Translations under genes and position numbers: made by a program
Assembly (NCBI RefSeq): GCF_000832065.1
Contig: NZ_JXQM01000010.1
Coordinates: 1 to 64,000, forward strand
Direction of reading: 5' to 3'
Length of the DNA: 64,000 nucleotides
Source of the DNA: Nitrosospira sp. NpAV
GTDB lineage: Bacteria > Pseudomonadota > Gammaproteobacteria > Burkholderiales > Nitrosomonadaceae
Notes under the pieces: generated by a model
What the model saw: the letters and a program-made list of their open reading frames with translations, nothing else
Databases searched by the model: none
Told to the model about the DNA's origin: nothing
Part shown: positions 1-64,000 of the stretch, in pieces
Numbering within the stretch: position 1 is the stretch's first letter
Layout of the letters: the number at the start of each line of letters is the position of its first letter

Positions 1-323
1 AACTTTGATCCACCTGCATTCATCCGAGGCGATCAACCGCTGTTATGTTGATTAACGGCGCCTCGCAAAATAAATTTAATCGATTTGTCAAGATTTTTTA
101 ACCCAGATAACCATGAGGACCATGAGGACGCAAGATGAGGATGGGGCACTCGCGTACGCGCGGAGGCCGGCCAATGGATCGTGCGGGTTAATGCATCATT
201 CCGATCGCATGCTGATCAAGCGACAAACCCGGCATGACGGCAGCTGGGAGTAGGAAGGGGTGCAATTTCGTCGAGGATGGGAGCCTGTTCTCCCACCGTC
301 GACCGATGGGCGCGCTTCTTCGA
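1..323. other. No gene recognised at the window edge
   Basis: I see no credible coding region here. The only open frame that enters it runs antisense through the 3' end of the response regulator gene. A short tandem direct repeat (CCATGAGGA twice, near 110-127) is the only structure noted. It could be the 3' flank of the two-component operon. Confidence 0.4.
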
Positions 324-950
324 TCAGACCAGCCTATTTTTGATGGCGTAATGGGTCAGCTCGGCATTGTTCCTGAGCTTCATCTTCTCCAGCAACCGTG
401 CGCGATAGACGCTGACGGTCTTGACGGACAGGCACATTTCCTCAGCCGTATCGGTAAGGCTCTTGCCTGACGCGATCAGACACAGAGTCTGGTATTCCCT
501 GTCGGATAAAGCCTCGTGAAGTGGTTGCTCATAATCGGCACCGAAACTATCCGCCATCGCTTCGGCCAAAGTCGCGGTAAGATACTTGCGGCCTCGCGCC
601 ACCTGGCGGATAGCCGCCATCAGCTCGGCGGGCGCGCTCTGCTTGGTGATATACCCTGATGCACCCGCCTTGAGCGCCCGGATCGCATACAAACTTTCCT
701 CGTGCATGCTGAGCATGAGCACGGGAACTTTCGGATACTCTTTCTTGACTTGCTTCAGAACCTCGATGCCGCTTCTGTCCGGCAGCGATATATCCAGCAC
801 CACCACATTCCACTCGCCCTCGCGTATTTGCCGGATGGCGTCTGAACCGCAATCCGCTTCCTTGATAAAAATGGCTTCACCGCTTTCCATCAGGATTTGC
901 CGCAAGCCCTGCCGGACAATGGCGTGATCATCGACAATCAGGATATTCAT
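324..950 (-). CDS. NarL/FixJ-family response regulator
   Basis: A 208-residue two-domain response regulator. The N-terminal receiver domain has the acidic pocket in ILIVDDH (residues 3-9), the phospho-acceptor Asp53 in VVVLDISLP, and the KQS lysine after GASGYIT. The C-terminal LuxR-type helix-turn-helix (about 145-205) contains the hallmark LSDREYQTLCLIASGKS and the recognition-helix region LSVKTVSVYRARLLEKM. The kinase gene ends 8 bases upstream on the same strand, so the two form one operon and the kinase is the likely phosphodonor. The target is unknown. LuxR-type regulators bind short palindromes, and one candidate is the palindrome upstream of flhDC in this window, but that link is only inference. 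Confidence 0.93.
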   Translation of the reverse strand: MNILIVDDHAIVRQGLRQILMESGEAIFIKEADCGSDAIRQIREGEWNVVVLDISLPDRSGIEVLKQVKKEYPKVPVLMLSMHEESLYAIRALKAGASGYITKQSAPAELMAAIRQVARGRKYLTATLAEAMADSFGADYEQPLHEALSDREYQTLCLIASGKSLTDTAEEMCLSVKTVSVYRARLLEKMKLRNNAELTHYAIKNRLV

Positions 951-958
951 GGCTGCAG

Positions 959-2155
959 CTATGACGGACAGATGTTCGATCGCGAGGTCGCAAGATCGTG
1001 TGGCCCCGGTCCAAGCGGGATCGACAAACGCACCGTGGCGCCCTCCCCTGGCGCACCGCTGACCGTCAGTTTGCCGTCGAGCAGGCCCGCACGCTCGATC
1101 ATGCCGCGAATGCCGAAAGAATTGAACTTCTTGGTATCCGCTGGCATAATGCCGCGCCCGTTATCCCGCACTTCCAGGTCCAACCAGCCTTTGGCGGACA
1201 TATCCGCATCCAGCCGTACCCAAACATGCGATGCTCGTCCATGCTTGGCAATATTGGTCAGCGCTTCCTGAAAAATCCGGAATACGGCGACCGCGGCATC
1301 CTGATCCAGTTCAATATCCTCCTGAGCGCATACGACCTCGCATGGGATGCCGAGCCGCTTGCTGAATTCTTCCGCCTCCCATTCTATCGCCGGGACAATA
1401 CCAAAATCCATGATGCCGGGCCGCAGATCGCGCGACATACGCCGTATCGAATCGATGGTGCGATCCACCAGTTGATCGATGGTGTGAATCTTGGCGAGTA
1501 ATACCGCGTCCTCGTCAGTGAGGTGGCGGCCTAGCCAGTCCAGGTCGATCTTGATGGCAGTCAGATTACCGCCGAGATCATCGTGAATCTCCTGGGCAAT
1601 GCGGATGCGCTCATGCTCTCTCGCCGCAATAATATGGGATGACACTTCCCGCAGCCGTTCGTGCGATTCCTTGAGTTCCGTCTCCCTGCGCCTGCTTTGC
1701 GTGATATTGATGATGATACCTTCCCAGATCACGCCGATGCCCTTCTCCCGGCGCGGGCTGGCCCGCAGGCTCACCCACTTCACATCATGGAACGATTCAA
1801 TCCACAGGCGGCCTTCCCAGTTCCATGTCGAAAGATCGGTGGCTGACTGAGCCATCGACCGCCACAGACTCTCCCGGTCTTCCAGCAATACGATATCCAT
1901 GAATAACCCGGGGTTAGCCCGCAGTGTCTCGACGCTGATACCGAGCACGTTGAGGCACTGGCCGCTTATAAATGGCAGGGTGTGTTGGGCATCCTCACCC
2001 AGCACATACTGAAACACCATGCCGGGAGCATTGGCGACAATGGTTAGGGACTGTGTTTCCCCTTCCGCCATCCGCATGAATTCTTCTGCTTTTTCTTCTG
2101 GCTTATCCGCTTCTTTCATCGGTACGGCGATGTCTCTGTCAGTAATGATAAGCAA
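959..2155 (-). CDS. PAS-domain sensor histidine kinase, NarX/DegS type (HisKA_3)
   Basis: A sensor kinase of about 398 residues. A PAS-like region spans about 40-155, including the WEGIIINITQSRRRE exit segment. A HisKA_3 dimerisation domain follows, with the phospho-histidine at residue 191 in AQEIHDDLGG. The HATPase_c domain is at about 290-385 (FQEALTNIAKH, DNGRGI, FGIRGMIERA). No transmembrane helix is seen, so it is probably cytosolic. The reading frame opens with TTG at 2155. In-frame ATGs at 2119 and 2077 are alternatives, and none has a strong ribosome binding site. It pairs with the adjacent NarL-type regulator. The signal cannot be deduced from sequence. Confidence 0.9.
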   Translation of the reverse strand: MLIITDRDIAVPMKEADKPEEKAEEFMRMAEGETQSLTIVANAPGMVFQYVLGEDAQHTLPFISGQCLNVLGISVETLRANPGLFMDIVLLEDRESLWRSMAQSATDLSTWNWEGRLWIESFHDVKWVSLRASPRREKGIGVIWEGIIINITQSRRRETELKESHERLREVSSHIIAAREHERIRIAQEIHDDLGGNLTAIKIDLDWLGRHLTDEDAVLLAKIHTIDQLVDRTIDSIRRMSRDLRPGIMDFGIVPAIEWEAEEFSKRLGIPCEVVCAQEDIELDQDAAVAVFRIFQEALTNIAKHGRASHVWVRLDADMSAKGWLDLEVRDNGRGIMPADTKKFNSFGIRGMIERAGLLDGKLTVSGAPGEGATVRLSIPLGPGPHDLATSRSNICPS

Positions 2156-2607
2156 CTACCCGCCTTTGCTCATCCCTAACCCCAACCCGTAAGCAGGTCA
2201 TACCCCATCGACTATGCCCTTCTTGAATTCTTAAGCAAAAATGAGGACTCTATGTGGGGGAGATAGGCGCCCGTGTCCAGGCAGACCGGGACGCTGATTC
2301 ATTTGAGCAAATTTCAGCGTTCAGCATTTTTCTTTTACGGATGCTTAAGATTGGGTCTATTAAATCCGTTTATAGAGCCCTTTGATAGCTGTAAAATCTT
2401 ACAGCTATCAAACCTTGCCGTGATCTTGAATCAACTCAGCGCCGATGGTTTGATTGACGTGTTTCGGAGTCAATAGCAACCAGATATAAATTTTCCGGCG
2501 CTTGGCCCAGTCTCGTTGAGAAATAATGCGGACAATAAGAATCAGTTAAATAGCTTTATAATTAATTATAATTATCAATTACTAGTGGAACGATCTTAAA
2601 CCAATTA
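2156..2607. other. Intergenic region with a perfect inverted repeat, no convincing gene
   Basis: This gap lies between the kinase start and the 3' end of flgL. A 67-codon plus-strand frame (2273-2476) has no recognisable domain and no good ribosome binding site, so I do not call it. The stretch from about 2545 to 2600 is very AT-rich. The inverted repeat at 2381-2412 is listed separately. Confidence 0.4.
2381..2412. repeat. Perfect 14-bp inverted repeat with 4-nt loop
   Basis: TTTGATAGCTGTAA at 2381-2394 is followed by AATC and then its exact reverse complement at 2399-2412. The hairpin is AT-rich and has no following T-run, so it is not a standard intrinsic terminator. It could be an operator or a transcript-end structure downstream of flgL. 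Confidence 0.6.
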
Positions 2608-3543
2608 CTACCGTAGATAATCAAACAGCGACAACCCCTGCACCTTCAGGAATGCCTGCTGTGTCGCCTGGAGGTAAGTCTGCTGCTGGGTCAGGCTGCT
2701 GATAGCCTGGGCATAGTCGACATCCTGCAGGTCGGCAAGCTGCTGCTTGTACTGAATGCTCAATGCATCACCTGTGTCGTTGAGCGTATCCACCTCATTC
2801 ATGCGTGTACCCACGTCGGAGCGAACACGCAACACATTGTCCAGCGAGCTGGATAAATTGCTCTGGGCTGCGTTCAAGCCGTTGGCGAGCGCAGTCTTGT
2901 CGGTGGCAGTGACGACAGGGGTTTCGAGGACGCCGATCAAGTCGGAAAGTGTTTTGAACAGGCTTTGATACCCGCCACCGGAAGCCGGAATACGTTCGAA
3001 TACCTCCCGTCCCGATTCGTTCACCGCGAGCTGGCGCGAATCGCTGGCTTGTACCAGGCGCATGCCGTCGTCGCCCATGTACTGCACACCGCTGCCGGTA
3101 TCGACGAAAGGCTTGGTCGACCCCTGAAAGCCGGAAAACAGATATTGCCCGTTCGCGTCGGTACGGTTGGAAAGACTCAGCAATTCATCGAGATTGCCGC
3201 GCAATTCGGTGGCGATGGCAGTGCGTCCGCTGTCGTTAAGCGTACCGTTGCCCGCGTACACGGCCAGTTCCTGCGCATTCTGCACCAGATTTACTACGTC
3301 CTTCAGGGTGCCTTCCAGCATCCCCAGGCTACTCGTGGCACTCTGCCGGTTAACTGCATACTGGGCATTGCCGGCATCGGCCTGGGATACTCCTAGCGCG
3401 CGAACATAGGCTGCCGGGCCATCCGAAGGCGTGAGAAGGCGCTTGCCGCTGTTTATCTGTTCCAGCGTCTTCACCTGCGCGGCTTGCTGGCGATTGAGGG
3501 CGGCGATGCCGAGTTCATAACTGGTGTTGCTGCTAACGCGCAT
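2608..3543 (-). CDS. flgL: Flagellar hook-filament junction protein FlgL (HAP3)
   Basis: FlgL joins the hook to the flagellin filament after export through the flagellar type III system. The 311-residue product has the flagellin-like N-terminal helix (MRVSSNTSYELGIAALNRQQ, then ITL/NSGKRLLTPSDGPAA) and the matching C-terminal coiled coil ending QQAFLKVQGLSLFDYLR. Start: ATG preceded by AAAGGAGAAGTCACC, a good ribosome binding site. It is last in the flgB-flgL order but is separated from flgK by about 260 bp that carry an inverted-repeat element. No sigma28 promoter was found directly upstream. Confidence 0.96.
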   Translation of the reverse strand: MRVSSNTSYELGIAALNRQQAAQVKTLEQINSGKRLLTPSDGPAAYVRALGVSQADAGNAQYAVNRQSATSSLGMLEGTLKDVVNLVQNAQELAVYAGNGTLNDSGRTAIATELRGNLDELLSLSNRTDANGQYLFSGFQGSTKPFVDTGSGVQYMGDDGMRLVQASDSRQLAVNESGREVFERIPASGGGYQSLFKTLSDLIGVLETPVVTATDKTALANGLNAAQSNLSSSLDNVLRVRSDVGTRMNEVDTLNDTGDALSIQYKQQLADLQDVDYAQAISSLTQQQTYLQATQQAFLKVQGLSLFDYLR

Positions 3544-3631
3544 GGTGACTTCTCCTTTATTTTTTTGCTACCCGGCCTGTTATCTATTCATTTCATCACG
3601 TGCCTTGCTGCATGCATCTACGCGGCTTCCG

Positions 3632-3774
3632 GTAGGATGGGTGGAGCGTAGCGCAACCCATCATTGGATTATCTTCACACCTCACCAAACTACAATCACA
3701 CGAGTACGGTCATGATCTAATAGTTTGTTTTATGTGGAATTTTGATGGGTTACGCTATGCTTCACCCATCCTAC
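3632..3774. repeat. MITE-like element with 32-bp imperfect inverted ends
   Basis: The arms at 3632-3663 and 3743-3774 are inverted copies differing at three positions by eye. They begin GTAGGATGGGTG and end ACCCATCA. The core between them is about 79 bp and AT-rich. Sequences of the type TAGGATGGGTGGAGC...GCAACCCATC recur in many bacterial genomes as small palindromic or MITE-like elements (general knowledge). Here it sits between flgK and flgL. It could act as a transcription barrier or fold into a long stem in RNA. Confidence 0.65.
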
Positions 3775-3804
3775 ATAAGCTTATCCAGACGTTTTAATGC
3801 TTCC

Positions 3805-5727
3805 CTATCTCGACATCTCAAGGAGCGTCTCGAACATCAGGCTGGCGGTCTGTATTATCTTGCCGGCTGCCTGGTACGCCTGCTGATAGCGCAGCAGGTT
3901 GGCTGCCTCCTCATCCAAATTGACGCCCGACTCCGATTGCTGCAATACCTGCGTCTGGCTTACCAGGTTTGTCTGGGCGGCACTGGTCACTTCCAGCTCG
4001 CGGGTCTTGTTACCCATCTGGCTGACCATTTGACCATAGGCTGTCTGGTAATTTATCGTGCCGCCCGCCATCGTGTTATTGCTCTGCAAAGCCGCCAATC
4101 GCAAGGCATTGCGGTTGTCTCCCACGCCATTGGTATTAGGTCCTATGCTGAACGTATCGCCCGGCTGGGGCGAACCGGTGATCTGCACGGTCCATCCGTT
4201 ATAGCTGATGGTACCGCCCGGCGTGAAGGCGACACCGGATGGATTTCCGGTACCCGTGCCGCTCACGTCGAAAGTGGTTGCACTGGTAAAGGTGAGTGTT
4301 ACCGGCGACGTCAGGTTTGAGTTGGGTGGCGGAGGCGTGTTGACGGATCCGGCGCTGATGCGCCCGCTGCCGGTATTGGCAAGCGGCGCATCCGTACGGA
4401 TCGGCGCAGCGGCCGCGATCAGGCTGGTGCCCTGAATGAGGACGCCAATCTGACCGGCGCCATTCACGGTGGGCCGGATCAGAAATTCGTCGCCTGCGGC
4501 GGCAGCTCCGGAAGAAAGACTCAAGCGCACACCATCCACAGTCTGCGGAAGTGTAGCAAAGCTCTGCGGGGCACCCTGTGCCACCCCATTGCTCAGGCGT
4601 GTGAGAGTATAGTTGGCGCCATCATATTGGAGGCGATAATCGCTGGTGGTAAGCGCGCTGTAGCTGGTGATTTCGGCGCCGATCACCGCGCTGCCGCTGT
4701 TATTGGCGGAGGCCGCCACCGAAGGGGTCGGTACCGTGAAGAAATCGCCGCCCAGGTTACCGTACAAATCCTGCCCTAGCCGGTGCTGCTCGTTGAAAGT
4801 TCCCGCCAGGCCGATGGCGACTCGCCCCAGACCATTGCGAGCGGCATCGAGCGATTCGCTGCGAAACTGCAGCAACCCTCCCAGCTTGCCGCCATCCAGC
4901 GTCGATTCCCTGATAGGTGTGCTGCTGCCGCCGGCAACATAGGTCACGTCGATACGGCGCGCGTCGGTCGGAGAAGCCGCGGTCGCAAGCTGAAAAACCT
5001 GGGTGCCGACCAATAACGGCTGACCGTTGCCGATCAGAATGCTGTATGAGCCATCGTCCTGCTGCACGACATGGGTGCGAATCTCCTGATTGAGTTGTCC
5101 CACCAGCTCGTCGCGCTGGTCTCTCAAATCATTTGCTGGCTGGCCACGGGAGGAGCCTTCCGCCTGGCTGATGGTTTCATTCAATCTGCCGATCTGCGCC
5201 GCGAGTGTATTGATCAGCGAAACGCTATCCTTTATTTGCGTGTTCACCCCGTCCTGGATTTCATCGAGCCGGCTGTCCAGCGACTGGAATCGCCGCACCA
5301 GCACCTCCGCGCCCGACAGCATCGATTGACGGGACGGGACATCGGACGGATTGGTGGCGACGTCTTGCACGCTCCCGAAGAAATTCTGCAGCGCCGGCGC
5401 GAGGCCGAGGCTGCCGCTTGGATCCGCCAACAGTCTATCGATCTGCTGCATCTGGGCATAATAGGTATCCAGCTGCGCGGATTCGGTCTTTGCCTGCGTG
5501 ACCTGCTGGGTCAGAAACTGATTGTATGAACGGCTTACCGTATCGACCTTCGCCCCCTGGCCAATGAATCCGGTGCCGGTACCTTGGGCGGGATTGGTCG
5601 ACTGAACGATCTGCTGGCGGGTGTAGCCGGGAGTGGCCGCGTTGCTGACGTTATGGCCGGTCACCAGCAATCCCCTCTGCGCGGTATTGAGCGCGCTCAG
5701 TCCGATCCCGAAAATTCCGTTACCCAT
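3805..5727 (-). CDS. flgK: Flagellar hook-associated protein FlgK (HAP1)
   Basis: FlgK forms the first hook-filament junction ring. The 640-residue product has the N-terminal rod/hook signature (FGIGLSALNTAQRGLLVTGHNVSNAATPGYTRQ, given here in part) and the C-terminal segment GVNLDEEAANLLRYQQAYQAAGKIIQTAS with the terminal FETLLEM. The length is typical of a FlgK with a variable middle domain. I chose the ATG at 5727, preceded by GAGGAGAGATTGC. A GTG 15 bases upstream lies inside that ribosome binding site. A sigma28-type promoter lies at 5772-5798, so transcription as a late, FliA-dependent gene is likely. Confidence 0.96.
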   Translation of the reverse strand: MGNGIFGIGLSALNTAQRGLLVTGHNVSNAATPGYTRQQIVQSTNPAQGTGTGFIGQGAKVDTVSRSYNQFLTQQVTQAKTESAQLDTYYAQMQQIDRLLADPSGSLGLAPALQNFFGSVQDVATNPSDVPSRQSMLSGAEVLVRRFQSLDSRLDEIQDGVNTQIKDSVSLINTLAAQIGRLNETISQAEGSSRGQPANDLRDQRDELVGQLNQEIRTHVVQQDDGSYSILIGNGQPLLVGTQVFQLATAASPTDARRIDVTYVAGGSSTPIRESTLDGGKLGGLLQFRSESLDAARNGLGRVAIGLAGTFNEQHRLGQDLYGNLGGDFFTVPTPSVAASANNSGSAVIGAEITSYSALTTSDYRLQYDGANYTLTRLSNGVAQGAPQSFATLPQTVDGVRLSLSSGAAAAGDEFLIRPTVNGAGQIGVLIQGTSLIAAAAPIRTDAPLANTGSGRISAGSVNTPPPPNSNLTSPVTLTFTSATTFDVSGTGTGNPSGVAFTPGGTISYNGWTVQITGSPQPGDTFSIGPNTNGVGDNRNALRLAALQSNNTMAGGTINYQTAYGQMVSQMGNKTRELEVTSAAQTNLVSQTQVLQQSESGVNLDEEAANLLRYQQAYQAAGKIIQTASLMFETLLEMSR

Positions 5728-5771
5728 GCAATCTCTCCTCACCCATAACGATGGCCATCGCTATATTCATG

Positions 5772-5798
5772 TTAACGGCTGCGTACAGAAAATGTTTA
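5772..5798 (-). promoter_or_regulatory. FliA (sigma28) promoter for flgK
   Basis: Read on the minus strand: TAAACATT as -35, an 11-base spacer, and GCCGTTAA as -10. The family consensus is TAAAGTTT-N11-GCCGATAA. The -10 matches 7 of 8 bases and the -35 matches 6 of 8. It ends about 45 bp upstream of the flgK ATG. Confidence 0.75.
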
Positions 5799-5833
5799 GC
5801 GGTAGCTGGCGCCAGTGCCGGCACTGGCAACCC

Positions 5834-6808
5834 TCAAGACCACTGCGCCGTCTTGATGACCCGTGTCAACTTGTCCGCGTAGTTCGGATCAGTGGCATAG
5901 CCCGCCTGTTGCAATCCCTGCGCGAAACCCGCTGCATCGATCCCTTGCGCCGCCTGCGCCACGACGCCCGCATAACGTGGATTGCTGCGCAGCAGATTGG
6001 CATAGTCGCGGAAGGCATCCGCGTATGAAGGATAGGCGCGGAATTTTTCGACGCTTTTCTGCGCTACGCCATTGACATACTCCGTCGTCACCGTTTCCAC
6101 CACGGGCCCTTTCCAGCTGGCACCCGCTTTCACACCGAACAAATTGTGGCTGGGCGTGCCATCCGCCGCGCGAATCTCGCGCTTACCCCATCCACTCTCC
6201 AGTGCCGCCTGCCCGAGCATAAACCGCGCGGGGATGCCTGTCGTCTGGCTGGCCTGGAGCGCATGCGGCATCAGCCTGCTCTGGAACTCGGCCACCTGCG
6301 ACTGCAGTCCCGGCTGAAATGCGGCCTGCTGGGGCGCCTGCACTGGCTGCGGGGGCTGCTGTGTCAGCGCGCTCGTCCGCTGCGGAGATTGCGGCGGCTG
6401 TTGTGCGGGTATGTTTCCCTGCGGCCGCGGCGGAACCTCAGCCTGAAGGTATTCCGGAGCCGGGGCGGAAGTTGGGGCAATGCCCCCCTGCGGCAGGTCC
6501 ACGGGCAATCCGCGGCCAAGCTGCCGCACCATCATGTCAGCCAGACCGATGCCACGTGAAGCCATGCTTTGCGACAACTGCTGATCGAGCATGGAAGTAT
6601 AAAGACGGCTTTGTTCGCTATCCAGCAAACTGTCCTGGGAAGTCGCCTCGCGCATGCTCTTCAGCATCATGTTCATGAACAGCGCTTCAAACTGCCTGGC
6701 GGCCGCTTCAAGTCCCGCCTTGTCCGTCCTTTTGGCGTCGATGCGCAGCCCGTTGACGGCCTGCACATCAAGTGCGAATTTGCCGGAAAGGTCGGCCGAG
6801 GTCGCCAT
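5834..6808 (-). CDS. flgJ: Flagellar rod assembly protein / peptidoglycan hydrolase FlgJ
   Basis: The bifunctional FlgJ caps the growing rod and cuts peptidoglycan to let it through the wall. The N-terminal rod-capping domain spans residues 1-100 (FEALFMNMMLKSMREAT). A Pro/Gln-rich linker follows at about 110-165, then the C-terminal glucosaminidase domain with its catalytic Glu in GQAALESGWGKRE. The 324-residue length is normal for the two-domain form. The ATG at 6808 overlaps the flgI stop by one base (TGATG), indicating translational coupling. A TTG one codon upstream is less likely. Confidence 0.96.
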   Translation of the reverse strand: MATSADLSGKFALDVQAVNGLRIDAKRTDKAGLEAAARQFEALFMNMMLKSMREATSQDSLLDSEQSRLYTSMLDQQLSQSMASRGIGLADMMVRQLGRGLPVDLPQGGIAPTSAPAPEYLQAEVPPRPQGNIPAQQPPQSPQRTSALTQQPPQPVQAPQQAAFQPGLQSQVAEFQSRLMPHALQASQTTGIPARFMLGQAALESGWGKREIRAADGTPSHNLFGVKAGASWKGPVVETVTTEYVNGVAQKSVEKFRAYPSYADAFRDYANLLRSNPRYAGVVAQAAQGIDAAGFAQGLQQAGYATDPNYADKLTRVIKTAQWS

Positions 6809-7956
6809 CAAATGATCTCCAGATCCGCTCGCAATGCCCCGGCGGATTTCATCGCCTGCAGGATCGCCAGCAGATCCTGCGGTGTCGCGCCTATCGCGTT
6901 CAATGCCTTGACCACTTCGGCCAGCGAGGCACCCTCGACCATTGTGAGCATGCCGGATTCCTGCCTGATTTCGATGGTTGAACGCTGCGCCTGCACCGTC
7001 TGCCCGCTGGAGAACGGCCCCGGCTGGCTGATCACCGGTTCAGTACTGATGACCACCGATAGATTTCCGTGTGCGATGGCGCAGGCATCAACCGTCGCCG
7101 CCTGATTCATGACCACCGAGCCGGTGCGGCTGTTGACGATAACCTTGGCATGGGTCGGCGCCGGATTTATATTCAGGCTTTCCACTTCGGCAACGAATGC
7201 CACGCGCTGGTCGCTGCCTTCCGGCGTCCGCACCTGGATTGCCCTGCCGTCCAGCGCCGCGGCGGTACCCGCGCCGAATTTTCCATTGATGGCGTCCACT
7301 ATTCTTTTGGTATTGGAAAAGTCGGTACTGTTAAGCTCCAGCCGGATGACGTTGTCCTGGCCCAGCGCGACGGGCACCGCGCGCTCGACTGTCGCGCCGC
7401 CGGTAATGCGCCCCACGCTCAGATGATTGACCTGAACCTGGCTGCCGCTGGCAGCAGCACCGAAACCGCCGACCAGTAAATTGCCCTGCGCCATGCCGTA
7501 AACCTGGCCATCAGCTCCCTTGAGCGGAGTCATCAGCAACGTGCCGCCGCGCAGGCTGCGGGCATTACCCATGCTGGATACCGTCACGTCGATGACCTGG
7601 CCCGGCTGGGCGAATGCCGGGAGCGAGGCGGTCACCATTACCGCCGCCACATTCCGCAGCCGCAGGTTGGTGCCTGGCGGCAGGTTGATGCCCATCTGCA
7701 TCAGCATGCTGACGATGGTCTGCACGGTGAATGGCGTCTGGCTGGTCTGATCGCCCGTGCCATCCAGCCCCACCACCAGACCGTATCCGATAAGCTGGTT
7801 GGCCCGCACGCCCTGAATCGAGGCCAGATCCTTGATGCGCTCGGCCTGCGCCGGTGTCGCAATGGCTGCCCACCCCAGCCATAGCATGAGAAACAACAAA
7901 TGGCTCTGTTTAAGCATCGCGGCGCGGCACGGCGGAGGGGGTACGGCATTCGGCAT
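6808..7956 (-). CDS. flgI: Flagellar P-ring protein FlgI
   Basis: FlgI is the periplasmic P-ring protein surrounding the rod. A hydrophobic signal peptide ends at PAQA (cleavage before [11 protein letters not shown]). The classic FlgI stretch [20 protein letters not shown] follows, along with [13 protein letters not shown] and the C-terminal [20 protein letters not shown]. The ATG at 7956 has GAGG eight bases upstream. A second Met (7917) directly before the signal peptide is an alternative start. The gene lies 12 bases downstream of flgH and overlaps flgJ. Confidence 0.96.
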
Positions 7957-7968
7957 GATCAGCCTCGC

Positions 7969-8697
7969 TCAGAACGGTGAGATGGTGAGGAAAAAGCGCG
8001 AGAGCCAGCCCATGGTCTGCGCCTCGTCGATATAGCCGTTGGCCTTGTACTCGATCTTTGCATCCGCCACCTGGATCGACGATACCGTGTTGTTGATAAT
8101 GGTTTCGGGGCGCACCACCCCCGAGAAACGGATATATTCCGTGCCTTGCGTCATGGCCAGTTGCTTCTCGCCGCTTACCAGCAGGTTGCGATTGGGCAAC
8201 ACTTCCAGCACCGTGACGGAAATCGTGCCGGTGAAATTATTGGTGGAAGCCGCCTCGCCCTTGCCTGAGAAATCGTTGGTGGACGATGCTCCCATATCTA
8301 TGTTCTTTGTGATGGGCACCCCGAATATCATGGGCGGGACGGCAAAATTCACGGCACCGTTTTTATTGGCGCTGCTGGCGGATTTCTTGCTTGCGTTAGT
8401 CCTCTCGTTGAGAACAATCACCAGAATGTCGCCCACCACGCGCGCGCGGCGATCCTCGAATAACGGGCGGTCATGGGTACCCGCCTGGAAAATGGCGCCA
8501 TTGGCGGGCGGGAGCCCGCCCGACCCCGTGCGCGCGGACATCGGTTGTTGCACGATCGCTTTGGGGTCGGGCAGGCTTATGCAGCCGGAAAGCGCGAGCA
8601 TCATGATGATCATGGGTATTCCACGCCACACAAGCGGTCCGCTGCGCTTCCCTGAAGAATATGCGCCCATCCGGTTATCTTTATATTGCCGAGACAT
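7969..8697 (-). CDS. flgH: Flagellar L-ring lipoprotein FlgH
   Basis: FlgH is the outer-membrane L-ring subunit. A basic N-terminus leads into a hydrophobic stretch ending in the lipobox LSGC, so the Cys would be lipidated. The FlgH features [24 protein letters not shown] and LVVSGEKQ-like [27 protein letters not shown] follow. I favour the ATG at 8697, preceded by GGTGAG. An in-frame ATG at 8712 and GTG at 8718 are possible, and the latter starts just after the flgG stop. Confidence 0.94.
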
Positions 8698-8721
8698 CGC
8701 TGTTCTCACCATTGTCACCGC

Positions 8722-9507
8722 TTATGACATTTGGGACAGGCGCTGAAGCATCTGGTCCGACGTCTGAATGGCTTTACTATTGATCTCGTAAGCGCGCTGG
8801 GTCTGGATCATGTTGACCAGTTCCTCCACCACGTTGACATTGGAGGTTTCCACATAGCCCTGGTTGAGCACTCCGGCGCCATCGATGCCGGGTGTATTGA
8901 TGTTGGGCGGGCCGCTGGAGAAAGTTTCCACATAGAAATTTTCGCCCACGCTCTGTAATCCGACCGGGTTGATGAATGTTGCCAGTTGCAGTGATCCCAC
9001 TTCAACCGGTGTGTTGGATCCGGGCTGGGTGACGGAAACGGTGCCGTCGCGGCCGATAGTAATGCTCAAGGCATTGACGGGAATGGTGATATTCGGCTGA
9101 ATCTGGTAACCGCTGGAGGTCACCAGCTGTCCCTGGGAATCGGATTGAAATGAGCCGTCCCGAGTGTAAGCGGTGGTGCCGTCAGGCATCAGCACCTGAA
9201 AGAATCCCTGGCCCTGAATGGCCACGTCCTTGGAATTCCCGGTTTGCTGCAAATTGCCCTGGGTGAAGACGCGTTCGGTAGCGACAGGCCTGACACCGGT
9301 ACCGATCTGTAACCCCGACGGCAGTTGCGTCTGCTGCGATGACTGGGCACCGGGCTGGCGCAAGGTCTGATACAGCAGGTCCTCGAAAACTGCGCGTGAG
9401 CGCTTGAATCCGTTGGTGCTGACATTTGCCAGGTTGTTGGCGATCACGTCCATCTGCGTCTGCTGCGCATCCAGACCGGTCTTGGCAATCCATAACGAGC
9501 GGATCAT
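8722..9507 (-). CDS. flgG: Flagellar distal rod protein FlgG
   Basis: A 261-residue distal rod subunit. The N-terminal motif [16 protein letters not shown] leads to [21 protein letters not shown]. The C-terminal motif is [20 protein letters not shown] followed by [13 protein letters not shown]. The length is standard. The start ATG is preceded by CAGGAG. About 280 bp separate it from flgF upstream, a gap that carries a fragment of the dispersed repeat and could hold an extra promoter. Confidence 0.97.
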
Positions 9508-9722
9508 GTAAATCTCCTGAGAGTAAATCTATACTGGGTCAAGGTTAAGCGCCGTCAGCCCAAACATCGGAGGCGCCACTGCGGAACTGCCCCCTTTGTA
9601 AATGCGGTCGACGATGTGCGGCATCTTTTGCGACATGTTATGGCAAGGCGGGCAAAATCAGCGCCCGGAAAAGAGGGGTAAATTCACTGTTTCTTTCCGG
9701 TCTTATGCCGATTAAGTGCTAG

Positions 9723-9757
9723 ATCGGCAAATGAGCGGTCGAGTGCCGGATTTAGGG
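9723..9757. repeat. Fragment of the dispersed TIR repeat family
   Basis: This stretch contains CGGCAAATGAGCGGTC followed by GTGCCGGATTTAGGGT. It closely matches, in inverse orientation, the left end of the element at 28909-29027 and resembles the right end of the copy at 57141-57386. Only one end is recognisable in this flgG-flgF gap, so it is a partial or decayed copy. Confidence 0.55.
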
Positions 9758-9784
9758 TCATGTCTCTTCCCGCCCCAATCGCCA

Positions 9785-10531
9785 TCAACTCATGCTCAAC
9801 AGACTGCTCGCCCGTTGCGCGTTGCCTTCGGCGTTCTTCAACAATTTCATATGCGTCTCGAACTGGCGGGACAGCGAAATCATGTCGACCAGCGCCTCCA
9901 CGACGTTGACATTGCTCCCCTCCAAGTTGCCCTTGAGAAGGGTGACATTGGCATCCGCATCCGCCGCACCGCCGGCAAACCGGAACAGTCCGTCCGCGCC
10001 GCGCGTAAGCTGAGCTTCCGGTGGATTGACGAGTTTGATGCGGCCGGCTGTCAGCACGACATTCGACTCGTTCGACCCCGGACGAATGGCCACCGTGGAA
10101 ACGGTCCCGTCTTTGGCAACCGTGATGGTCGAACCGGGGGGAATTGCAATCACGCCGCCCTCACCCTGGATGTTCAGGCCGTTACGCGTTTGCAATATCC
10201 CATTGGCGCTGACATGCAGGTTGCCGTTGCGGGTGTAGGCTTCACTGCCATCTTCCAGCCGCACGGCGATCCAGCCTGGCCCTTGTACGGCCACGTCGAG
10301 GTCGCGCCCGGTTTGCTGCACGGTGCCCGAACGAAAATCCGCGCCCGCGCTTGAATCCACCACAAATGCCCGGGTTGCCAGGGCTTCGCTGAAGACCGGC
10401 ACCGCGCGCAATACGCTGGTTTCGGCGCGAAAGCCCGTGGTATTCGCATTCGCCAGATTATTCGACATGGCCGCCTGCTGTCCCAGCGTATGCTTGGCAC
10501 CGGTCATTGCCGTGTAGATCATGCGATCCAT
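9785..10531 (-). CDS. flgF: Flagellar proximal rod protein FlgF
   Basis: A 248-residue rod subunit. The N-terminus MDRMIYTAMTGAKHTLGQQ, the rod signature NNLANANTTGFRAE, and the C-terminal block SNVNVVEALVDMISLSRQFE are all present. The MDRMIY start and the short length distinguish FlgF from FlgG. It belongs to the flgB-flgL operon, 84 bp downstream of flgE. Confidence 0.95.
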   Translation of the reverse strand: MDRMIYTAMTGAKHTLGQQAAMSNNLANANTTGFRAETSVLRAVPVFSEALATRAFVVDSSAGADFRSGTVQQTGRDLDVAVQGPGWIAVRLEDGSEAYTRNGNLHVSANGILQTRNGLNIQGEGGVIAIPPGSTITVAKDGTVSTVAIRPGSNESNVVLTAGRIKLVNPPEAQLTRGADGLFRFAGGAADADANVTLLKGNLEGSNVNVVEALVDMISLSRQFETHMKLLKNAEGNAQRASSLLSMS

Positions 10532-10615
10532 ATATGCTCCTGTATTAGATGGGCGTGGCCGGGAAAGGGGAAGCCAACTTATCCTGCTGCCGGGCCGCCC
10601 CTTTCCGTCACTTCA

Positions 10616-11830
10616 TCACCTCAGATTCACTAGCGTCTGCAATAACTGGTCATGCGTTTTGATGGTTTGGGCGTTGGCCTGGTAAACGCGCTGCGCCGTG
10701 ATCATATTGACCAGTTCGGAGGTCAGTTCCACGTTCGAGTCCTCCACCGCACCGGATTGCAGCGAACCCAACCCGCCTGTCTTCGGCGCACCCACCAGAG
10801 GGACGCCAGATGCAGGAGTCTCGGTCCATTGATTGTCGCCCTGTATCTGCAAGCCCTGCGGATTGGCAAAATTGGCCAGTACAACCTGTCCAAGATTTAA
10901 AGATTTACCGCTGGAATAGCTGCCCCGGACCATGCCGTCGGCACCCACATCAAAACCGGTAAGGCGGCCGGAGGCATAGCCATCCTCCGCCAGCGCGTTG
11001 ACACCAAAGTTGGAGCCAAACTGTGTCGTACCCGTAAAATCCATATCGAAAACTACGGAGTTCGCACCGGTGGTTACGGGTTTCGTCACATTGAATATTG
11101 CGGAACTCGACGGATCAAGGCCGCCGGTGGAGAGAAAATTCAGTGTGCCCAAGGAGGCCCCGCCATTGAGCAATGCACCTTCGCTGGCAGCGAATACATC
11201 CCAGCTATTGGCGGCGGTCTTGACGAAATAAGTGGACACCGTGCTCGAGTTGCCCAGACTGTCGTGAATCGACATGGGGGTAAAGCTGTGATAAGTGGAA
11301 GAATCGGCGGGATCGAAGGCCGCGGGATTCAGCGCGGCCTCGCGCGAATCCAGGTTGACCAGGGCATTCACCAAAGTGGTTGCCCGGGGGGGCAAATCGG
11401 CCGTGGAAATCTGGAGATCGGACGGTGCGCCCGCATTGATCTGACCGGCCGCATTCGCCGTGTAACCGGTAAGCCGCAGGCCGCTGCTGTTGACGATATA
11501 TCCATCCTTGTCCGGATGAAATTGGCCGTTGCGCGAATAACTGATGACACCCTGGTCGCTCAGGCGGTAGAAGCCGTTGCCACTAATGGCAATATCAAGC
11601 GAATTGTTGGACGCGGTAATGCCGCCCTGGCTGAATTGCTGCGCGATCGCGGCTACCTGGACGCCAAGTCCTGGCTGACTTCCGCTTGACAACGAATTGG
11701 CGTAAACATCGGCAAACTGCGCATGCGACTGCTTGAAACCCACCGTATTCGTGTTGGCTACGTTGTTGCCGATCACATCCAGATTCCTTGCCGCCGCGTT
11801 CAGGCCACTTAAGCCTTGCTGAAAACTCAT
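10616..11830 (-). CDS. flgE: Flagellar hook protein FlgE
   Basis: The hook subunit, 404 residues. The N-terminal motif MSFQQGLSGLNAAARNLDVIGNN continues into NVANTNTVGFKQSHAQFADVY. The C-terminal motif is EDSNVELTSELVNMITAQRVYQ with NAQTIKTHDQLLQTLVNL. The variable middle domain (about 150-330) is typical for hook proteins of this size. The start ATG is preceded by AAGGAGTGCATC. Confidence 0.96.
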   Translation of the reverse strand: MSFQQGLSGLNAAARNLDVIGNNVANTNTVGFKQSHAQFADVYANSLSSGSQPGLGVQVAAIAQQFSQGGITASNNSLDIAISGNGFYRLSDQGVISYSRNGQFHPDKDGYIVNSSGLRLTGYTANAAGQINAGAPSDLQISTADLPPRATTLVNALVNLDSREAALNPAAFDPADSSTYHSFTPMSIHDSLGNSSTVSTYFVKTAANSWDVFAASEGALLNGGASLGTLNFLSTGGLDPSSSAIFNVTKPVTTGANSVVFDMDFTGTTQFGSNFGVNALAEDGYASGRLTGFDVGADGMVRGSYSSGKSLNLGQVVLANFANPQGLQIQGDNQWTETPASGVPLVGAPKTGGLGSLQSGAVEDSNVELTSELVNMITAQRVYQANAQTIKTHDQLLQTLVNLR

Positions 11831-11904
11831 GATGCACTCCTTAGGTAAGCGTCTTCGCCTGGAGACCAGGGACCGGAGACGGAATTAATTGGGTAATGCC
11901 TGCT

Positions 11905-12573
11905 TTAAAAAATCTGCTTGATATCCGCCAGGTTCGCCGTTCCCAGCGCTCCGACGTTCAGTTGAACACCCTGACTTCCCTGGGACACACCCTGAACGGT
12001 ACCGAACGCAAGCGTTTGCGCGTCGACTTTCTGGTCGCCGCGTTGCGCGCTGATACTCATGGTATAGCCGCCATCGGCTGCGGGAGTGCCATTGTCGGAC
12101 ATGCCGTCCCATTGCAAGGCCAGCGGTCCGGCCGCCAGCGCACCCAGATCCATGACCCGTACCGCCTGGCCCGTGCTGTCCTGTATGGTGACTTTTACAC
12201 TGTCCGCGGGCTGCGCCAGATCGACACCGAACACGCCGCTGCCGCCCGCCAGTTGCAACGCCGAGCCAGGTACGAGCACATTGTGTCCGATCATGTTTGC
12301 GGCCTGCAGGGATTGTCCCGCGGTAATGCCGCTCGCCATGCCTTGCAACGTGGCGTTAAGCTTCTCGATACCATTCACGGTACTGATTTGCGCAAGTTGT
12401 GTCGTCACTTGGGCATTATCGAGAGGGTTTAAGGGATCCTGGTTCTTCATCTGTGTAACCAATAACTTGAGGAACCTGTCCTGCGGATCTTCCGCGGCCG
12501 GCTTGGCGGTGGTTTTAGTGTTGTACGACGTAAACAGGTTGGAAGCGGGTCCGGTATCCTGAATTGAACTCAT
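11905..12573 (-). CDS. flgD: Flagellar hook assembly scaffold FlgD
   Basis: FlgD caps the growing hook and is discarded afterwards. The 222-residue protein has the diagnostic N-terminal block DRFLKLLVTQMKNQDPLNPL with DNAQVTTQLAQISTVNGIEK. A C-terminal FlgD Ig-like/Tudor region follows (QWDGMSDNGTPAADGGYTMS). The start ATG follows AAGGAACCCCCCC. It is 11 bases downstream of flgC and 74 bp upstream of flgE. Confidence 0.96.
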   Translation of the reverse strand: MSSIQDTGPASNLFTSYNTKTTAKPAAEDPQDRFLKLLVTQMKNQDPLNPLDNAQVTTQLAQISTVNGIEKLNATLQGMASGITAGQSLQAANMIGHNVLVPGSALQLAGGSGVFGVDLAQPADSVKVTIQDSTGQAVRVMDLGALAAGPLALQWDGMSDNGTPAADGGYTMSISAQRGDQKVDAQTLAFGTVQGVSQGSQGVQLNVGALGTANLADIKQIF

Positions 12574-12584
12574 GGGGGGGTTCC

Positions 12585-13013
12585 TTATTGTCCGATGGTT
12601 AAAGTCTTCAACAGCAGTGTCTTGGCGGTATTCATCATATCCACGTTGTTCTGGTACGAGCGCGAGGCGGAAATCATATCGACCATCTCTTCCACCACAT
12701 TCACATTGGGCATCGCCACGAAACCTTCTTTATTAGCGAGCGGATGGCTGGGTTCATGCACCATCCTCATCGGCGACTGGTCCTCGATCACCTTCCCCAC
12801 CCTGACTCCGTTGACGCTGCTGGCACGGCTACCTGCTTCGGGACCCCCTGCGGGCTGTGTACTCACGAACACCACCTGCTTGGCCTTATAAGGCTGACCG
12901 TTGGAACTCACCGCGCTGTCGGCATTGGCCAGATTGCTTGCCACCACGTTGAGCCGTTGGTTCTGGGCCGTCATTGCCGATCCGGCGACGGTGAATATAT
13001 TGAACAGTGACAT
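12585..13013 (-). CDS. flgC: Flagellar proximal rod protein FlgC
   Basis: A 142-residue rod protein. The N-terminal [30 protein letters not shown] and the C-terminal [28 protein letters not shown] (both given in part) are the FlgC signature. It sits 14 bases downstream of flgB in the same operon. The start ATG is preceded by AGGGAGAAGGCATAGC. Confidence 0.95.
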
Positions 13014-13027
13014 GCTATGCCTTCTCC

Positions 13028-13432
13028 CTAATTCTGAATGGCGGCCAGCATCATTTTGATCTGGTTGCCGATAAACGTCAGATTGGCTTCATAATGAATT
13101 GCATTGTCGGCGAACTGGCTTCGCTCCACATCCATATCGACCGTATTGCCATCCACGCTGCCCTGCATGACAGTTCGATAGAGCAGAGGCGCCGCGCCAC
13201 CCGCTGCGCTCCCGGTATCGGGGGCAATGTGGCGGGCTGCGCTGGTCGCCAGCGCAACTGTCCCGCTGCCCGTCAGCGCACCCTGCAGCGCGGTATTGAA
13301 GTCGATGTCGCGCGCCTTATAGCCCGGAGTGTCCGCGTTGGCGATATTGGAAGCGATCAGTTGCTGACGGTGGGCGCGTAAATTGGCGGAGTCCTGATAA
13401 AAACGGAATGCCGTATCAAGCTTGTCGATCAT
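13028..13432 (-). CDS. flgB: Flagellar proximal rod protein FlgB
   Basis: A 134-residue rod protein with the FlgB pattern: the N-terminal [22 protein letters not shown] with [13 protein letters not shown], and the C-terminal [20 protein letters not shown]. The start ATG follows GAGGAGATCTT. It is the first gene of the flgBCDEFGHIJKL order on the minus strand. It is divergent from flgA across 346 bp, so this gap should hold both class II promoters. Confidence 0.95.
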
Positions 13433-13778
13433 AAGATCTCCTCAAATCGTGCGTTGTCTTGCCGTTAATCTCTATATCAGCCATCGTATCGGGAGACGGA
13501 TCCATTCAAATGGCGAAGCAACGGGGCAAAATTCCCTCATATTCAGGCTTTGATGTTCCGTGCGCATGGGGCGGTGAAGCGTCCTTGCACCGTTGTTCTC
13601 ATTCCGTCAATTCGGTTCGGTGACGACAGCATGATAGAGGTGTCCGCGTTCGGGCAATCCAATGAATAGCGGGTGAAACCGGCTTCATTTCCGGCTGCCG
13701 GCCGGGGGAAGTACCAGCTAGGATAGCTCCCATCTTCGGCTCACCCGATCCGGGAAATATCGTTGGAGGAATCCCATC
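13433..13778. other. Divergent flgB/flgA promoter region
   Basis: No coding frame is credible here. The gap separates divergently transcribed flgB and flgA and should carry their promoters, which in an FlhDC-containing bacterium would be FlhDC-activated. A GCCGTTAA string near 13460 lacks an appropriately spaced -35 and faces the wrong way for flgB. No sigma28 promoter is therefore called. Confidence 0.5.
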
Positions 13779-14492
13779 ATGCATATCACGTTGCGGCGGT
13801 TGTCAGTCACTCTGAGTCTGATTGCCATTTTTTCCGGATCCGGACTGGCGTCGGCCTCAACACATGGCAAACAGGACCCGCTTCTGGTACAGGAAGCTGT
13901 CGTGCACTTTCTGCGTACCCAGTCGGCCGGGCTGCCAGGGCAAGTGGAAATCACGCCTGGTGCGATGGATGCAAGGATCAATCTCCCGGCCTGCGCAGCG
14001 CTTGAGCCGGCATTACCGTCCGGCAGCCGCCCGTGGGGCAACACGACCGTAATCGTAAATTGCACGGTACCGCACCCGTGGACGATTTATGTACGCGCCA
14101 CGGTGAAAGTGATAGCGGATTATCTGGTCAGCGCCAAACCGTTGATGCAGGGCCAGACACTCACTGCCGCGGATGTGACAACTCGCAGGGGTGACCTGAC
14201 CCAGCTGCCACCCGGCATCGTGACCGATGTTAACCAGGCCTTCGGCAGAACCATGGCCGGGAGTATTCCGTTCGGCAGCCCATTGCGTCAGGATATGCTG
14301 CGTGCGCAGGCCGCCGTGATGGCAAACCAGAATGTAAAACTGGTTTCGCACGGACGCGGATTCAGTGTAAGCGCGGAAGGCAAAGCCCTCGGCAACGCAC
14401 TGGAAGGACAACTGGTGCAGGTTCGAAGCGCGTCGGGCCCGGTCATCAGCGGGATCGCCCGCCCGGGTGCGGTAGTGGAAGTAAGCTATTAA
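13779..14492 (+). CDS. flgA: Flagellar P-ring assembly chaperone FlgA
   Basis: FlgA is a periplasmic chaperone for FlgI P-ring assembly. The 237-residue product has a signal peptide (LSLIAIFSGSGLASAS). The C-terminal SAF/FlgA domain shows ADYLVSAKPLMQGQTLTAADV, then MAGSIPFGSPLRQDML and GKALGNALEGQLVQVRSASG. The start ATG is preceded by GGAGGAATCCCATC. FlgA is transcribed away from flgB, and a sigma28 promoter separates it from flgMN. Confidence 0.94.
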   Translation: MHITLRRLSVTLSLIAIFSGSGLASASTHGKQDPLLVQEAVVHFLRTQSAGLPGQVEITPGAMDARINLPACAALEPALPSGSRPWGNTTVIVNCTVPHPWTIYVRATVKVIADYLVSAKPLMQGQTLTAADVTTRRGDLTQLPPGIVTDVNQAFGRTMAGSIPFGSPLRQDMLRAQAAVMANQNVKLVSHGRGFSVSAEGKALGNALEGQLVQVRSASGPVISGIARPGAVVEVSY

Positions 14493-14668
14493 GATTGAAG
14501 TTGATGGGATGTTCTGTCCGCAAGGCTGTTTACAACCCGTGGCACGCAGCCCATGCTCGCCGCCATGAAGAGGATCAGAAGTGGATGAGCGGGGAAAAAC
14601 ATATTTATTTATACGCAGCGCAGTGGCAAGCCGGATTATTTTTTTATCCCGATTATCTTAAGTTTCCT

Positions 14669-14695
14669 TTAAGTTTTTCGCCGAACCGCCGTTAA
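14669..14695 (+). promoter_or_regulatory. FliA (sigma28) promoter for flgMN
   Basis: TTAAGTTT (-35), exactly 11 bases, then GCCGTTAA (-10). Each half matches the TAAAGTTT / GCCGATAA consensus at 7 of 8 positions. It ends 31 bp before the flgM ATG. Control of flgM by its own target sigma factor is the known feedback arrangement. Confidence 0.82.
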
Positions 14696-14726
14696 GCTCT
14701 TTAAGGTCAACCGTAGGAGACATACC

Positions 14727-15020
14727 ATGAAAATTGACAATTCCCTTCAGACTACCGTATCACTGAGTGAAACGGCGGCGCGCCCTGGCAAGAGCGGGCA
14801 GAAAACCGAGGGTGTTGCAAACTCGAATGACAGCGTTCAGCTGAGCACGCAATTGCGGAATATCGAGAAAAACCTCGCCAATGGTGAGGTATTCAACACC
14901 GCGCGAGTCGAAGAAATCAAGCAGGCAATCAGCGAAGGCCGTTTTGTCGTAAATCCTGAGAAAGTCGCGGATCGTCTGCTGGAAACGGTGCGCGACCTGG
15001 TCCAGACCAGGCATGCCTGA
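14727..15020 (+). CDS. flgM: Anti-sigma28 factor FlgM
   Basis: FlgM holds FliA inactive until the hook is finished and FlgM is exported. The 97-residue protein has a disordered, polar N-terminus. The C-terminal FliA-binding half shows DSVQLSTQLRNIEKNLANGE and the helix pair VEEIKQAISEGRFVVNPEKVADRLL. The start ATG follows GTAGGAGACATACC. The gene overlaps flgN by 8 bases. A sigma28 promoter lies directly upstream. Confidence 0.94.
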   Translation: MKIDNSLQTTVSLSETAARPGKSGQKTEGVANSNDSVQLSTQLRNIEKNLANGEVFNTARVEEIKQAISEGRFVVNPEKVADRLLETVRDLVQTRHA

Positions 15021-15495
15021 CATGCGCGCTACCGTATTTGATCCGTCAGCTAGTATAGCCCGCGAGCGTGATGAGACGCGGAGCTTCATCGACCTTCTCG
15101 AGCGGGAGCAGCGCGCATTGCGTCAGGCGGACGTTTCTTCGCTGCTGACGCTGGCAAGGGAAAAAGCGCAGCAAGCCCAGCAACTGATTCGGCTGGCCGA
15201 TACGCGCAACCGCTGGCTTGAAACACTCGGCTGCACGCGGGACCGCAACGGCATGGAAGAGGGGTTACAGCGTTGCGGTAGCGCGGACGCCACCGATACC
15301 TGGCGGGAACTGCTTCAATTGGCGGAAACTGCCAGCCAACTTAATAAAATCAATGGTATTCTCATCGGCCAGCGCCTGCGCTACAACCAGCAGGCACTCT
15401 CGGTGCTGCAAGCCGCAACCCGTAGCGCCGGTCTATACGGCGCGGATGGGCAGCCCACGCTCTTCTCCGGCGGACGCCAGCTTGGCGAAGGCTGA
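15013..15495 (+). CDS. flgN: Flagellar export chaperone FlgN
   Basis: FlgN is the cytosolic chaperone for FlgK and FlgL. The 160-residue product is largely helical with the FlgN pattern: an N-terminal helix FIDLLEREQRALRQADVSSLLTLAREKAQQ and a C-terminal NKINGILIGQRLRYNQQALSVLQ (each in part). A terminal region resembling the YGADGQP tail seen in the family is also present. It overlaps the end of flgM (ATG within the flgM 3' end), so the two are translated together from the sigma28 promoter. Confidence 0.9.
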   Translation: MPDMRATVFDPSASIARERDETRSFIDLLEREQRALRQADVSSLLTLAREKAQQAQQLIRLADTRNRWLETLGCTRDRNGMEEGLQRCGSADATDTWRELLQLAETASQLNKINGILIGQRLRYNQQALSVLQAATRSAGLYGADGQPTLFSGGRQLGEG

Positions 15496-15668
15496 TTGCC
15501 CTTTGCATTCTCCCATACCCGGGAGAGTAAAACGTTAACGTACCTTAAATTCCGTTCCGTGAACTGCCCCCTTTAAAGGTGAATTATCAGATCTAAAAAG
15601 CCGCGTCAGGGTGCTTGGGACTAGATATTTCGCCGCCGGAATACGGCATCAACGCACTCCACAAGGGC

Positions 15669-17177
15669 TTACTGAATTGCAAGTTGGCAGGAGTTGCCGA
15701 GACGCGCGCCCTTGGAAGTTGGGCCACTGCCGCTCGACGCCGGGGTAACAAATATGCCCTGAAGATCACTATTGCCGAGCATTGTAGTAGTTGCCACGAT
15801 CAGCGCAGCTCCGGCAGGGCTGGCAGGACTGACGGCCCCTGCCGCGGTAAATGCGGACAGCTCATACCAGAAGGTGTAAGCGCCATCCATCGCCTTGGCG
15901 CGCTGCTGAGTATCGGAATTGGGCGACACACCATCCAGCTTGACGAAGGCCCAGCGCTCGGCTGTGGCCGTGGGTGCAGGAGTGTTTTCCATGGAGATGA
16001 TGCCCATCGCGAACTGCCCTGCCCCGGTTGCGTTATTCAAGGCAATCTTTACGCCGCCGGTCCCGGATTGCTGGTTCACTATCGCTGTCGTTGTGCTGTC
16101 AGCCGTAACGGCGGGCTCCATCGCACCTCCCGAAACCCCGGTGGCGCATGGCTTGGCGAGAAAACGCATATTGGAAACAGATTGGGTGCCGGAAGTGGGT
16201 ATGCGACGTGCCAACGTGACTACAGAACCTATGGCTCCACCGAAAAGGCTGCCATCTACGCCGCTGATGGAGTCTTTATTCGCCACGGTGGAGTAACGCT
16301 GCGCGGGAAGGTCTGGCTGGCAAGCACGGGTTAGATTGGGGCTGGCGGCAGTAAAAGGCGCCGCGGTGCAGCTGGCGGCGATGTCTCCACTGGTGATGCT
16401 GTTCTTCTGCAATTGGTAGTACAGCGGGTAGCTCACGGCTGCACCGAAGGCTTGGCCGATATTGGTCGCCACTTCGCTGCCAATGGTGCTCAGAGCCTTG
16501 GTTATTAGCAGGTTCTGCTTGTTGACCAGGTATTCGGTATCGGAAAACCCGCCATCGGGATAGCTCTGCCCAGGGAGGCCTAGCGCGTCACCCTTCAGCG
16601 TGGTGGTAAAGCTTTTTGTAACCACGTCGCAGTTGTTGTAACGGCCGACGGCGTAGGACACCCCGTTGAGGGTCACATTAGTGGTGTTAGGCGCACCTGC
16701 CGCGCATTTTCCCGCGCCATCCTGCCCTGCCAGATTATTGACCCGCTTTATGCTGCCCGGCAGGTAGCCATTCGGATTGGGCTCGCCCGCCATGCTCAGG
16801 TGGGGAGCATAAGTGTTGAAGGAGCCGCCTTCGACCGTGTGGTACACCACCACCTTCTTGCCTGAGAGTGTGGCACCCGCGGCGGCGCTCATGGTGCAGG
16901 CATAGGCGCCTCTGTCGCCCAGGTACTTGCCCGGCTCCGGCGTGGTGCCTTCCATGTACATATGCACGTCATTAGCACCGGCATTGCCGGCCAGGCCGTT
17001 GCAGAGCGAGATTACGCTGCGAAACACAGAATTTTGAGTACTTGAGCTGCCCGACAGCCACACGTAGGTGGTGGGGCCTGCCGCGATTCGGGCGGGAGTC
17101 AGGGCACATGCCAGCGGTGTCGCGCCAAACGCTGCCACGGCCAGCGCGAGGCTGCCCGGCGTTAACTTTATTTTCAT
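15669..17177 (-). CDS. Secreted protein of unknown function, possibly solute-binding fold
   Basis: I do not recognise a named family with confidence. The 502-residue product begins with a signal peptide (MKIKLTPGSLALAVAAFGATPLACA). The ATG at 17177 is preceded by AAAGGACATCCAAC and is preferred over an in-frame start 15 codons upstream. The mature protein is rich in Gly, Ser, Ala and Thr. It has WLSGSSSTQNSVFRSVISLC, a cysteine-containing YACTMS segment and VVVYHTVEGGSFNTYAP, a pattern that recalls PstS-like periplasmic phosphate-binding proteins (LSG...GGS). That resemblance is an inference. It lies between flgN and an Rhs remnant, so it is outside the flagellar set functionally. Confidence 0.75.
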   Translation of the reverse strand: MKIKLTPGSLALAVAAFGATPLACALTPARIAAGPTTYVWLSGSSSTQNSVFRSVISLCNGLAGNAGANDVHMYMEGTTPEPGKYLGDRGAYACTMSAAAGATLSGKKVVVYHTVEGGSFNTYAPHLSMAGEPNPNGYLPGSIKRVNNLAGQDGAGKCAAGAPNTTNVTLNGVSYAVGRYNNCDVVTKSFTTTLKGDALGLPGQSYPDGGFSDTEYLVNKQNLLITKALSTIGSEVATNIGQAFGAAVSYPLYYQLQKNSITSGDIAASCTAAPFTAASPNLTRACQPDLPAQRYSTVANKDSISGVDGSLFGGAIGSVVTLARRIPTSGTQSVSNMRFLAKPCATGVSGGAMEPAVTADSTTTAIVNQQSGTGGVKIALNNATGAGQFAMGIISMENTPAPTATAERWAFVKLDGVSPNSDTQQRAKAMDGAYTFWYELSAFTAAGAVSPASPAGAALIVATTTMLGNSDLQGIFVTPASSGSGPTSKGARLGNSCQLAIQ

Positions 17178-17480
17178 GTTGGATGTCCTTTGAAGGGGTG
17201 GAGGGGATTCCGGTTGAATCACGTAACTGAAACATTATTGGTCGTTGGGCTTACTTGATTCTTTGGTTTCTAGGGTCGTGAGGAAAGTATTTACTTAGGG
17301 GTTGTCTAGTTAAAATATAAAAATAAAAGAAACAAAATGAATTCGCCTAGCATTATCCCGTGCCTGATCCAATCTTCGCGCTTCAGGTTACAGATGAGGT
17401 CATCCCTTGCAGGTCAGTTGACGAGACATCAAACTGGAACTGCTTCCCCGGCGTCCCCAGCGTGCAGATCGGCGGCAGTA

Positions 17481-17768
17481 TCATTTTTCTGACTTGAACG
17501 GATCTCCTCTGTGTATAAGAAATACAAGTCCAGCGACTGCGCCAGAACCGATCTGTACCCAGAGAAGCCACGAAAGAAGCTCCTGATCTTCTTTGGTTAT
17601 AAAGACGACTATGCCTTTAACCGCATGTGGTACGGTCAAGCCTGCCTTGGGATCTGAAAATCTCGGATAATTGACGTAAGCACCCTCCAGACTCCCAGCG
17701 TAGAACCATGCAATTACAAATATAATTCCGGCAGTAAGCCCAATAATCTTTTTAATCTTTAGGAACAT
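17481..17768 (-). CDS. Small membrane protein downstream of the Rhs tip
   Basis: A 95-residue protein with two hydrophobic segments (about 8-26, IIGLTAGIIFVIAWFYAG; and about 66-86, LLWVQIGSGAVAGLVFLIHR) joined by a polar loop and ending in a charged tail. No family is recognised. It starts 30 bp downstream of the Rhs fragment on the same strand, the position usual for an immunity gene of an Rhs/polymorphic toxin. That role is inference from position only. Confidence 0.55.
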   Translation of the reverse strand: MFLKIKKIIGLTAGIIFVIAWFYAGSLEGAYVNYPRFSDPKAGLTVPHAVKGIVVFITKEDQELLSWLLWVQIGSGAVAGLVFLIHRGDPFKSEK

Positions 17769-17798
17769 GGTTGGCTTCTAGCGGCTTCCCGCGCGAGA

Positions 17799-19109
17799 TC
17801 ATGGTTTGAGTCGTCCCGTTGGCGAACTCTGCGCGGTGAAACTGCCTCGGGTAGATAGGAAGCTACTTGGATTCTGCAAACCAGGTGAGGCAACTGGGAC
17901 CGATGCGACAGGAGATGAACGGAAATTAGCGGCTGGTCCTGCACAACCCTGCGAACCGCATACCTGCGTCAGAGTCTGCGTAGTCGACGCGGACGCGGGC
18001 GCGCCAACACGAACTCCCAGTGTGACACCACCCCCCACTACCGGTCCATTTGGGCTAATGGCGGTGAAGGCATCGACTGATCCGCCTATACCAGCTCCTG
18101 CACTAAAACTGGCATTTCTTGATGTGCCACTGAGATCATAAATAGTTTTTGCGTTAGAAAATTGTATGCTTCCACCAACTTCAGTCTGAACACCAACTCC
18201 GACACCAATACCGCTAGACACATATCCACCTATATTCCCTTGTGTATCGATTGCGACCCCAGCACCTACTTGCGGAACAACAATGCCGATAAACGAGCCG
18301 CCAGCGGCGATACCTAGCTGAAGCGTGTCAAGACCATTGGGATCTATACGATTAATCGGATCGTTCCCCACATACGCATACAGATTCAGATCGCTTTCGT
18401 ACCCCACCGGATCGGTCTGCATGAACCGGCCCAGCGCAGGCCAATAGATGCGCGCCTTGTAGTGGTACATGCCCAGCTGGCTCAGCAGCTGCTGGCCGGT
18501 GTAGCGGAAGCGCACGCCGCTGACCACAGTCGTCTCACCGTAGGGGCTGTAGGTATAGGTCGCGGTGGACGTGCCCGCGCTGTTGGCAGTGGCGGCGATG
18601 GAGCCCTGGTGGTCGGCATACAGCCAGGTCTTGCTGCCGGTGCCGGTGCCCTCGTACCACACCAGCGGCTCATCGATACCCGGCCCATGCACGTAGCGGC
18701 GCAACAGGGCATTGCTGGCATCGTACTCGGCCACCAGGTCGGTGCCGTCATACACCAGGGTGGCAGAAAAGCCGGTTTTGCTGGCGCTTCTCAATCGATT
18801 GTCGGCATCGTAGTCATACGTCCATACGCTGTAGCTGCTCAGGTTGCCGTTGCCGTCATAGCCGAGCGCAGACCCGACCGCCGTGGTGTATTGGTTGAGG
18901 CCGTTGGGGGTGTAAGTCTTGGTGCCATTGGCGTAGCCCGTCCACTGGTAGGCATTGTTGCTCCAGGCATGGTTCGTGATCTCCTGCGCCTGGTTGCGGG
19001 TATAGGTCCAGGTGTTGTCCTGTGCCGTGCCCGCCAGGTCGTGGGTCAGGCGGGAGAGCGCCGACTGGCTATTGTACCCGTAGCTGGTGGTGGTCAGGCA
19101 GCTGACCAC
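17799..19109 (-). pseudogene. Orphan Rhs C-terminal core and tip (5'-truncated rhs)
   Basis: The 436 codons hold only the last YD repeats and the RHS core: [64 protein letters not shown], then the boundary motif [35 protein letters not shown] Gly/Ser-rich variable tip of about 180 residues with no recognised toxin domain follows. Full Rhs proteins exceed 1000 residues, so the 5' end is missing. The frame opens with a GTG and has no ribosome binding site. It sits beside motD and flgN as foreign DNA, with a possible immunity gene next to it. Confidence 0.8.
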
Positions 19110-19193
19110 CCATAAAATAATTCTTAACGTCTTTTTCCAAGATGACCTTCACGTTTGCGGTAAGTCGCTACAGAACGAATTCAGGTTAATCGA

Positions 19194-20030
19194 TCAAGCT
19201 GATGCACCCCGCAAGGGCTCGGATGCGGAATCAGGTTCGGCGGCGGGTAAATCTTCGGCATCAGAAAAGGCATCGGATGGAGCATCGGGCGAACTAGATA
19301 GAATCATCAGCGTGACGCGACGGTTGCGCGCACGGCCTTCCTCGCTGACATTCGATTCTACCGGGCGGTTTTCACCATAACCGACGGCGGTAAGCCGTGT
19401 GGCCTGAACGCCATTGTCGATCAGCAACCGCACCACACTGCTGGCGCGCACCGCCGATAGTTCCCAGTTGGAAGGAAACTTCGGCGTGATGATGGGTATG
19501 TCATCGGTATGCCCTTCCACGTGAATCGCATATTTTCCGCTTCGCAGCACTTGTCCTACCGCGTTGAGCGCCTTGATGGAGTCTTCCTGCAGCGTCGCCT
19601 CGCCGAGCGGAAACAACGCACTGGCGTTGATCTCCACCCGCACGCCGCGCTCGCTTTGGATCATCCGCACTTGCCCGTCTTTCACGAGGGGGGCGAATGC
19701 CGCCATGATGTCGCGAGCGATGCTCCGCATCTTTTCCTGCTGCCGGAGTTGCGCCTCCCCGATACGGCTTGCTCTTTTTGCCGCCGAGTCGTCGACTGGC
19801 ACAATCGGCGGCGCCGGCTCGTGTGCCACGATCAGGTTATCGCGGTGTCCCTGCTCCTTGGCGATGGCATTCATGAGTGAACCGGCCATCACCCGGTATT
19901 TGCCCTCGTTTACCTGGGAGAGCGCATACATTACCGCAAAAACCGCAAGCAGCAGCGTAATGAAATCCGCATAGGAGACCAGCCAGCGCTCGTGATTTGC
20001 CTGCTCTTCCGGCCTATGGTTGCGCCGCAT
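19194..20030 (-). CDS. motD: Flagellar motor protein MotD (MotB-like stator subunit)
   Basis: A MotB-family stator protein. The single transmembrane helix carries the proton-binding Asp in SYADFITLLLAVFAVMYALS. The C-terminal OmpA/peptidoglycan-binding domain has VEGHTDDIPI, NWELSAVRASSVVRLLID and ARNRRVTLMI. An acidic, Asp/Ser-rich tail follows. The ATG at 20030 (MRRNHRPEEQANHERW) gives the usual short cytosolic N-terminus. An upstream start at 20141 would add 37 atypical residues. It differs clearly from the MotB at 27969. With motC it forms a second stator next to fliA and flhFG. Confidence 0.85.
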   Translation of the reverse strand: MRRNHRPEEQANHERWLVSYADFITLLLAVFAVMYALSQVNEGKYRVMAGSLMNAIAKEQGHRDNLIVAHEPAPPIVPVDDSAAKRASRIGEAQLRQQEKMRSIARDIMAAFAPLVKDGQVRMIQSERGVRVEINASALFPLGEATLQEDSIKALNAVGQVLRSGKYAIHVEGHTDDIPIITPKFPSNWELSAVRASSVVRLLIDNGVQATRLTAVGYGENRPVESNVSEEGRARNRRVTLMILSSSPDAPSDAFSDAEDLPAAEPDSASEPLRGASA

Positions 20031-20279
20031 GCCGGGCTTCAAGGCAACCGCTTCCTCGAGGTTCTCAGCCCACTCAGGGTGGCAGATGAGTTCCACCTGA
20101 CATTGGATAAAAAGGTAGTGATGGCGTGAAATGCCGTCCATAAGGCGGTGGTTTGATCCACCGGCAGAACCTGGCTGCTGTCGCCGCCTCTGAGAAAATT
20201 ACGTCGATATTTGGTCATGGTTTGATTGTGCCGTCATAGGAAAATCGGATAACTCCGTAGCAAATCGCCGCTACCTTTC

Positions 20280-21020
20280 TTACACTACATATCCTTTCAG
20301 CCGGCCCGAAATCAGTCTCGGGTTTTCGCCATTGGCGATTCCCACGAGCCCGTCCACCAGCATCTCGCGCATGAGTACCTGGCGCGCGATGAGTGATTTC
20401 AGCTTGTTGGCAATTGGTAGGAAAGCCAGGTTGGCCAGACCCACGCCATAAATCGTCGCGACGAACGCCACTGCGATGCCTGCACCCAGATGGGCCGGGT
20501 CTGCAAGGTTCTCCATCACCTGGATCAGCCCCATCACGGCTCCCAGAATGCCGATGGTTGGCGCATATCCGCCGGCTGCCTCCCACACTCTGGCGCCTTG
20601 GCGGTGGAGATCGTCGAAGGTTTCGATCTCGACTTCCAGTACCCGCTTCAATTCCAATGGTTCGGTTCCGTCCACCACCAGTTGCAGCCCTTTCCTCACG
20701 AACGGGTCGTCGATCCCCTCGATATGCGGATCAAGCGCCAGCAACCCTTCCTTGCGTGCGGTGGCGCTCCAGGTTGCGATATGCTCCACCAACGCGGTGG
20801 CGTCGAGCAGCGGTGGAATAAATACCCAACGGCTCATTTTCATGCCCAGCACAAACTGACGCACGGGGCTTTGCAGCAATACCGCTCCCAGGGTCCCTCC
20901 CAGCACGACAGTAAAGGCTGTAAGCTGGAGGAGCGAACCTGGGTGGCCGCCTTCCAACACCTGACCGCCAAAAACGGCAATTAAAGCGATAACGACACCG
21001 ATTACGCTATTGAAGTCCAT
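20280..21020 (-). CDS. motC: Flagellar motor protein MotC (MotA-like stator subunit)
   Basis: A 246-residue MotA/TolQ/ExbB-family protein. The N-terminal helices are SVIGVVIALIAVFGG and LLQLTAFTVVLGGTLGAVLL. The cytosolic loop has ARKEGLLALDPHIEGIDDPFVRKGL. The C-terminal helices carry the conserved prolines in GGYAPTIGILGAVMGLIQVM and VAFVATIYGVGLANLAFLPIANKL. The ATG at 21020 is preceded by AAGGAGTGCGC and overlaps the end of fliA. It pairs with motD, 249 bp downstream. Confidence 0.92.
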   Translation of the reverse strand: MDFNSVIGVVIALIAVFGGQVLEGGHPGSLLQLTAFTVVLGGTLGAVLLQSPVRQFVLGMKMSRWVFIPPLLDATALVEHIATWSATARKEGLLALDPHIEGIDDPFVRKGLQLVVDGTEPLELKRVLEVEIETFDDLHRQGARVWEAAGGYAPTIGILGAVMGLIQVMENLADPAHLGAGIAVAFVATIYGVGLANLAFLPIANKLKSLIARQVLMREMLVDGLVGIANGENPRLISGRLKGYVV

Positions 21021-21730
21021 GCGCACTCCTTAAGTTTGACGCGCAGCCGCGCCACCGCCTGATTATGTATCTGACATACCCTGGATTCGGAGACGCCGAG
21101 AACCGCCCCGATCTCCTTGAAATTCAACTCCTGTTCATAGTACAACCCCATCAGTATTTTCTCCCGCTCGGGCAGGTTGGCGATGGCGCCGACCAGCACC
21201 TCCCGCAGATTGTCGTCCAGCAAGCTCGCCAGCGGGTCGGCGCCGCTGTCGGCACAATTACGCTCAAGAAAATCGTCGTCACCTTCCTCCAGGAAATCTT
21301 CGTAATGGATAAGCTGCGTCCCTCGCGCTTCCAGCAGCATCTCCTGATAGACGGCAACGGGGACCTTGAGCTCGCCGGCTATCTCAGTCTCGGTGGGTGC
21401 GCGGCCTGAACGTTGCTGCAAGGCATGAACCGCCGCGTCGATCTGACGCACACTCTTGCGGGCGCCCCGCGGCAGCCAATCCATCTGGCGCAATTCATCC
21501 AGCATCGCGCCGCGAATGCGCTGCGCCGCATAGGTTTCGAACTGCGCACCCGCAGCCTCCTCATAACGGCCCAGCGCTTCCATCAGACCCATCATGCCCA
21601 CCTGGATCATGTCATCCACCTCGACGCTAGGGGGCAGTTTGGCAACCATGTGATTGGCAATGCGTTTTACCAGCGGCGCAAACTCGGCTAGCGACTGCTT
21701 TTTATCAATGACGCCGGCTGCGTTATACAT
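21002..21730 (-). CDS. fliA: Flagellar sigma factor FliA (sigma28)
   Basis: This sigma factor reads the late flagellar promoters. The 242-residue sigma70-family protein has region 2 (VKRIANHMVAKLPPSVEVDDMIQVGMMGLMEA, in part; AQRIRGAMLDELRQMDWLPR), region 3, and region 4 (LPEREKILMGLYYEQELNFKEIGAVLGVSESRVCQIHNQA). This is the FliA/WhiG layout. Its cognate promoters appear three times in this window. It overlaps both flhG (8 bases) and motC, so the operon flhA-flhF-flhG-fliA-motC is tightly coupled. Confidence 0.97.
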   Translation of the reverse strand: MYNAAGVIDKKQSLAEFAPLVKRIANHMVAKLPPSVEVDDMIQVGMMGLMEALGRYEEAAGAQFETYAAQRIRGAMLDELRQMDWLPRGARKSVRQIDAAVHALQQRSGRAPTETEIAGELKVPVAVYQEMLLEARGTQLIHYEDFLEEGDDDFLERNCADSGADPLASLLDDNLREVLVGAIANLPEREKILMGLYYEQELNFKEIGAVLGVSESRVCQIHNQAVARLRVKLKECAWTSIA

Positions 21731-22820
21731 GTCTCACCATTGGGCCTTTGGGGTTTTTGCCTACCGTGTCATTACGATTAATCTGTCTGATGGGACTGCT
21801 ATGATCATCGTGCCTGGCGGGACTCTTGGAGTTGGAGGCGCCTTGTCTGATGGAGCCGCTCTGGCCGCCATTATTGCCAGCTCGCTGGCGCTGGTTCTGG
21901 CTGCTTTGTATCAGGCATTGCATGAAGCCTCCCAATCCCTTGCTTTTGCTCTCATTACTCTCATTATTCGCATTACTCTCATCCTCGCTGCGTGGCCAGT
22001 GATCGAGCGACTCCGCCGCGTGACGAAATGCCGCTGCTGATATGGCGTCGGGAAACATCTCAATTACCGAACGCCCGCGGCGGTTTGATTGCCGGAGCTT
22101 ATCGTCCGGCGGAATGAAGCCCATGAAGTCCAGCGAGACCGCCAGATAGCGGTGGGCCACTCCCGCCATGTTGTCAAAAATCAATTGTGCTTCAGCCTCC
22201 ATACCAACCCTGTTGACCAGCACCCGGAATCGCTGGACGCCGCAATCGCCGCTGATATGCTTGATCAGTGCGTAGGCCGCGGTGATCGAGGCCGGTTCGG
22301 GAGAAACCACCACCACAATTTCATGATCGGAAAGGGTAAGAGATAGCATTCGGCTGGCTCTGCCCGGTGCCGCATCGATCAGTACCACGTCGGTCGGCTG
22401 AGCAAAATCGCCGAAACAATCGATCAGATGGGTCTGATCATGTGAACCAAGCTTCCCAAGGACTGGCATGCCACGTCCCGCCGGCAGAAGGCGGATTCCG
22501 TCGGGGCCCGAAATTATCACTTCATCGAGCGCTTTGTCGCGCCGGATCACGTCCAGCAAGTCGCGGTGAGCACTGAGTCCCAGCGTACCCGCCAGATTCG
22601 TGGCGCCCGCATTTTCGTCGATTATCAGCACGTCCTTGCCGCCACGCGCCAGAGCTGCCGCCAGATTGATCACTGTACTTGTTTTGCCCGTGCCCATGCT
22701 GCCCGAAGCGACGGTGATGATATGCGGGGAATCCTGCGCCAGCAGGCGGCGCAACCCCTCAGCCTGATCCTCGGTTGGATTAGCCAAAGTGAACCCCGCT
22801 GCTATCCAGATTAGCTGCAC
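21723..22820 (-). CDS. flhG: MinD-like ATPase FlhG (FleN), flagellar number regulator
   Basis: A 365-residue MinD/ParA-type ATPase that limits flagellar number and acts on FlhF. The N-terminal DQAEGLRRLLA motif (residues 18-28) matches the FlhF-stimulating helix. The deviant Walker A is GSMGTGKTSTV (40-50). VLIIDENAG and DVVLIDAAPG provide the switch and Walker B sites. The last 85 residues form an unusual Asn/Ser/Gln-rich, low-complexity tail. The GTG start at 22820 overlaps flhF by 41 bases. A TTG at about 22790 is an alternative, as neither has a clear ribosome binding site. Confidence 0.93.
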   Translation of the reverse strand: MQLIWIAAGFTLANPTEDQAEGLRRLLAQDSPHIITVASGSMGTGKTSTVINLAAALARGGKDVLIIDENAGATNLAGTLGLSAHRDLLDVIRRDKALDEVIISGPDGIRLLPAGRGMPVLGKLGSHDQTHLIDCFGDFAQPTDVVLIDAAPGRASRMLSLTLSDHEIVVVVSPEPASITAAYALIKHISGDCGVQRFRVLVNRVGMEAEAQLIFDNMAGVAHRYLAVSLDFMGFIPPDDKLRQSNRRGRSVIEMFPDAISAAAFRHAAESLDHWPRSEDESNANNESNESKSKGLGGFMQCLIQSSQNQRQRAGNNGGQSGSIRQGASNSKSPARHDDHSSPIRQINRNDTVGKNPKGPMVRHV

Positions 22821-24549
22821 CCCTCTTTACACCTGCCATGAACGTGGGCAATGCATCCTCCGGCATAGCAAAAGGGGAAGCGACGGGTAGATTATTGAAT
22901 GCGCTATCAATCAGGTGACCGGAATCCGCTAAATGCAGATCCTCAGGAACGCGCTGGCCGGTGGCGACATAGTAAAGCGGCAGTTGATGGCGGATTACCG
23001 TGTCAAGCACACTGCCGGTGGTGACGGCTTCATCCAGCTTGGAAATGATGGCGCCCGCCAGCCCATCGCCCTGGTAAGCGTGAACGACTTCGTTTAGCGT
23101 ATCCCCGCTGGATGCCGCATTGAGCAGCAGCAAACGTTTGATCCCGGTGCCACATCCGGCCAGCATCGCCACTTGCTCGGCCACCATCTTGTCACGCTGG
23201 CTCATTCCCACCGTATCTATCAATACCATGTGCTTGCCCCGCAGTTCCGCTAAGGCAAGGACCAGATCTTGCGTATCCTTCACCGCGTAGACCGAGACGC
23301 CCAGAATCTTGCCATAGATGCGCAGTTGCTCGTGTCCCCCGATCCGATAACCGTCTGTCGTCAGCAACGCCAGTTTGTCCGAGCCGTGACGTACCACGCA
23401 ACGCGCGGCAAGTTTGGCCGTGGTAGTGGTCTTACCCACGCCGGTGGGCCCCACCAGCGCATAAACTCCCCCTTTCTCCAGCATCTCGTTCTCATTGCCG
23501 ATCGTCCGGAGATTGCCCGCCAATACAGTCTTTACCCAGCTCATCGCTTCTTTCTCGCGCTTCTCTTCCTGCTGTCCTTCTTGACCGATGAGCGATTCCG
23601 TAAGCTGTCCTACAGGCAGTTGATCCAGCAAGTCGTGCGCAAGCGAAGCGCTGAAGCCCGCTGTCAATAGTTGGGATAGTACCCGCCCGCGTATGGGATG
23701 GCGTCGCTGCTGTTCGTTCCAGTTGAGTGCGGCTAATTGTTGTTCCAGGGTACCGCGCATCGAATGGATCTCGCTGAGTACGCTTGCGGCTACCTGGTCG
23801 GCGATCTGACGGGGATCAAATGCAAATTGCTGCTTCTTCGCAGGAACAGCCACTGCCCGGGGGACTCGGGTAACTTGGGCAGCCGGGCTGGTTTTTTCGC
23901 GCGGGTTGATTGCGACACGCCGCTTTTTGCCGCCGGCCCTGGATTCTGGAGTTACCGGGTCATTCGCCAGCTTCCGACGGCTTGTCGCCTGATGCGCTGC
24001 CGGCTCCATTGACGGGCCCGACAATTTGCGTGAGCGCATTGCAGGCTGTCCATATTCGTCTTCGCTGACAAAATCCGGTATTACCTTGCCCTTATACACC
24101 CTCGGCGGCATCTGGCTTTTCGTTTGATGTGATTCCTCCGTGAGATCTGAAATTATCCGGCGTTCCGCTTGCTCTCCACGGTTCTCGTGGAAAGAGGGAA
24201 AATGAAGCCGGGGTAAATCTTTGATGCCGGTAGCGATCCGCCCTCCTCCTTCAACAACATTTTCCTTAGGCAATGGGTCGATGGCTTGTGCTTGATTCAC
24301 CGCTTCGACTGGCGGTTCCACCTGGGATTTCGCTTGCCGCACCTCGCTGCCCGGCGTTGAAGCACCTTCGATTCCGTCCGCTATACGCGCAGGCATCAGT
24401 GCCGTGATATCGTCAGGGCCCAGCGCAAGTATTTCAATGCCACCGTCCACCGCCCGATTGGAAATTATCGCTCCATCGGGCCCAAGCGCATCGCGTACCA
24501 AGCGCAGCGCATCCCGTGTTGTTTTTGCGAAGAATCTTTTAATACTCAT
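22780..24549 (-). CDS. flhF: Signal-recognition-particle-type GTPase FlhF
   Basis: FlhF directs the position of flagellar assembly. The 589-residue protein has the N-terminal B-domain start MSIKRFFAKTTRDALRLVRDALGPDG. A long low-complexity basic linker follows. The C-terminal NG domain has G1 ALVGPTGVGKTTTTAKLAAR (about 370-390), then LLTTDGYRIGGHEQL, VLIDTVGMSQRD and a KLDEA motif. The linker is longer than in many FlhF proteins. The ATG overlaps the flhA stop (ATGA). Confidence 0.96.
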   Translation of the reverse strand: MSIKRFFAKTTRDALRLVRDALGPDGAIISNRAVDGGIEILALGPDDITALMPARIADGIEGASTPGSEVRQAKSQVEPPVEAVNQAQAIDPLPKENVVEGGGRIATGIKDLPRLHFPSFHENRGEQAERRIISDLTEESHQTKSQMPPRVYKGKVIPDFVSEDEYGQPAMRSRKLSGPSMEPAAHQATSRRKLANDPVTPESRAGGKKRRVAINPREKTSPAAQVTRVPRAVAVPAKKQQFAFDPRQIADQVAASVLSEIHSMRGTLEQQLAALNWNEQQRRHPIRGRVLSQLLTAGFSASLAHDLLDQLPVGQLTESLIGQEGQQEEKREKEAMSWVKTVLAGNLRTIGNENEMLEKGGVYALVGPTGVGKTTTTAKLAARCVVRHGSDKLALLTTDGYRIGGHEQLRIYGKILGVSVYAVKDTQDLVLALAELRGKHMVLIDTVGMSQRDKMVAEQVAMLAGCGTGIKRLLLLNAASSGDTLNEVVHAYQGDGLAGAIISKLDEAVTTGSVLDTVIRHQLPLYYVATGQRVPEDLHLADSGHLIDSAFNNLPVASPFAMPEDALPTFMAGVKRGAANLDSSGVHFG

Positions 24550-26624
24550 ACTCTTGCTCCCAGAATAGAGGTAACTTTAATGTTGCTGGAATCGGGGACT
24601 TCGGCGTGCGACAGAATCTTGAGCTGTGGAAGAGCTCTGCGCAGAAAGCGCGCCAGCAAGGTCCGCAGCGGTGCCGGCACCAGCAGCACCGGAACGAGGC
24701 CTACCTGCTCTTGGCGCTGACTTGCTCCCGCAGCTTCGCGCATCAGCGTATCGGCCAACCCCGGCTCGATGCCGGTGCTGTTCGGGCTGGCTTGCAAGGC
24801 CTGCGTCAATAACCTTTCCAGCCCGGCATCCAGTGCCATGACTTGCAACTCGCCGGATTGCGGCCAGATCTGCTGAACGATCGCGCGACCCAGGGCGATG
24901 CGAATCAAGGCCGTCAGCTCGTGCGGATCCTGTACACGGACGGCATGTTCGGCCATGGCGTCGATGATGGTCCGCATGTCGCGAATATGCACGCTCTCGT
25001 CGAGCAGGTTCTGCAACACCTTTTGCACGGTGGAAAGCGGAAGGAGTTTCGGGGTCAGATCCTCCACCAGTTTGGGCGAATCCTTCGCCACGCGATCGAG
25101 CAGTTGCTGCACTTCCAGGCGGCCAAGCAATTCCGCCGCATGGGTGTGCATCAAATGATTCAAATGAGTCGCCACGACCGTACCAGGATCGACCACGGTA
25201 TAACCCAGTATCTGGGCCTGATCGCGCTGGCCGGCTTCGATCCAGACGGCTGGCAGCCCAAAGGCGGGGTCGCTGGTGGCGAGTCCCGGCAAGCTCCCGG
25301 AAACACCGCCGGGGTTGATTGCCAGGTATTGGCTCACGTTGACCTCCCCGGCACCGATGGCGACGCCTTTGAGAGTAATACGGTAAGCATTGGGGCGCAG
25401 CTCCAGATTGTCGCGAATATGCACGGATGGAGGCAAATACCCGATCTCCTGCGCAAATTTCTTGCGTACGCCCTTGATCCGACGCAGCAATTCCCCGTCC
25501 TGCGCCTTATCCACCAATGCGATCAGCCGGTAACCCACCTCAAGCCCAAGAACGTCGACCGGCATTACATCATCCCAGCTTGCGTCCTGGATTTCGGGTT
25601 GCGCAGCAGGTGCAATCGCCAATCGCCCCGTAGCCTGTTTCTCGCGCTGTGTCATCATGTATGCGCCACCGCCCAGTACCACAGCGAGCAGTAGAAAGGC
25701 AATATGCGGCATGCCGGGTATCAGGCCCATGAGGCCGATGATGGCGGCTGTCAGAATCAGTACTTGGGGCCGGGAAAAAAGCTGGCTCACGAGTTGGCCG
25801 CTGATATCCTCATCCGTACCAACACGGCTTACTACCAGGCCTGCGGCAGTCGAAATGATGAGCGCCGGGATCTGCGCGACCAGACCATCTCCGATGGCGA
25901 GCAGGGTATAGTTTCTGGCGGCGGTTGCCATGTCCAGGTCGTGTTGCAGCACGCCAACAATCAGGCCGCCAATCACATTGATGAACAGAATCAGGATGCC
26001 CGCTATCGCGTCGCCCCGGACAAATTTGCTGGCACCATCCATCGAGCCGTAGAATTCCGCTTCCTGAGCGATAACGGTACGACGCCTGCCGGCTTCTTCC
26101 TCGCCAAGCAGACCGGCATTCAGGTCGGCATCGATCGCCATTTGCTTGCCTGGCATTGCATCGAGTGTAAAGCGAGCCGCGACTTCCGCAATGCGGCCGG
26201 CGCCCTTGGTAATCACGATAAAGTTGATGACCACCAGGATAATGAACACAACAATGCCTACCGCGTAGTTGCCGCCCACCAGATAATGACCGAATGCCTC
26301 GATCACCTTGCCGGCCGCGTCCGGACCGGTATGGCCTTCCATCAGGACGATGCGGGTGGAAGCCACATTCAGCGACAGCCGCAACAAGGTCGTGAGCAAT
26401 AGCACCGTCGGGAATACCGCAAACTCCAGTGGCTTGTGGGTATGAATACTGACCAGCAATACCATGATGGAAAGCGCGATATTGAATGTAAACATCATGT
26501 CCAGCACAAAAGCTGGTAGCGGCAGCACCATCATGCCGAGAATCATGAGTATCAGCAGCGGCCCGGTCAGGCTGCGAGCGTTCACCCCGCTGAATGCATG
26601 GTTGAATTTGGCGATCATGTTCAT
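24546..26624 (-). CDS. flhA: Flagellar type III export gate protein FlhA
   Basis: A 692-residue inner-membrane export gate subunit. The N-terminal half carries eight or so transmembrane segments (LLILMILGMMVLPLPAFVLDMMFTFNIALS and onward). The conserved FHIPEP loop region has RIAEVAARFTLDAMPGKQMAIDADLNAG and AEFYGSMDGASKFVRGDAIAG. The cytosolic C-terminal domain follows from about residue 330. Length is normal. It overlaps flhF by 4 bases and lies 34 bp downstream of flhB. Confidence 0.97.
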   Translation of the reverse strand: MNMIAKFNHAFSGVNARSLTGPLLILMILGMMVLPLPAFVLDMMFTFNIALSIMVLLVSIHTHKPLEFAVFPTVLLLTTLLRLSLNVASTRIVLMEGHTGPDAAGKVIEAFGHYLVGGNYAVGIVVFIILVVINFIVITKGAGRIAEVAARFTLDAMPGKQMAIDADLNAGLLGEEEAGRRRTVIAQEAEFYGSMDGASKFVRGDAIAGILILFINVIGGLIVGVLQHDLDMATAARNYTLLAIGDGLVAQIPALIISTAAGLVVSRVGTDEDISGQLVSQLFSRPQVLILTAAIIGLMGLIPGMPHIAFLLLAVVLGGGAYMMTQREKQATGRLAIAPAAQPEIQDASWDDVMPVDVLGLEVGYRLIALVDKAQDGELLRRIKGVRKKFAQEIGYLPPSVHIRDNLELRPNAYRITLKGVAIGAGEVNVSQYLAINPGGVSGSLPGLATSDPAFGLPAVWIEAGQRDQAQILGYTVVDPGTVVATHLNHLMHTHAAELLGRLEVQQLLDRVAKDSPKLVEDLTPKLLPLSTVQKVLQNLLDESVHIRDMRTIIDAMAEHAVRVQDPHELTALIRIALGRAIVQQIWPQSGELQVMALDAGLERLLTQALQASPNSTGIEPGLADTLMREAAGASQRQEQVGLVPVLLVPAPLRTLLARFLRRALPQLKILSHAEVPDSSNIKVTSILGARV

Positions 26625-26658
26625 AGAATAGTCAGGTCGTTCACGGATAAATCAAATG

Positions 26659-27804
26659 TCATTTTGATGCCGCGTTTTCCGGATCCAATTCGGCAGGCAC
26701 CTCCAGAGCATCCGGCGCGGCAGGCGCTTTGCCGCCATACTCGCGGTGACGGCGCAACTGGTAAACATATGCCAGTACCTCGGCCACGGCGTTATACAAA
26801 GTCTGAGGAATCTCGTCGCCCAGTTCGGCGTGGTGATACAAGGCTCGGGCGAGCGGCGGCGCTTCCAGCAACGGGACATGGTGTTGTTGCCCTATCTCGC
26901 GAATTTTCAGGGCGAGCAGATGCGAGCCCTTGGCGACAACACGCGGTGCACGCATCTTGCCGTCGTCATACTTGAGCGCAACGGAGTAATGCGTCGGGTT
27001 GGTGACGATCACGTCGGCTTTGGGAACTTCAGCCATCATCCGTTTTCTTGCCACCTCACGCTGCTTGGCGCGGATGCGAGCCTTCATCTGCGGATCGCCA
27101 TCGGTTTCCTTGTTCTCCTGGCGCACTTCCTCCTTGGTCATCTTGAGTTTGCGATAGTGATCCCACAGCTTGAAGGGCACATCCACTGCCGCGATCAGCA
27201 CCATGGTGCCCGCTATGGCGAGAAAGCTCATGACAACCAGATTTCCCATGTGACCGGCGCCCACGGCGATCGGCGCGGCAATCAATGACAGTACCGCTTC
27301 CTTGTGGTGCCAGATCGTCCAGACACCCGCCCCGCCGATCAGACCGGCCTTGAGAAGAGCCTTGGCCAATTCGATCAGACTATTCAGCGAAAACATGCGG
27401 CCCACACCACTGATGGGATTGAGTCGATCAAACTTGGGCTCCAACGATTTCCAGGTAAAGAGCCAGCCGGAAATCAGCATGGGTGCGGTCACCGCCACCA
27501 CGAACATCAGGATCAGGTAGGGGGAAAAAGCAAACAGCGCTCCGAAGGATTGGTCGAACAATCGATCGAGAAGCAGACTGGAATCGAAGCCGGCATCGCG
27601 CGGCACTTTCATTCCATCTCTCATCAAAGTGGAAAGCTGGCTTGTGAGATGCCCGCCCATCAGCCATAGGCTGCAGCCAGCGGCGATCAGAACCGCGAAT
27701 GTGGAAAGTTCCGGGGAACGGGGAACCTGTCCCTCGTCGCGGGACTTTTCCAGTTTCCGCGGTGATGCAGGTTCCGTTTTTTCGAGGTCACTCTCTTCGC
27801 TCAC
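26659..27804 (-). CDS. flhB: Flagellar export switch protein FlhB
   Basis: A 381-residue export specificity switch. The N-terminal EKTEPASPRKLEKSRDEGQVPRSPE is the family hallmark. Four transmembrane segments follow, and then the autocleavage site NPTH in VIVTNPTHYSVALKYDDGKM. The C-terminal cytoplasmic domain ends in an Ala/Glu-rich tail. The start ATG is preceded by AGGAGTCAGCAGTGAGC-type sequence. First gene of the flhB-flhA-flhF-flhG-fliA series. Confidence 0.97.
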   Translation of the reverse strand: MSEESDLEKTEPASPRKLEKSRDEGQVPRSPELSTFAVLIAAGCSLWLMGGHLTSQLSTLMRDGMKVPRDAGFDSSLLLDRLFDQSFGALFAFSPYLILMFVVAVTAPMLISGWLFTWKSLEPKFDRLNPISGVGRMFSLNSLIELAKALLKAGLIGGAGVWTIWHHKEAVLSLIAAPIAVGAGHMGNLVVMSFLAIAGTMVLIAAVDVPFKLWDHYRKLKMTKEEVRQENKETDGDPQMKARIRAKQREVARKRMMAEVPKADVIVTNPTHYSVALKYDDGKMRAPRVVAKGSHLLALKIREIGQQHHVPLLEAPPLARALYHHAELGDEIPQTLYNAVAEVLAYVYQLRRHREYGGKAPAAPDALEVPAELDPENAASK

Positions 27805-27968
27805 TGCTGACTCCTGAGAATGCGTTCATAATCGGCCATTAGTTACAGGCGTGATTATTGAACGCTTCAGGAATCGGCCATCAAAGGAAAAGAATGGAAT
27901 TTCTGCCGCAATTCTGCTTTCGAAAATTGGGAGATTACTATCGGGCTGGGTTTGTTGGCGGGTGCCGT

Positions 27969-28889
27969 TTAACTGGCGGCGTCGGCGGGCTGCAAGGCTT
28001 GCACATCCACGGTAGCATTGCTTCTGATTTCCTTCGTTACGCCACCTTCCTTGCTCAAGTCCTCCGCGGCCTTGCTGTTCATTACGATAACGCTGATGCG
28101 CCGGTTGACGGGGTTGGTGGCGTCGTTCTTATCGAACAGCACCGCCGAACTCAAACCTACTACACGCATGATTTTTTTCTCATTCATGCCGCCCATGATA
28201 AGTTCACGCCGCGAGGCATTGGCTCGGTCGGCCGATAATTCCCAATTGCTGTAATTTTTTTCGCCGCTCGCATAAGGTGTCGCATCGGTGTGGCCTGAAA
28301 GACTGATTCTGTTGGGCATTTCGTTCAATACCCCACCCAGTTTTTGCAGGATGGTCTTCGTATGGGGTTGCAACTCGGCTTTGGCAAGCGCGAACATGGG
28401 CCGGTTTCTGTGATCGACAATTTGAATGCGCAGACCTTCGGAAGTTATGTCCAGCAGCAGTTGCTCCTTGAAGTCACGCATGGTCGGATGAGACTCGATC
28501 AACTGCTCCAACTGACCCTTCAGCACTTCCAGCTTGCGCCTGTCAAGCCGCTCCAGGTCAGCCTGCGCCGCCTTCAGATCGCGCGGTCCGGCACTCGCCT
28601 TCCTCACCTGCCCTACGCGCTGTGTTGTATCCTTGCCGCCTCCTTGAATCACGCTGCTTCTGTCGCCACTGCCACTGGCTTTGTTGAGAGGAACTTTGAT
28701 TGGAGTCTGGAAATATTCGGAAAGACCTTGCAATTGTTCTTGGGTGGTGGCGCCAAGCAGCCACATCAGCAGGAAAAACGCCATCATTGCGGTTACAAAA
28801 TCAGCGTAGGCAATCTTCCATGCGCCACCATGATGGCGGCCATGCTTCTTGATTCTCTTGATGACGATGGTGCGTTTTTCGTCAGCCAT
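27969..28889 (-). CDS. motB: Flagellar motor protein MotB
   Basis: The stator peptidoglycan anchor, 306 residues. Near the N-terminus is KRIKKHGRHHGGAWKIAYADF with the proton-carrying Asp, then TAMMAFFLLMWLLGATT as the transmembrane helix. The OmpA-like domain has LSGHTDATPYASGEKNYSNWELSADRANASRREL and NRRISVIVM. This is the standard proton-type MotB. It follows motA, from which it is separated by a repeat element of about 119 bp. Its transcription probably starts at the sigma28 promoter upstream of motA. Confidence 0.96.
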   Translation of the reverse strand: MADEKRTIVIKRIKKHGRHHGGAWKIAYADFVTAMMAFFLLMWLLGATTQEQLQGLSEYFQTPIKVPLNKASGSGDRSSVIQGGGKDTTQRVGQVRKASAGPRDLKAAQADLERLDRRKLEVLKGQLEQLIESHPTMRDFKEQLLLDITSEGLRIQIVDHRNRPMFALAKAELQPHTKTILQKLGGVLNEMPNRISLSGHTDATPYASGEKNYSNWELSADRANASRRELIMGGMNEKKIMRVVGLSSAVLFDKNDATNPVNRRISVIVMNSKAAEDLSKEGGVTKEIRSNATVDVQALQPADAAS

Positions 28890-28908
28890 GACTGCATTTT
28901 CCTATCAT

Positions 28909-29027
28909 CCCAAATCCGGCAGTTGACCGCTCATTTGCCGGTTTAGCGTTATGATCCATAAAGATCTTTTGCGCCACTTGACCTTTACCCTTGTGGTGAG
29001 TTCGCTACAACTACCGGATTAGGGTAA
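28909..29027. repeat. Dispersed TIR repeat, short copy between motA and motB
   Basis: One end reads CCAAATCCGGCAGTTGACCG and the other CAACTACCGGATTAGGGTAA, which are imperfect inverted copies. They match the termini of the longer elements at 46749-46984 and 57141-57386. The core is shorter, so this looks like an internally deleted copy. Its right end abuts the motA stop codon directly. Confidence 0.7.
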
Positions 29028-29888
29028 TCATTTGTTTTTTGCCTGTCTGACGCGCTCTTCCAGCTCGATAAAATTCGGCCGCTCGGTCGAGTACAGCGCC
29101 TTGCGGCCGAACTCGACCGCCAGCGCGGGGGCATAGCCGTTTATGCTGGCCAGCAGGGTCATCCTGATGCACTGCAGCACCTTGGTGGATTCTTCCAGCT
29201 TCTGCTCCAACACAGCGGCGCAGGGTCCCACGAAACCATAGCCCAGCAGAATTCCGAGAAATGTGCCGACCAGCGCCTGGGCAACCAGAATGCCCAGCTC
29301 GGACGGCGGCAGGCCCACCGATGCCATGGTGTGGATTACGCCCATGACCGCCGCAACGATACCGAATGCCGGCATGCTGTCACCCAATTTGGCGATGCAA
29401 TGCACTGGGACTTCACCCTCCTGATGGTGAATCTGGATCTCGTTATCCATCAGATTTTCGATCTCGAATGCATTGAGATTGCCACCCACCATCAGGCGCA
29501 AATAATCCGTCATGAATTCGATCGCCTCATGATCGGCCAGGACATTGGGGTAATGGGCGAAAATAGGACTTTCCGCTGGACTCTCGATATCGCTTTCTAT
29601 CGACATCAATCCTTCCTTGCGCACTTTTGCGAGAAGATCGTAAAGTAGCGCCATGAGGTCCATATAAAGAATCTTGGTGTACCTGGAGCCTTGCACGACC
29701 TTAGGCAATGCCTTGAAGGTAGCCTTTAGCGCCTTGCTCGTATTGCCCAGTACAAAAGCTCCCACCGCGGCGCCGCCGATCATCAGCAGTTCCAATGGCT
29801 GATACAGCGCGACGAGGTGTCCGCCGGCAAGAACAAATCCGCCAAATACCGACCCGAGAACAATAAGACATCCAACTATGACCAGCAT
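29028..29888 (-). CDS. motA: Flagellar motor protein MotA
   Basis: A 286-residue stator ion-channel subunit. The N-terminal MLVIVGCLIVLGSVFGGFVLAGGHL and LLMIGGAAVGAFVLGN are helices. The cytosolic loop has LLAKVRKEGLMSIESDIESP with the Arg/Glu pair that contacts FliG. The conserved channel prolines lie in GDSMPAFGIVAAVMGVIHTM and LGYGFVGPCAAVLEQ. The length matches proton-driven MotA. A sigma28 promoter lies 70 bp upstream. Pairs with motB. Confidence 0.97.
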   Translation of the reverse strand: MLVIVGCLIVLGSVFGGFVLAGGHLVALYQPLELLMIGGAAVGAFVLGNTSKALKATFKALPKVVQGSRYTKILYMDLMALLYDLLAKVRKEGLMSIESDIESPAESPIFAHYPNVLADHEAIEFMTDYLRLMVGGNLNAFEIENLMDNEIQIHHQEGEVPVHCIAKLGDSMPAFGIVAAVMGVIHTMASVGLPPSELGILVAQALVGTFLGILLGYGFVGPCAAVLEQKLEESTKVLQCIRMTLLASINGYAPALAVEFGRKALYSTERPNFIELEERVRQAKNK

Positions 29889-29957
29889 TTACCGATACTC
29901 CCGACTTAGGTTATTGCGCCGATCGCAAAGGCGCGCCTTGTTGAAACGTTCATCTGT

Positions 29958-29984
29958 GTAACGGCCGATATGCGGCAAACTTTA
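29958..29984 (-). promoter_or_regulatory. FliA (sigma28) promoter for motAB
   Basis: On the minus strand: TAAAGTTT (-35, a perfect match to consensus), exactly 11 bases, then GCCGTTAC (-10, 6 of 8). It lies 70 bp before the motA ATG. This is the best -35 of the three sigma28 promoters in the window. Confidence 0.82.
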
Positions 29985-30171
29985 ATCCGGATAATCAATA
30001 AGGACGCGTGATGTGGCGAGACATGTTGCGAGACAGCTTTATCGGCTGGGAGAAGCCCATAACTGGGTTTATGAACGCCGGGCAGGCGGCAAAATTGCCC
30101 GCGAACTGGCTACCGATGCTCGCTAGGCTCGGAGAGCCGCCTAATGGATCGTCGGGGTTACAGCAGAGGCG

Positions 30172-30213
30172 GAAAAGAAAAACCGGTGGAGAGAAAAACT
30201 CTCAACCACCGGT
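30172..30213 (-). terminator. Rho-independent terminator after flhC
   Basis: Read on the minus strand, ACCGGTGG...GAGAG pairs with CTCTC..CCACCGGT, forming a GC-rich stem. A TTTTTCTTTT tract follows at the 3' side. It ends the flhDC transcript 20 bp past the flhC stop and insulates it from motA. Confidence 0.8.
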
Positions 30214-30232
30214 AAGGGAGGAATACTCGGTC

Positions 30233-30817
30233 TCAGGATGCGATAGGTGCGATGGGCGCTGCGGGAGATACGGCGGTGATGCCTGTATGCCCGACCGCAC
30301 GGGATTTGTTGGTTTTGCCGGCACGTGAGGGGGTATGGCACAATCCGCATACATAGCGGTTATAAAGATCGTGGGTATACACAACGAAATGGCCGCCGCA
30401 CTGGGTGCATGATGCCGTCTGCAATATGCGACCCTCGAAGAACCGTACCAGAGTCCAGGCACGGGTCAGGCTCAATACCGGTTCCATGTCGCTCATCTGG
30501 CAGTGTTCCAGATAAAGCTTGTAGCTCTTGATAATGGCGGCGATACCGCGGCAATCGGCGTGCGCCAGCAGATAGCGGTAAATATCGGCAAATACGGAAG
30601 AATGAATATTGGGCTGCCAGGTCAGAAACCAATCGGCTGAAAACGGCAGCATTCCTTTGGGAGGAGAAACACCCTTCAATTCTTTGTAAAGCTTGATGAG
30701 CCGCTCTCGGCTCAGACTGGTTTCGCTCTCTAGCAACTGCAGGCGCGCGCCCAGATTGATCATCTCGATTGCGGTCTGAATCTCTTTGGCTTCCGATACC
30801 ACACTCTTTTTCGCCAT
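30233..30817 (-). CDS. flhC: Flagellar master regulator subunit FlhC
   Basis: FlhC is the DNA-binding, zinc-containing half of the FlhD4C2 activator of class II flagellar genes. The 194-residue protein shows EIQTAIEMINLGARLQLLESETSLSRERLIKLYKE, FSADWFLTWQPNIHSSVF, and the zinc-site cysteines in ASCTQCGGHFV and YVCGLCHTPSRA. An Ala/Pro-rich tail closes it. It lies 49 bp downstream of flhD and is followed by a strong terminator. Confidence 0.97.
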   Translation of the reverse strand: MAKKSVVSEAKEIQTAIEMINLGARLQLLESETSLSRERLIKLYKELKGVSPPKGMLPFSADWFLTWQPNIHSSVFADIYRYLLAHADCRGIAAIIKSYKLYLEHCQMSDMEPVLSLTRAWTLVRFFEGRILQTASCTQCGGHFVVYTHDLYNRYVCGLCHTPSRAGKTNKSRAVGHTGITAVSPAAPIAPIAS

Positions 30818-30866
30818 GATGGTTACCTTTTATCTGTTGACTCGTACAAACTTTTGTTTTTGTACT

Positions 30867-31184
30867 TCAGGAAATTTCTTCGACGGGTTGACCCGCCATC
30901 AGGATGGCTGCATGGGACTGCATCATGGTCTTCTCTTTTCCGTAGTTGGCGAGCATGCCAAGCACCAGGTTGTCGTCGAAGCGTATGCGGCACAACATCA
31001 TGTTGGAGTTTGACAGCTTAAGAATCTGGCCGGGCGTCAGAACCGCCAATATTTCGGCGATGTCCTTACTGATCCCCAACCGGAAAATTGCCATATCCTT
31101 ATCCATTCGCACCATCTGCTGGGCCAGCATCAGGTAGGTCAGATTGAGTTCCTTGATTTCCATTGTCAGTTCATTTGCGTTCAT
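30867..31184 (-). CDS. flhD: Flagellar master regulator subunit FlhD
   Basis: FlhD is the partner of FlhC, 105 residues. The pattern NLTYLMLAQQMVRMDKDMAIFRLGISKDIAEIL and LTPGQILKLSNSNMMLCRIRFDD (in part) is diagnostic. The ATG at 31184 (MNANELTMEIKELN) is preceded by GGGAGGTAAAC, an excellent ribosome binding site. An upstream in-frame start at 31226 would add 14 atypical residues. A palindromic candidate operator lies about 100 bp upstream. Confidence 0.96.
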   Translation of the reverse strand: MNANELTMEIKELNLTYLMLAQQMVRMDKDMAIFRLGISKDIAEILAVLTPGQILKLSNSNMMLCRIRFDDNLVLGMLANYGKEKTMMQSHAAILMAGQPVEEIS

Positions 31185-31279
31185 GTTTACCTCCCTTGGA
31201 TGTGAGGCTCCATTGTGCGCAGTCATGCGGTGCCGTAAAACCGGAATCCATCCGATTTAGGCGTAGGAAATAACCGGGA

Positions 31280-31308
31280 TTCCGTGTAGGAATATTTCCT
31301 ACATGGAA
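31280..31308. promoter_or_regulatory. Long palindrome upstream of flhDC, candidate operator
   Basis: The core 31285-31303 reads TGTAGGAATATTTCCTACA, a perfect inverted repeat with 8-bp arms and a 3-nt centre. It is extended by TTCC on the left (31280-31283) and GGAA on the right (31305-31308). A further half-site GTAGGAAATA lies at 31263-31272. This spacing and dyad symmetry suit a dimeric regulator such as a LuxR-type response regulator controlling the flagellar master operon. The binding protein is not known. Confidence 0.6.
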
Positions 31309-31505
31309 TAGCGGCAGGGATGGCCGGCCGTTGGAGTCCGGCTGAGGTAGATATTGTGCGCGGCAGCTATGGCTAAGTTATATGGGGTTTGATGGTATAA
31401 CCCAGTCAACGGTCATTCGCCACGAAACTTTAGGCGGAACGGAAAAATATTATTTTTGCCGCCGCGGTAATTGAATAAATGAAGCATTGGCGGGAGTAAA
31501 GCCAA

Positions 31506-32270
31506 TCAAACGATACCCCCGCCGGATTCCGCCGGCTCACTTATTTGCACTTCACAAAGAATCACGGTGATATTGTCCCTGCCCCCGGCCGATAGCGCGG
31601 CCACAATCAGTCTTTTCACTTTTTGTTGAATCGTTTCCGCCGAAACCAGCATATCCTGAATCTTCGCATCATCCATCATGTCTGTCAGGCCATCTGAACA
31701 CATGAGAAATATATCGCCATCCAGTCCTCCGCCTTGCAGCATGTCGAAAGATACAACGGGATCAGTGCCAAGAGCATGGAGAAGTATGTTTCTTTGTGGA
31801 TGATTTCTTGCCTCCTCCGGCGTGAGAATTCCACGATCCACTTGCAACTGTACCAGGGAGTGATCCTTGGTCAGTTGCCGCAAGTTGCCAGCCCGCAGCA
31901 CGTAAACCCTGCTGTCTCCCACGTGCCCGATCACATACCGGTCGCGATAAAACGCCAAAAGATCCGCTGTGCATCCCATTCCTTCATCATCGGGATGCTG
32001 CGCGGTATGCTCGAAAATTCGCTTATTTGCCTGCCTGAACGTCTTTTGGACCAACCCATAGTTAGTTTCTTCAGATGCGGAATCCATGTCGGCAAAGACA
32101 GCTTGTGTTGTCTCGATAAAATATGAACTGGCGACTTCTCCCGCCGCTGCGCCGCCCATTCCATCCGCGAGCGCAAAAATGCCGGTTTCGGGCATGACCG
32201 CGTAAGCATCTTCATTGTTGCTCCGCCTAAGCCCTACATCGGTTGCCCCCGCTGCGATCAATCTGATCAT
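31506..32270 (-). CDS. PP2C-type serine/threonine phosphatase
   Basis: A 254-residue Stp1/PrpC-like metal-dependent phosphatase. All PP2C motifs are visible: GLRRSNNEDAYAV, FALADGMGGAAAGEVAS, MGCTADLLAFYRD, IGHVGDSRVYVLR, TKDHSLVQ, MCSDGLTDMMDD and GGRDNITVILCE. It is a soluble, single-domain enzyme that reverses Ser/Thr phosphorylation. No partner kinase gene is next to it. It is transcribed towards flhDC but separated by about 280 bp. Confidence 0.95.
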   Translation of the reverse strand: MIRLIAAGATDVGLRRSNNEDAYAVMPETGIFALADGMGGAAAGEVASSYFIETTQAVFADMDSASEETNYGLVQKTFRQANKRIFEHTAQHPDDEGMGCTADLLAFYRDRYVIGHVGDSRVYVLRAGNLRQLTKDHSLVQLQVDRGILTPEEARNHPQRNILLHALGTDPVVSFDMLQGGGLDGDIFLMCSDGLTDMMDDAKIQDMLVSAETIQQKVKRLIVAALSAGGRDNITVILCEVQISEPAESGGGIV

Positions 32271-32384
32271 TCTGCCGCCATCCCTGCAATTGATCCGCCC
32301 GCCGGCTGAACCACATTCCCCTACAAATTAAAAGACCGGCGAGGAAGCGCATCCATTTATAAATATCCGAGCTAGATAAAAAAA

Positions 32385-33599
32385 TCAACGGAATCTTCTA
32401 TCCAATGCATGGTAGAAAGACTCGATTTGCTCTTTTACCCTGCTCGCTCCGCCCCTGTCTTCGCTGGCCAACTCATCCACCAAGGCTTCGATGCCGGGAC
32501 GCTTCTGCCTCAGCTCGGTTACGACCTGAGCAACATCGGCGGGCTTATAGAAGTCGGCATCAGCCAAACCCGGCAATCCGGCAAAGAAATTCTCGGATTT
32601 CACCCAGCCCGCCAAATCGTAGTCATAGGGGAAAACAATCCATTTGCCATTTGCTTCGACCACTTTCATATTCCAGAGGCCTCTGGAAGCGCTGAGATCG
32701 TCGGGGGATATGCGAATGATCCAATCCCGGTTTCCGATCAGCGCCTGGAAAAACATGATACGAATAATATTCTTTGCATCAATAGGCTCGATCACGGAAC
32801 CGGCTGCCCGCGCATCCTTTGGCGCATCGGTAATGCTTGTGAAAATATAGGGCTTATCCGAATCCTGAAAAGGTGCATCCGCGGCGCGAATCTCTTTCCC
32901 GTCCGCCTGTTTTACAAAAGTCTTGATATCCTCCAGGAAAAAACCCGGCATAGGCTGATTCACGGCAAAACCGCTTGGCTGCGGCTCGACGGGCCCTTTG
33001 CCGGTGCTGGTATCCGTGTAACTGAAAGTGGCGGGCAACACTTGAAAACCCGGAATGGAAAGGTATTCCTGCACTTTGTAGATCAATGCCTCCCGATGCG
33101 GCGACAAACCTCCCCAGACCCGGCGAAACCGTGCGGAAGAACCCGGTTTGCCACCACAATGCGTACCTATTCCGATGGAATTCAATCCATCAAACAGCGT
33201 TCCTTTTGAGACTCTTTCGCCGCTTGCACGATCTTTTTCGAAACCCAGGCTCATTTTCGGAAACGGGCACTCGGAAGCGGACTGACTGGTATTTCCCCGC
33301 AACTCTACTTTTACGGGAAGATCATGTTTGCCGGTGCTATCCGTCCATGCGAGGCGGCCGGGCACCTCGAAATCCCTAATATCCTCAGGTACTTCCTGGT
33401 TGGCGATAGCACGATGTTTCCATAGATCCGTAAAGTTGGTTTTCAGGTTGAAGACGATTTTTTCCTTGGAGGAAAAAAGCGGAGCCTTGCTATGGCCAAT
33501 AGCCGGAGACAGATTAGCGGAATTCTGCGCCTGCGCCGGAAATGAAAACCAGATGACTAGAGCGGCGAGCGTAAACCCATTGATGAGATATTTTTTCAT
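32385..33599 (-). CDS. Secreted CotH-like protein
   Basis: A 404-residue protein with an N-terminal signal peptide (LAALVIWFSFPAQAQ). The region from about 95 to 360 has a CotH-like order of motifs: VKVELRGNTSQ, then FFQALIGNRDWIIRISPDD, then NMKVVEANGKWIVFPYDYDLAG. CotH-family members are atypical protein-kinase-like folds with N-x-D and D-x-D type metal-binding positions. The assignment is by pattern only and the substrate is unknown. Start ATG has AGGTTCC-type weak spacing upstream. No clear operon partner. Confidence 0.7.
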   Translation of the reverse strand: MKKYLINGFTLAALVIWFSFPAQAQNSANLSPAIGHSKAPLFSSKEKIVFNLKTNFTDLWKHRAIANQEVPEDIRDFEVPGRLAWTDSTGKHDLPVKVELRGNTSQSASECPFPKMSLGFEKDRASGERVSKGTLFDGLNSIGIGTHCGGKPGSSARFRRVWGGLSPHREALIYKVQEYLSIPGFQVLPATFSYTDTSTGKGPVEPQPSGFAVNQPMPGFFLEDIKTFVKQADGKEIRAADAPFQDSDKPYIFTSITDAPKDARAAGSVIEPIDAKNIIRIMFFQALIGNRDWIIRISPDDLSASRGLWNMKVVEANGKWIVFPYDYDLAGWVKSENFFAGLPGLADADFYKPADVAQVVTELRQKRPGIEALVDELASEDRGGASRVKEQIESFYHALDRRFR

Positions 33600-34106
33600 G
33601 GAACCTCCCCGGTTGGACTAAGAATTGTCTATGAATCTGCTCTTGCGTAGCACCATGGGCAGCCACAGCGATCACTCCGGCGCTATTCCGTACCAAAATG
33701 GATAGTCATTGGAAACCCTTACAAGAACTATAGGCGAGAATTACGGAAAAAACAGATTTATAGATTGTTACCGCGAAGCTTGGTCTCTCATGATTTCTTT
33801 AGCGCAGCCGCCTGCACGCCCAGCACCAGAATGGCCGCCAATGCTTCCTCCCAGCCAGTTTCAGCAGATTGCTGCCGCTCCTTTTTCCTGACTTGTCGAC
33901 CATCCCATCGCGATTCGGTTGTACGTCAGTCCAATATCGACCAATTCGCTTATGGGACGTAAGTCTCATATCGATTGATTCTCCCGTGCACGTCAGTCCA
34001 ATTATCAATTCATCCATAAATCCGTAAGATGTTTCATGACCGCGGACGACTTTTTCTGTGGCTATAAATCGCATGTATCCATACATTAACCGCATTCGAG
34101 GAAAAC
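33600..34106. other. Intergenic region with a 13-bp direct repeat, no gene seen
   Basis: No coding frame here has domain content or a ribosome binding site. The string ACGTCAGTCCAAT occurs at 33923-33935 and again at 33990-34002, each followed within a few bases by AATTC. The pair lies 100-180 bp upstream of the FeeM-cassette start, so it may be regulatory. Confidence 0.4.
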
Positions 34107-34289
34107 ATGGCAGCTTATAAAAAAAGCATTTCTCTGACCCTACCATCCGATCCAGTCTTCAATAAAATTTACTCCCCATCTGATGAGGTGGTTCAGCCCG
34201 GAATTTACAGATGCACTGATCGCAGCACTCTTCCGGGAGCAATGAGAGCCGGGAAACCGGCGCATGACCGCATGGTGGCTGGAAAATGA
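34107..34289 (+). CDS. Small protein, first gene of the FeeM cassette
   Basis: A 60-residue product with no named family. The middle, DEVVQPGIYRCTDR, resembles the (P/S)GIYRCTxCG motif of short zinc-ribbon-like bacterial proteins, but the second Cys is not conserved here. Translation is supported by GAGGAAAAC directly before the ATG and by an ATGA overlap with the acyltransferase gene. That arrangement argues for a real, coupled gene rather than chance. Confidence 0.5.
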   Translation: MAAYKKSISLTLPSDPVFNKIYSPSDEVVQPGIYRCTDRSTLPGAMRAGKPAHDRMVAGK

Positions 34290-34798
34290 AAACAACATTC
34301 GGGCCTTACACCGTAAATATCGGAAATTCGCTGACGCCGTCAGAATGGCTTGTCAACGCATCGTACTGGCGGAAAGGATATGTCGCAAATCACGCATTAA
34401 CCGGATCCGACGCAGTGATAGATGCCGAGTTATACGGCTCGGTAGTTGGCACAGTCATGGTGAAACTGGATTCGATCAGTGGACTATGCGCGGATGAAGC
34501 CTATTCCATTGAACTTGACGAAATGCGCCGCCGCGGCCGGAAAATAGCTGAACTATCCCGGTTCGCCATCATGCCCGGGCAGCCAACCAGATCTGTCATG
34601 GGCGCCATGTTCCACTTTGTCTATTACTACGCGCACCTGCTCAACGGCATCAACGACCTGGTTTGCGAGGTGGTGCCGCGTCACATAGCGGGGCAACGGC
34701 GGCTTTTGGGGTTTTCTCCTATCGCCGGACCAAAGCAATGTGAGCGAGTCGGTGTAGAAGCCGCCGTATTGCTGCATAGAACATTGGAATTTTCATGA
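34286..34798 (+). CDS. FeeM-like N-acyl amino acid synthase / GNAT acyltransferase (copy 1)
   Basis: A 170-residue acyltransferase of the GNAT/LuxI-like superfamily, closest in pattern to the FeeM N-acyl amino acid synthase domain. Visible features are RKGYVANHAL near the N-terminus, DAELYGSVVGTVMVKLDS (beta-hairpin), the hallmark AELSRFAIMPG, EVVPRHIAGQRRLLGF, and a C-terminal VGVEAAVLLHR. Such enzymes use acyl-ACP as donor. Related acyltransferases occur in PEP-CTERM genomes. It overlaps the genes on both sides by 4 bases. A paralogue lies at 50350, about 60% identical by eye. Confidence 0.75.
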   Translation: MKTTFGPYTVNIGNSLTPSEWLVNASYWRKGYVANHALTGSDAVIDAELYGSVVGTVMVKLDSISGLCADEAYSIELDEMRRRGRKIAELSRFAIMPGQPTRSVMGAMFHFVYYYAHLLNGINDLVCEVVPRHIAGQRRLLGFSPIAGPKQCERVGVEAAVLLHRTLEFS

Positions 34799-35007
34799 AC
34801 AGCGAATGGATTAAACACGATGGCAAGTGCCTGCCGGTGCCAAAGGGAACACGCGTGGATATTAAATGCAGGAACGGCGATAAGATTTATGGCGTCGAAG
34901 CTGACATCAAATTAGAAGCCTTGGCCGCTTTCTGGAGGTGTGGGGGCAAGGAAATCCAGTATGACATCGTTGAATACCGTGTTTGCGCGAAGATGCCCCA
35001 TGGATGA
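34795..35007 (+). CDS. Small phage-type protein in the FeeM cassette
   Basis: A 70-residue hypothetical protein. The pattern WIKHDGKCLPVPKGTRVDIKCRNGD, then DIVEYRVC, is like short proteins found on phages and prophages (W-x-x-W/H-x-G-x-C-P-V-P...V-x-x-R-x-G). Function unknown. Its ATG overlaps the stop of the acyltransferase gene (ATGA), and its own stop overlaps the next tiny frame (ATGGATGA). It is therefore translationally coupled on both sides. Confidence 0.6.
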   Translation: MNSEWIKHDGKCLPVPKGTRVDIKCRNGDKIYGVEADIKLEALAAFWRCGGKEIQYDIVEYRVCAKMPHG

Positions 35008-35086
35008 ATTTACAGCAATACGGGAGGCCTTGAGGCTGCTCCGAACCTGGGGTGATGCCGGAGTCTCATCTGAATTTCACGACTAG
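35000..35086 (+). CDS. 28-codon frame coupled to the preceding small gene
   Basis: A 28-residue product (MDEFTAIREALRLLRTWGDA and a short tail) beginning inside the stop of the previous gene. It is predicted helical and amphipathic. No family is known. It may be the last translated unit of the cassette or the truncated start of a former longer gene. Reported because of the exact overlap. Confidence 0.3.
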   Translation: MDEFTAIREALRLLRTWGDAGVSSEFHD

Positions 35087-35187
35087 GATTATGTTATCTA
35101 TAAGATAACCAACATTTTTTACAAATCGAATAACGCTATATATTACCGAATGGCACGCGGCAACCTCGCGGAAAGGAGGTAAATGCT

Positions 35188-35349
35188 ATGACCAAAAGTC
35201 GGAAAAAATCTTTTGAAGGGTTTCAGTGGATTTGCAGGGCTTGGATTACGTTAGAGAACGGTACCAGGCTTTATGCTAGACAATGCGGCAAAAAAGCTTT
35301 TTGCTTTCTAGTCGCGCCTTTTTATCCTTCGCGATGCGGCAAGGCCTAA
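35188..35349 (+). CDS. Small Arg/Cys-rich protein with strong ribosome binding site
   Basis: A 53-residue basic protein (MTKSRKKSFEGFQWICRAWI, then LENGTRLYARQCGKKAFCFLV). The ATG is preceded by AAAGGAGGTAAATGCT, a near-perfect Shine-Dalgarno sequence. The pattern W-I-x-L-x-N-G-x-R-x-Y-A...G-x-x-A-F resembles very small phage-linked proteins, with four Cys overall. The 3' end overlaps the 3' end of the convergent PEP-CTERM gene by about 40 bases. Function unknown. Confidence 0.5.
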   Translation: MTKSRKKSFEGFQWICRAWITLENGTRLYARQCGKKAFCFLVAPFYPSRCGKA

Positions 35350-35622
35350 GAACCCCGCCCCGATTAGAATGATCGTGCCGGGCTCGGGAACTTGATAGAC
35401 ATGGCCACGACCGGGATTGGAATTCCCATTATTGCTGTTATTGGAATTCCCATTATTGCTTTTATCGGAAGCAAACGTTAGGGAGGAGACCATCTCATCG
35501 GAGAGGAGGCCCGGTGGAGGAGTCCAAGCTTTACCAGAATTCGCATTGTTCTTAGAATCCGCGTGAGCTAAACTCATTGACAAGAAACCGATAGCCAGCA
35601 TGGTTGCAATTGTTTTTAGCAT
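35308..35622 (-). CDS. Small PEP-CTERM surface protein
   Basis: A 104-residue exported protein: signal peptide (MLAIGFLSMSLAHA), a short mature region with an Asn/Ser/Gly repeat (SNNGNSNNSNNGNSN), and a C-terminal sorting signal VPEPGTIILIGAGFLGLAASRRIKRR. That signal has the Pro-Glu-Pro motif, a hydrophobic helix and an Arg-rich end. PEP-CTERM proteins are processed by an exosortase, which is not in this window. It is convergent with the 53-residue gene. Confidence 0.85.
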   Translation of the reverse strand: MLKTIATMLAIGFLSMSLAHADSKNNANSGKAWTPPPGLLSDEMVSSLTFASDKSNNGNSNNSNNGNSNPGRGHVYQVPEPGTIILIGAGFLGLAASRRIKRRD

Positions 35623-36253
35623 ACGCCCCCCCCATTCCCTATTTACTCGGTGAATAAAATCAATATCACGGTTCGTATCTTACGGGGTCAGATGCTGTTG
35701 TCTATTGGACAAAGGTACACTCTCCTGATCTAAGGCAACAAAAATCAGAAGTTTTTTACCTTTTTTGTTGCGGTCTTGGAGTGTAGGTTCCAGACCTTGA
35801 AGGGGGCGGGCATGTTATGTTTGCTTGTGCCTGCAATGGGATCGGTCCAATGCCTGAGCCTCAATCGAATTATCATCATAACTACATATTTATAATCGAG
35901 TATTTGTTAAACCTATTAACCACATACCATCAGAAATACCATCACTTGCCTACCGCTACCCCTCTTATATCCCTGGGGAAGGGCAATAAAAAGCCCGGCA
36001 GTTAGGGGTTCTGCCGGGCCGGCGCAAAAGAGGGTAGCGCCCCACGGATGCGATGTCGGGGTATTGAGAAAACCCGGCGCAGTCTCCTGGCCGGGACGGG
36101 ACGATACTTATGCAAGGGGAAACATTGCCCCGCAGCACAATACTACGGGATTGCTGGGATTTTGCTATGGGACGGATGGACTAAAAACCCACCGAAGCGG
36201 GTTTCATATGGGAGGCAGAGCAAGTAGAGCAAATTCCAGCCAATTCAGGTTTC
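35623..36253. other. Intergenic region with terminator, no gene seen
   Basis: No convincing coding sequence. It contains a terminator for the HAF-repeat gene (listed separately) and, near 35740-35810, the promoter-side DNA of the small PEP-CTERM gene. The frame at 35817-36005 has no domain and no ribosome binding site. Confidence 0.45.
35986..36019 (-). terminator. Rho-independent terminator downstream of the HAF-repeat gene
   Basis: On the minus strand GCCCGGCAG pairs with CTGCCGGGC around a 9-nt loop, followed by TTTTTAT. It would end minus-strand transcription about 240 bp beyond the stop of the PEP-CTERM HAF gene. Confidence 0.75.
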
Positions 36254-37381
36254 TCATGGAATTTGCTTCCTGCGGCAGGCAACCCAACCGACGAGACCAA
36301 GACCGGCCAGCATCAGCGCATAGGATGCGGGTTCGGGTACAGGGGACAGCAGGTAGGTATGGCCATTGCTGGCCTGGGCAACGATCTGGCCCAGGTCATT
36401 TATCCCACGTGCTCCGATGAAAGTAAGATTACTGTTTGCCAAGTTCACAAAGCTATTGAGATCTGTCATGCCTGCGCCATCAACGCCGGCGATGAAGGCA
36501 CGTCTACTATCACTGATACCGCTATTTATCGTATAAGATTCTCCCACCACCCAACCGAAGGCATTGATGCCGTAGGCTTCACTAGAGTTGGCGCCATGCA
36601 CGGTACCGAGATCGGTCATGCCCACGCCGTTGGGGCCAGTGACAAATGCGTGTTTATAATCGTCGGCAGTGTAGGAGTTCCCTACGACCTGTCCCAAATC
36701 GTTGATGGCGGTGGCGGTGACGGAGTATCCCCCCAGGGTGCCGAGGTCTTTCATGCCGTCGCCGTTTGGACCGGTGATAAAGGCGTGTCGGGCTGCATAG
36801 TCATAATAGGAAACCCCTGCGACTTGCCCGGAAGCGTTGACGGCGGTGGCCATGCTGTTAACATTTTCACCCCCCAGGGTGCCGAGGTCTTTCATACCCA
36901 CCCCGCCGGGTCCGGTAATGAATGCATGAACTTGATAAAATCCGAGCGGTGTATTGGTGAATCCCACCACTTGCCCGCTATCGTTAATGGCGGCAGCTCC
37001 AGTAGCATTACCCCCCAGAGGCTCAAGATACGTTATGCCCACACCGTTAGCGCCGGTATAGAATGCGCGGGTATCAGTCCAATTAATGCCAACTTGCTGC
37101 GATCCCGTCATTTGCCCCATATTATTGATGCCGCCAATGGAAGACCCACCACCATTCAAGGTTTTTCCCACACCATCCGGACCGGTAATAAAACCTACAG
37201 AGGTTACAGAGTCATAGTATCCCACGATATAACCCGCCACCTGCCCTCTGGCATTGAGGCCGGTTGCAACGATATTTTCGCCCAGATCCAGAGCGGTATA
37301 ATTTGCAGCCGATGCGGATAGCGAGAGTATAAGGCCGGCACTCAAGGTCGTGGCAAATATGAAGGAGTGGGTAGTTTTCAC
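36254..37381 (-). CDS. HAF-repeat PEP-CTERM protein
   Basis: A 375-residue surface protein. A signal peptide (LSAGLILSLSASA) is followed by six or so extracellular HAF repeats of about 45 residues. Their pattern is AINDLGQVVGNSY...HAFVTGPNGVGMTDLGT and close variants, often preceded by DLGTLGG. The C-terminal PEP-CTERM signal is VPEPASYALMLAGLGLVGW plus Arg/Lys residues. The role is probably in the exopolysaccharide matrix or at the cell surface. No local exosortase. The start ATG lacks a strong ribosome binding site. Confidence 0.9.
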   Translation of the reverse strand: MKTTHSFIFATTLSAGLILSLSASAANYTALDLGENIVATGLNARGQVAGYIVGYYDSVTSVGFITGPDGVGKTLNGGGSSIGGINNMGQMTGSQQVGINWTDTRAFYTGANGVGITYLEPLGGNATGAAAINDSGQVVGFTNTPLGFYQVHAFITGPGGVGMKDLGTLGGENVNSMATAVNASGQVAGVSYYDYAARHAFITGPNGDGMKDLGTLGGYSVTATAINDLGQVVGNSYTADDYKHAFVTGPNGVGMTDLGTVHGANSSEAYGINAFGWVVGESYTINSGISDSRRAFIAGVDGAGMTDLNSFVNLANSNLTFIGARGINDLGQIVAQASNGHTYLLSPVPEPASYALMLAGLGLVGWVACRRKQIP

Positions 37382-37562
37382 AGAAAAATATTCCTATAAG
37401 TGGTTTCTTTCAGAAGGACAAAAGTTATTTATTACACAGGTATTTCTTGATCTCGGCAGAAAAGAATATCGGTATTGGCTACAGGCAAGCAATATACATG
37501 CCCTAGCCAGGAGTTATATACGTATCAATTCCTTATCCCCACCTCATGCGATTTTCACTAGC

Positions 37563-37898
37563 TCAGCTGTAATAAACTTCGACAACAAAATGACATTCGG
37601 GCTGCGCAACAAAAATGTGGTCTTCCAAGGCTGTATCGAGGTTGAATTCGCTCCATTCCGCATGACGTAATTCGCCTGGACGTACGAATACCAGTGGGGC
37701 GAGCTGCAACGCGCACAGGGTAACGAAGGAACCGCTATAACCATCGATATCCCGCAACAGGGTAGCTATCCGCGCTGGATCGGTGACGCTGGGATGGTGC
37801 CTGACCCGCACTGGTGGAAGGGCACCGCGCAAGTCGGTAAGCTTGAAGGGCTTGCTACCGGACTTGGCGTTGCGTACGGCAGGGTCGGTAAGAGGCAT
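37563..37898 (-). pseudogene. Tyrosine integrase remnant next to tRNA-Leu
   Basis: The 111 codons start like a P4-type integrase (MPLTDPAVRNAKSGSKPFKL-type N-terminus). They then jump directly to the catalytic-domain stretch DPARIATLLRDIDGYSGSF and LVFVRPGELRHAEWSEFNLD, which includes the first catalytic Arg. The N-terminal binding domain and the C-terminal H-x-x-R...Tyr half are missing. A normal member has about 400 residues. It lies 163 bp past the 3' end of tRNA-Leu, the usual site for such an integrase. Confidence 0.85.
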
Positions 37899-38060
37899 GA
37901 TGGTATCTCGCTAGTTGGTATTTAACCTACCAGCAAAAACACCATCAAGAAGAAGGGTATGTGAAGAAATACTTTGAAACAGTGTGATACAAACTTCCGC
38001 TCTATTCCTTGTATTAATTGTGTTTCCGCTACGTCTTGATACCTACTGAAACCCTCTTTT

Positions 38061-38148
38061 GGTGCCCGGAGCCGGAATCGAACCGGCACGGGCGATTAGG
38101 CCCGAGGGATTTTAAGTCCCTTGTGTCTACCAATTTCACCATCCGGGC
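38061..38148 (-). tRNA. tRNA-Leu(TAA)
   Basis: The minus strand gives a class II tRNA: acceptor 5' GCCCGGA pairs with TCCGGGC, followed by A and an encoded CCA. The anticodon stem GGGAC..TCCC has loop CTTAAAA (anticodon TAA), with a long variable arm CGGGCCTAATCGCCCG and the T-arm GGTTCGATTCC. This corresponds to leuZ in the enterobacterial glyW-cysT-leuZ array. Confidence 0.97.
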
Positions 38149-38546
38149 GCTTTGATATACTGAATAAATTGTGCCGCTTACATCGGAGCTGCCGCCATTT
38201 TAGCGGTTGACGCATAACCCGGCAAAATCTGGCAATGATAAATGCTTGGCACCATAAAAAATTCTATCACAAGAAGAAAATATTTGGCGTACTGCCACGG
38301 TATTGGGGGGAGATGTTTCACGAGTTAGCCTTGCGCAAGGTGTCAAGGATTGTGGAAGGGCATATGCTGAGAATCAAGTCCACATATGCTTAAGCATTCC
38401 GCCGAGGTACCCTGGCAGGGTGCTATAAAAACCCTGTTTTCCGGCGCCGCTCTTTGCAGGAAAAGGATGATGACAGGTTGGCTGGAGTAAAAAAAAGCCA
38501 AATTTACCTTTTCGAGGATTGGGGCAATCACAGTCTTCCCGGATTG
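38149..38546. other. Intergenic region at the island edge, no gene seen
   Basis: Between the tRNA-Leu 5' end and the HTH gene I see no credible coding sequence. The minus strand just past the HTH gene stop gives no match to the catalytic half of an IS630 transposase. Confidence 0.4.
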
Positions 38547-39038
38547 CTATCTCTTACGGCCCAGCCGCTCCCAGGCCTGCATGACAGTTGCATTCATTCG
38601 CGGATACTGGACGAGCTTTGACCACCCATGGCGCCTTAGCAGCTGATAAACGGTGGATATCGATACCGACCGGCCGACAGCCCGCTCCAGTTCCACCTTC
38701 AGTTGAGAGACGGGAAGAGTTTCCGTATTTTGCGACTTGGCGACAAAAGAAGCGAGAAATTGCACTTCCTCATCCAGGCTCATCCTCGCATGGTTGCGCA
38801 GGCCTTTTTTTGTCTTGACCTGTTCCTGGCCAGCTACGATTCTCTGGAATCGGGTGCGTAGCTTGCCCGTACGACTCTTGGACAATCCTATAATGGTTGC
38901 GGTCTGTTCAAGCGACAGTCCAAACTCCAGCGGAAGAAGCAATGCCTGAGCCGCACGCAATGCGTCAACCGTTTTAGCTGACGCGATTCTTTCTTTCGCC
39001 GCCTCTACAAACTCTCGTCCCATTGGAGGTCTTGCCAT
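38547..39038 (-). CDS. IS630-type winged-helix protein (transposase N-terminal half)
   Basis: A 163-residue protein with two tandem HTH units. The first, about 50-75, is LSLEQTATIIGLSKSRTGKLRTRF. The second, about 125-150, is SVSISTVYQLLRRHGWSKL. This is the DNA-binding half of IS630-family transposases (orfA). The DDE catalytic half is not found downstream. It is therefore either a truncated IS product or a domesticated DNA-binding protein. I chose the ATG at 39038. An upstream TTG at 39056 is less likely. Confidence 0.75.
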   Translation of the reverse strand: MARPPMGREFVEAAKERIASAKTVDALRAAQALLLPLEFGLSLEQTATIIGLSKSRTGKLRTRFQRIVAGQEQVKTKKGLRNHARMSLDEEVQFLASFVAKSQNTETLPVSQLKVELERAVGRSVSISTVYQLLRRHGWSKLVQYPRMNATVMQAWERLGRKR

Positions 39039-39211
39039 TTTTATTGCTCGAGTCAATTTGTTGATAAATCAGCTTGGGCACGTCAGGGCATAGACGATCC
39101 AGCAGACCCGAAAGTACCCTACTTGCTGACGTCATGCTGTCCAGCCCTACTGGCGCTCTTTCAAAATTCCTATGTCATGGATGGGATGGAATCACCCTTC
39201 CCATCAATACA

Positions 39212-39541
39212 TCAGTATGAAGCCGCAGGACCTATTACCCAGCTGCAGTCTGAAATCAGGCACATTCCGCCGAACTCTTTCAGCCGTGGACGCAGCGCCA
39301 TTACGAGCCTTTCCGCCTGCTGTTCTTCGCACGCCAGAATCACCACGGCATTTTTTTCTTCCAAAGCGTAGTCGTCAGGACGCCGCTCGCCACGCGACCC
39401 CAGCCCTCCCGCATGTTTGATGAATGTGTATCCGCGAACATTCGCCGTCCTGCACAGCCCCAGCAAGTCCCCGAGCGCCTCTTCGTCCACGACGATTTCG
39501 ATTCGTTTCATTGCAATTAAGGTATCCGGTCTCATAATCAT
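39212..39541 (-). CDS. sbtB: SbtB-like PII-family regulator of bicarbonate transport
   Basis: A 109-residue PII-like protein. The N-terminal KRIEIVVDEEALGDLLGLCR and GYTFIKHAGGLGSRGERRP (T-loop region) lead to NAVVILACEEQQAERLVMAL and the C-terminal FGGMCLISDCSWV. These are features of SbtB, the trimeric nucleotide-sensing partner of SbtA. The ATG is preceded by GAGGGAACAAAGGC. It lies 117 bp downstream of sbtA on the same strand. Assignment rests on sequence pattern plus neighbourhood. Confidence 0.8.
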   Translation of the reverse strand: MIMRPDTLIAMKRIEIVVDEEALGDLLGLCRTANVRGYTFIKHAGGLGSRGERRPDDYALEEKNAVVILACEEQQAERLVMALRPRLKEFGGMCLISDCSWVIGPAASY

Positions 39542-39658
39542 GCCTTTGTTCCCTCAAATATACTCACGGTAGGAACCCGAATTTTTAGAATCAGAATATG
39601 CATTCGAAAAGTTCAGGAAATTAATGTCATCCACTCATAAATCCCAGTGCTGCTCCCG

Positions 39659-40636
39659 CTATCCCCCTCCTGCCAAGTGTTGGGCGATGGCGTAATAGGT
39701 GGGAACGCCGATCACGATGTTGAATGGGAAGGTTACTCCGAGCGATAGAGTCAGGTAAAAAGAGGGATTGGCCTCCGGTATCGCAAGCCGCATCGCCGGG
39801 GGTACCGCGATATAAGAGCAGCTGGCCGCAAGCACAGTTACCAGGGTGACGCCGCCTACCGAGTATTGAAGGTAGTAGTGGCCAACCAGCATGCCGACGG
39901 TGGCCCCGATTATGGGCATCAGTACACCGAAACAGACCAGGAAGACGCCCACTGATTTGAATTCCGATATTCTCTTCCCGGCCTCCATCCCCATGTCGCA
40001 CAGGAAGATGCACAATGCACCCATGAATATGTTTTCAAAGAATGGCTCTACCTTCTTGTAGCTCGGTTCCGACACCACGTAGCCGATACCCATGGACAAA
40101 AAAAGCAGCAAGATACTGCCGTTGGTGAAGGCCTCTCTCGCCAGGTGCTTGAACATTCCTTTCTCACCCTTTTGTGCACCGCCCATGATCTTCCGGGAAT
40201 ATCCTGCCAGGACAAGGCCAATCATGATGGCGGGAGACTCCATGATTGCCAGCATGATGACGGGATAAGCTTCGTAGGTTACGCTCATGCTGCCCAGCAT
40301 CGCCACTGCGGTCATGTAGGTTCCGGCGCTCACCGAACCATAATGTGCGGCGATAGCTGCTGAGTTGAGCGGATCAATCTTGCCGACGCCTCGCAAAATG
40401 ATATAGGCGACGATCGGCAGGCCAATCCCGAACCCGAACGCTGCGAACACCGCAGGCATAGCATCTCCGATCGGTGAATTAATGAACGCCCTGCCGCCAT
40501 GAAGCCCGATGCCTATCAGCAGATAAATCACAATCATCTTGTGCATATCGGGCGGGAACTTCAGATCCGATTTGACGAGACATGCGAACATCCCTAGGGC
40601 GAAAAAAAGAATCGCCGGCACCAGAAGACTAGACAT
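39659..40636 (-). CDS. sbtA: Sodium-dependent bicarbonate transporter SbtA
   Basis: A 325-residue inner-membrane permease with about ten transmembrane helices. The family pattern FPPDMHKMIVIYLLIGIGLHGGRAF, AAHYGSVSAGTYMTAVAML, VMLAIMESPAIMIGLVLAG, then LCDMGMEAGKRI and TVLAASCSYIAVPPAMRLAIPEANPS is that of the SbtA (DUF897) transporters. These import bicarbonate with sodium for carbon fixation. The ATG at 40636 is preceded by GAGGAGTTTATTA. With sbtB it forms a regulated bicarbonate-uptake pair. Confidence 0.92.
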   Translation of the reverse strand: MSSLLVPAILFFALGMFACLVKSDLKFPPDMHKMIVIYLLIGIGLHGGRAFINSPIGDAMPAVFAAFGFGIGLPIVAYIILRGVGKIDPLNSAAIAAHYGSVSAGTYMTAVAMLGSMSVTYEAYPVIMLAIMESPAIMIGLVLAGYSRKIMGGAQKGEKGMFKHLAREAFTNGSILLLFLSMGIGYVVSEPSYKKVEPFFENIFMGALCIFLCDMGMEAGKRISEFKSVGVFLVCFGVLMPIIGATVGMLVGHYYLQYSVGGVTLVTVLAASCSYIAVPPAMRLAIPEANPSFYLTLSLGVTFPFNIVIGVPTYYAIAQHLAGGG

Positions 40637-40819
40637 TAATAAACTCCTCTTGTTAATGGTCAACCTGGTAGGATTATTCCGATCATTCGTTCTTCCTACC
40701 ACTTCATTTAAGGCTCTCGGTCATGCACGCACTCGAGCCCTTGACTTGAACGTTTCGAAAGCCAGCTACTCAAAGGCAAATAACTCTCCAGTTTCCGCAA
40801 TTGCTGCGGAAATTACAGG

Positions 40820-41085
40820 CATCGTCTGGTGATGGATAGCGCTTACGAAGGGGCGAAATACGGCAGTTTGCATTGGATCATGGCTTCATCCCGGCCGCAC
40901 CGCCCAAGCTCAATCAGCTCGAGTCTTCATGATATGACACAGTCATGTATCTGCGGTGTAACGAGATCGAGCGACTATCCAGGAGGCTGGAGGAACGCCG
41001 GTGCATCTTCTCTCGCTGCGAGAAACTTGATGTGATGTTCATTACCTTTATCCATTTTGCGTTGGTCATAGAGGGACTTAGATAG
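40820..41085 (+). pseudogene. IS5-family transposase C-terminal remnant
   Basis: In shifting frames the DNA encodes LVMDSAYEG, then GFIPAAPPKLNQLES, a stop codon, YDTVMYLRCNEIERLSRRLEERRCIFSRCEKLDVMFITFIHFALVIEGLR and TAG. This is the C-terminal region of IS5-type DDE transposases (NEIERLFRRLKGFRRI...FSRYEKLDVMFLGFIHFA pattern, with the catalytic Glu). The gene is disrupted by a frameshift and an internal stop, and its 5' part is missing. Confidence 0.75.
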
Positions 41086-41289
41086 CGTTAACAGGCCCCT
41101 AACTGAAGAAAAAATGCAAACATCGTGAACTCACCGAATTTATCTCGTGATAAAGGATTCAAATTCTGGTTGCTGAGAAATTAACATACCGAACGTTAAG
41201 AAAACATTTTCTATGCGTGATGTATTTGTGAATGTGATAATAATTGCCCCACTTTCGAATTAAATTTGTACTTCCTTGCCAAACCCACG

Positions 41290-41311
41290 CTGAAAATAAT
41301 ATTATTTTCAG
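41290..41311. repeat. Perfect 22-bp AT-rich palindrome
   Basis: CTGAAAATAAT is directly followed by its reverse complement. The remaining DNA between the IS5 remnant and the NuoM-like pseudogene is AT-rich and gene-free. It may be a regulatory dyad or a trace of an insertion end. Confidence 0.5.
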
Positions 41312-41374
41312 AAATAATATTCATAATGACTAGAATCGAGAATTAAAAAAACAGAGTCTTAACGCCTTGAAATG

Positions 41375-42140
41375 TGGGCTTTGAGTAATTCCCTGGACCC
41401 CATCGATCGGTACGCTGTTCTTAACGCTCATTGCCCGGCAGGAACGCAGATGTAGTCCGCAATCTCAGCAATCTTTTTGCCGGCATCATTTTTTTCTCAT
41501 CTGTTATCCGCTGTTCAGTTTTGATTCCCACGATGCGGGACTGCAATTCAGTAAGCATTTCTCGATCAATCTCAAGGTTGGCAGTACCTATGCTCTAGGC
41601 ATCGATGGGCTGTCGCGATCTATGATGACGTTCGACTATAACGCCCCTCGCTCCCTCCAACATAACCCGCGGCGTCTAGGAATATTACGGAAACATACTC
41701 TTGATCGAATTGGGAATGCTGGACGTATTCCTCTCCCAAGATGAGTCTCTCTTCTGTATCTTCCGGAAGATAACCTTGATTCCGATTTTTTTCTGATAGA
41801 TCGCCGGGGTGGAAAGCGGCGGCGAGCCTTAACTTCGTGCATACGCAATGGGGGCTCGATCTTCACACTGATCAGCCTCATTGTCGTGTATCAGGTGCCA
41901 GAGCATGTTTCCCTGATCAGCGCGGTAAGCCATATTTGGGAAAACGTGCCGAAAGATCAGCAGATCTGGACATTCCTCGGCTATTTATGATCAGATTCGG
42001 AGTCGAGATGCCTATCTTCGCTGCATGGATAGCTACCGCCTGGTTCATGCGGAAACCCCTCGGTCAATATTCTGCTACCCCTGCTCGGGATGATGGCTCG
42101 CTAACGCATACCAGAACGCCTAACGCCAGCCTGCATGAAC
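41375..42140 (+). pseudogene. Decayed NADH-quinone oxidoreductase subunit M-like gene
   Basis: Reading in changing frames gives SIGTLFLTLI, GRNADVVRNLSNLFAGIIFF, FDSHDAGLQFSKHFSINLKVGSTYALGIDGLS, EYYGNILLIELGMLDVFLSQDESLFCIF with ITLIPIFF, SIFTLISLIVVYQ, QQIWTFLGYL and IRFGVEMPIF. In this order they match the NuoM/NdhD family (F-D...GIDGLS, L-L-L-E-A-G-M-L-G-V-F, T-L-I-P-M-F-F-L, QIWIFLAFF...FAIKMPIFPFHTWLPDA). Several frameshifts and stops, and loss of the C-terminal half, make it non-functional. Coordinates are approximate. Confidence 0.7.
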
Positions 42141-42245
42141 GCAGCATTTAGTGCAATCGTGCGAGCAAATCAATCTACTGTATTCAGACTTTGCATCTAT
42201 GGGCCAATAATTATCGTGTTTCTCTCTTCCATCACAGCCCATGAT

Positions 42246-42514
42246 AAACATCTTGTTTAGATCATTAAAATAATCACACAAACGAATTGTTTACTAATAT
42301 AAAATGGGGAGCATGGAAAATGCCAGCAGGGTGCTTGCAAGACCGGCAGCGCAAAAACAGGCCTCAGGCTCCACTCAGGTTCCATTTTGACAGATCTCAT
42401 TACCCATGCCTTACGTCAATTCTAGGGCGATCTGATAAAATATCGCATTTGTGGCCGATTCGCCATCATGATAAATTGCAGCCGGAAATTTAAATAGTTA
42501 AACGATTTGTTTAC
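42246..42514. promoter_or_regulatory. Three copies of an AAAC-N5-GTTTA dyad upstream of the CI-like gene
   Basis: AAACATCTTGTTTAG at 42246-42260, AAACGAATTGTTTAC at 42280-42294 and AAACGATTTGTTTAC at 42500-42514 share a 4-bp inverted repeat around five bases. The third copy lies 37 bp before the regulator's ATG, where it would overlap a promoter. They are likely operators for autoregulation by the CI-type protein, by analogy with phage repressors. No coding sequence is credible between 42152 and 42551. Confidence 0.55.
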
Positions 42515-42551
42515 AAAAGCATATTAAAAAGTAAAGGAGAGCTAAACAAAA

Positions 42552-43079
42552 ATGGAAGATAGCTACGCACGCCTGCTGAGAGCGGCTAAAGAGCTCAGGG
42601 GAGCCAAGAATGAAGCCGCTGTCGCTTCGCTGCTCAACATCTCGGAGCAGGCGCTCCATAATTGGAAAAGCAGAGGCGTCCCACGAAGAAATTTAATTGA
42701 AATTGAAGCCAGGATTGGCGCTTACCCGAGGTGGATCGCTACCGGGGAAGGCGACATGAATGCTGGAATGTGGTCCAATCAATCCACCGAATCTCTTATT
42801 TTCGATGTGATAAATGCGATGAGGTTTATGGCACCGGAAGACGTGCGTTTAATGGCGGAATTATCTAAAAGATTTAGCAAAGAAAAGCACAACGCCAATA
42901 TTCAGAAGAAAACTCCTAATATCCGAAAGCCCGCTTCTGCTCACCTATCCTGTTCCGCCGCCTTCCCATTCTGGTCAGACCGAAGAACTATTGAACGGAG
43001 AACAATGGACAATCCAACATGGCACGGGACTAAAGACAGGCGGAAATACGAAAGGAATGCAACGAACCGCCAAAGTTGA
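42552..43079 (+). CDS. CI-like helix-turn-helix repressor
   Basis: A 175-residue regulator. The N-terminal domain (about 5-65) is of the Bacteriophage CI repressor type: ARLLRAAKELRGAKNEAAVASLLNISEQALHNWKSRGVPRRNLIEIEARIG (in part), a typical CI HTH ending in YPRWIATGEG. The C-terminal part is polar and basic, with no peptidase domain visible, so self-cleavage of the LexA type is not expected. AAAGGAG precedes the ATG by 12 bases, longer than usual. Three dyads upstream are candidate operators. Found in the island next to mobile remnants. Confidence 0.7.
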   Translation: MEDSYARLLRAAKELRGAKNEAAVASLLNISEQALHNWKSRGVPRRNLIEIEARIGAYPRWIATGEGDMNAGMWSNQSTESLIFDVINAMRFMAPEDVRLMAELSKRFSKEKHNANIQKKTPNIRKPASAHLSCSAAFPFWSDRRTIERRTMDNPTWHGTKDRRKYERNATNRQS

Positions 43080-43174
43080 CTATCGGGTTTTATTCTCCTA
43101 TCCGATATACCGGTGAGCCTGTTAATGCATCACTCAGCGCGGGTTACGGATAGAAACCAAGGAAGCCAAAGAAT

Positions 43175-43669
43175 ATGAAAATTGTTGAATTGAAGCAACA
43201 GATATCGCGACATTCACTTGAAGAACTTCAGCGTTCTCATTACATCCTTGAGGCGCTAATGGCGGGCCTATCCCCCCACACTCGGAAAGAGCTTGTTAGT
43301 CTGCTCCAAACTTTATCCGAGGGTGCGGCGTCTCGGGAATCATCTGATTCTATTCGTCAAAGAGCCCTACAGATTGTATCCGGGATCTGCAAACCGGCTC
43401 CGATTCCAGAGCAGGGTCATGTAAGAACCACGCCACGTGAATATCAACAAAGATCAGGAGAAAGACGGCAACATGATAGACGGCAGCAACCCGCCAATTC
43501 TGGTAAACCCTGGACAACACAACAGGAGCAAGTTTTAAGAACTCTCGCTGAGCAAAATGTTCCGGCAAGACGTATTGCACTAAAATTAGGCAGAACCTCC
43601 ACAGCAATTCAATCCAAGGCCAAGGAAATTAATGTGCCCTTGAATCCGGTCAAAATGTCGGCAACCTAA
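43175..43669 (+). CDS. Putative HTH-type regulatory protein
   Basis: A 164-residue protein with a helical N-terminus (ELKQQISRHSLEELQRSHYILEALMAGL), a disordered Arg/Gln-rich middle, and a C-terminal Myb/SANT- or GcrA-like HTH: KPWTTQQEQVLRTLAEQNVPARRIALKLGRTSTAIQSKAKEI. The function is not known. AAGGAAGCCAAAGAAT precedes the ATG. It lies 95 bp downstream of the CI-like gene on the same strand and ends just before a strong terminator. Confidence 0.6.
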   Translation: MKIVELKQQISRHSLEELQRSHYILEALMAGLSPHTRKELVSLLQTLSEGAASRESSDSIRQRALQIVSGICKPAPIPEQGHVRTTPREYQQRSGERRQHDRRQQPANSGKPWTTQQEQVLRTLAEQNVPARRIALKLGRTSTAIQSKAKEINVPLNPVKMSAT

Positions 43670-43753
43670 TAAAGCAACCGTATCACGCAGGGGTACCGTT
43701 ACTATAAAATGGCAAAACCCATAAAACCGATGCGGAATAAGCATACGATCAAA

Positions 43754-43784
43754 CAATAAGGAGCCAGTGGCTCCTTATTGTTTT
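43754..43784. terminator. Bidirectional intrinsic terminator
   Basis: CAATAAGGAGCC is followed by AGT and the exact reverse complement GGCTCCTTATTG, then TTTT. The 12-bp stem lies between the ends of two convergent genes (the HTH protein and the CHRD PEP-CTERM protein) and would stop both. Confidence 0.85.
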
Positions 43785-43807
43785 CCAATCAGAACCGTTT
43801 TTCGGAG

Positions 43808-44404
43808 TCAGAGGCGGCGACGGCGAGCCACCATGCCTATCATGGCAAGACCGGCTAACAGCATTGCATAGGCTTCGGCTTCGGGGACAGGTGCGAGAAA
43901 GCCACGAATCTCCCCGGCCGGGAAAATATTGGAGTGAATATTGGCGTAGGCGGTACCTCCGTCCAGTCCTGCCGCCAGTGCATTGAATGCGCCGCTGACC
44001 GTGCCCCCGTTAGCGGCAATGAATGCCGGGTTGTAACTTGACGCATCCGACATGTCGAAGGTGCGATCATAAGTGCCCGATGCCACGCCGGAGGGAAAGT
44101 CCGTGAATGTGGGTAGCGTAGTCGCTACACCGATCGTACCGGCTCCAGGTACAGCCGTACAGCAATGGATATGCGAAGCGGTAACATTTCCCTGAAGGTC
44201 ATTGAAACTCTCCTCAACCCGCATCGTCACCAGATCGAAATCAATGGTGATCCTCGCCATACCATTGCCAGGAGAGTCATTCGGCGGGGCTTCGCTGAGC
44301 CCATCAAGTGGAGTTGTGTATACGATCTGGTGGGCAGAGGCGATAGTGGACATGGCAGTGACTGCCATGAAAAGTGATCCTGCAAACAAGGCGCTGAGTT
44401 TCAT
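43808..44404 (-). CDS. CHRD-domain PEP-CTERM protein
   Basis: A 198-residue exported protein. A signal peptide (LFMAVTAMSTIASA) precedes a CHRD-type domain: VYTTPLDGLSEAPPNDSPGNGMARITIDFD, then TASHIHCCTAVPGAG (with the typical H-I-H), and GGTAYANIHSNIFPAGEIRG. The C-terminal signal VPEAEAYAMLLAGLAMIGMVARRRR is a PEP-CTERM variant (Pro-Glu-Ala). Probable surface or matrix role. It ends at the bidirectional terminator. Confidence 0.9.
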   Translation of the reverse strand: MKLSALFAGSLFMAVTAMSTIASAHQIVYTTPLDGLSEAPPNDSPGNGMARITIDFDLVTMRVEESFNDLQGNVTASHIHCCTAVPGAGTIGVATTLPTFTDFPSGVASGTYDRTFDMSDASSYNPAFIAANGGTVSGAFNALAAGLDGGTAYANIHSNIFPAGEIRGFLAPVPEAEAYAMLLAGLAMIGMVARRRRL

Positions 44405-44856
44405 GATCTTTTATCCTTTATAGGGTTAACTGCCAGATGAGATGGCAAGAGAATGATCAGCAAATCGTGAAACGGCATGACCAGAAACATGGAACACAAA
44501 CAAAGCTGAAACCATTGTACATATCAGCATTGGGTTTTCAATAGTACTTTCTGGCTCATCAACGCGCTTGGAGATCCTGCGTTAGTTTTCCAATCCCCCC
44601 ATTCAATGCTTACTGGCTTTTATGATCATTTTTAACGAGAATACCAGGGAGTTGTTCTATCTGGCGGAGCGGAAGAATTCTTCATATCCTGCTCCCATTA
44701 CCAATCTGGCTCGCGTAGATCCCGCGAAGCAATCTCGCAAGAGATGAGGGTTGCAGTAAAATTGAAAATTTACCGCATGATACTTTCCGGCGTTCCCTCG
44801 CAACTTGCCCTAATCTGAGGCCGGACCTTTCAGGATATTTGTCATCCTCCCAATCA
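44405..44856. other. Intergenic region between divergent genes, no gene seen
   Basis: This is the upstream region for both the CHRD protein and the sensor kinase. No coding frame with domain support is visible, and no clear promoter or riboswitch could be assigned by eye. Confidence 0.4.
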
Positions 44857-46767
44857 ATGATTAAAAATTTAACCATTAGATCACGCCTGATCCTTATTCT
44901 CGCCGTCCTGGTGGTATTTCTGCTAGGAATTGAAATGCTCGGCCTGTTCGGCATGAGTAATGCGATCGAAGGCTTGAGAACCGTTTACCATGATCGCGCC
45001 ATTCCGCTTAAACAGGTCGCTGAAATTGAATCGCTGCTGTTGCGGAACCGAATCGCTGTCACGGCGGCCCTGATGATGCCAACGCCCGAGACTATTCGAA
45101 CCAAAACCGCGGTGGTTGACCAAGATCTCGCGAAAATGACGCAGGTCTGGCAAGCCTATATTTCGAGCCATCATGGTGCGGAAGAAAAGGCGCTCGCCAC
45201 ACAATTTGCCGAGGATCGGGATAGATTTATCACGGAGGGAATAAAACCGGCGGTTATTGCTTTACGTAAAAATGAAATCGGGGAAGCGTATCGAATACTT
45301 ATAGAAAAGGTTCGCCCTCTTTATACACCGGTCGATGCAAGCATCAAGGCTCTGCTTAAGCTGCAGCTGGATGGAATCAGCCAGGAATATGACCGGGAGC
45401 AGAGCCGCTACGAAACCATACGTAACATTCTGGTTGCGTCGATAGGAATCGCTCTGGTGCTGGCAGCACTAATCAGTGTCGTACTCAGCGATGCAATCTT
45501 CCGACCTCTGGAAAATGTGGTAAAAATCGCTAGGGGCGTCGCCGTTGGTGATTTTATGCAGGAAATCGAGGTACGCTCGAAGGATGAAATCGGCCAGCTT
45601 ATGCAAGCCCTAAAGGAAATGCGAGATAGCCTGGTGGACACCATTGGTCAAATACGCGATAGCGAAGCGCATACCCGCGCTTTACTGAGTAACCTAATTG
45701 ATGGTGTTGCCTCGATTGACGAACAGGGAGTGATTAAAACTTTTAATCCGGCAGCCGAACGAATTTTTGGTTATGCGGGGAACGAAATTATCGGGCGGGA
45801 TGTTAATCTTCTGTTCCCGAAACCGCAGCCGGAACAGGATGAGTACGCTGACGACTTCAGGCAGTATCTGGAAGCGGGAAAACCCAAGGCTCTTGGTGTA
45901 CCCAGTGAAGTGACCGGCCTGCGCAAGAGCGGTACAGTGTTCCCCATGGATCTTGCCGTAGTCGAAATGCATGGGGGAGAACACCGCATGTTTGTCGCTA
46001 TTGTGCGCGATATCAGTAAACGCAAGCTGGAGGAAGAACAGAAGGCACGTTTGATGGACGAACTGGAAAGCGCCAATGAAGAATTAAGAAATTTCGCTCA
46101 TGTGGTATCTCACGATCTTAAGGCGCCATTACGCGCCATCGGCGCGTTGGCGGACTGGCTTTCCACGGATTATGCGGACAAGTTCGATGATGAAGGCAAA
46201 GAACATATGCGCCTGCTTGTCAGTCGGGTGCATCGCATGAGTAATCTGATCGATGGTATATTGCAATATTCGCGCGTAGGCCGCGTTAGAGAGGCGCTGG
46301 TTGAGCTGGATCTCGAACAGGTGGTCCATGAGGTAATTGATCTCTTGTCCCCGCCCGCAAATATTGCCATCAGAATAGAAAACCCCTTGCCGCGCATCAT
46401 CGCGGAGCCTACCCGCATTCAACAAATATTCCAGAACCTTCTCTCCAATGCTATTAAATACATGGATAAGCCCCGCGGCGATATTCGCATTGCCTGTAGT
46501 ATTGAAGGTGAACGATGGAAGTTCGGTATCATCGACAATGGACCCGGTATCGAGGCCCGTCATTTCGAAAGAATTTTTCAGCTATTCCAGACGCTGGCCC
46601 CGCGCGATAGGATAGAAAGCACCGGTGTTGGACTGGCCCTCGTGAAAAAAATCGTGGAGATGTACAGTGGGGAAATCTGGATTGAATCGAAAGCCGGTAT
46701 CGGCAGCACATTCTTTTTCACCTTACCCAAAATCGCAGCAAACATTGACCCTAAATCCGGTAGGTGA
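44857..46767 (+). CDS. Membrane sensor histidine kinase (4HB-HAMP-PAS-HisKA)
   Basis: A 636-residue hybrid-free kinase. Transmembrane helix 1 (LILILAVLVVFLLGIEMLGLFG) is followed by a four-helix-bundle MCP-type periplasmic sensor (about 30-185). Transmembrane helix 2 is VASIGIALVLAALISVVLS. Then come HAMP (FRPLENVVKIARGVAVGDF), PAS (LLSNLIDGVASIDEQGVIKTFNPAAERIFGY), HisKA with the phospho-His in FAHVVSHDLKAPLRAIG, and HATPase_c (FQNLLSNAIKY, DNGPGIEARHFERIF, TGVGLALVKKIV). The ATG at 44857 is preferred to an in-frame TTG at 44839. The response regulator at 47005 is the likely partner. The final codons lie within a TIR element. Confidence 0.93.
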   Translation: MIKNLTIRSRLILILAVLVVFLLGIEMLGLFGMSNAIEGLRTVYHDRAIPLKQVAEIESLLLRNRIAVTAALMMPTPETIRTKTAVVDQDLAKMTQVWQAYISSHHGAEEKALATQFAEDRDRFITEGIKPAVIALRKNEIGEAYRILIEKVRPLYTPVDASIKALLKLQLDGISQEYDREQSRYETIRNILVASIGIALVLAALISVVLSDAIFRPLENVVKIARGVAVGDFMQEIEVRSKDEIGQLMQALKEMRDSLVDTIGQIRDSEAHTRALLSNLIDGVASIDEQGVIKTFNPAAERIFGYAGNEIIGRDVNLLFPKPQPEQDEYADDFRQYLEAGKPKALGVPSEVTGLRKSGTVFPMDLAVVEMHGGEHRMFVAIVRDISKRKLEEEQKARLMDELESANEELRNFAHVVSHDLKAPLRAIGALADWLSTDYADKFDDEGKEHMRLLVSRVHRMSNLIDGILQYSRVGRVREALVELDLEQVVHEVIDLLSPPANIAIRIENPLPRIIAEPTRIQQIFQNLLSNAIKYMDKPRGDIRIACSIEGERWKFGIIDNGPGIEARHFERIFQLFQTLAPRDRIESTGVGLALVKKIVEMYSGEIWIESKAGIGSTFFFTLPKIAANIDPKSGR

Positions 46768-46984
46768 CTGTTCATTTATAGATCGGTGTTAAGATTGATA
46801 ACAATATTCCGTATTATTGGCCTCATCTCTCAGTTGAGGCTGCTACGGAATGAGCTGGCGGTTGTACGCGCAGCGTTACGTTGTTCGCTGCTTTGGAATG
46901 GAACGGCCATTCCGCGCTGTTGCGCCTTGCGCCACACTCAAAAGCCGTGCATTTCACCTGTCCAGACTACCGGATTCAGCTTAA
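46749..46984. repeat. Dispersed TIR repeat, long copy downstream of the sensor kinase
   Basis: The left end is CCCTAAATCCGGTAG (46749-46763) and the right end CTACCGGATTCAGCTTAA (46967-46984), imperfect inverted copies. The interior resembles the reverse complement of the 57141-57386 element, for example GAGGCTGCTACGG, TTGGAATGGAACG and CCATTCCGCG, then GTTGCGCCTTGC. The left end supplies the last codons and the stop of the kinase gene. It has no coding capacity, so it looks like a MITE. Confidence 0.75.
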
Positions 46985-47004
46985 TCCAATAAAGGAAAAG
47001 AAAC

Positions 47005-47418
47005 GTGAAAACTACCAATAGACCCATTCTCCTGGTGGAAGATGATCAGGTCGACACAATGACGGTCATGCGCGCCCTGAAGGAGATTCATGTAACAAAC
47101 CCCGTTGTGCACCTGGAAAATGGCGAGGAAGCGCTGCTTTATCTGCAAGATCCCGCAAGTGAGAAACCGTGCATTATCTTGCTTGACCTGAATATGCCGA
47201 TCATGAACGGTATCGAATTTCTGCAGGTGGTAAAGCACAATGATCAATTAAAACGTATTCCGGTCATTGTGTTGACCACATCCGAAGAACAACAGGACAA
47301 AATGAGCAGTTTCAACCTGGGTGTCGCGGGCTATGTGGTCAAGCCGGTCGACTACCGGCGATTCGTCGAAGTCATGCGCTCGATTGACGCCTATTGGAAC
47401 ATTAGCGAAATGCCTTAA
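47005..47418 (+). CDS. CheY-like response regulator (Rcp1 type)
   Basis: A single-domain receiver of 137 residues. Acidic pocket LLVEDDQVD (9-17), phospho-Asp61 in IILLDLNMPIMNG, Thr in VLTTSEEQQD and Lys in VVKPVDYRRF. The long spacing and the LYLQD...PDLILLDLNMP-like layout are of the Rcp1 group that pairs with phytochrome-like or PAS kinases. It lacks an output domain, so it probably acts by protein contact or phosphotransfer. It follows the kinase gene after about 240 bp of repeat element. Confidence 0.92.
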   Translation: MKTTNRPILLVEDDQVDTMTVMRALKEIHVTNPVVHLENGEEALLYLQDPASEKPCIILLDLNMPIMNGIEFLQVVKHNDQLKRIPVIVLTTSEEQQDKMSSFNLGVAGYVVKPVDYRRFVEVMRSIDAYWNISEMP

Positions 47419-47511
47419 TCGCCAGCGATGCTCGCTGCGGAACATATAAAAAATGCCCTACCGAGCACCCTGCCTATGGCGAATATTCTTCCCCCATGAG
47501 AACCACACGCG

Positions 47512-48147
47512 ATGAAGACCCCATCAGGAATCGAATTGCATCCAGCCATACAGGCAGGCGGAACCATTGAGGCATTACGCAAGGCGGCTATCACTTGCCG
47601 CGCCTGCCCATTATGGAAAAATGCCACACAAACAGTCTTTGGCGAAGGTCCATCCCGCGCAACCCTCATGTTCGTGGGTGAACAACCGGGAGACCAGGAG
47701 GATCTCGCAGGCCATCCGTTCGTCGGTCCCGCGGGCCAGCTTTTGACCCGGGCAATGGCGGCGGCTGGTATTCCACGAGAGCAGGTTTATGTTACCAACG
47801 CGGTCAAACATTTCAAATTTGAACTTCGTGGCAAGCGCCGCCTCCACAAGAAACCCATCGATGCAGAAATTACCGCCTGCTACGCCTGGTTGAAACGTGA
47901 AATCCAAGTTGTCGCCCCCAGCCTCCTTATTGCACTGGGTGCAACGGCCGTACGTTCCTTATTGGGCCGCGCAACACCCGTTATGGCTAACCGCGGCAAA
48001 TTGCAAGAGTATGCGCCAGACATGTCATTGCTAATTACCGTCCATCCCTCATTTTTGCTGCGCGTGCCCGAGCAGGAGAAAGATAATGAATATCGCCAGT
48101 TCGTAACCGATCTCAAACTTGCAAGGCGATTCCTGCGGAGCACTTGA
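47512..48147 (+). CDS. UdgX-type uracil-DNA binding/cross-linking protein
   Basis: A 211-residue member of the uracil-DNA glycosylase superfamily. Motif A is FVGEQPGDQEDLAGHPFVGPAG (from residue 55) and motif B is LITVHPSFLLR. The insert RGKRRLHKKP (residues 106-115) matches the KRRIH loop unique to UdgX, whose His forms a covalent bond with abasic DNA. Cysteines at 29, 32 and further on suit the iron-sulfur cluster. UdgX binds uracil-DNA tightly and is not a general turnover enzyme. The neighbouring genes give no obvious pathway. Confidence 0.9.
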   Translation: MKTPSGIELHPAIQAGGTIEALRKAAITCRACPLWKNATQTVFGEGPSRATLMFVGEQPGDQEDLAGHPFVGPAGQLLTRAMAAAGIPREQVYVTNAVKHFKFELRGKRRLHKKPIDAEITACYAWLKREIQVVAPSLLIALGATAVRSLLGRATPVMANRGKLQEYAPDMSLLITVHPSFLLRVPEQEKDNEYRQFVTDLKLARRFLRST

Positions 48148-48226
48148 ATATAGCATTGTCCCGAAACATCGCGAAACCGTATCGTATTCCCGTGGTCCAA
48201 TTTATAGTGTGGCCTAGGAGGCGGGA

Positions 48227-48568
48227 ATGAAGCGGAAAAATCTGGGGTTTGGAAGTGGATTTCATGTCGTTATAGGCAATAAGGATTCCCAGGCGGCAGA
48301 AATGGTGTTACCGCCTGGTGACGCGGAAGGAGGTTCCGGCAATCGCCACCGCGGCGCTGACCAGTGGCTGTATATAGTGTCAGGAACCGGCATCGCCACA
48401 GTGAACGGCAAGCGCTATCCCTTAAAGGGGGGCTCACTCATGCTCATCGAACGCGGCGATAAGCATGAAATTTGCAATACGGGCAAGGATATGCTGCGCA
48501 CGCTCAATTTCTATGTACCGCCTGCCTACACCCATGGTGGCGAGGAATTACCTCGCGGACAGGATTGA
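48227..48568 (+). CDS. Cupin-domain protein
   Basis: A 113-residue single-domain cupin. Motif 1 is GGSGNRHRGADQWLYIVSGTG with metal-binding His and a Gln/Glu-like site. Motif 2 is GSLMLIERGDKHEICNTG with the second His. It could be a small metal-dependent enzyme or sensor, but the substrate is not deducible. The ATG is preceded by GGAGGCGGGA. It lies 6 bp upstream of the DUF72 gene, so the two are an operon. Confidence 0.88.
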   Translation: MKRKNLGFGSGFHVVIGNKDSQAAEMVLPPGDAEGGSGNRHRGADQWLYIVSGTGIATVNGKRYPLKGGSLMLIERGDKHEICNTGKDMLRTLNFYVPPAYTHGGEELPRGQD

Positions 48569-48574
48569 CAAGCG

Positions 48575-49438
48575 ATGGGTGAAGTTCGAATTGGAATTTC
48601 CGGCTGGCGCTATCCACCATGGCGGGGCGTTTTTTATCCCCCCGGTCTTCCACAGCATCGCGAGCTCGAATACGCCTCCGGTAAATTTCCGACGATAGAA
48701 ATAAACGGGACATTTTACTCGCTGCAACGGCCGGAAAGTTTCGAGCGCTGGTATAACGATACGCCATCGGGCTTCGTTTTCAGCGTCAAGGGAACACGCT
48801 ACATCACACATATAAAGCGTCTGCACAACGTCGACGATCCCCTCGCCAATTTCTTTGCTTCGGGGATATTCAACCTGCGAGAAAAGCTCGGCCCCATTCT
48901 GTGGCAATTCCCGCCCAGCTTCCATTATGATCCGGAAAGACTGAAGCATTTTTTCGAGCTTCTGCCGCGCGATACCAGCCAGGCGTTAAGCCTTGCCCGC
49001 CGACGCGAATCCCGTATGACCGGGCGCACATGCCTGGCGATCGACGCCACCCGCATACTACGCCACGCGATTGAGATTCGGCACGAAAGCTTCGTTGATG
49101 AGTCTTTCGTTCGACTGTTGCGTGAGCACAATATTGCATTGGTTATCGCGGATACGGCGGGAAAGTGGCCCTACCGGGAAGATATCACGGCCGATTTCAT
49201 CTATCTCCGTCTGCATGGTGACAAAGTACTTTATGCAAGTGGCTATACCCCTGACGCGCTAACCCGCTGGTCAACGCGAATTCGTGCCTGGCGCACCGGC
49301 TCTCAGCCTGATGACGCGCATCTCATCTCAGCGAAGCCCGCGCCCCAACGGCATTCCCGTGACATTTATTGCTATTTTGACAATGATATCAAAGTGAGGG
49401 CCCCATTTGACGCACACGACCTGATAGCAAAACTATAG
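48575..49438 (+). CDS. DUF72 family protein (YecE-like)
   Basis: A 287-residue DUF72/YecE-like protein. The N-terminal pattern VRIGISGWRYPPWRGVFYPPGLPQ, FPTIEINGTFYSLQRPESFERW and SFHYDPERLKHFFELLP (in part) is diagnostic, as is the C-terminal DIYCYFDNDIKVRAPFDA. Proteins of this family adopt a TIM-barrel fold of unknown activity. It is probably co-transcribed with the cupin. Confidence 0.9.
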   Translation: MGEVRIGISGWRYPPWRGVFYPPGLPQHRELEYASGKFPTIEINGTFYSLQRPESFERWYNDTPSGFVFSVKGTRYITHIKRLHNVDDPLANFFASGIFNLREKLGPILWQFPPSFHYDPERLKHFFELLPRDTSQALSLARRRESRMTGRTCLAIDATRILRHAIEIRHESFVDESFVRLLREHNIALVIADTAGKWPYREDITADFIYLRLHGDKVLYASGYTPDALTRWSTRIRAWRTGSQPDDAHLISAKPAPQRHSRDIYCYFDNDIKVRAPFDAHDLIAKL

Positions 49439-49618
49439 ATCTCACCTGATCCCGTATGTGAATCGCTATCGCAACCCATTTGTCTGGGGCTCTTCCAACC
49501 GTGATAAGATTTTATCCCACATAAGAAACGATAATGAGGCGGATTGCGAGTCCATAGCTCGGTCGATAGGCACCCGGCCGTAAACTGACAGTATGCGAGC
49601 AGGCTCGTAGACCGCTCA

Positions 49619-49891
49619 ATGAATTATCCGGGTTTATCTCACATGTTTCGCTCATCCAATGAGGCCCCCTTGCCCCTCGATTTCGATTCAGAGTCCATCT
49701 TAATCATCTGCCCTCACTGTTGCGGAAAATTTGAAGAGACAATCTCGCGGCTAAAGTACGAGCCGAGACTTTCTTGTCATTATTGTGAAAAATATATCGA
49801 TGTGAATCTTCTGGAGCTGCATGGCGCACTTGAATCAGTCCGCAAATCCACCCATGATCTCCTAAAGAAATTACTAAGTACTGACAAATGA
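49619..49891 (+). CDS. Small zinc-ribbon-like protein
   Basis: A 90-residue protein with two cysteine pairs, ICPHCCGKFEETIS and LSCHYCEKYID, separated by about 20 residues. This is a plausible zinc-ribbon. The rest is helical and charged (LLELHGALESVRKSTHDLLKKLL). No known family. An internal ATG at 49643 is an alternative start. Standing alone in the island. Confidence 0.5.
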   Translation: MNYPGLSHMFRSSNEAPLPLDFDSESILIICPHCCGKFEETISRLKYEPRLSCHYCEKYIDVNLLELHGALESVRKSTHDLLKKLLSTDK

Positions 49892-50349
49892 TTTTCCAGT
49901 GGAGAGACCGCTTCTAACGAGCAAGGGGATATATTCTTGTGTGGGGGATAATTCCGAGTTATAGCGTTTTGTCCATGTTGTACTTTAGTCCAGTATGTAA
50001 AGCACCTAAAATCGGTAAAATGCCATCCTGGGTTAGTTTTCCCAAAAAACATACGGACTCATTGGAAAAAATCGCCAGTGGACGGGTCGTAACCCCTGCA
50101 CTTTGGATCAGGAATCTTAATTTCGCCAGATACGCTGGGCAATGTCTCGGCCAACCTGAATATTTCTCTACTGATCATGGAGTTGCAACGTGGATCAAGA
50201 TGAAGATTGCCATGCCTACTGGCGTTTCTCAATGGTGTGTCAATTCATATACCGGTAGACATGTCGGAATAAGGAAGAGTGCGTGACCGCGAACATGAGC
50301 GACTCACGTATCTCAATCCAAGACCAACAGCTCATGGGGAGGTGAGTAC
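49892..50349. other. Gap before the second FeeM-like gene, no gene called
   Basis: A 115-codon plus-strand frame (49939-50286) begins with GTG, has no recognised domain and a very weak ribosome binding site. I do not call it. The gap otherwise holds no clear structure, apart from GGGGAGGTGAGTAC immediately before the next gene. Confidence 0.4.
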
Positions 50350-50937
50350 ATGGAGGCAAATTCCCAGCCCTGCAAGCTGCGCCGGGCTAGTCTGACATCC
50401 GACTCGATGGGTCGAAGACACATGAAAGCAATTTTCGGTTCCTACGTCATAAGCGCCGGAAAATCTCTTGATCGCTCCGAATGTCTGGTTAAAACATCAT
50501 ACTTGAGAAAGGGCTACTCGGCGGATCACATCATCACATCCGCAGACATGGTATTCGATGCCGAATGTTGCGGCAGGGTGGTTGGCACAGTGATGATGCG
50601 GCTGGATTCCGCCAATGGGTTATACGGGGACGCAACATATTCCCATGAACTGGATGCGATGCGGCTTTCCGGCCGCAAATTGGCGGAGCTATCCAGATTC
50701 GTCATCATGCCCGGTCAACCGACCAGCTCGGTCATGGGTGCGCTGTTTCACTTCGTCTATGTATACTCATATCTGATGAATGGCGTAACCGATCTCATCT
50801 GTGAGGTTGTGCCCAGTCACGTGGCGGCACAAAAACGGCTGCTCGGATTCTTACAGATTGCCGGTCCAAAGCGCTGCGAGCGGGTAGGGGTGGACGCGGT
50901 GCTATTGCATAGGACGTTTGCGGTTGAGTCATCCTAA
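50350..50937 (+). CDS. FeeM-like N-acyl amino acid synthase / GNAT acyltransferase (copy 2)
   Basis: A 195-residue paralogue of the protein at 34286, about 60% identical by eye over 165 residues. It shows RKGYSADHII, DAECCGRVVGTVMMRLDS, the hallmark AELSRFVIMPGQP, FHFVYVYSYLMNG, ICEVVPSHVAAQKRLLGF and VGVDAVLLHR. It has a basic N-terminal extension of 24 residues. The ATG at 50350 is supported by GGGAGGTGAGTAC. Copy 1 is flanked by coupled tiny genes; this copy stands alone. Confidence 0.75.
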   Translation: MEANSQPCKLRRASLTSDSMGRRHMKAIFGSYVISAGKSLDRSECLVKTSYLRKGYSADHIITSADMVFDAECCGRVVGTVMMRLDSANGLYGDATYSHELDAMRLSGRKLAELSRFVIMPGQPTSSVMGALFHFVYVYSYLMNGVTDLICEVVPSHVAAQKRLLGFLQIAGPKRCERVGVDAVLLHRTFAVESS

Positions 50938-51284
50938 ATCCAGAATTAAACTGGGCTGTCCGGGTTTCTCAAGTTAAGCGGGATTTAAAAGGCAATACCA
51001 GAATCGGATAGAGAGTTGGTTTGCGCAGCGACCACGTTGCTCAAAAGGCGGACAACCTGCTTTCTGAAATGGTGGCCGAAACTAACCTGATATGGCAAGG
51101 TGGATTAGGATTTAATTTAATGGTATAAAAATCCTTATGCCCCGTGAAAATTGGAAATGCACTTTCTGCTTTAAAGATAGAATCAAAAACTGGTGAAGCT
51201 GGATGGTGGATCCCATCCCTACCCTTCGGCTAACAGTTATCGCGGCTATGGCCATTAAAAATAGCCGCATCACCTTTTACATAA
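50938..51284. other. Intergenic region, no gene seen
   Basis: No coding frame is convincing. The FeeM copy-2 stop codon lies inside CCTAAATCCAGAATT, which resembles the left terminus of the dispersed TIR repeat (CCTAAATCTGG), but no matching right end was found. Confidence 0.35.
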
Positions 51285-51803
51285 ATGTTCTGGTTTGCCG
51301 CGTTGGTTAAAAGTCAAATGCGCCCCATTACTGTTGCTCTTGCCCTTATCACCATCATTACTCTGCCCCCCCCGGCAGCCGCAGACCTTACCGACCAGAT
51401 AATCCGCGCCCAGGTAGTTCAGATTGTCGACGGCGATTCACTTACTATAGTAATCGATGGGGAGATGGTAAGAGTGCGGCTGGCTGAAATTGATGCGCCG
51501 GAAAGCAAGCAGCCTTATACCAAGCGTTCAAAAAAATCCCTTTCCGACCTTTGTTTCTGGATCGAAGCGGAATTGACATCGATAACGAAGGATCAATATG
51601 GGCGCACTCTAGCCAGAGTCAAATGCAATGGTTTGGATGTCAACGCGGAACAAGTCAAGCGCGGGATGGCCTGGGTATACGAAGGGCATGCAAAAGATCC
51701 GAAATTGTACAAATTACAAGCGGAGGCCCGTGCTGCCAAGCGGGGGATCTGGTCAACCAAACACCCTGTCCCGCCATGGCAATGGATGAAGGAAAACCAT
51801 TAA
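51285..51803 (+). CDS. Secreted staphylococcal-nuclease-like protein
   Basis: A 172-residue protein. A signal peptide (ITVALALITIITLPPPAAA; ATG at 51318 is a plausible start) precedes a single SNase domain: VQIVDGDSLTIVIDGEMVRVRLAEIDAPESKQPY, SITKDQYGRTLARVKC, and NAEQVKRGMAWVYEGHAKDPKLYKLQAEAR. Catalytic Asp, Arg and Glu positions are retained. Probable periplasmic or secreted nuclease, cleaving DNA and RNA with calcium. Confidence 0.92.
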   Translation: MFWFAALVKSQMRPITVALALITIITLPPPAAADLTDQIIRAQVVQIVDGDSLTIVIDGEMVRVRLAEIDAPESKQPYTKRSKKSLSDLCFWIEAELTSITKDQYGRTLARVKCNGLDVNAEQVKRGMAWVYEGHAKDPKLYKLQAEARAAKRGIWSTKHPVPPWQWMKENH

Positions 51804-51917
51804 CCGGGTTATCTGCCGATCAATGGCTTGTATTAATTGTTCCACCTGCTATTCTTGGGTTGAAACATAGTTAACTGCTTCTTCGGAAAAGCCATTTTTA
51901 AATCAAGAGAGAAACGA

Positions 51918-52283
51918 ATGAAACTGAACACTCTTATTGCGTCCTTATGGTTAACGGTACTCATCCCATCCATTTCGTTTTCACACGAAGAATCCACTGA
52001 CATCCCGTCCACCCGTGCCCCGACAGGCCATGTTTATATTGCAAACCGCACAAATGGAGAGATCGTTTTCTACTTGGAATCGGCGAATACGATTCGAACA
52101 AAACACCACCTCCCTCCTGGAATGGGAGCAACATTTAGCGGAGCATCTGCGGATGCGTGGTTTAACATCCTCATTTACATTAATGACAAAAAGATAAATT
52201 ATGGCCTTGACGCAGGCAATCGATATTATCTGAAGCAGAATCCGGCCGGCATTCTAACTGTATACAAAATGCCTGAACACTGA
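51918..52283 (+). CDS. Small secreted protein of unknown function
   Basis: A 121-residue protein with a signal peptide (LWLTVLIPSISFS). The mature part has a beta-rich pattern (GHVYIANRTNGEIVFYLESAN, FNILIYINDKKINYGLDAGNRYYLKQN). The alternating hydrophobics suggest a small beta-sandwich. No family recognised. GAGAGAAACGA precedes the ATG. It lies 114 bp downstream of the SNase gene. Confidence 0.6.
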   Translation: MKLNTLIASLWLTVLIPSISFSHEESTDIPSTRAPTGHVYIANRTNGEIVFYLESANTIRTKHHLPPGMGATFSGASADAWFNILIYINDKKINYGLDAGNRYYLKQNPAGILTVYKMPEH

Positions 52284-52299
52284 GACACGTGACCGTTTG

Positions 52300-52420
52300 G
52301 GAAGCAAAGGCAGAAAACAGATACAGCGTTGAGCTTAGTCGGTTTCAGCGGCATGATCTTCGCGCAAAGAGCACTTTGGATATGGAAAGCATGACGGGCG
52401 CGGAGAAGTTGCTGCGGCAA
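52300..52420 (+). pseudogene. Integrase C-terminal fragment
   Basis: The frame encodes ELSRFQRHDLRAKSTLDMESMTGAEKLLRQ. This matches the C-terminal Box of tyrosine integrases (FQFKDLRAK...DMETMANARKLLGH), with the His-x-x-Arg core altered. It is a paralogous copy of the fragment at 53779-54070. No start or Tyr motif remains. Confidence 0.65.
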
Positions 52421-52809
52421 GTTTGTCGATCCGGCAATAACCAAGTTATTGACCCTTGGTCCCTTCGCCCGTCCAGCCCGTGGTATGGCAGTGCCGATAT
52501 AGGTACCGCAATACAGCGGGCTGCCATGCATCGCCCCATTCAAATTTAACCAATTTGTGCCCGCGTAACCCCGCCATCTCCCCCCATCGGCCGCTTCCCT
52601 CGTGTTCAACGCTTACAGCTTCGCCGGACTGCGGATTTATGGCAATTGATCAATCAATAACGCAAGCAGGTGTGTAAAATTAAAGCAAATCCCCACAAAT
52701 GCCCAACACAAAAATAAGGTTATTTCCACACTCAATGTGATAGTTTTACGCAAGATTCCTTAAAAAATAACAACGGCGCAATTTAATCCCAAAGGAACAT
52801 AAGATAAGG

Positions 52810-53136
52810 ATGGACCCTGCTCTATTATTGGTTGCGATTGAGCTTGCCGAAACTGACCCTCCGCACGAAACTAAGGTTACCCTTATTTTTGATGGGCTTT
52901 TAATTTCAGGCTTTATTACCAGCGAAAACGAATACTTAATGCATCTCGAAAATGCGAAATATCTCAAAGTTCCACAAGAGACAAACCAAGATTCGTCCGA
53001 CCCTACTTTTATCCACCTTCGAGACGCTACGTACTACCAACCTCGTGAAAATCCTAACCTACAGAATATAGGCGGTTACTTTCGCGTTCCGCTTGACGCA
53101 GTCATAGGGTTCGCTTTCGGCAGCGAATTAAAGTAG
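52810..53136 (+). CDS. Hypothetical protein, possible GvpU-like fold
   Basis: A 108-residue soluble protein (MDPALLLVAIELAETDPPHE, then VTLIFDGLLISGFITSENEYL, and a C-terminal VPLDAVIGFAFGS). The short beta-rich core G-L-L-I-S-G-x-I-x-S recalls GvpU-type gas vesicle accessory proteins, but this is weak. No gas vesicle genes are present. AAGGAACATAAGATAAGG precedes the ATG. Function unknown. Confidence 0.5.
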   Translation: MDPALLLVAIELAETDPPHETKVTLIFDGLLISGFITSENEYLMHLENAKYLKVPQETNQDSSDPTFIHLRDATYYQPRENPNLQNIGGYFRVPLDAVIGFAFGSELK

Positions 53137-53275
53137 ATACGCTGGGCCCGAGCGATAGCGTTGGACAAGTATCTGCAATTCTGTCTGGCGGCGGCCCGGC
53201 GCTTGAAGAGGGATTCTACGAGGGGACGGGCATGAAGGAATTCCGTGGATTGGGACGCAAGAGGCGTGAAGTCTT

Positions 53276-53551
53276 TTACACTTCTGGAGGTTCCAAGCTC
53301 AGGCCGGACATCACGATGATCTCCATTGGCGCGAGATGACTGAGATTGGACGCTCTGGCTATCACGTCCTCTTCCTGCAAAAGCTGATACTGAAATGCCC
53401 CCTCGTACATGTCCTCTACCAGCAGCTGCACCACTCTCTTTGGCCATCCCATCATCCACCGGTTCGCGATCTCAATTCCGATCTGTCCCGATTGCAATAG
53501 CATTTCCCGAATTTGATCCGGGTATATGTCCGAGTTGTAAAGTGCCTTCAT
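53276..53551 (-). CDS. Small hypothetical protein
   Basis: A 91-residue acidic protein (MKALYNSDIYPDQIREMLLQ, GIEIANRWMMGWPKRVVQLL, EDVIARASNLSHLAPMEIIV). Helical, no recognised domain. The ATG is preceded by AGGAGAATAAAA, a good ribosome binding site, which is the main reason for calling it. Its 3' neighbour is an uncharacterised stretch in the opposite orientation. Confidence 0.55.
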   Translation of the reverse strand: MKALYNSDIYPDQIREMLLQSGQIGIEIANRWMMGWPKRVVQLLVEDMYEGAFQYQLLQEEDVIARASNLSHLAPMEIIVMSGLSLEPPEV

Positions 53552-53778
53552 TTTTATTCTCCTGATTCATTTCAGGCGTTTTAACATAATTCGCGGAGTC
53601 TTGGGTAAGCAGACGAGCATCAGGGTTAGACAGCTTGGTTCGTTCCACCCCAGCTGCTCGCTCCGCGATCACCTGTTGAACGGCCTGGCTTCAACCGATC
53701 CATTCTTTAGGCCACGGGAACCGCAGGATTCCGCGCTTCTGGTTGTGACCAGAAAAAGTGAGTAAATATGCCTCTTCC

Positions 53779-54070
53779 ATGGACCCGAAGGGTCAGCAGC
53801 TAAAGCCTTCCGGATACTTCCCTAGCCAATTCGACCAGGCCCGCGACCTTGCCGAGAAGCAAGCCACGGAATTGGGTATTGAGTTCACTCGATTCCAGTT
53901 CAAGGATCTTCGGAACTAAGTCTGTATCTGATATGGAAACGATGGCGAACGCGCGTAAGCTGCTGGGTCATTCTACTGAGTCAATGACCGCCAAATATGT
54001 GCGGTCCAGGGTCGGAGAAAGAGTATCCCCGATACAGAAATCCAGCTATGACAAACGCGATAAATCCTGA
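53779..54070 (+). pseudogene. Frameshifted integrase C-terminal remnant beside tRNA-Cys
   Basis: Frame 1 reads GIEFTRFQFKDLRN and then stops. After a frameshift, frame 2 continues SVSDMETMANARKLLGHSTESMTAKYVRSRVGERVSPIQK. Together they are the C-terminal half of a tyrosine integrase, including H-S...Y with the active-site Tyr. It ends 56 bp from the tRNA-Cys 3' end, the expected location for an integrase of an element that used a tRNA as attachment site. No intact N-terminal half is seen. Confidence 0.8.
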
Positions 54071-54126
54071 ATTTGGAAAACGTTTTCCAAATCTCTATTC
54101 AATGTTTTTGTAAGCCTTTGATTCAA

Positions 54127-54200
54127 TGGAGGCGGGGGTCGGAATCGAACCGGCGTAGACGGCTTTGCAGGCCGCTGCATGACCACTCTGCCACCCCGCC
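54127..54200 (-). tRNA. tRNA-Cys(GCA)
   Basis: The minus strand gives a 74-nt tRNA. Acceptor GGCGGGG pairs with CCCCGCC, with T and an encoded CCA at the 3' end. Anticodon loop CTGCAAA (anticodon GCA) and T-arm GGTTCGATTCC. It corresponds to cysT of the enterobacterial array. Confidence 0.97.
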
Positions 54201-54332
54201 ATTGTTGCGCAACCAGAATGGGTTGCATGACAATGCAATAGCAAAAACTGAAAAGGGAAAACGGACTTCGGCAAAGGCGCATTAGCTGCATTTACATGGC
54301 CTCTTGCTAAAGAATCCATTTTCCCTGCAAAC

Positions 54333-54407
54333 TGGAGCGGGAAACGAGGCTCGAACTCGCGACCCCAACCTTGGCAAGGTTGTGCTCTACCACTGAGCTA
54401 TTCCCGC
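54333..54407 (-). tRNA. tRNA-Gly(GCC)
   Basis: The minus strand gives a 75-nt tRNA. Acceptor GCGGGAA pairs with TTCCCGC, then T and CCA. Anticodon loop TTGCCAA (anticodon GCC) and T-arm GAGTTCGAGCCTC. It lies 132 bp upstream of tRNA-Cys on the same strand and downstream of pgsA, matching glyW. Confidence 0.97.
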
Positions 54408-54485
54408 GAAAAACAATGCTGGCATTATAAGGATGCTGGGTTCTTTGTCAAGGAAAGGCAATGTAAGAGCATGGTTTAAATGGTT

Positions 54486-55058
54486 TCAACCATGCTTCAA
54501 TGCCTGGGGAATCGCGACTTTAAGGTAGTACCCCATTGACCAAAGAGTGAGTATGGCAGCCAGATAAATCAGCCATGTCCCTACTTCCTGGGGATCGAAG
54601 TTTTCCCCTATTTTCTCGTGATATAGCAACAGCGGAATCGCCGCCATTTGCGACACCGTTTTTAATTTCCCCAGAAAAGAAACCGCCAGGCTTTTGCCTT
54701 TGCCGATTTGCGCCATCCATTCACGCAGGGCGGAAATGGTAATTTCGCGGCCAATGATGATAAAGGCGATAAGTGCATCCAGTCTGCTCAGGTAAACCAG
54801 CACGATCAGTGCCGCCGCCACCATCAACTTATCCGCCACCGGATCGAGAAATGCGCCGAAGGCCGAGGTCTGATTGAGTATTCTCGCAAGATAACCATCC
54901 AGCCAATCGGTAATGGCCGCACCGGTAAAAATAATGGTGGCGATCAGATTCTGGTCGGATTGAGACAACCATGAGGGCGGAAAATAGAAAATGCCCACAA
55001 ATAGCGGGATCGCAAGGATGCGCATCCAGGTAAGTACATTGGGCAGGTTAAAAGGCAT
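54486..55058 (-). CDS. pgsA: CDP-diacylglycerol-glycerol-3-phosphate 3-phosphatidyltransferase
   Basis: PgsA makes phosphatidylglycerophosphate from CDP-diacylglycerol and glycerol-3-phosphate in the inner membrane. The 190-residue protein starts MPFNLPNVLTWMRILAIPLFV, with several transmembrane helices. The CDP-alcohol phosphotransferase motif is ITDWLDGYLARILNQTSAFGAFLDPVADK (D-x2-D-G-x2-A-R-x8-G-x3-D-x3-D), given here in pattern. It is 54 bp downstream of uvrC and upstream of tRNA-Gly, the conserved order. Confidence 0.97.
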   Translation of the reverse strand: MPFNLPNVLTWMRILAIPLFVGIFYFPPSWLSQSDQNLIATIIFTGAAITDWLDGYLARILNQTSAFGAFLDPVADKLMVAAALIVLVYLSRLDALIAFIIIGREITISALREWMAQIGKGKSLAVSFLGKLKTVSQMAAIPLLLYHEKIGENFDPQEVGTWLIYLAAILTLWSMGYYLKVAIPQALKHG

Positions 55059-55112
55059 AAAGGTTGGGATATGCCATTAAAAGGGAAATCTAAAAAGTGC
55101 CCAGGTTGCGAT

Positions 55113-56933
55113 TCAATGCAGTTCCTTGTAGATCTTCTCGGCCAGCGCACGGCTGATTCCTTCGGCCTGCTGCAATTCTTCGATACTTGCGGTCAGCACC
55201 CCCTTCAGCCCACCAAACCTTGCCAGCAGACTTTGACGGCGTTTGGCGCCGATACCGTCAATCTGCTCCAGGCTTGAACGGGTACGCGATTTGCCAAGCT
55301 TGGCGCGATGACCATAAATTGCAAAGCGATGGGCCTCATCGCGTATCTGCTGGATCAGATGCAACCCGGGATGGTCCTTTGGTAATTGTAGCGGCTTTTG
55401 CACCCCCGGGAAAATCAATTGTTCCAGACCGGGTTTGCGTTCCTCGCCTTTCGCCACCCCCAGCAGGTTCGCGTCGTTCAATCCGAGCTCAACCAGCACT
55501 TCCTGCGCAACGCTTATCTGTCCTTTGCCTCCATCAATCAGAATCAGATCGGGAAGCCTGCCCTCCCCTCCGGCAATTTTTTGATAGCGCCGCGACAGGA
55601 CATTACGCATGGCGGCATAATCGTCCCCCGGCGTGACGCCATTGATGTTGTAGCGACGGTATTCGCTGCTGCGCATGGAGAAATTATCATAGACCACGCA
55701 GGATGCGATGGTGGCTTCGCCCTGGGTGTGGCTAACGTCGAAACATTCAATGCGGCCAAGTCCCGGCATATCCAGGGCCTGTTGCAAGGCTTGCAGGCGC
55801 TCCTCCTGGCTGGCCTGACGGCTTAGCATCTGACCCAGTGCGAGACGCGCGTTTTCTGTCGCCATATCGAGCCACATGCGTCGCTCGCCAATGGGATTGG
55901 AGTTGATGGCAACCTTATGGCCGGATTGGTCAGCAAGCAGGATCTGCAATGCTTCCCATTGAAATTTCTCACCCACAATGATGAGGTGGGGGGTAGCTCG
56001 ATTGAGGTAATGCTGGGCCAGAAAAGCCCCCACTATGGTGGGCAAATCATACCCTTCCGCATTTTGCGGAAAAAAACTCTTATCCCCCAGATGCCGCCCT
56101 CCCCTGATCATGGCAAGATTGACACAAACTCTACCGCTGCCGTTATTCTCCGTAACGCAGGCAACTACGTCGGCATCGAGCGCTCTGCCGCTGTCGACAA
56201 ATTGTCTCTCGCGGATTTTTCTCAAGGATTGAATCTGGTCGCGAAACAATGCAGCTTGCTCGTATTCCTGGGAATCAGCAGCGGCCTGCATTTTCTTTGT
56301 AATGCTTTCCAACACTTCGGTTTGCTTACCCTGCAGGAAAAGCCCGGCATCTCTCGCATCCTCCCGATAAGCCTCATCAGTAATCAGATCCACGCAAGGC
56401 GCGCTGCAACGCTTGATCTGGTAAAGCAGGCATGGCCGTGTACGATTCCTGAAAACGCTATCTTCACAGGTACGAATGCGAAACACTTTTTGCAGGAGCT
56501 GGATACTTTCCCGCACCATTCCCGCATTGGGAAAGGGACCATAATAATGATGTTTCTTGTCCAACGCCCCGCGGTAAAAGCCAAGGCGGGGAAAACGGTG
56601 GGCTGTCAGTACAACATATGGATATGACTTATCATCCCTGAACAGTATGTTGTATTTGGGAGTCAGCGTTTTGATTAAATTATTTTCAAGCAGCAGCGCC
56701 TCAGCCTCGGAACGGGTGACCGTGGTTTCAATCCCCGCAATCTGCGACACCATCAATTGGGTGCGGGGTCCCAGGCCGGTTTTCTGAAAATAAGAGGAAA
56801 CGCGTTTTTTTAGATCAATCGCTTTGCCCACATAAATTGCCTGACCCACGGCATTCATCATGCGATAAACGCCCGGCTGCGAAGGCAGGCTGGAGCAGAA
56901 CGCCCTGGGGTCGAAAGAGGACGCTGCCAGCAA
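55113..56933 (-). CDS. uvrC: Excinuclease ABC subunit C
   Basis: UvrC makes the dual incision in nucleotide excision repair. The 606-residue protein has the N-terminal GIY-YIG nuclease domain ([30 protein letters not shown], in part), a UVR helix (about 205-240), the RNase H-like C-terminal nuclease ([41 protein letters not shown]), and a double HhH ([34 protein letters not shown]). Length normal. It starts a few bases past the tautomerase gene on the same strand. Confidence 0.97.
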
Positions 56934-56938
56934 AGCGG

Positions 56939-57127
56939 TCAGTCCTCCTCATCCAGCAAATTGCCCGCAATAGCCCAATTTTCATGGGCCAGCTCGTCGA
57001 ATGCGATGTAGGTATAGGACTTCGGTTTATGGGCGATACGCTCCAGCGTGTCGGTAATCTCCAGTGCAATTTTTTTCTTTTGCTCGCGGCTGAGCGAGCC
57101 GGCAATGCGAATATTTACATAAGGCAT
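56939..57127 (-). CDS. 4-oxalocrotonate tautomerase-family enzyme
   Basis: A 62-residue tautomerase. Initiator Met is followed by the catalytic Pro ([10 protein letters not shown]), and the core has [20 protein letters not shown]. The C-terminal portion is more acidic ([20 protein letters not shown]) than classical 4-OT. The substrate is unknown. It ends 6 bp upstream of the uvrC start on the same strand. The ATG follows GGAGACTATTC. Confidence 0.85.
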
Positions 57128-57140
57128 GAATAGTCTCCGT

Positions 57141-57386
57141 TTAACCTAAATCTGGTAGTTGGGCGGGGTGAAGTGAGCATTTTTTGAGGTGCAGGGCAAG
57201 GCGCAACGACGCGGAATGGTCGTTCCATTCCAAGAAGTTGCAACGCAGCCATGTGCGGCAAAAATTGTGCAATTCATCCCGTAGCAGCCTCACCCGGAAG
57301 ATGAGAGAGTCAAACAATACGAAATATTGTTACTGATCATAATATTGATCTGTTAAATGAGCGTTCAATTACCAGATTTAGGTTAA
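57141..57386. repeat. Dispersed TIR repeat, long copy with perfect ends
   Basis: TTAACCTAAATCTGGTA (57141-57157) and its exact reverse complement TACCAGATTTAGGTTAA (57370-57386) bound a 246-bp element with no coding capacity. Its interior is similar to the reverse complement of the copy at 46749-46984. It lies between the tautomerase start and the uracil-DNA glycosylase gene, and the terminal TTA provides the stop codon of the latter. Best-preserved copy of the family here. Confidence 0.8.
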
Positions 57387-58096
57387 TCCCGATCTTGCTG
57401 AATTGCTGAAGAGGAAGCCAAATCAGCGCAAATTTTTGCAAATACCCGCTCGAACATTTCAGTGGTCAGACGCCGGGTCTGGGTATTGTAACGGCTGCAA
57501 TGGTAGCTGTCATATAGCGTCAGGTCGCCGGATTTCAAGCCGTTGCGTCCCGCGTTATCGGATATGAGGCCACCTTGCAGTGCGTGGACGGCGCCATGGC
57601 TGAACGTATAATCCCTGGCCTTGAGCCCCAATGCCATCAATCCCGCCTGATGGGCGATAGCACCGAGGGCGAGTAACGCCATGCCTCCTTCTTTTTTGAA
57701 AGCGGCAATCTCAGCCGCCAGATATCCGTTGCATTGACGGATTTCACCCGGCTCCGGCTTATTTTGTGGCGGCAAACATTTCACCGCATTGGTGATACGG
57801 CAATTCATGAGCTGCAAATTGTCATCTGCGGAAGCCGAGCCCTCATGGCTGGCGAAGCCAAATTTATGCAACGTCCGATATAACAGAATCCCCGCAAAAT
57901 CCCCGGTAAAAGGCCTGCCGGTGCGGTTTGCGCCATGCATGCCGGGTGCCAGACCGATGATAAGCAGCTTGGATGCCGTGTCGCCAAAAGCTTGCACGGG
58001 ACGGGCGTAATAATCGGGATGACGGACTTTTACTTCATCCAGAAAATGCGCCAGCCGCTGGCATTGACGGCAATCTTCCAAAAACGTGGATTGCAT
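57383..58096 (-). CDS. Family 5 uracil-DNA glycosylase (UDGb)
   Basis: A 237-residue uracil-DNA glycosylase superfamily member. Motif A is GLAPGMHGANRTGRPFTGDFAG (from residue 48), and motif B is YHCSRYNTQTRRLT, which has the His-Cys-Ser-Arg-Tyr-Asn core of family 5 enzymes. Cysteines near the N-terminus (CRQC) and in the middle suit the iron-sulfur cluster. It removes uracil and hypoxanthine from DNA. Together with UdgX it means two distinct uracil-DNA proteins lie 9 kb apart. Confidence 0.93.
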   Translation of the reverse strand: MQSTFLEDCRQCQRLAHFLDEVKVRHPDYYARPVQAFGDTASKLLIIGLAPGMHGANRTGRPFTGDFAGILLYRTLHKFGFASHEGSASADDNLQLMNCRITNAVKCLPPQNKPEPGEIRQCNGYLAAEIAAFKKEGGMALLALGAIAHQAGLMALGLKARDYTFSHGAVHALQGGLISDNAGRNGLKSGDLTLYDSYHCSRYNTQTRRLTTEMFERVFAKICADLASSSAIQQDRD

Positions 58097-58154
58097 AGAC
58101 TCCCCAATTGGCTTTTATAGTAAAATGCGCGCTCTTTGATTCACTGGAAAAATA

Positions 58155-58721
58155 ATGGCTAAAGTGCTTGCAACAGAAATTCGTGTCGGCAATCTGATCG
58201 AGTGGGACAAACGCATCTGGCGTGTATTGAAATGTTACCACGTCCATGTCGGGGGCCGCGGTGGAGCATTCATGCAAGTGGAAATGAAAGACATCGAGGC
58301 CGGCACCAAAACCAACCAGCGCATCCGTACCGAAGACAAAGTCGAACGTGCCTTCGTCGAGCCGCGCGACATGACGTATCTTTACCAGGAAGGTGATAAC
58401 TATATCTTCATGGATAAGGAAAACTACGAGCAATTAAACCTTTCTCAGGAATTCCTCGAGAGTCAATATGAATACCTGTTGCCGAATACCGACGTACAAG
58501 TCAATTTTCACAACGAGCGCGCCATCGGGGTACAACTTCCGGCCAGCGTAGTGCTGACCATTACCGCCACCGAACCCAATCTTAAGGGTGCCACAGCTAC
58601 CAGTTCCTACAAGCCCGCCACAATGGAGACGGGATTAGTTGTCATGGTTCCGGCATTTGTCCTGCAAGGTGAAAAAATAAAGATCAATACGGACAGCGGT
58701 GAATATATCGAACGGATGTAA
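58155..58721 (+). CDS. efp: Translation elongation factor P
   Basis: A 188-residue three-domain EF-P that rescues ribosomes stalled at polyproline. The N-terminal KOW domain begins MAKVLATEIRVGNLIEWDKR, and domains 2 and 3 follow (MTYLYQEGDNYIFMD, then SYKPATMETGLVVMVPAFV). The post-translational-modification loop reads HVGGRGGAF, so Arg35 stands where E. coli has the beta-lysylated Lys34. The ATG is preceded by TGGAAAAATA. No modification enzyme gene is adjacent. Confidence 0.96.
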   Translation: MAKVLATEIRVGNLIEWDKRIWRVLKCYHVHVGGRGGAFMQVEMKDIEAGTKTNQRIRTEDKVERAFVEPRDMTYLYQEGDNYIFMDKENYEQLNLSQEFLESQYEYLLPNTDVQVNFHNERAIGVQLPASVVLTITATEPNLKGATATSSYKPATMETGLVVMVPAFVLQGEKIKINTDSGEYIERM

Positions 58722-58773
58722 GACATCGTTGGTTGGGAGAGCCTGATCCCGATCGTTCGCCGGAATGATGACG

Positions 58774-59604
58774 TCAGATTTTCGCCAACTCCGCCGCCGC
58801 CAGCTCAGCCACCAAGAAGTTGCTTGCGGGCGACTCTCCATCTTGGAGCCACCATGCCGCCGATAGTCCCGCCCAGGCGAGTATCCATTGCAGCAATCGC
58901 TTGCGTTCCAGTCCTGCCGCTTCAACCACCACCTCTACTTGCCGCACCAGGCGTCCGGCAGTGGTCGCTGTTTTCGCGTCGGGATTGCAGAATAAATTCG
59001 CATAATCAAAGCCACGTTCCCCAAAGAGGCATTTTGGATCAATTGCCAGCCAGCCTCGCGAGCCGAAATGAAGAATATTTTCATGATGCACATCGCCATG
59101 CAGCACCACAACGTCCTGTGGCGTTTCCAGTAATTCGCGCGCGGTGGCTGCGCAGGCGGTCAGCATGCCCCCGTACTGCGCTGCGGCGAGCGCCAAATCC
59201 TCGAACCATTGGGTTAACGGGATAAGATCAAGGGGAGGCCGGTCTATCTGCTTATGGAGCATGGCTATCGCCGCGCAGATAATGCGGCTCGCCTCATCGT
59301 CACGGCCATTGCGTGCAAGGTTGCTGAGTGAAACATTATTTTCCGCACGCTCCATGAGCAATACCGGACCTTCATGAGCCAATACCTGAGCAGCGCCTCG
59401 TCCAGCCCACCAGGACATGAGGTGACCACCAAATTGTTCCTCGGACTCAACTGCAATTTTGAGCATTGCCGGCGTATCACCTTGGCGCACTGGAAAAAGC
59501 TGGCTGCTGCGGGTGATGATAGGATCACCATCGGGCGTGAGATTCCACCTGCCGAGATACTCATCGAACTTAAGGAATTTCTGAATAATTCCTCCATGCA
59601 GCAT
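58774..59604 (-). CDS. APH(6)-like aminoglycoside/hydroxyurea phosphotransferase
   Basis: A 276-residue kinase-like protein of the APH(6) family (streptomycin or hydroxyurea phosphotransferases). The catalytic loop is VVLHGDVHHENILHF (167-180), and the metal site is AIDPKCLFGERGFDYAN (from 187). The N-terminal VRQGDTPAMLKIAVE provides the Lys of the nucleotide site. Chromosomal members often act on unknown small molecules, so antibiotic resistance should not be assumed. Confidence 0.88.
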   Translation of the reverse strand: MLHGGIIQKFLKFDEYLGRWNLTPDGDPIITRSSQLFPVRQGDTPAMLKIAVESEEQFGGHLMSWWAGRGAAQVLAHEGPVLLMERAENNVSLSNLARNGRDDEASRIICAAIAMLHKQIDRPPLDLIPLTQWFEDLALAAAQYGGMLTACAATARELLETPQDVVVLHGDVHHENILHFGSRGWLAIDPKCLFGERGFDYANLFCNPDAKTATTAGRLVRQVEVVVEAAGLERKRLLQWILAWAGLSAAWWLQDGESPASNFLVAELAAAELAKI

Positions 59605-59638
59605 TTGTGGGAAAAATTAGGATGAACCTTGCCTGGAT

Positions 59639-60925
59639 TTAAAAGCTCAGCTGCGTACGGAAAGAAATTACGGATAGAGTATCCCTCCGATCCGGAGTGC
59701 CCGCCCCAACATTGCCGATCGCAGCGTCGGTAAGATAGTAATTCAGCATGAAGCGTAAGCCTTCCCGAACATACCAGTTGGTACCCAGCGTAATGACTTG
59801 GGTCTGGCATTTTGAGGTGCCGGTGCGGCACGGGTCCGCGGTCAAACTCTGATTTAAATTCTCCGCCAGATCGTAACGGACGGCAAGTTCCAGCGCGCCC
59901 CACTTGCTGATCGGCTTTGGCTTGCCAAAAGCCCCCCGCTCTTTCCTGTAAATCGATCTTTCACCGGTCACAAACCAGCTGGCTTGCACATAATACGCCT
60001 GTATAGTGGAATCCTTCTGCGCACCGGCTACCAGATGCGTGTTTTCGAGTCTGGAATTTGCGTATTCTCCTTGCAGGGTTACCGGTCCGAGCGCATATGC
60101 CGCTTCTGCCTCGAAAGTGACTTGCCTCTTATCGCCTGATGGGCCTATACCGGCGCCTGCAATACCCAAGGATTGACTGATTCCGCGGCGTCCGCCGTAA
60201 ACATCGACAACCTTCGTGGGAAGCGACTCGGAGCCTGAGTTATCCACACTGTAAGAGAATCCAAAGTGGAGGGTATTGCCCTCCTCTGAAAAGGGTACCC
60301 AAAACAGGCGGCCGCCATAGCTTGAACCCGAAATCGGCATACCGGTATGCGCCAGGCTCATAATATCCACAGCATAGCCAAGCTTGTCCGCGTAAATCCC
60401 CTTGTAACCCACGCCCATTAACCATTGCCTCCCGGTATAGATACCGGTCGATGTGGTGGAGGGACGCTCCATCATGGTGATCTCATTTGAGCTTGCCAGT
60501 TCCTCCATGCCGCGGTAAGGCTTGAACTGGCCGATCGTGAGCTGACCCGGACCGAGCTTGGCCCCGACCCAAACTTCACGAAGACTGCCGGGAAAAGTGC
60601 CGGCGGCAAAATCGTTCTGGAATTTAAAACTCAGATTATGGAATCTGGCCGTCACATCGGTATAGCCGCGGCGAAAGTTGAATCCGTCATCCGGATGGCT
60701 GTTGGGCAGCTGGCTACCAAAAGGAGGATAGGCGGGATTTGCTTTGTCATCGTTGAACGAATGCACGTCGAGATGGGCGCGAGCGCCAAAGACCATTTCA
60801 AAGTTTCCATCATTGGACTTGATCTTGGGACCACCTTTGGTTTCAATGTTAAATGCATAAGCCTGGGTTATGTTTGCACCCAGGAGTATAAGTAAAGCAT
60901 AGGTTTTCAGAATATTGCACGGCAA
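59639..60925 (-). CDS. Phosphate-selective porin (OprP/OprO-like)
   Basis: A 428-residue outer-membrane beta-barrel. A signal peptide (LLILLGANITQAYA) precedes the porin O/P pattern: VFGARAHLDVHSFNDD, DGFNFRRGYTDVTARFHNLSFKFQNDFA (in part), LREVWVGAKLGPGQLTIGQFKPYRGMEELASSNEITMMERPS, and the terminal aromatic SFRTQLSF. A C-terminal Phe is typical of outer-membrane proteins. Solute (phosphate or polyphosphate) is inferred from family only. Confidence 0.9.
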   Translation of the reverse strand: MPCNILKTYALLILLGANITQAYAFNIETKGGPKIKSNDGNFEMVFGARAHLDVHSFNDDKANPAYPPFGSQLPNSHPDDGFNFRRGYTDVTARFHNLSFKFQNDFAAGTFPGSLREVWVGAKLGPGQLTIGQFKPYRGMEELASSNEITMMERPSTTSTGIYTGRQWLMGVGYKGIYADKLGYAVDIMSLAHTGMPISGSSYGGRLFWVPFSEEGNTLHFGFSYSVDNSGSESLPTKVVDVYGGRRGISQSLGIAGAGIGPSGDKRQVTFEAEAAYALGPVTLQGEYANSRLENTHLVAGAQKDSTIQAYYVQASWFVTGERSIYRKERGAFGKPKPISKWGALELAVRYDLAENLNQSLTADPCRTGTSKCQTQVITLGTNWYVREGLRFMLNYYLTDAAIGNVGAGTPDRRDTLSVISFRTQLSF

Positions 60926-61202
60926 TCTGACTGAGAAACTAATTGTAGTTCCTTGATTTTATCCCGGCCCATTGAATCCATGACCAGTCGAAGGCGTATA
61001 TTGAACCCAAATAATCCATTAATTGGTTCTCCGAGCCTGCCCGGATATTGGCTCGCTTTCCAATGGATTATCCAAATAAATTCTCCATGACGGTGGAATT
61101 AGCCCGGTTACCTCATCCGTGTGGTAACGCACTGAACAGTCAGGAAACGCTACGTATCATTGCTGTCACAGCGATTTCGCTGGATCAATAAAAGGGACAA
61201 TC

Positions 61203-61523
61203 ATGAAATTTTCTTCAATTTTATCAGCAAAATCATTGGCATTGGCGAGCGTATTGATTTTCAGCACTGCCGGGGTGGTACATGCACAGGGTTACGATCA
61301 AGGCGGCTCGATGCAGAATCCCACCGATTCCACGCAATCAGGCACTTCCGGCGGAGGATCCAGCTACGGCACAAAGCCGGACGATCAAAAGAGCGGTTAT
61401 GGTGGTGAGCAGCGCCCCCGTGATAATTCCCGGTACAGCACCGATGGTACTGAAAGATATGACGACAGAGACGAGAATCGGGGAACAGATGGGACAGGTC
61501 CCAAGCGCAAGGGATACTATTAG
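61203..61523 (+). CDS. Small secreted Gly/Ser-rich protein (duplicated with 61742)
   Basis: A 106-residue protein with a signal peptide (LASVLIFSTAGVVHAQ) and a disordered mature region rich in Gly, Asp, Ser and Lys (GGSMQNPTDSTQSGTSGGGSS, RYSTDGTERYDDRDENRG). No domain. Upstream DNA and the first 20 codons match those of the gene at 61742, indicating tandem duplication. AAAAGGGACAATC precedes the ATG. Probable periplasmic or extracellular. Confidence 0.7.
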   Translation: MKFSSILSAKSLALASVLIFSTAGVVHAQGYDQGGSMQNPTDSTQSGTSGGGSSYGTKPDDQKSGYGGEQRPRDNSRYSTDGTERYDDRDENRGTDGTGPKRKGYY

Positions 61524-61570
61524 CCGCTGCGGAGGGGCAGACAGGAAGCTGAATTTCTCCCCCTGCCCCA

Positions 61571-61640
61571 CTTGTCGTTGCGCTTTGTCCTGCACCTTAA
61601 GAACCGCGCACTTCATCCCGTCCAACGACTGGACTTAGAA
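61571..61640. repeat. Fragment of the dispersed TIR repeat family
   Basis: TTGTCGTTGCGCTTTGTCCT, then GCACCTTAAGAACC, GCACTTCATCCCG, TCCAACGACTGGACTTAG follows the same order as the right half of the 57141-57386 copy in inverse orientation (GTCGTTGCGCCTTGCCCT, GCACCTCAAAA, CACTTCACCCCG, CCAACTACCAGATTTAGG). The other end is not recognisable. Confidence 0.6.
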
Positions 61641-61741
61641 TTGGTCCGATTTGCTCAGTGTGCTACCGCACTGAAGAGTTAGAAAACGTTGCGTAATCTT
61701 TTCAGCACAGCAATATCGCTGGATGAATAAAAGGAATAGCC

Positions 61742-62101
61742 ATGAAACTTTCTTCCATATCAGCAAATCGTTCACTGGCAATCGCACTCACGTTAGGAGC
61801 CACGCTTGGTATCGGCACGGCAGGCGTGACGCATGCGCAGTACGGCACGTCGGAACCGAGTGGGGCCACGGGACAAAGCGGTTCTACAGGGCAGAGTGGA
61901 TCAACCGGGCAAAGCGGCTCCACCCCATCTAAACAGGAGATGGATACCGGGTATGTCGATCAAAAGAAGCGGATGGAGCGAGGCAAAGACCCTGCATCAC
62001 CAAGCAAAGACTCCCATGTGCCGGAGTTCTCCCGGGATAAGGAAGGCAAACCGATCAAGGATCCGAAGTATGAGCAGGGAGGACCTATCGGACCGAATTA
62101 G
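61742..62101 (+). CDS. Small secreted protein with Gly-Gln-Ser repeats
   Basis: A 119-residue protein with a signal peptide (LTLGATLGIGTAGVTHAQ). A short tandem repeat follows (GATGQSGSTGQSGSTGQSGS), and then a charged, disordered tail (QEMDTGYVDQKKRMERGKDP). No domain is recognised. AAAAGGAATAGCC precedes the ATG. It is a paralogue by position and 5' sequence of the gene at 61203, but the mature regions have diverged. Confidence 0.7.
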   Translation: MKLSSISANRSLAIALTLGATLGIGTAGVTHAQYGTSEPSGATGQSGSTGQSGSTGQSGSTPSKQEMDTGYVDQKKRMERGKDPASPSKDSHVPEFSRDKEGKPIKDPKYEQGGPIGPN

Positions 62102-62187
62102 GCCTTCGATCAGTAAAATCCGGCTATTGAATGCCGGCTTCGGATGCTGTTATGGAAGCAATTAGCTCTGAGTGGACAGGATGATGC

Positions 62188-62862
62188 ATGGTGGTAGGAG
62201 TAAAACATATAAAAACATTGATATATGCTTTACTGATGGGAGCTGCCGTGCTCATCAATACATCCGCTTCTGCACAATACAAGAATGAGAGCCGCGCCAT
62301 TTACATCACCGTAGGCAGCACCTACGGTGGCTTGGATAACGCGGCCTTGCAATTGGTTCGGAAAACGGTTGGAAAGGCCATCGGTGTCAATACTATCGAT
62401 ACATTCCGTGTATATTACCCCCGGGCGGGAAACCCTGCTTCAATGGAGGCCGGGTTATCCGCATGCGTGGAAGCAGCTTCCGGTACCACCACGGTAAAAT
62501 TCAACGAATTGATCAAGCAACTGCATTCCATCCGTCCCAAGGCAGGAACCTTTCTCAACGTAGAGCTAACTGAACGCTGCAAGGAAATCGAACCCATTGA
62601 ACCATCCAATTGTGGCGGCGTACTGGGCGCGATATGCCCTGATGCACAGTACTGTAAAATCGGCACCGGACAATGCAAGACTATCGAGGCACCGGGAGCT
62701 TGCGAGGCCATCCCAACGATTTGCACCCGGGTATATAAGCCGGTTTGCGGTTGCGACGGCAAGACTTATGAAAACGAATGCGAGGCGGCACGCGCTGGTG
62801 TCCCCCTTGATTACCATGACAAGTGCAAGATCCCGGAAGAATTGGCACATGGTAATAAGTAG
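62188..62862 (+). CDS. Secreted Kazal-domain protein
   Basis: A 224-residue secreted protein. A signal peptide (IYALLMGAAVLINTSASAQ) is followed by an unrecognised central region with C-G-G...C-P-D-A-Q-Y-C-K. The C-terminal Kazal-type domain is ACEAIPTICTRVYKPVCGCDGKTYENECEAARAGV with its six-Cys pattern. Kazal domains inhibit serine proteases, so it may protect the cell surface or target foreign proteases. The start codon is uncertain. ATG at 62188 has no perfect ribosome binding site. Confidence 0.8.
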   Translation: MVVGVKHIKTLIYALLMGAAVLINTSASAQYKNESRAIYITVGSTYGGLDNAALQLVRKTVGKAIGVNTIDTFRVYYPRAGNPASMEAGLSACVEAASGTTTVKFNELIKQLHSIRPKAGTFLNVELTERCKEIEPIEPSNCGGVLGAICPDAQYCKIGTGQCKTIEAPGACEAIPTICTRVYKPVCGCDGKTYENECEAARAGVPLDYHDKCKIPEELAHGNK

Positions 62863-62915
62863 GATGGCAGGATTATCATGCCGACCATGTTAAGAATCCT
62901 GTAACTCTTCCATAT

Positions 62916-63359
62916 TTATTTTTCCGGTACTTTATTTATCAACAACCAATATAAACCCGCACGAGAAACAACGTCCAGAAATTGCTCGAAGTCTACCGGT
63001 TTGACCAGATAACTATTTACGCCAAGCTGATAACTTTCAATAATATCCCGATCCTCATGCGAGGACGTCATAATAACGGCAGGTATTGCCTTTAGACGCT
63101 CGTCTGCCTTTACGCGCCGCAGGACTTCGATACCATCCACCTTCGGCATCTTGAGATCAAGCAAGATGAGCTTGGGTTTCGAGTTAAGACGGCCTTCATA
63201 GCTGCCGGTACAAAAAAGGAAGTCGAGCGCTTCGGCTCCATCCTTGAGCCACACCAAATGATTGGCCATATTTTTCTTTCTAAGTGCTCGAATGGTAAGC
63301 TCGGCATCGCTGGCATTATCTTCAACCAGGAGAATTTCTACCGATTCAAATTCACTCAT
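62916..63359 (-). CDS. CheY-like response regulator (Rcp1 type)
   Basis: A single-domain receiver of 147 residues. Acidic pocket [11 protein letters not shown], phospho-Asp68 in [13 protein letters not shown], Thr/Ser in VIMTSSHED and Lys in [10 protein letters not shown]. The ATG at 63359 is preceded by AAGGATCAAAAG and is preferred to an in-frame start 72 codons upstream, which lies in the kinase gene. It overlaps the kinase 3' end by 8 bases, so it is co-translated. Similar to the regulator at 47005. Confidence 0.92.
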
Positions 63360-64000
63360 CTTTTGATCCTTGTGGAAGCTCGAAGAAAAAAGTCGCGCCC
63401 TCATTTTCCTTGGCTTCAGCCCAAACTCGTCCGTTGTGCCGCAAAATGACACGCTCCACAATGGCGAGGCCGACACCGGTTCCGGGAAATTCATCATCGC
63501 GGTGCAACCGGTGAAATATACCGAACAGCTTATCGTAGTAGCGCATGTCAAAACCCGCGCCGTTATCTTTGACATAATAGATATTCATTCCATTCCCCTC
63601 CCGGCTTCCTAGCTCAACATATGCCGGGCTGACATGAGAAGTGAATTTGAAGGCATTGGTTAACAGATTGATCCATACCTGACGGATGAGCGCACGGTCA
63701 CCATGAGCTGGCGGCAGCTCATGGACGCAGGTCTGCACAGCGCGTTCCTTAAAATCAAGCTGTATATCCTCTATCACCTCCTTCACCAATGCCGCCATAT
63801 CGACCTTCGTCGCGGTTATCTGCTTACGCCCCAACCGCGAGAATTCCAGCAAGTCGTCAATCAGCGATCCCATTCGCTTACTGTTTTTCCTTATCACGCC
63901 TAGCAAGCGTTTCCCCTCGTCGTCCAGACTGGCGGCATAGTCTTCCTGAAGAATGCGCGAATATCCGTCAATCGCACGCAATGGTGCCCGCAGATCGTGG
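63352..64000 (-). CDS. Sensor histidine kinase, C-terminal part (gene runs past window end)
   Basis: Only the HisKA and HATPase_c part is in the window. At the edge the minus strand encodes [21 protein letters not shown] with the phospho-His, then [19 protein letters not shown]. The ATPase boxes are [12 protein letters not shown] (N), [24 protein letters not shown] (G1/F) and [14 protein letters not shown] (G2). The sensor half lies outside. It forms a pair with the overlapping CheY-like regulator. Confidence 0.92.

Follow-up and report, generated by a model that had tools for sequence, protein, structure and literature searches.

The Gly-Cys-Leu tRNA array as a probable genus-wide integration hotspot in Nitrosospira

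Introduction

Genomic islands with P4-type integrases are located at the 3' ends of tRNA genes. As far as the cited passages go, the glyW-cysT-leuZ array is an integration site in Dickeya, where it holds a biosynthetic cluster (PMC9765074), and a single island of about 121 kb occupies tRNA-Cys(GCA) in Pseudomonas fluorescens SBW25 (PMC9897764). tRNA genes can also be entered from the other end: cyanophages at tRNA-Leu and archaeal pTN3-type integrases have an attP with the 5' half of the tRNA, and pTN3-like elements supply the promoter of the restored tRNA (PMC8371274). The same review describes 5'-half integration as seldom encountered in bacteria. Both array hotspots and attP sites with a tRNA 5' half have been published, and the locus described here clearly illustrates a known process rather than a new one. 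A search of titles and the starts of abstracts on Nitrosospira islands or prophages at tRNA-Leu found nothing on this locus, which is not proof of absence.

We analyzed a window of 64,000 nt, meaning the whole stretch of DNA under study, from Nitrosospira sp. NpAV (NZ_JXQM01000010.1 positions 1-64,000, assembly GCF_000832065.1), whose own genome (G000) is a Nitrosospira relative. Unlike the Dickeya site as described in PMC9765074, the array here holds a genus-wide signalling and repair block plus changing cargo rather than a biosynthetic cluster, and leuZ has also been used from its 5' half in one relative. Our main reading, to which we assign a probability of roughly 0.7, is that the Gly-Cys-Leu array serves as an integration hotspot throughout the genus, with docking at two of its genes, and that an old block was followed by later insertions and decay.

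Results

ARAGORN detected three tRNA genes in the window and no more, each on the minus strand, and flhC and flhD lie beyond the third:
54333-54407, minus strand: tRNA-Gly(GCC), first gene of the array (ARAGORN)
54127-54200, minus strand: tRNA-Cys(GCA), used for integration at its 3' end in the genus (ARAGORN; integrases and att copies of relatives)
38060-38148, minus strand: tRNA-Leu(TAA), or leuZ, displaced third gene of the array (ARAGORN)
30233-31226, minus strand: flhC and flhD, far-side neighbor of leuZ in many relatives (Pfam; position of flhD in relatives)

These coordinates confirm the anticodons, the strand, and the spacing of 16 kb between tRNA-Cys and tRNA-Leu given in a preliminary description of this DNA. 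Two ORFs on the same strand as the tRNAs, at 54486-55058 and 55113-56933, are presumably pgsA and uvrC, names taken from that description. The region between leuZ and flhC/flhD (slot 4) is variable. GC content per 1 kb was 44-53% in the interval and 49-55% in the flank past 54 kb; with no clear step at the interval edge, we rejected a GC shift as island evidence.

The array is compact in 5 of 18 relatives from outside the genus (G023, G026, G034, G035, and G036), with a Cys-Leu gap of 13-540 bp, and among 80 named loci, 15 have a gap below about 200 bp. The other 13 non-genus relatives have an array that is not compact beside pgsA, by coordinates, or have no Leu match; therefore, the split is not special to this genus. 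Both tRNAs lie on one contig in 16 of the 23 same-genus genomes, and in all 16 they are separated, by 14.7 to about 170 kb. The uninterrupted array that the preliminary description had named as support, if seen in close relatives, was found in some outgroups and in none of these 16 genomes. In G017, the tRNA-Leu appears split by an intron seen by eye, and Rfam gave no group I intron match at two thresholds.

The middle third of the interval is a block (43.8-49.4 kb) with the following genes:
43808-44404, minus strand: CHRD/PEP-CTERM protein (Pfam)
44839-46767, plus strand: histidine kinase (Pfam)
47005-47418, plus strand: response regulator (Pfam)
47512-48147, plus strand: UdgX (Pfam UDG; match to solved UdgX structures)
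48227-48568, plus strand: cupin (Pfam)
48575-49438, plus strand: DUF72 protein (Pfam)

UdgX had been named among the cargo, and the UDG Pfam match together with the match to a solved UdgX structure (6ajo, E 2.6e-54) upholds the name; its GKRRLHK aligns to GKRRIHK, and we take a KRRIH-type motif to be the mark of UdgX. The block, whole or reduced, is present in 21 of 23 genus genomes, and so are orthologs of the histidine kinase (21/23) and of the DUF72 protein (21/23). Where block, tRNA-Cys, and tRNA-Leu share a contig, the block lies between the two tRNAs in a single orientation in 15 of 16 genomes; in G019, block and leuZ are inverted and at least 170 kb from tRNA-Cys. G017, of the same genus, has no close matches for UdgX, DUF72, or the histidine kinase, and the contig with its locus ends 7.6 kb beyond tRNA-Gly. 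Because the block recurs in 21 of 23 genomes, the Cys-Leu split is probably old, and on this comparison of sequences the separation probably predates the radiation of the genus.

The preliminary description had proposed a single accretion island of about 16 kb, built by repeated integrations in this lineage that pushed leuZ away. Integrase remnants at both tRNAs fit this proposal, and so do the slots of G012 and G021, which are filled with different cargo. However, the distribution of the block means that leuZ was separate before the lineage arose, and leuZ is also far from tRNA-Cys in the closest relatives (48.6 kb in G012 and 15.1 kb in G021). The common block largely refutes the 16-kb version, which is not one recent island and which we consider improbable. 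The sharing of the middle third goes part of the way towards what the description had named as evidence against itself, namely close relatives that all carry the same 16 kb. Its broader claim of repeated integration at the array fares better, with compact arrays in outgroups, reuse of both tRNAs, stacked insertions, and differing cargo on its side.

Alternatively, a chromosomal inversion or translocation with a breakpoint between tRNA-Cys and tRNA-Leu might have split the array once, with elements only decorating the breakpoint later. Six of 16 genomes carry leuZ in inverted orientation, and its far side is rearranged as well: flhD lies beyond it in many Nitrosospira, compared with another protein, by eye, in the outgroups G026 and G036. 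Block genes also exist elsewhere, as in the non-genus relative G031, whose DUF72 protein is 67% identical. On the other hand, block genes are absent or have only distant matches in G023 and G024, which fits acquisition better than relocation, and the sister lineages L035 and L036 carry a different insert of 3-4 kb in the same gap. We regard a single rearrangement as rather unlikely to account for the split.

Integrase remnants had been reported beside both tRNA-Cys and tRNA-Leu, and matches to integrases of G019 and of the G021 type show both to be real:
53782-54067, plus strand: intB remnant, two frames that cover the C-terminal 95 residues of a tyrosine recombinase (match to a 314-aa protein of G019)
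37563-37898, minus strand: intP4 remnant, in which the start of a P4-type integrase is joined directly to residues 191-258 (matches in relatives)

The intB remnant begins 60 bp from the end of tRNA-Cys, and its frames correspond to residues 220-263 and 264-314 of the G019 recombinase. The intP4 remnant lies 162 bp from leuZ; this ORF has no Pfam match when taken alone, and it aligns to the first 25 residues and to residues 191-258 (68% identity) of P4-type integrases, which relatives such as G021 have in intact form next to leuZ. A search of the window for copies of the tRNA-Cys and tRNA-Leu 3' ends (23 and 20 bp, with as many as 3 mismatches allowed) returned only the genes themselves, so the att repeats suggested for the two edges were not found there, and BLAST with the whole leuZ as the query gave no half copy in the window. 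We rejected a single-element model: there are two different integrase remnants rather than one integrase, no att pair, and, instead of cargo absent as a unit in relatives, a block common to 20 other genomes.

Integrases or their remnants adjoin tRNA 3' ends across the genus as well as in the window. In 12 of 20 genomes, an integrase is found no more than 400 bp from tRNA-Cys, at a distance of 60-75 bp for intB (six genomes), 70-71 bp for intC (three), and 162-164 bp for intP4 (three), and no recognized integrase was found in the other 8. Downstream of leuZ, 7 of 22 genomes have an integrase, and 15 lack a recognized one. On a tree of 21 genomes, using our own labels and treating "none" as a state, the integrase state at tRNA-Cys changed 11 times. 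Copies of tRNA-Cys att sites occur in G008, G011, and G035, and of tRNA-Leu att sites in G005, G016, and G021. As in P4-type islands, the P4-type integrase starts 162-167 bp past the tRNA end in five genomes, and in G021 an intact intP4 is followed about 22 kb further by a 19-bp copy of the leuZ 3' end that closes the element; unlike such islands, the window keeps only a truncated integrase and no closing copy. The elements in G008 and G011 are bounded by 53/54-bp copies of tRNA-Cys. Copies likewise flank the SBW25 island on either side, but that island is single, whereas we see several small or decayed insertions here (PMC9897764, as far as described there). In G008 and G011, intB lies 65 bp beyond the distal tRNA-Cys copy. 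Elsewhere intB is equally far from the real tRNA, so a second element has probably inserted itself between the tRNA and an older one.

The rest of the interval holds cargo that differs among relatives:
53276-53551, minus strand: conserved 91-aa ORF, function unassigned (comparison; no Pfam match)
49619-53136, plus strand: slot 1, variable cargo of a 90-aa ORF, FeeM acyltransferase, SNase-like nuclease, and two small ORFs (Pfam, comparison)
50350-50937, plus strand: FeeM acyltransferase (Pfam)
51285-51803, plus strand: SNase-like nuclease (slot 1)
43175-43669, plus strand: 164-aa ORF (comparison with relatives)
42552-43079, plus strand: CI-like repressor (Pfam Phage_CI_repr)
41131-42077, plus strand: NuoM/Proton_antipo_M gene fragment (Pfam; same displaced locus as sbtAB)
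39659-40702, minus strand: sbtA (Pfam)
39212-39541, minus strand: sbtB, P-II-like (Pfam)
38547-39056, minus strand: HTH gene of slot 3 (Pfam; also beside sbtBA at other loci)

Pfam supports sbtAB, the FeeM paralogue, and the CI-like regulator as cargo, as first described. The first three genes of slot 1 are closely matched in G012 and G021 at the corresponding position, and relatives of the SNase-like nuclease at 53-55% occur in G001 (same slot) and G005. The CI-like repressor and the 164-aa ORF are both common to G004, G012, and G021, the latter being found also in G002 and, weakly, in G006. The 91-aa ORF is downstream of tRNA-Cys in the window and upstream of tRNA-Gly in a five-genome clade. 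The cargo of slot 3 (38547-42077) was found at this place in the window only and duplicates part of a chromosomal inorganic-carbon locus; the slot instead holds a 1191/1192-aa gene in G012 and G021 and about 250 bp in G004, the kind of difference between relatives that the preliminary description had named as support. The NuoM remnant of that description belongs to the displaced sbtAB locus, and its transposase remnant (38547-39056) is really the HTH gene.

A further feature concerns the other end of leuZ:
38149-38271, minus strand: leuZ 5' flank, common to G012 and G021, part of which resembles the end of a prophage in G010 (alignment)

Which side of leuZ is used also matters, and the preliminary description did not consider its 5' half. 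In G010, a perfect copy of the leuZ 5' half, 46 bp long, bounds a prophage of ~61 kb, whose integrase ends about 102 bp upstream of leuZ. Before the displaced half lies the leuZ upstream sequence of the sister genome G006 (88% over 195 bp, including the 46-bp half). A displaced half and a new element-borne flank are thus seen in G010 and not in the window. Because the prophage is on the side of leuZ away from tRNA-Cys, it did not itself open the Cys-Leu gap. Like the cyanophage and pTN3-type systems, it has an attP with the tRNA-Leu 5' half and, we infer, an element-borne promoter; unlike those covered by PMC8371274, it is a 61-kb Nitrosospira prophage, with an integrase 29-30% identical to the ten phage records listed out of 1007 matched.

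Five viral contigs carry relatives of the G010 integrase, one being G010's own; in two of the five, the integrase has next to it a copy of the leuZ 5' half (43 bp, 95%) that points against it, unlike in G010. Viral contigs gave 8 exact 5'-half matches (three half-only, one G010's own) and, for the 3' end, 40 half-only matches among 80 examined of at least 120 stretches, rates that are not comparable since the patterns differ.

The flank of leuZ scored z 8.3 against the G010 prophage end in the window, 9.4 in G012, and 2.1 in G021, from 60 mononucleotide shuffles per pair and over only 24 (window) and 48 (G012) alignment columns. This likeness might be plain promoter homology, with 5'-half integration having occurred once, in G010. 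Consistent with that, the alignments to the window trio (G000, G012, and G021) are short, and the G010 integrase was found in G010 alone among 41 genomes (E<=1e-30) and in 0 of 300 genomes of the order (E<=1e-40), a draw that omits most of the genus. However, the present flank of G010 matches G003, G012, G000, G013, G008, and G007 and not its sister G006 (z 0.1), whose type of flank instead precedes the displaced half copy in G010, and G013 has a relic of this integrase, 41 C-terminal residues (85%), at 110 bp upstream of leuZ. We consider promoter homology a possible explanation, though one with less than an even chance; the window flank may instead derive from a prophage, and leuZ may be transcribed from it.

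Discussion

Under the hotspot reading, a segment would have been placed between tRNA-Cys and tRNA-Leu in or near the ancestor of these Nitrosospira, the CHRD-HK-RR-UdgX-cupin-DUF72 block being what remains of it. The block itself has no integrase and could have come by chromosomal rearrangement. Tyrosine-recombinase elements have since kept arriving beside the tRNAs, with three integrase types at the tRNA-Cys 3' end and P4-type integrases at the tRNA-Leu 3' end. In at least one relative, a prophage entered through the tRNA-Leu 5' half, the tRNA being restored by the half that the element supplied along with a new upstream flank. Subsequent decay would leave truncated integrases and cargo. The window may be a snapshot of this process, with an intB remnant at tRNA-Cys, an intP4 remnant at tRNA-Leu, a partly prophage-like leuZ 5' flank, and FeeM/SNase and sbtAB in two slots.

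A stronger version is that leuZ is a two-sided docking gene, entered repeatedly by temperate phages through its 5' half, each time gaining a new promoter, and by P4-type islands through its 3' end, so that the array split and promoter turnover have the same cause. Because the sole proven 5'-half prophage, in G010, lies outside the Cys-Leu gap, we hold this version to be speculative and on the unlikely side. If it is true, each 5'-half entry would cut tRNA-Leu(UAA) loose from the Gly-Cys transcription unit and give it a new phage-borne promoter.

Across 23 genomes of an ammonia-oxidizer genus, integration at two genes of a conserved tRNA array has probably taken the array apart. The order of the stacked insertions is readable, and the cargo includes a second bicarbonate-uptake copy. 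G010 adds a bacterial case of 5'-half integration, and it makes testable the question of whether expression of tRNA-Leu(UAA) may have been handed from host to phage promoters.

The tRNA array in Nitrosospira and its relatives

We confirmed the described tRNA genes in the window, where three on the minus strand lie next to pgsA and uvrC:

38060-38148, minus strand, tRNA-Leu(TAA), here called leuZ
54127-54200, minus strand, tRNA-Cys(GCA)
54333-54407, minus strand, tRNA-Gly(GCC)

In E. coli, the corresponding order is uvrC-pgsA-glyW-cysT-leuZ. The closest named records to the window pgsA are Nitrosospira and Nitrosomonadaceae MAGs. We compared the window genome (G000, a 3.45-Mb draft) with 22 same-genus genomes (G001 to G022) and 18 non-genus relatives (G023 upward). 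tRNA-Cys and tRNA-Leu share a contig in 16 of the 23 genus genomes, and the array is split in all 16, with 14.7 to 48.6 kb between the two genes in 14 genomes, about 139 kb in G022, and about 170 kb in G019. The remaining seven give no distance: the two genes are on separate contigs in G005, G011, G013, G016, and G018; G002 (80% complete) has no true pgsA match; and G017 contributes a fragment without tRNA-Cys. leuZ is inverted in G006, G009, G010, G015, G019, and G022. The tRNA-Leu(UAA) of G017 (locus L161, 9718-10028) is itself split by about 225 bp in the anticodon loop, which by eye resembles a group I intron, with no match to Rfam; in G032 (L181) and G033 (L182), too, the tRNA-Leu match breaks into two near this site.

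Outside the genus, Gly-Cys-Leu adjoins pgsA with a Cys-Leu gap of 13 to 540 bp in 5 of the 18 relatives (G023, G026, G034, G035, and G036). An uninterrupted array in close relatives had been named as supporting evidence; a compact array exists in these outgroups but in none of the informative same-genus genomes. The gap is 2.1 kb in G025, and Gly and Cys were not found within 20 kb after pgsA in G024. In the other 11, judged on match coordinates alone, the best Leu match is at least 17 kb from pgsA, on a different contig, or (G030) not found; thus, array splits, or other arrangements, are also common outside the genus. Among 80 named pgsA loci, many of them cut by contig ends, 15 have Leu(TAA) no more than about 200 bp from Cys or an extra Gly, and 4 have it 3 to 5 kb away; it was not seen in the available stretch of the other 61. 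Gly-Cys-Leu is probably one ancestral array. In two sister lineages (L035, 12101-13963; L036, 12686-14560), a different insert, an apparent recQ (by eye) plus a small conserved ORF, lies in the Cys-Leu gap. By coordinates, two genomes of other families (G040:C1:163366-180765 and G032:C15:48955-72922) have Leu on the pgsA strand, about 17 and 23 kb downstream; these may be independent splits of this array.

Integrases at both ends of the split

Integrase remnants had been described beside both tRNA-Cys and tRNA-Leu, and the window indeed carries one of type intB at tRNA-Cys in the 60- to 75-bp class and one of the P4 type (intP4) at tRNA-Leu in the 162- to 167-bp class. Among the 20 genomes with 1.5 kb or more of sequence beside tRNA-Cys (G002, G017, and G018 were left out), 12 have an integrase or remnant ≤400 bp from this gene. 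The distance is characteristic of each type: 60 to 75 bp for intB (six genomes, including the window), 70 to 71 bp for intC (three genomes), and 162 to 164 bp for intP4 (three genomes). In another lineage, L062, an intB relative (65% over 312 aa) is also beside tRNA-Cys. On a pgsA+uvrC tree of 21 genomes, in which the window, G012, and G021 group at 100/100, the integrase state at tRNA-Cys changes 11 times, given labels assigned by us, "none" counted as a state, and several weak inner branches. In G008 and G011, an intC element is closed by a 53- or 54-bp copy of the tRNA-Cys 3' part, and an intB remnant follows 65 bp beyond this copy, as far away as intB is from the genuine tRNA in other genomes; the insertions in these genomes are therefore stacked, the younger presumably adjoining the tRNA. 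A tRNA-Cys fragment directly precedes leuZ in G035. A conserved 91-aa ORF without a Pfam match (window 53276-53551) follows tRNA-Cys in 10 genomes, one of them the window, and lies between pgsA and tRNA-Gly in G003, G007, G008, G009, and G013, with one change on the tree.

An integrase or remnant is found downstream of leuZ in 7 of 22 genomes: intP4 at 162 to 167 bp in five, including the window, intP4 in G018 at 215 bp, and, in G006, an intC-like match 84 bp away. In G021, the P4-type integrase is intact (416 aa) and lies 164 bp past leuZ; about 22 kb further on, 19 bp of the leuZ 3' end are repeated.

Variable cargo around a conserved block

Counterparts of the window FeeM gene and a 90-aa ORF occur at the same place only in G012 and G021. 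SNase has counterparts there at 89 to 92% and more distant ones at 53% in the same slot of G001 and at 55% in G005. Different cargo at the same place was borne out between the CI-like gene and leuZ, an interval that holds HTH-sbtB-sbtA and a Proton_antipo_M (NuoM) fragment in the window, one 1191/1192-aa gene (PAS/GGDEF/EAL-like by eye) in G012 and G021, and about 250 bp in G004. The window segment is colinear with a second G000 locus, L186, where DabA is also encoded, and with the G005 ortholog of that locus, L188. Because the window SbtA is closer to the G005 copy (94% identity) than to the other G000 copy (83%), the sequences suggest transfer between Nitrosospira lineages. Two FeeM-type N-acyl amino acid synthase paralogues (34286-34798 and 50350-50937, 64 to 65% identical) flank leuZ on either side, and a 504-bp stretch (52642-53145) recurs at 81% identity on another G000 contig (G000:C85; L187, 1229-1727).

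Amid this variation, DUF72, cupin, UdgX, response regulator (RR), histidine kinase (HK), and CHRD genes keep a single order in tblastn searches with the window genes. G002 and G017 are without HK and DUF72, which the other 21 of the 23 genus genomes have. Coverage reaches 80% for all six genes in 14 of these 21; the remaining seven have some genes split, reduced, missing, or beyond the examined stretch. About 17 kb interrupts UdgX in G012; the gene is reduced in G021 and falls into two pieces in G005 and G016. A second HK-RR pair lies between UdgX and RR in 17 genomes and is absent from the window, G012, and G021. Of the 16 genomes that have everything on one contig, 15 hold the block between Cys and Leu, always in the same orientation; in G019, it is beyond leuZ and inverted together with it. 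Searches for DUF72, UdgX, and HK gave no close relatives in G023, G024, or G017, and the best HK matches in the genomes of L035, L036, and L038 were 47% over half the protein, 28%, and 30%, respectively. DUF72 is 67% identical in G031, outside the family. This distribution makes it probable that the genus gained the block at or close to its base.

A prophage at the 5' half of leuZ

In G010, about 102 bp separate leuZ from the end of a 318-aa integrase upstream, and the leuZ 5' half recurs 61 kb upstream as a perfect 46-bp copy. What precedes this copy resembles the sequence upstream of leuZ in the sister genome G006 (88% over 195 bp, including the 46-bp half); the element has therefore given leuZ a new 5' half and a new flank. 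Since leuZ is inverted in G010, the prophage is on the side away from Cys; it shows how the element entered and does not account for the Cys-Leu gap. A 65-kb IMG/VR viral record holds the identical integrase, full leuZ, and the half copy. A related integrase (58%) is found in two more viral contigs, which resemble each other in this region; here a 43-bp match to the leuZ 5' half (95%) runs opposite to the integrase. In viral contigs L205 (4196-5207) and L206 (315-1326), which carry a T7-like RNA polymerase (by eye), a tRNA-Leu(UAA) 5' half lies beside a 289-aa integrase gene (Pfam for one), an arrangement like attP of T7-like cyanophages.

The flank that leuZ now has in G010 is similar to those of G003, G012, G000, G013, G008, and G007 (z = 23.8, 9.4, 8.3, 8.0, 6.4, and 5.7; 60 mononucleotide shuffles each, the G000 match spanning 24 columns), but not that of G006 (z = 0.1) or the remaining genomes, including G021 (z of 2.1 or less). 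G013 keeps the C-terminal 41 residues of the G010 integrase (85%) at the same place, and flank type changes five times on the tree (19 genomes, labeled by us). We infer that the window leuZ flank may be a relic of a G010-like prophage.

Differing clusters at glyW-cysT-leuZ are described for Dickeya genomes (PMC9765074); the Nitrosospira array locus is therefore a further case of a process already described.
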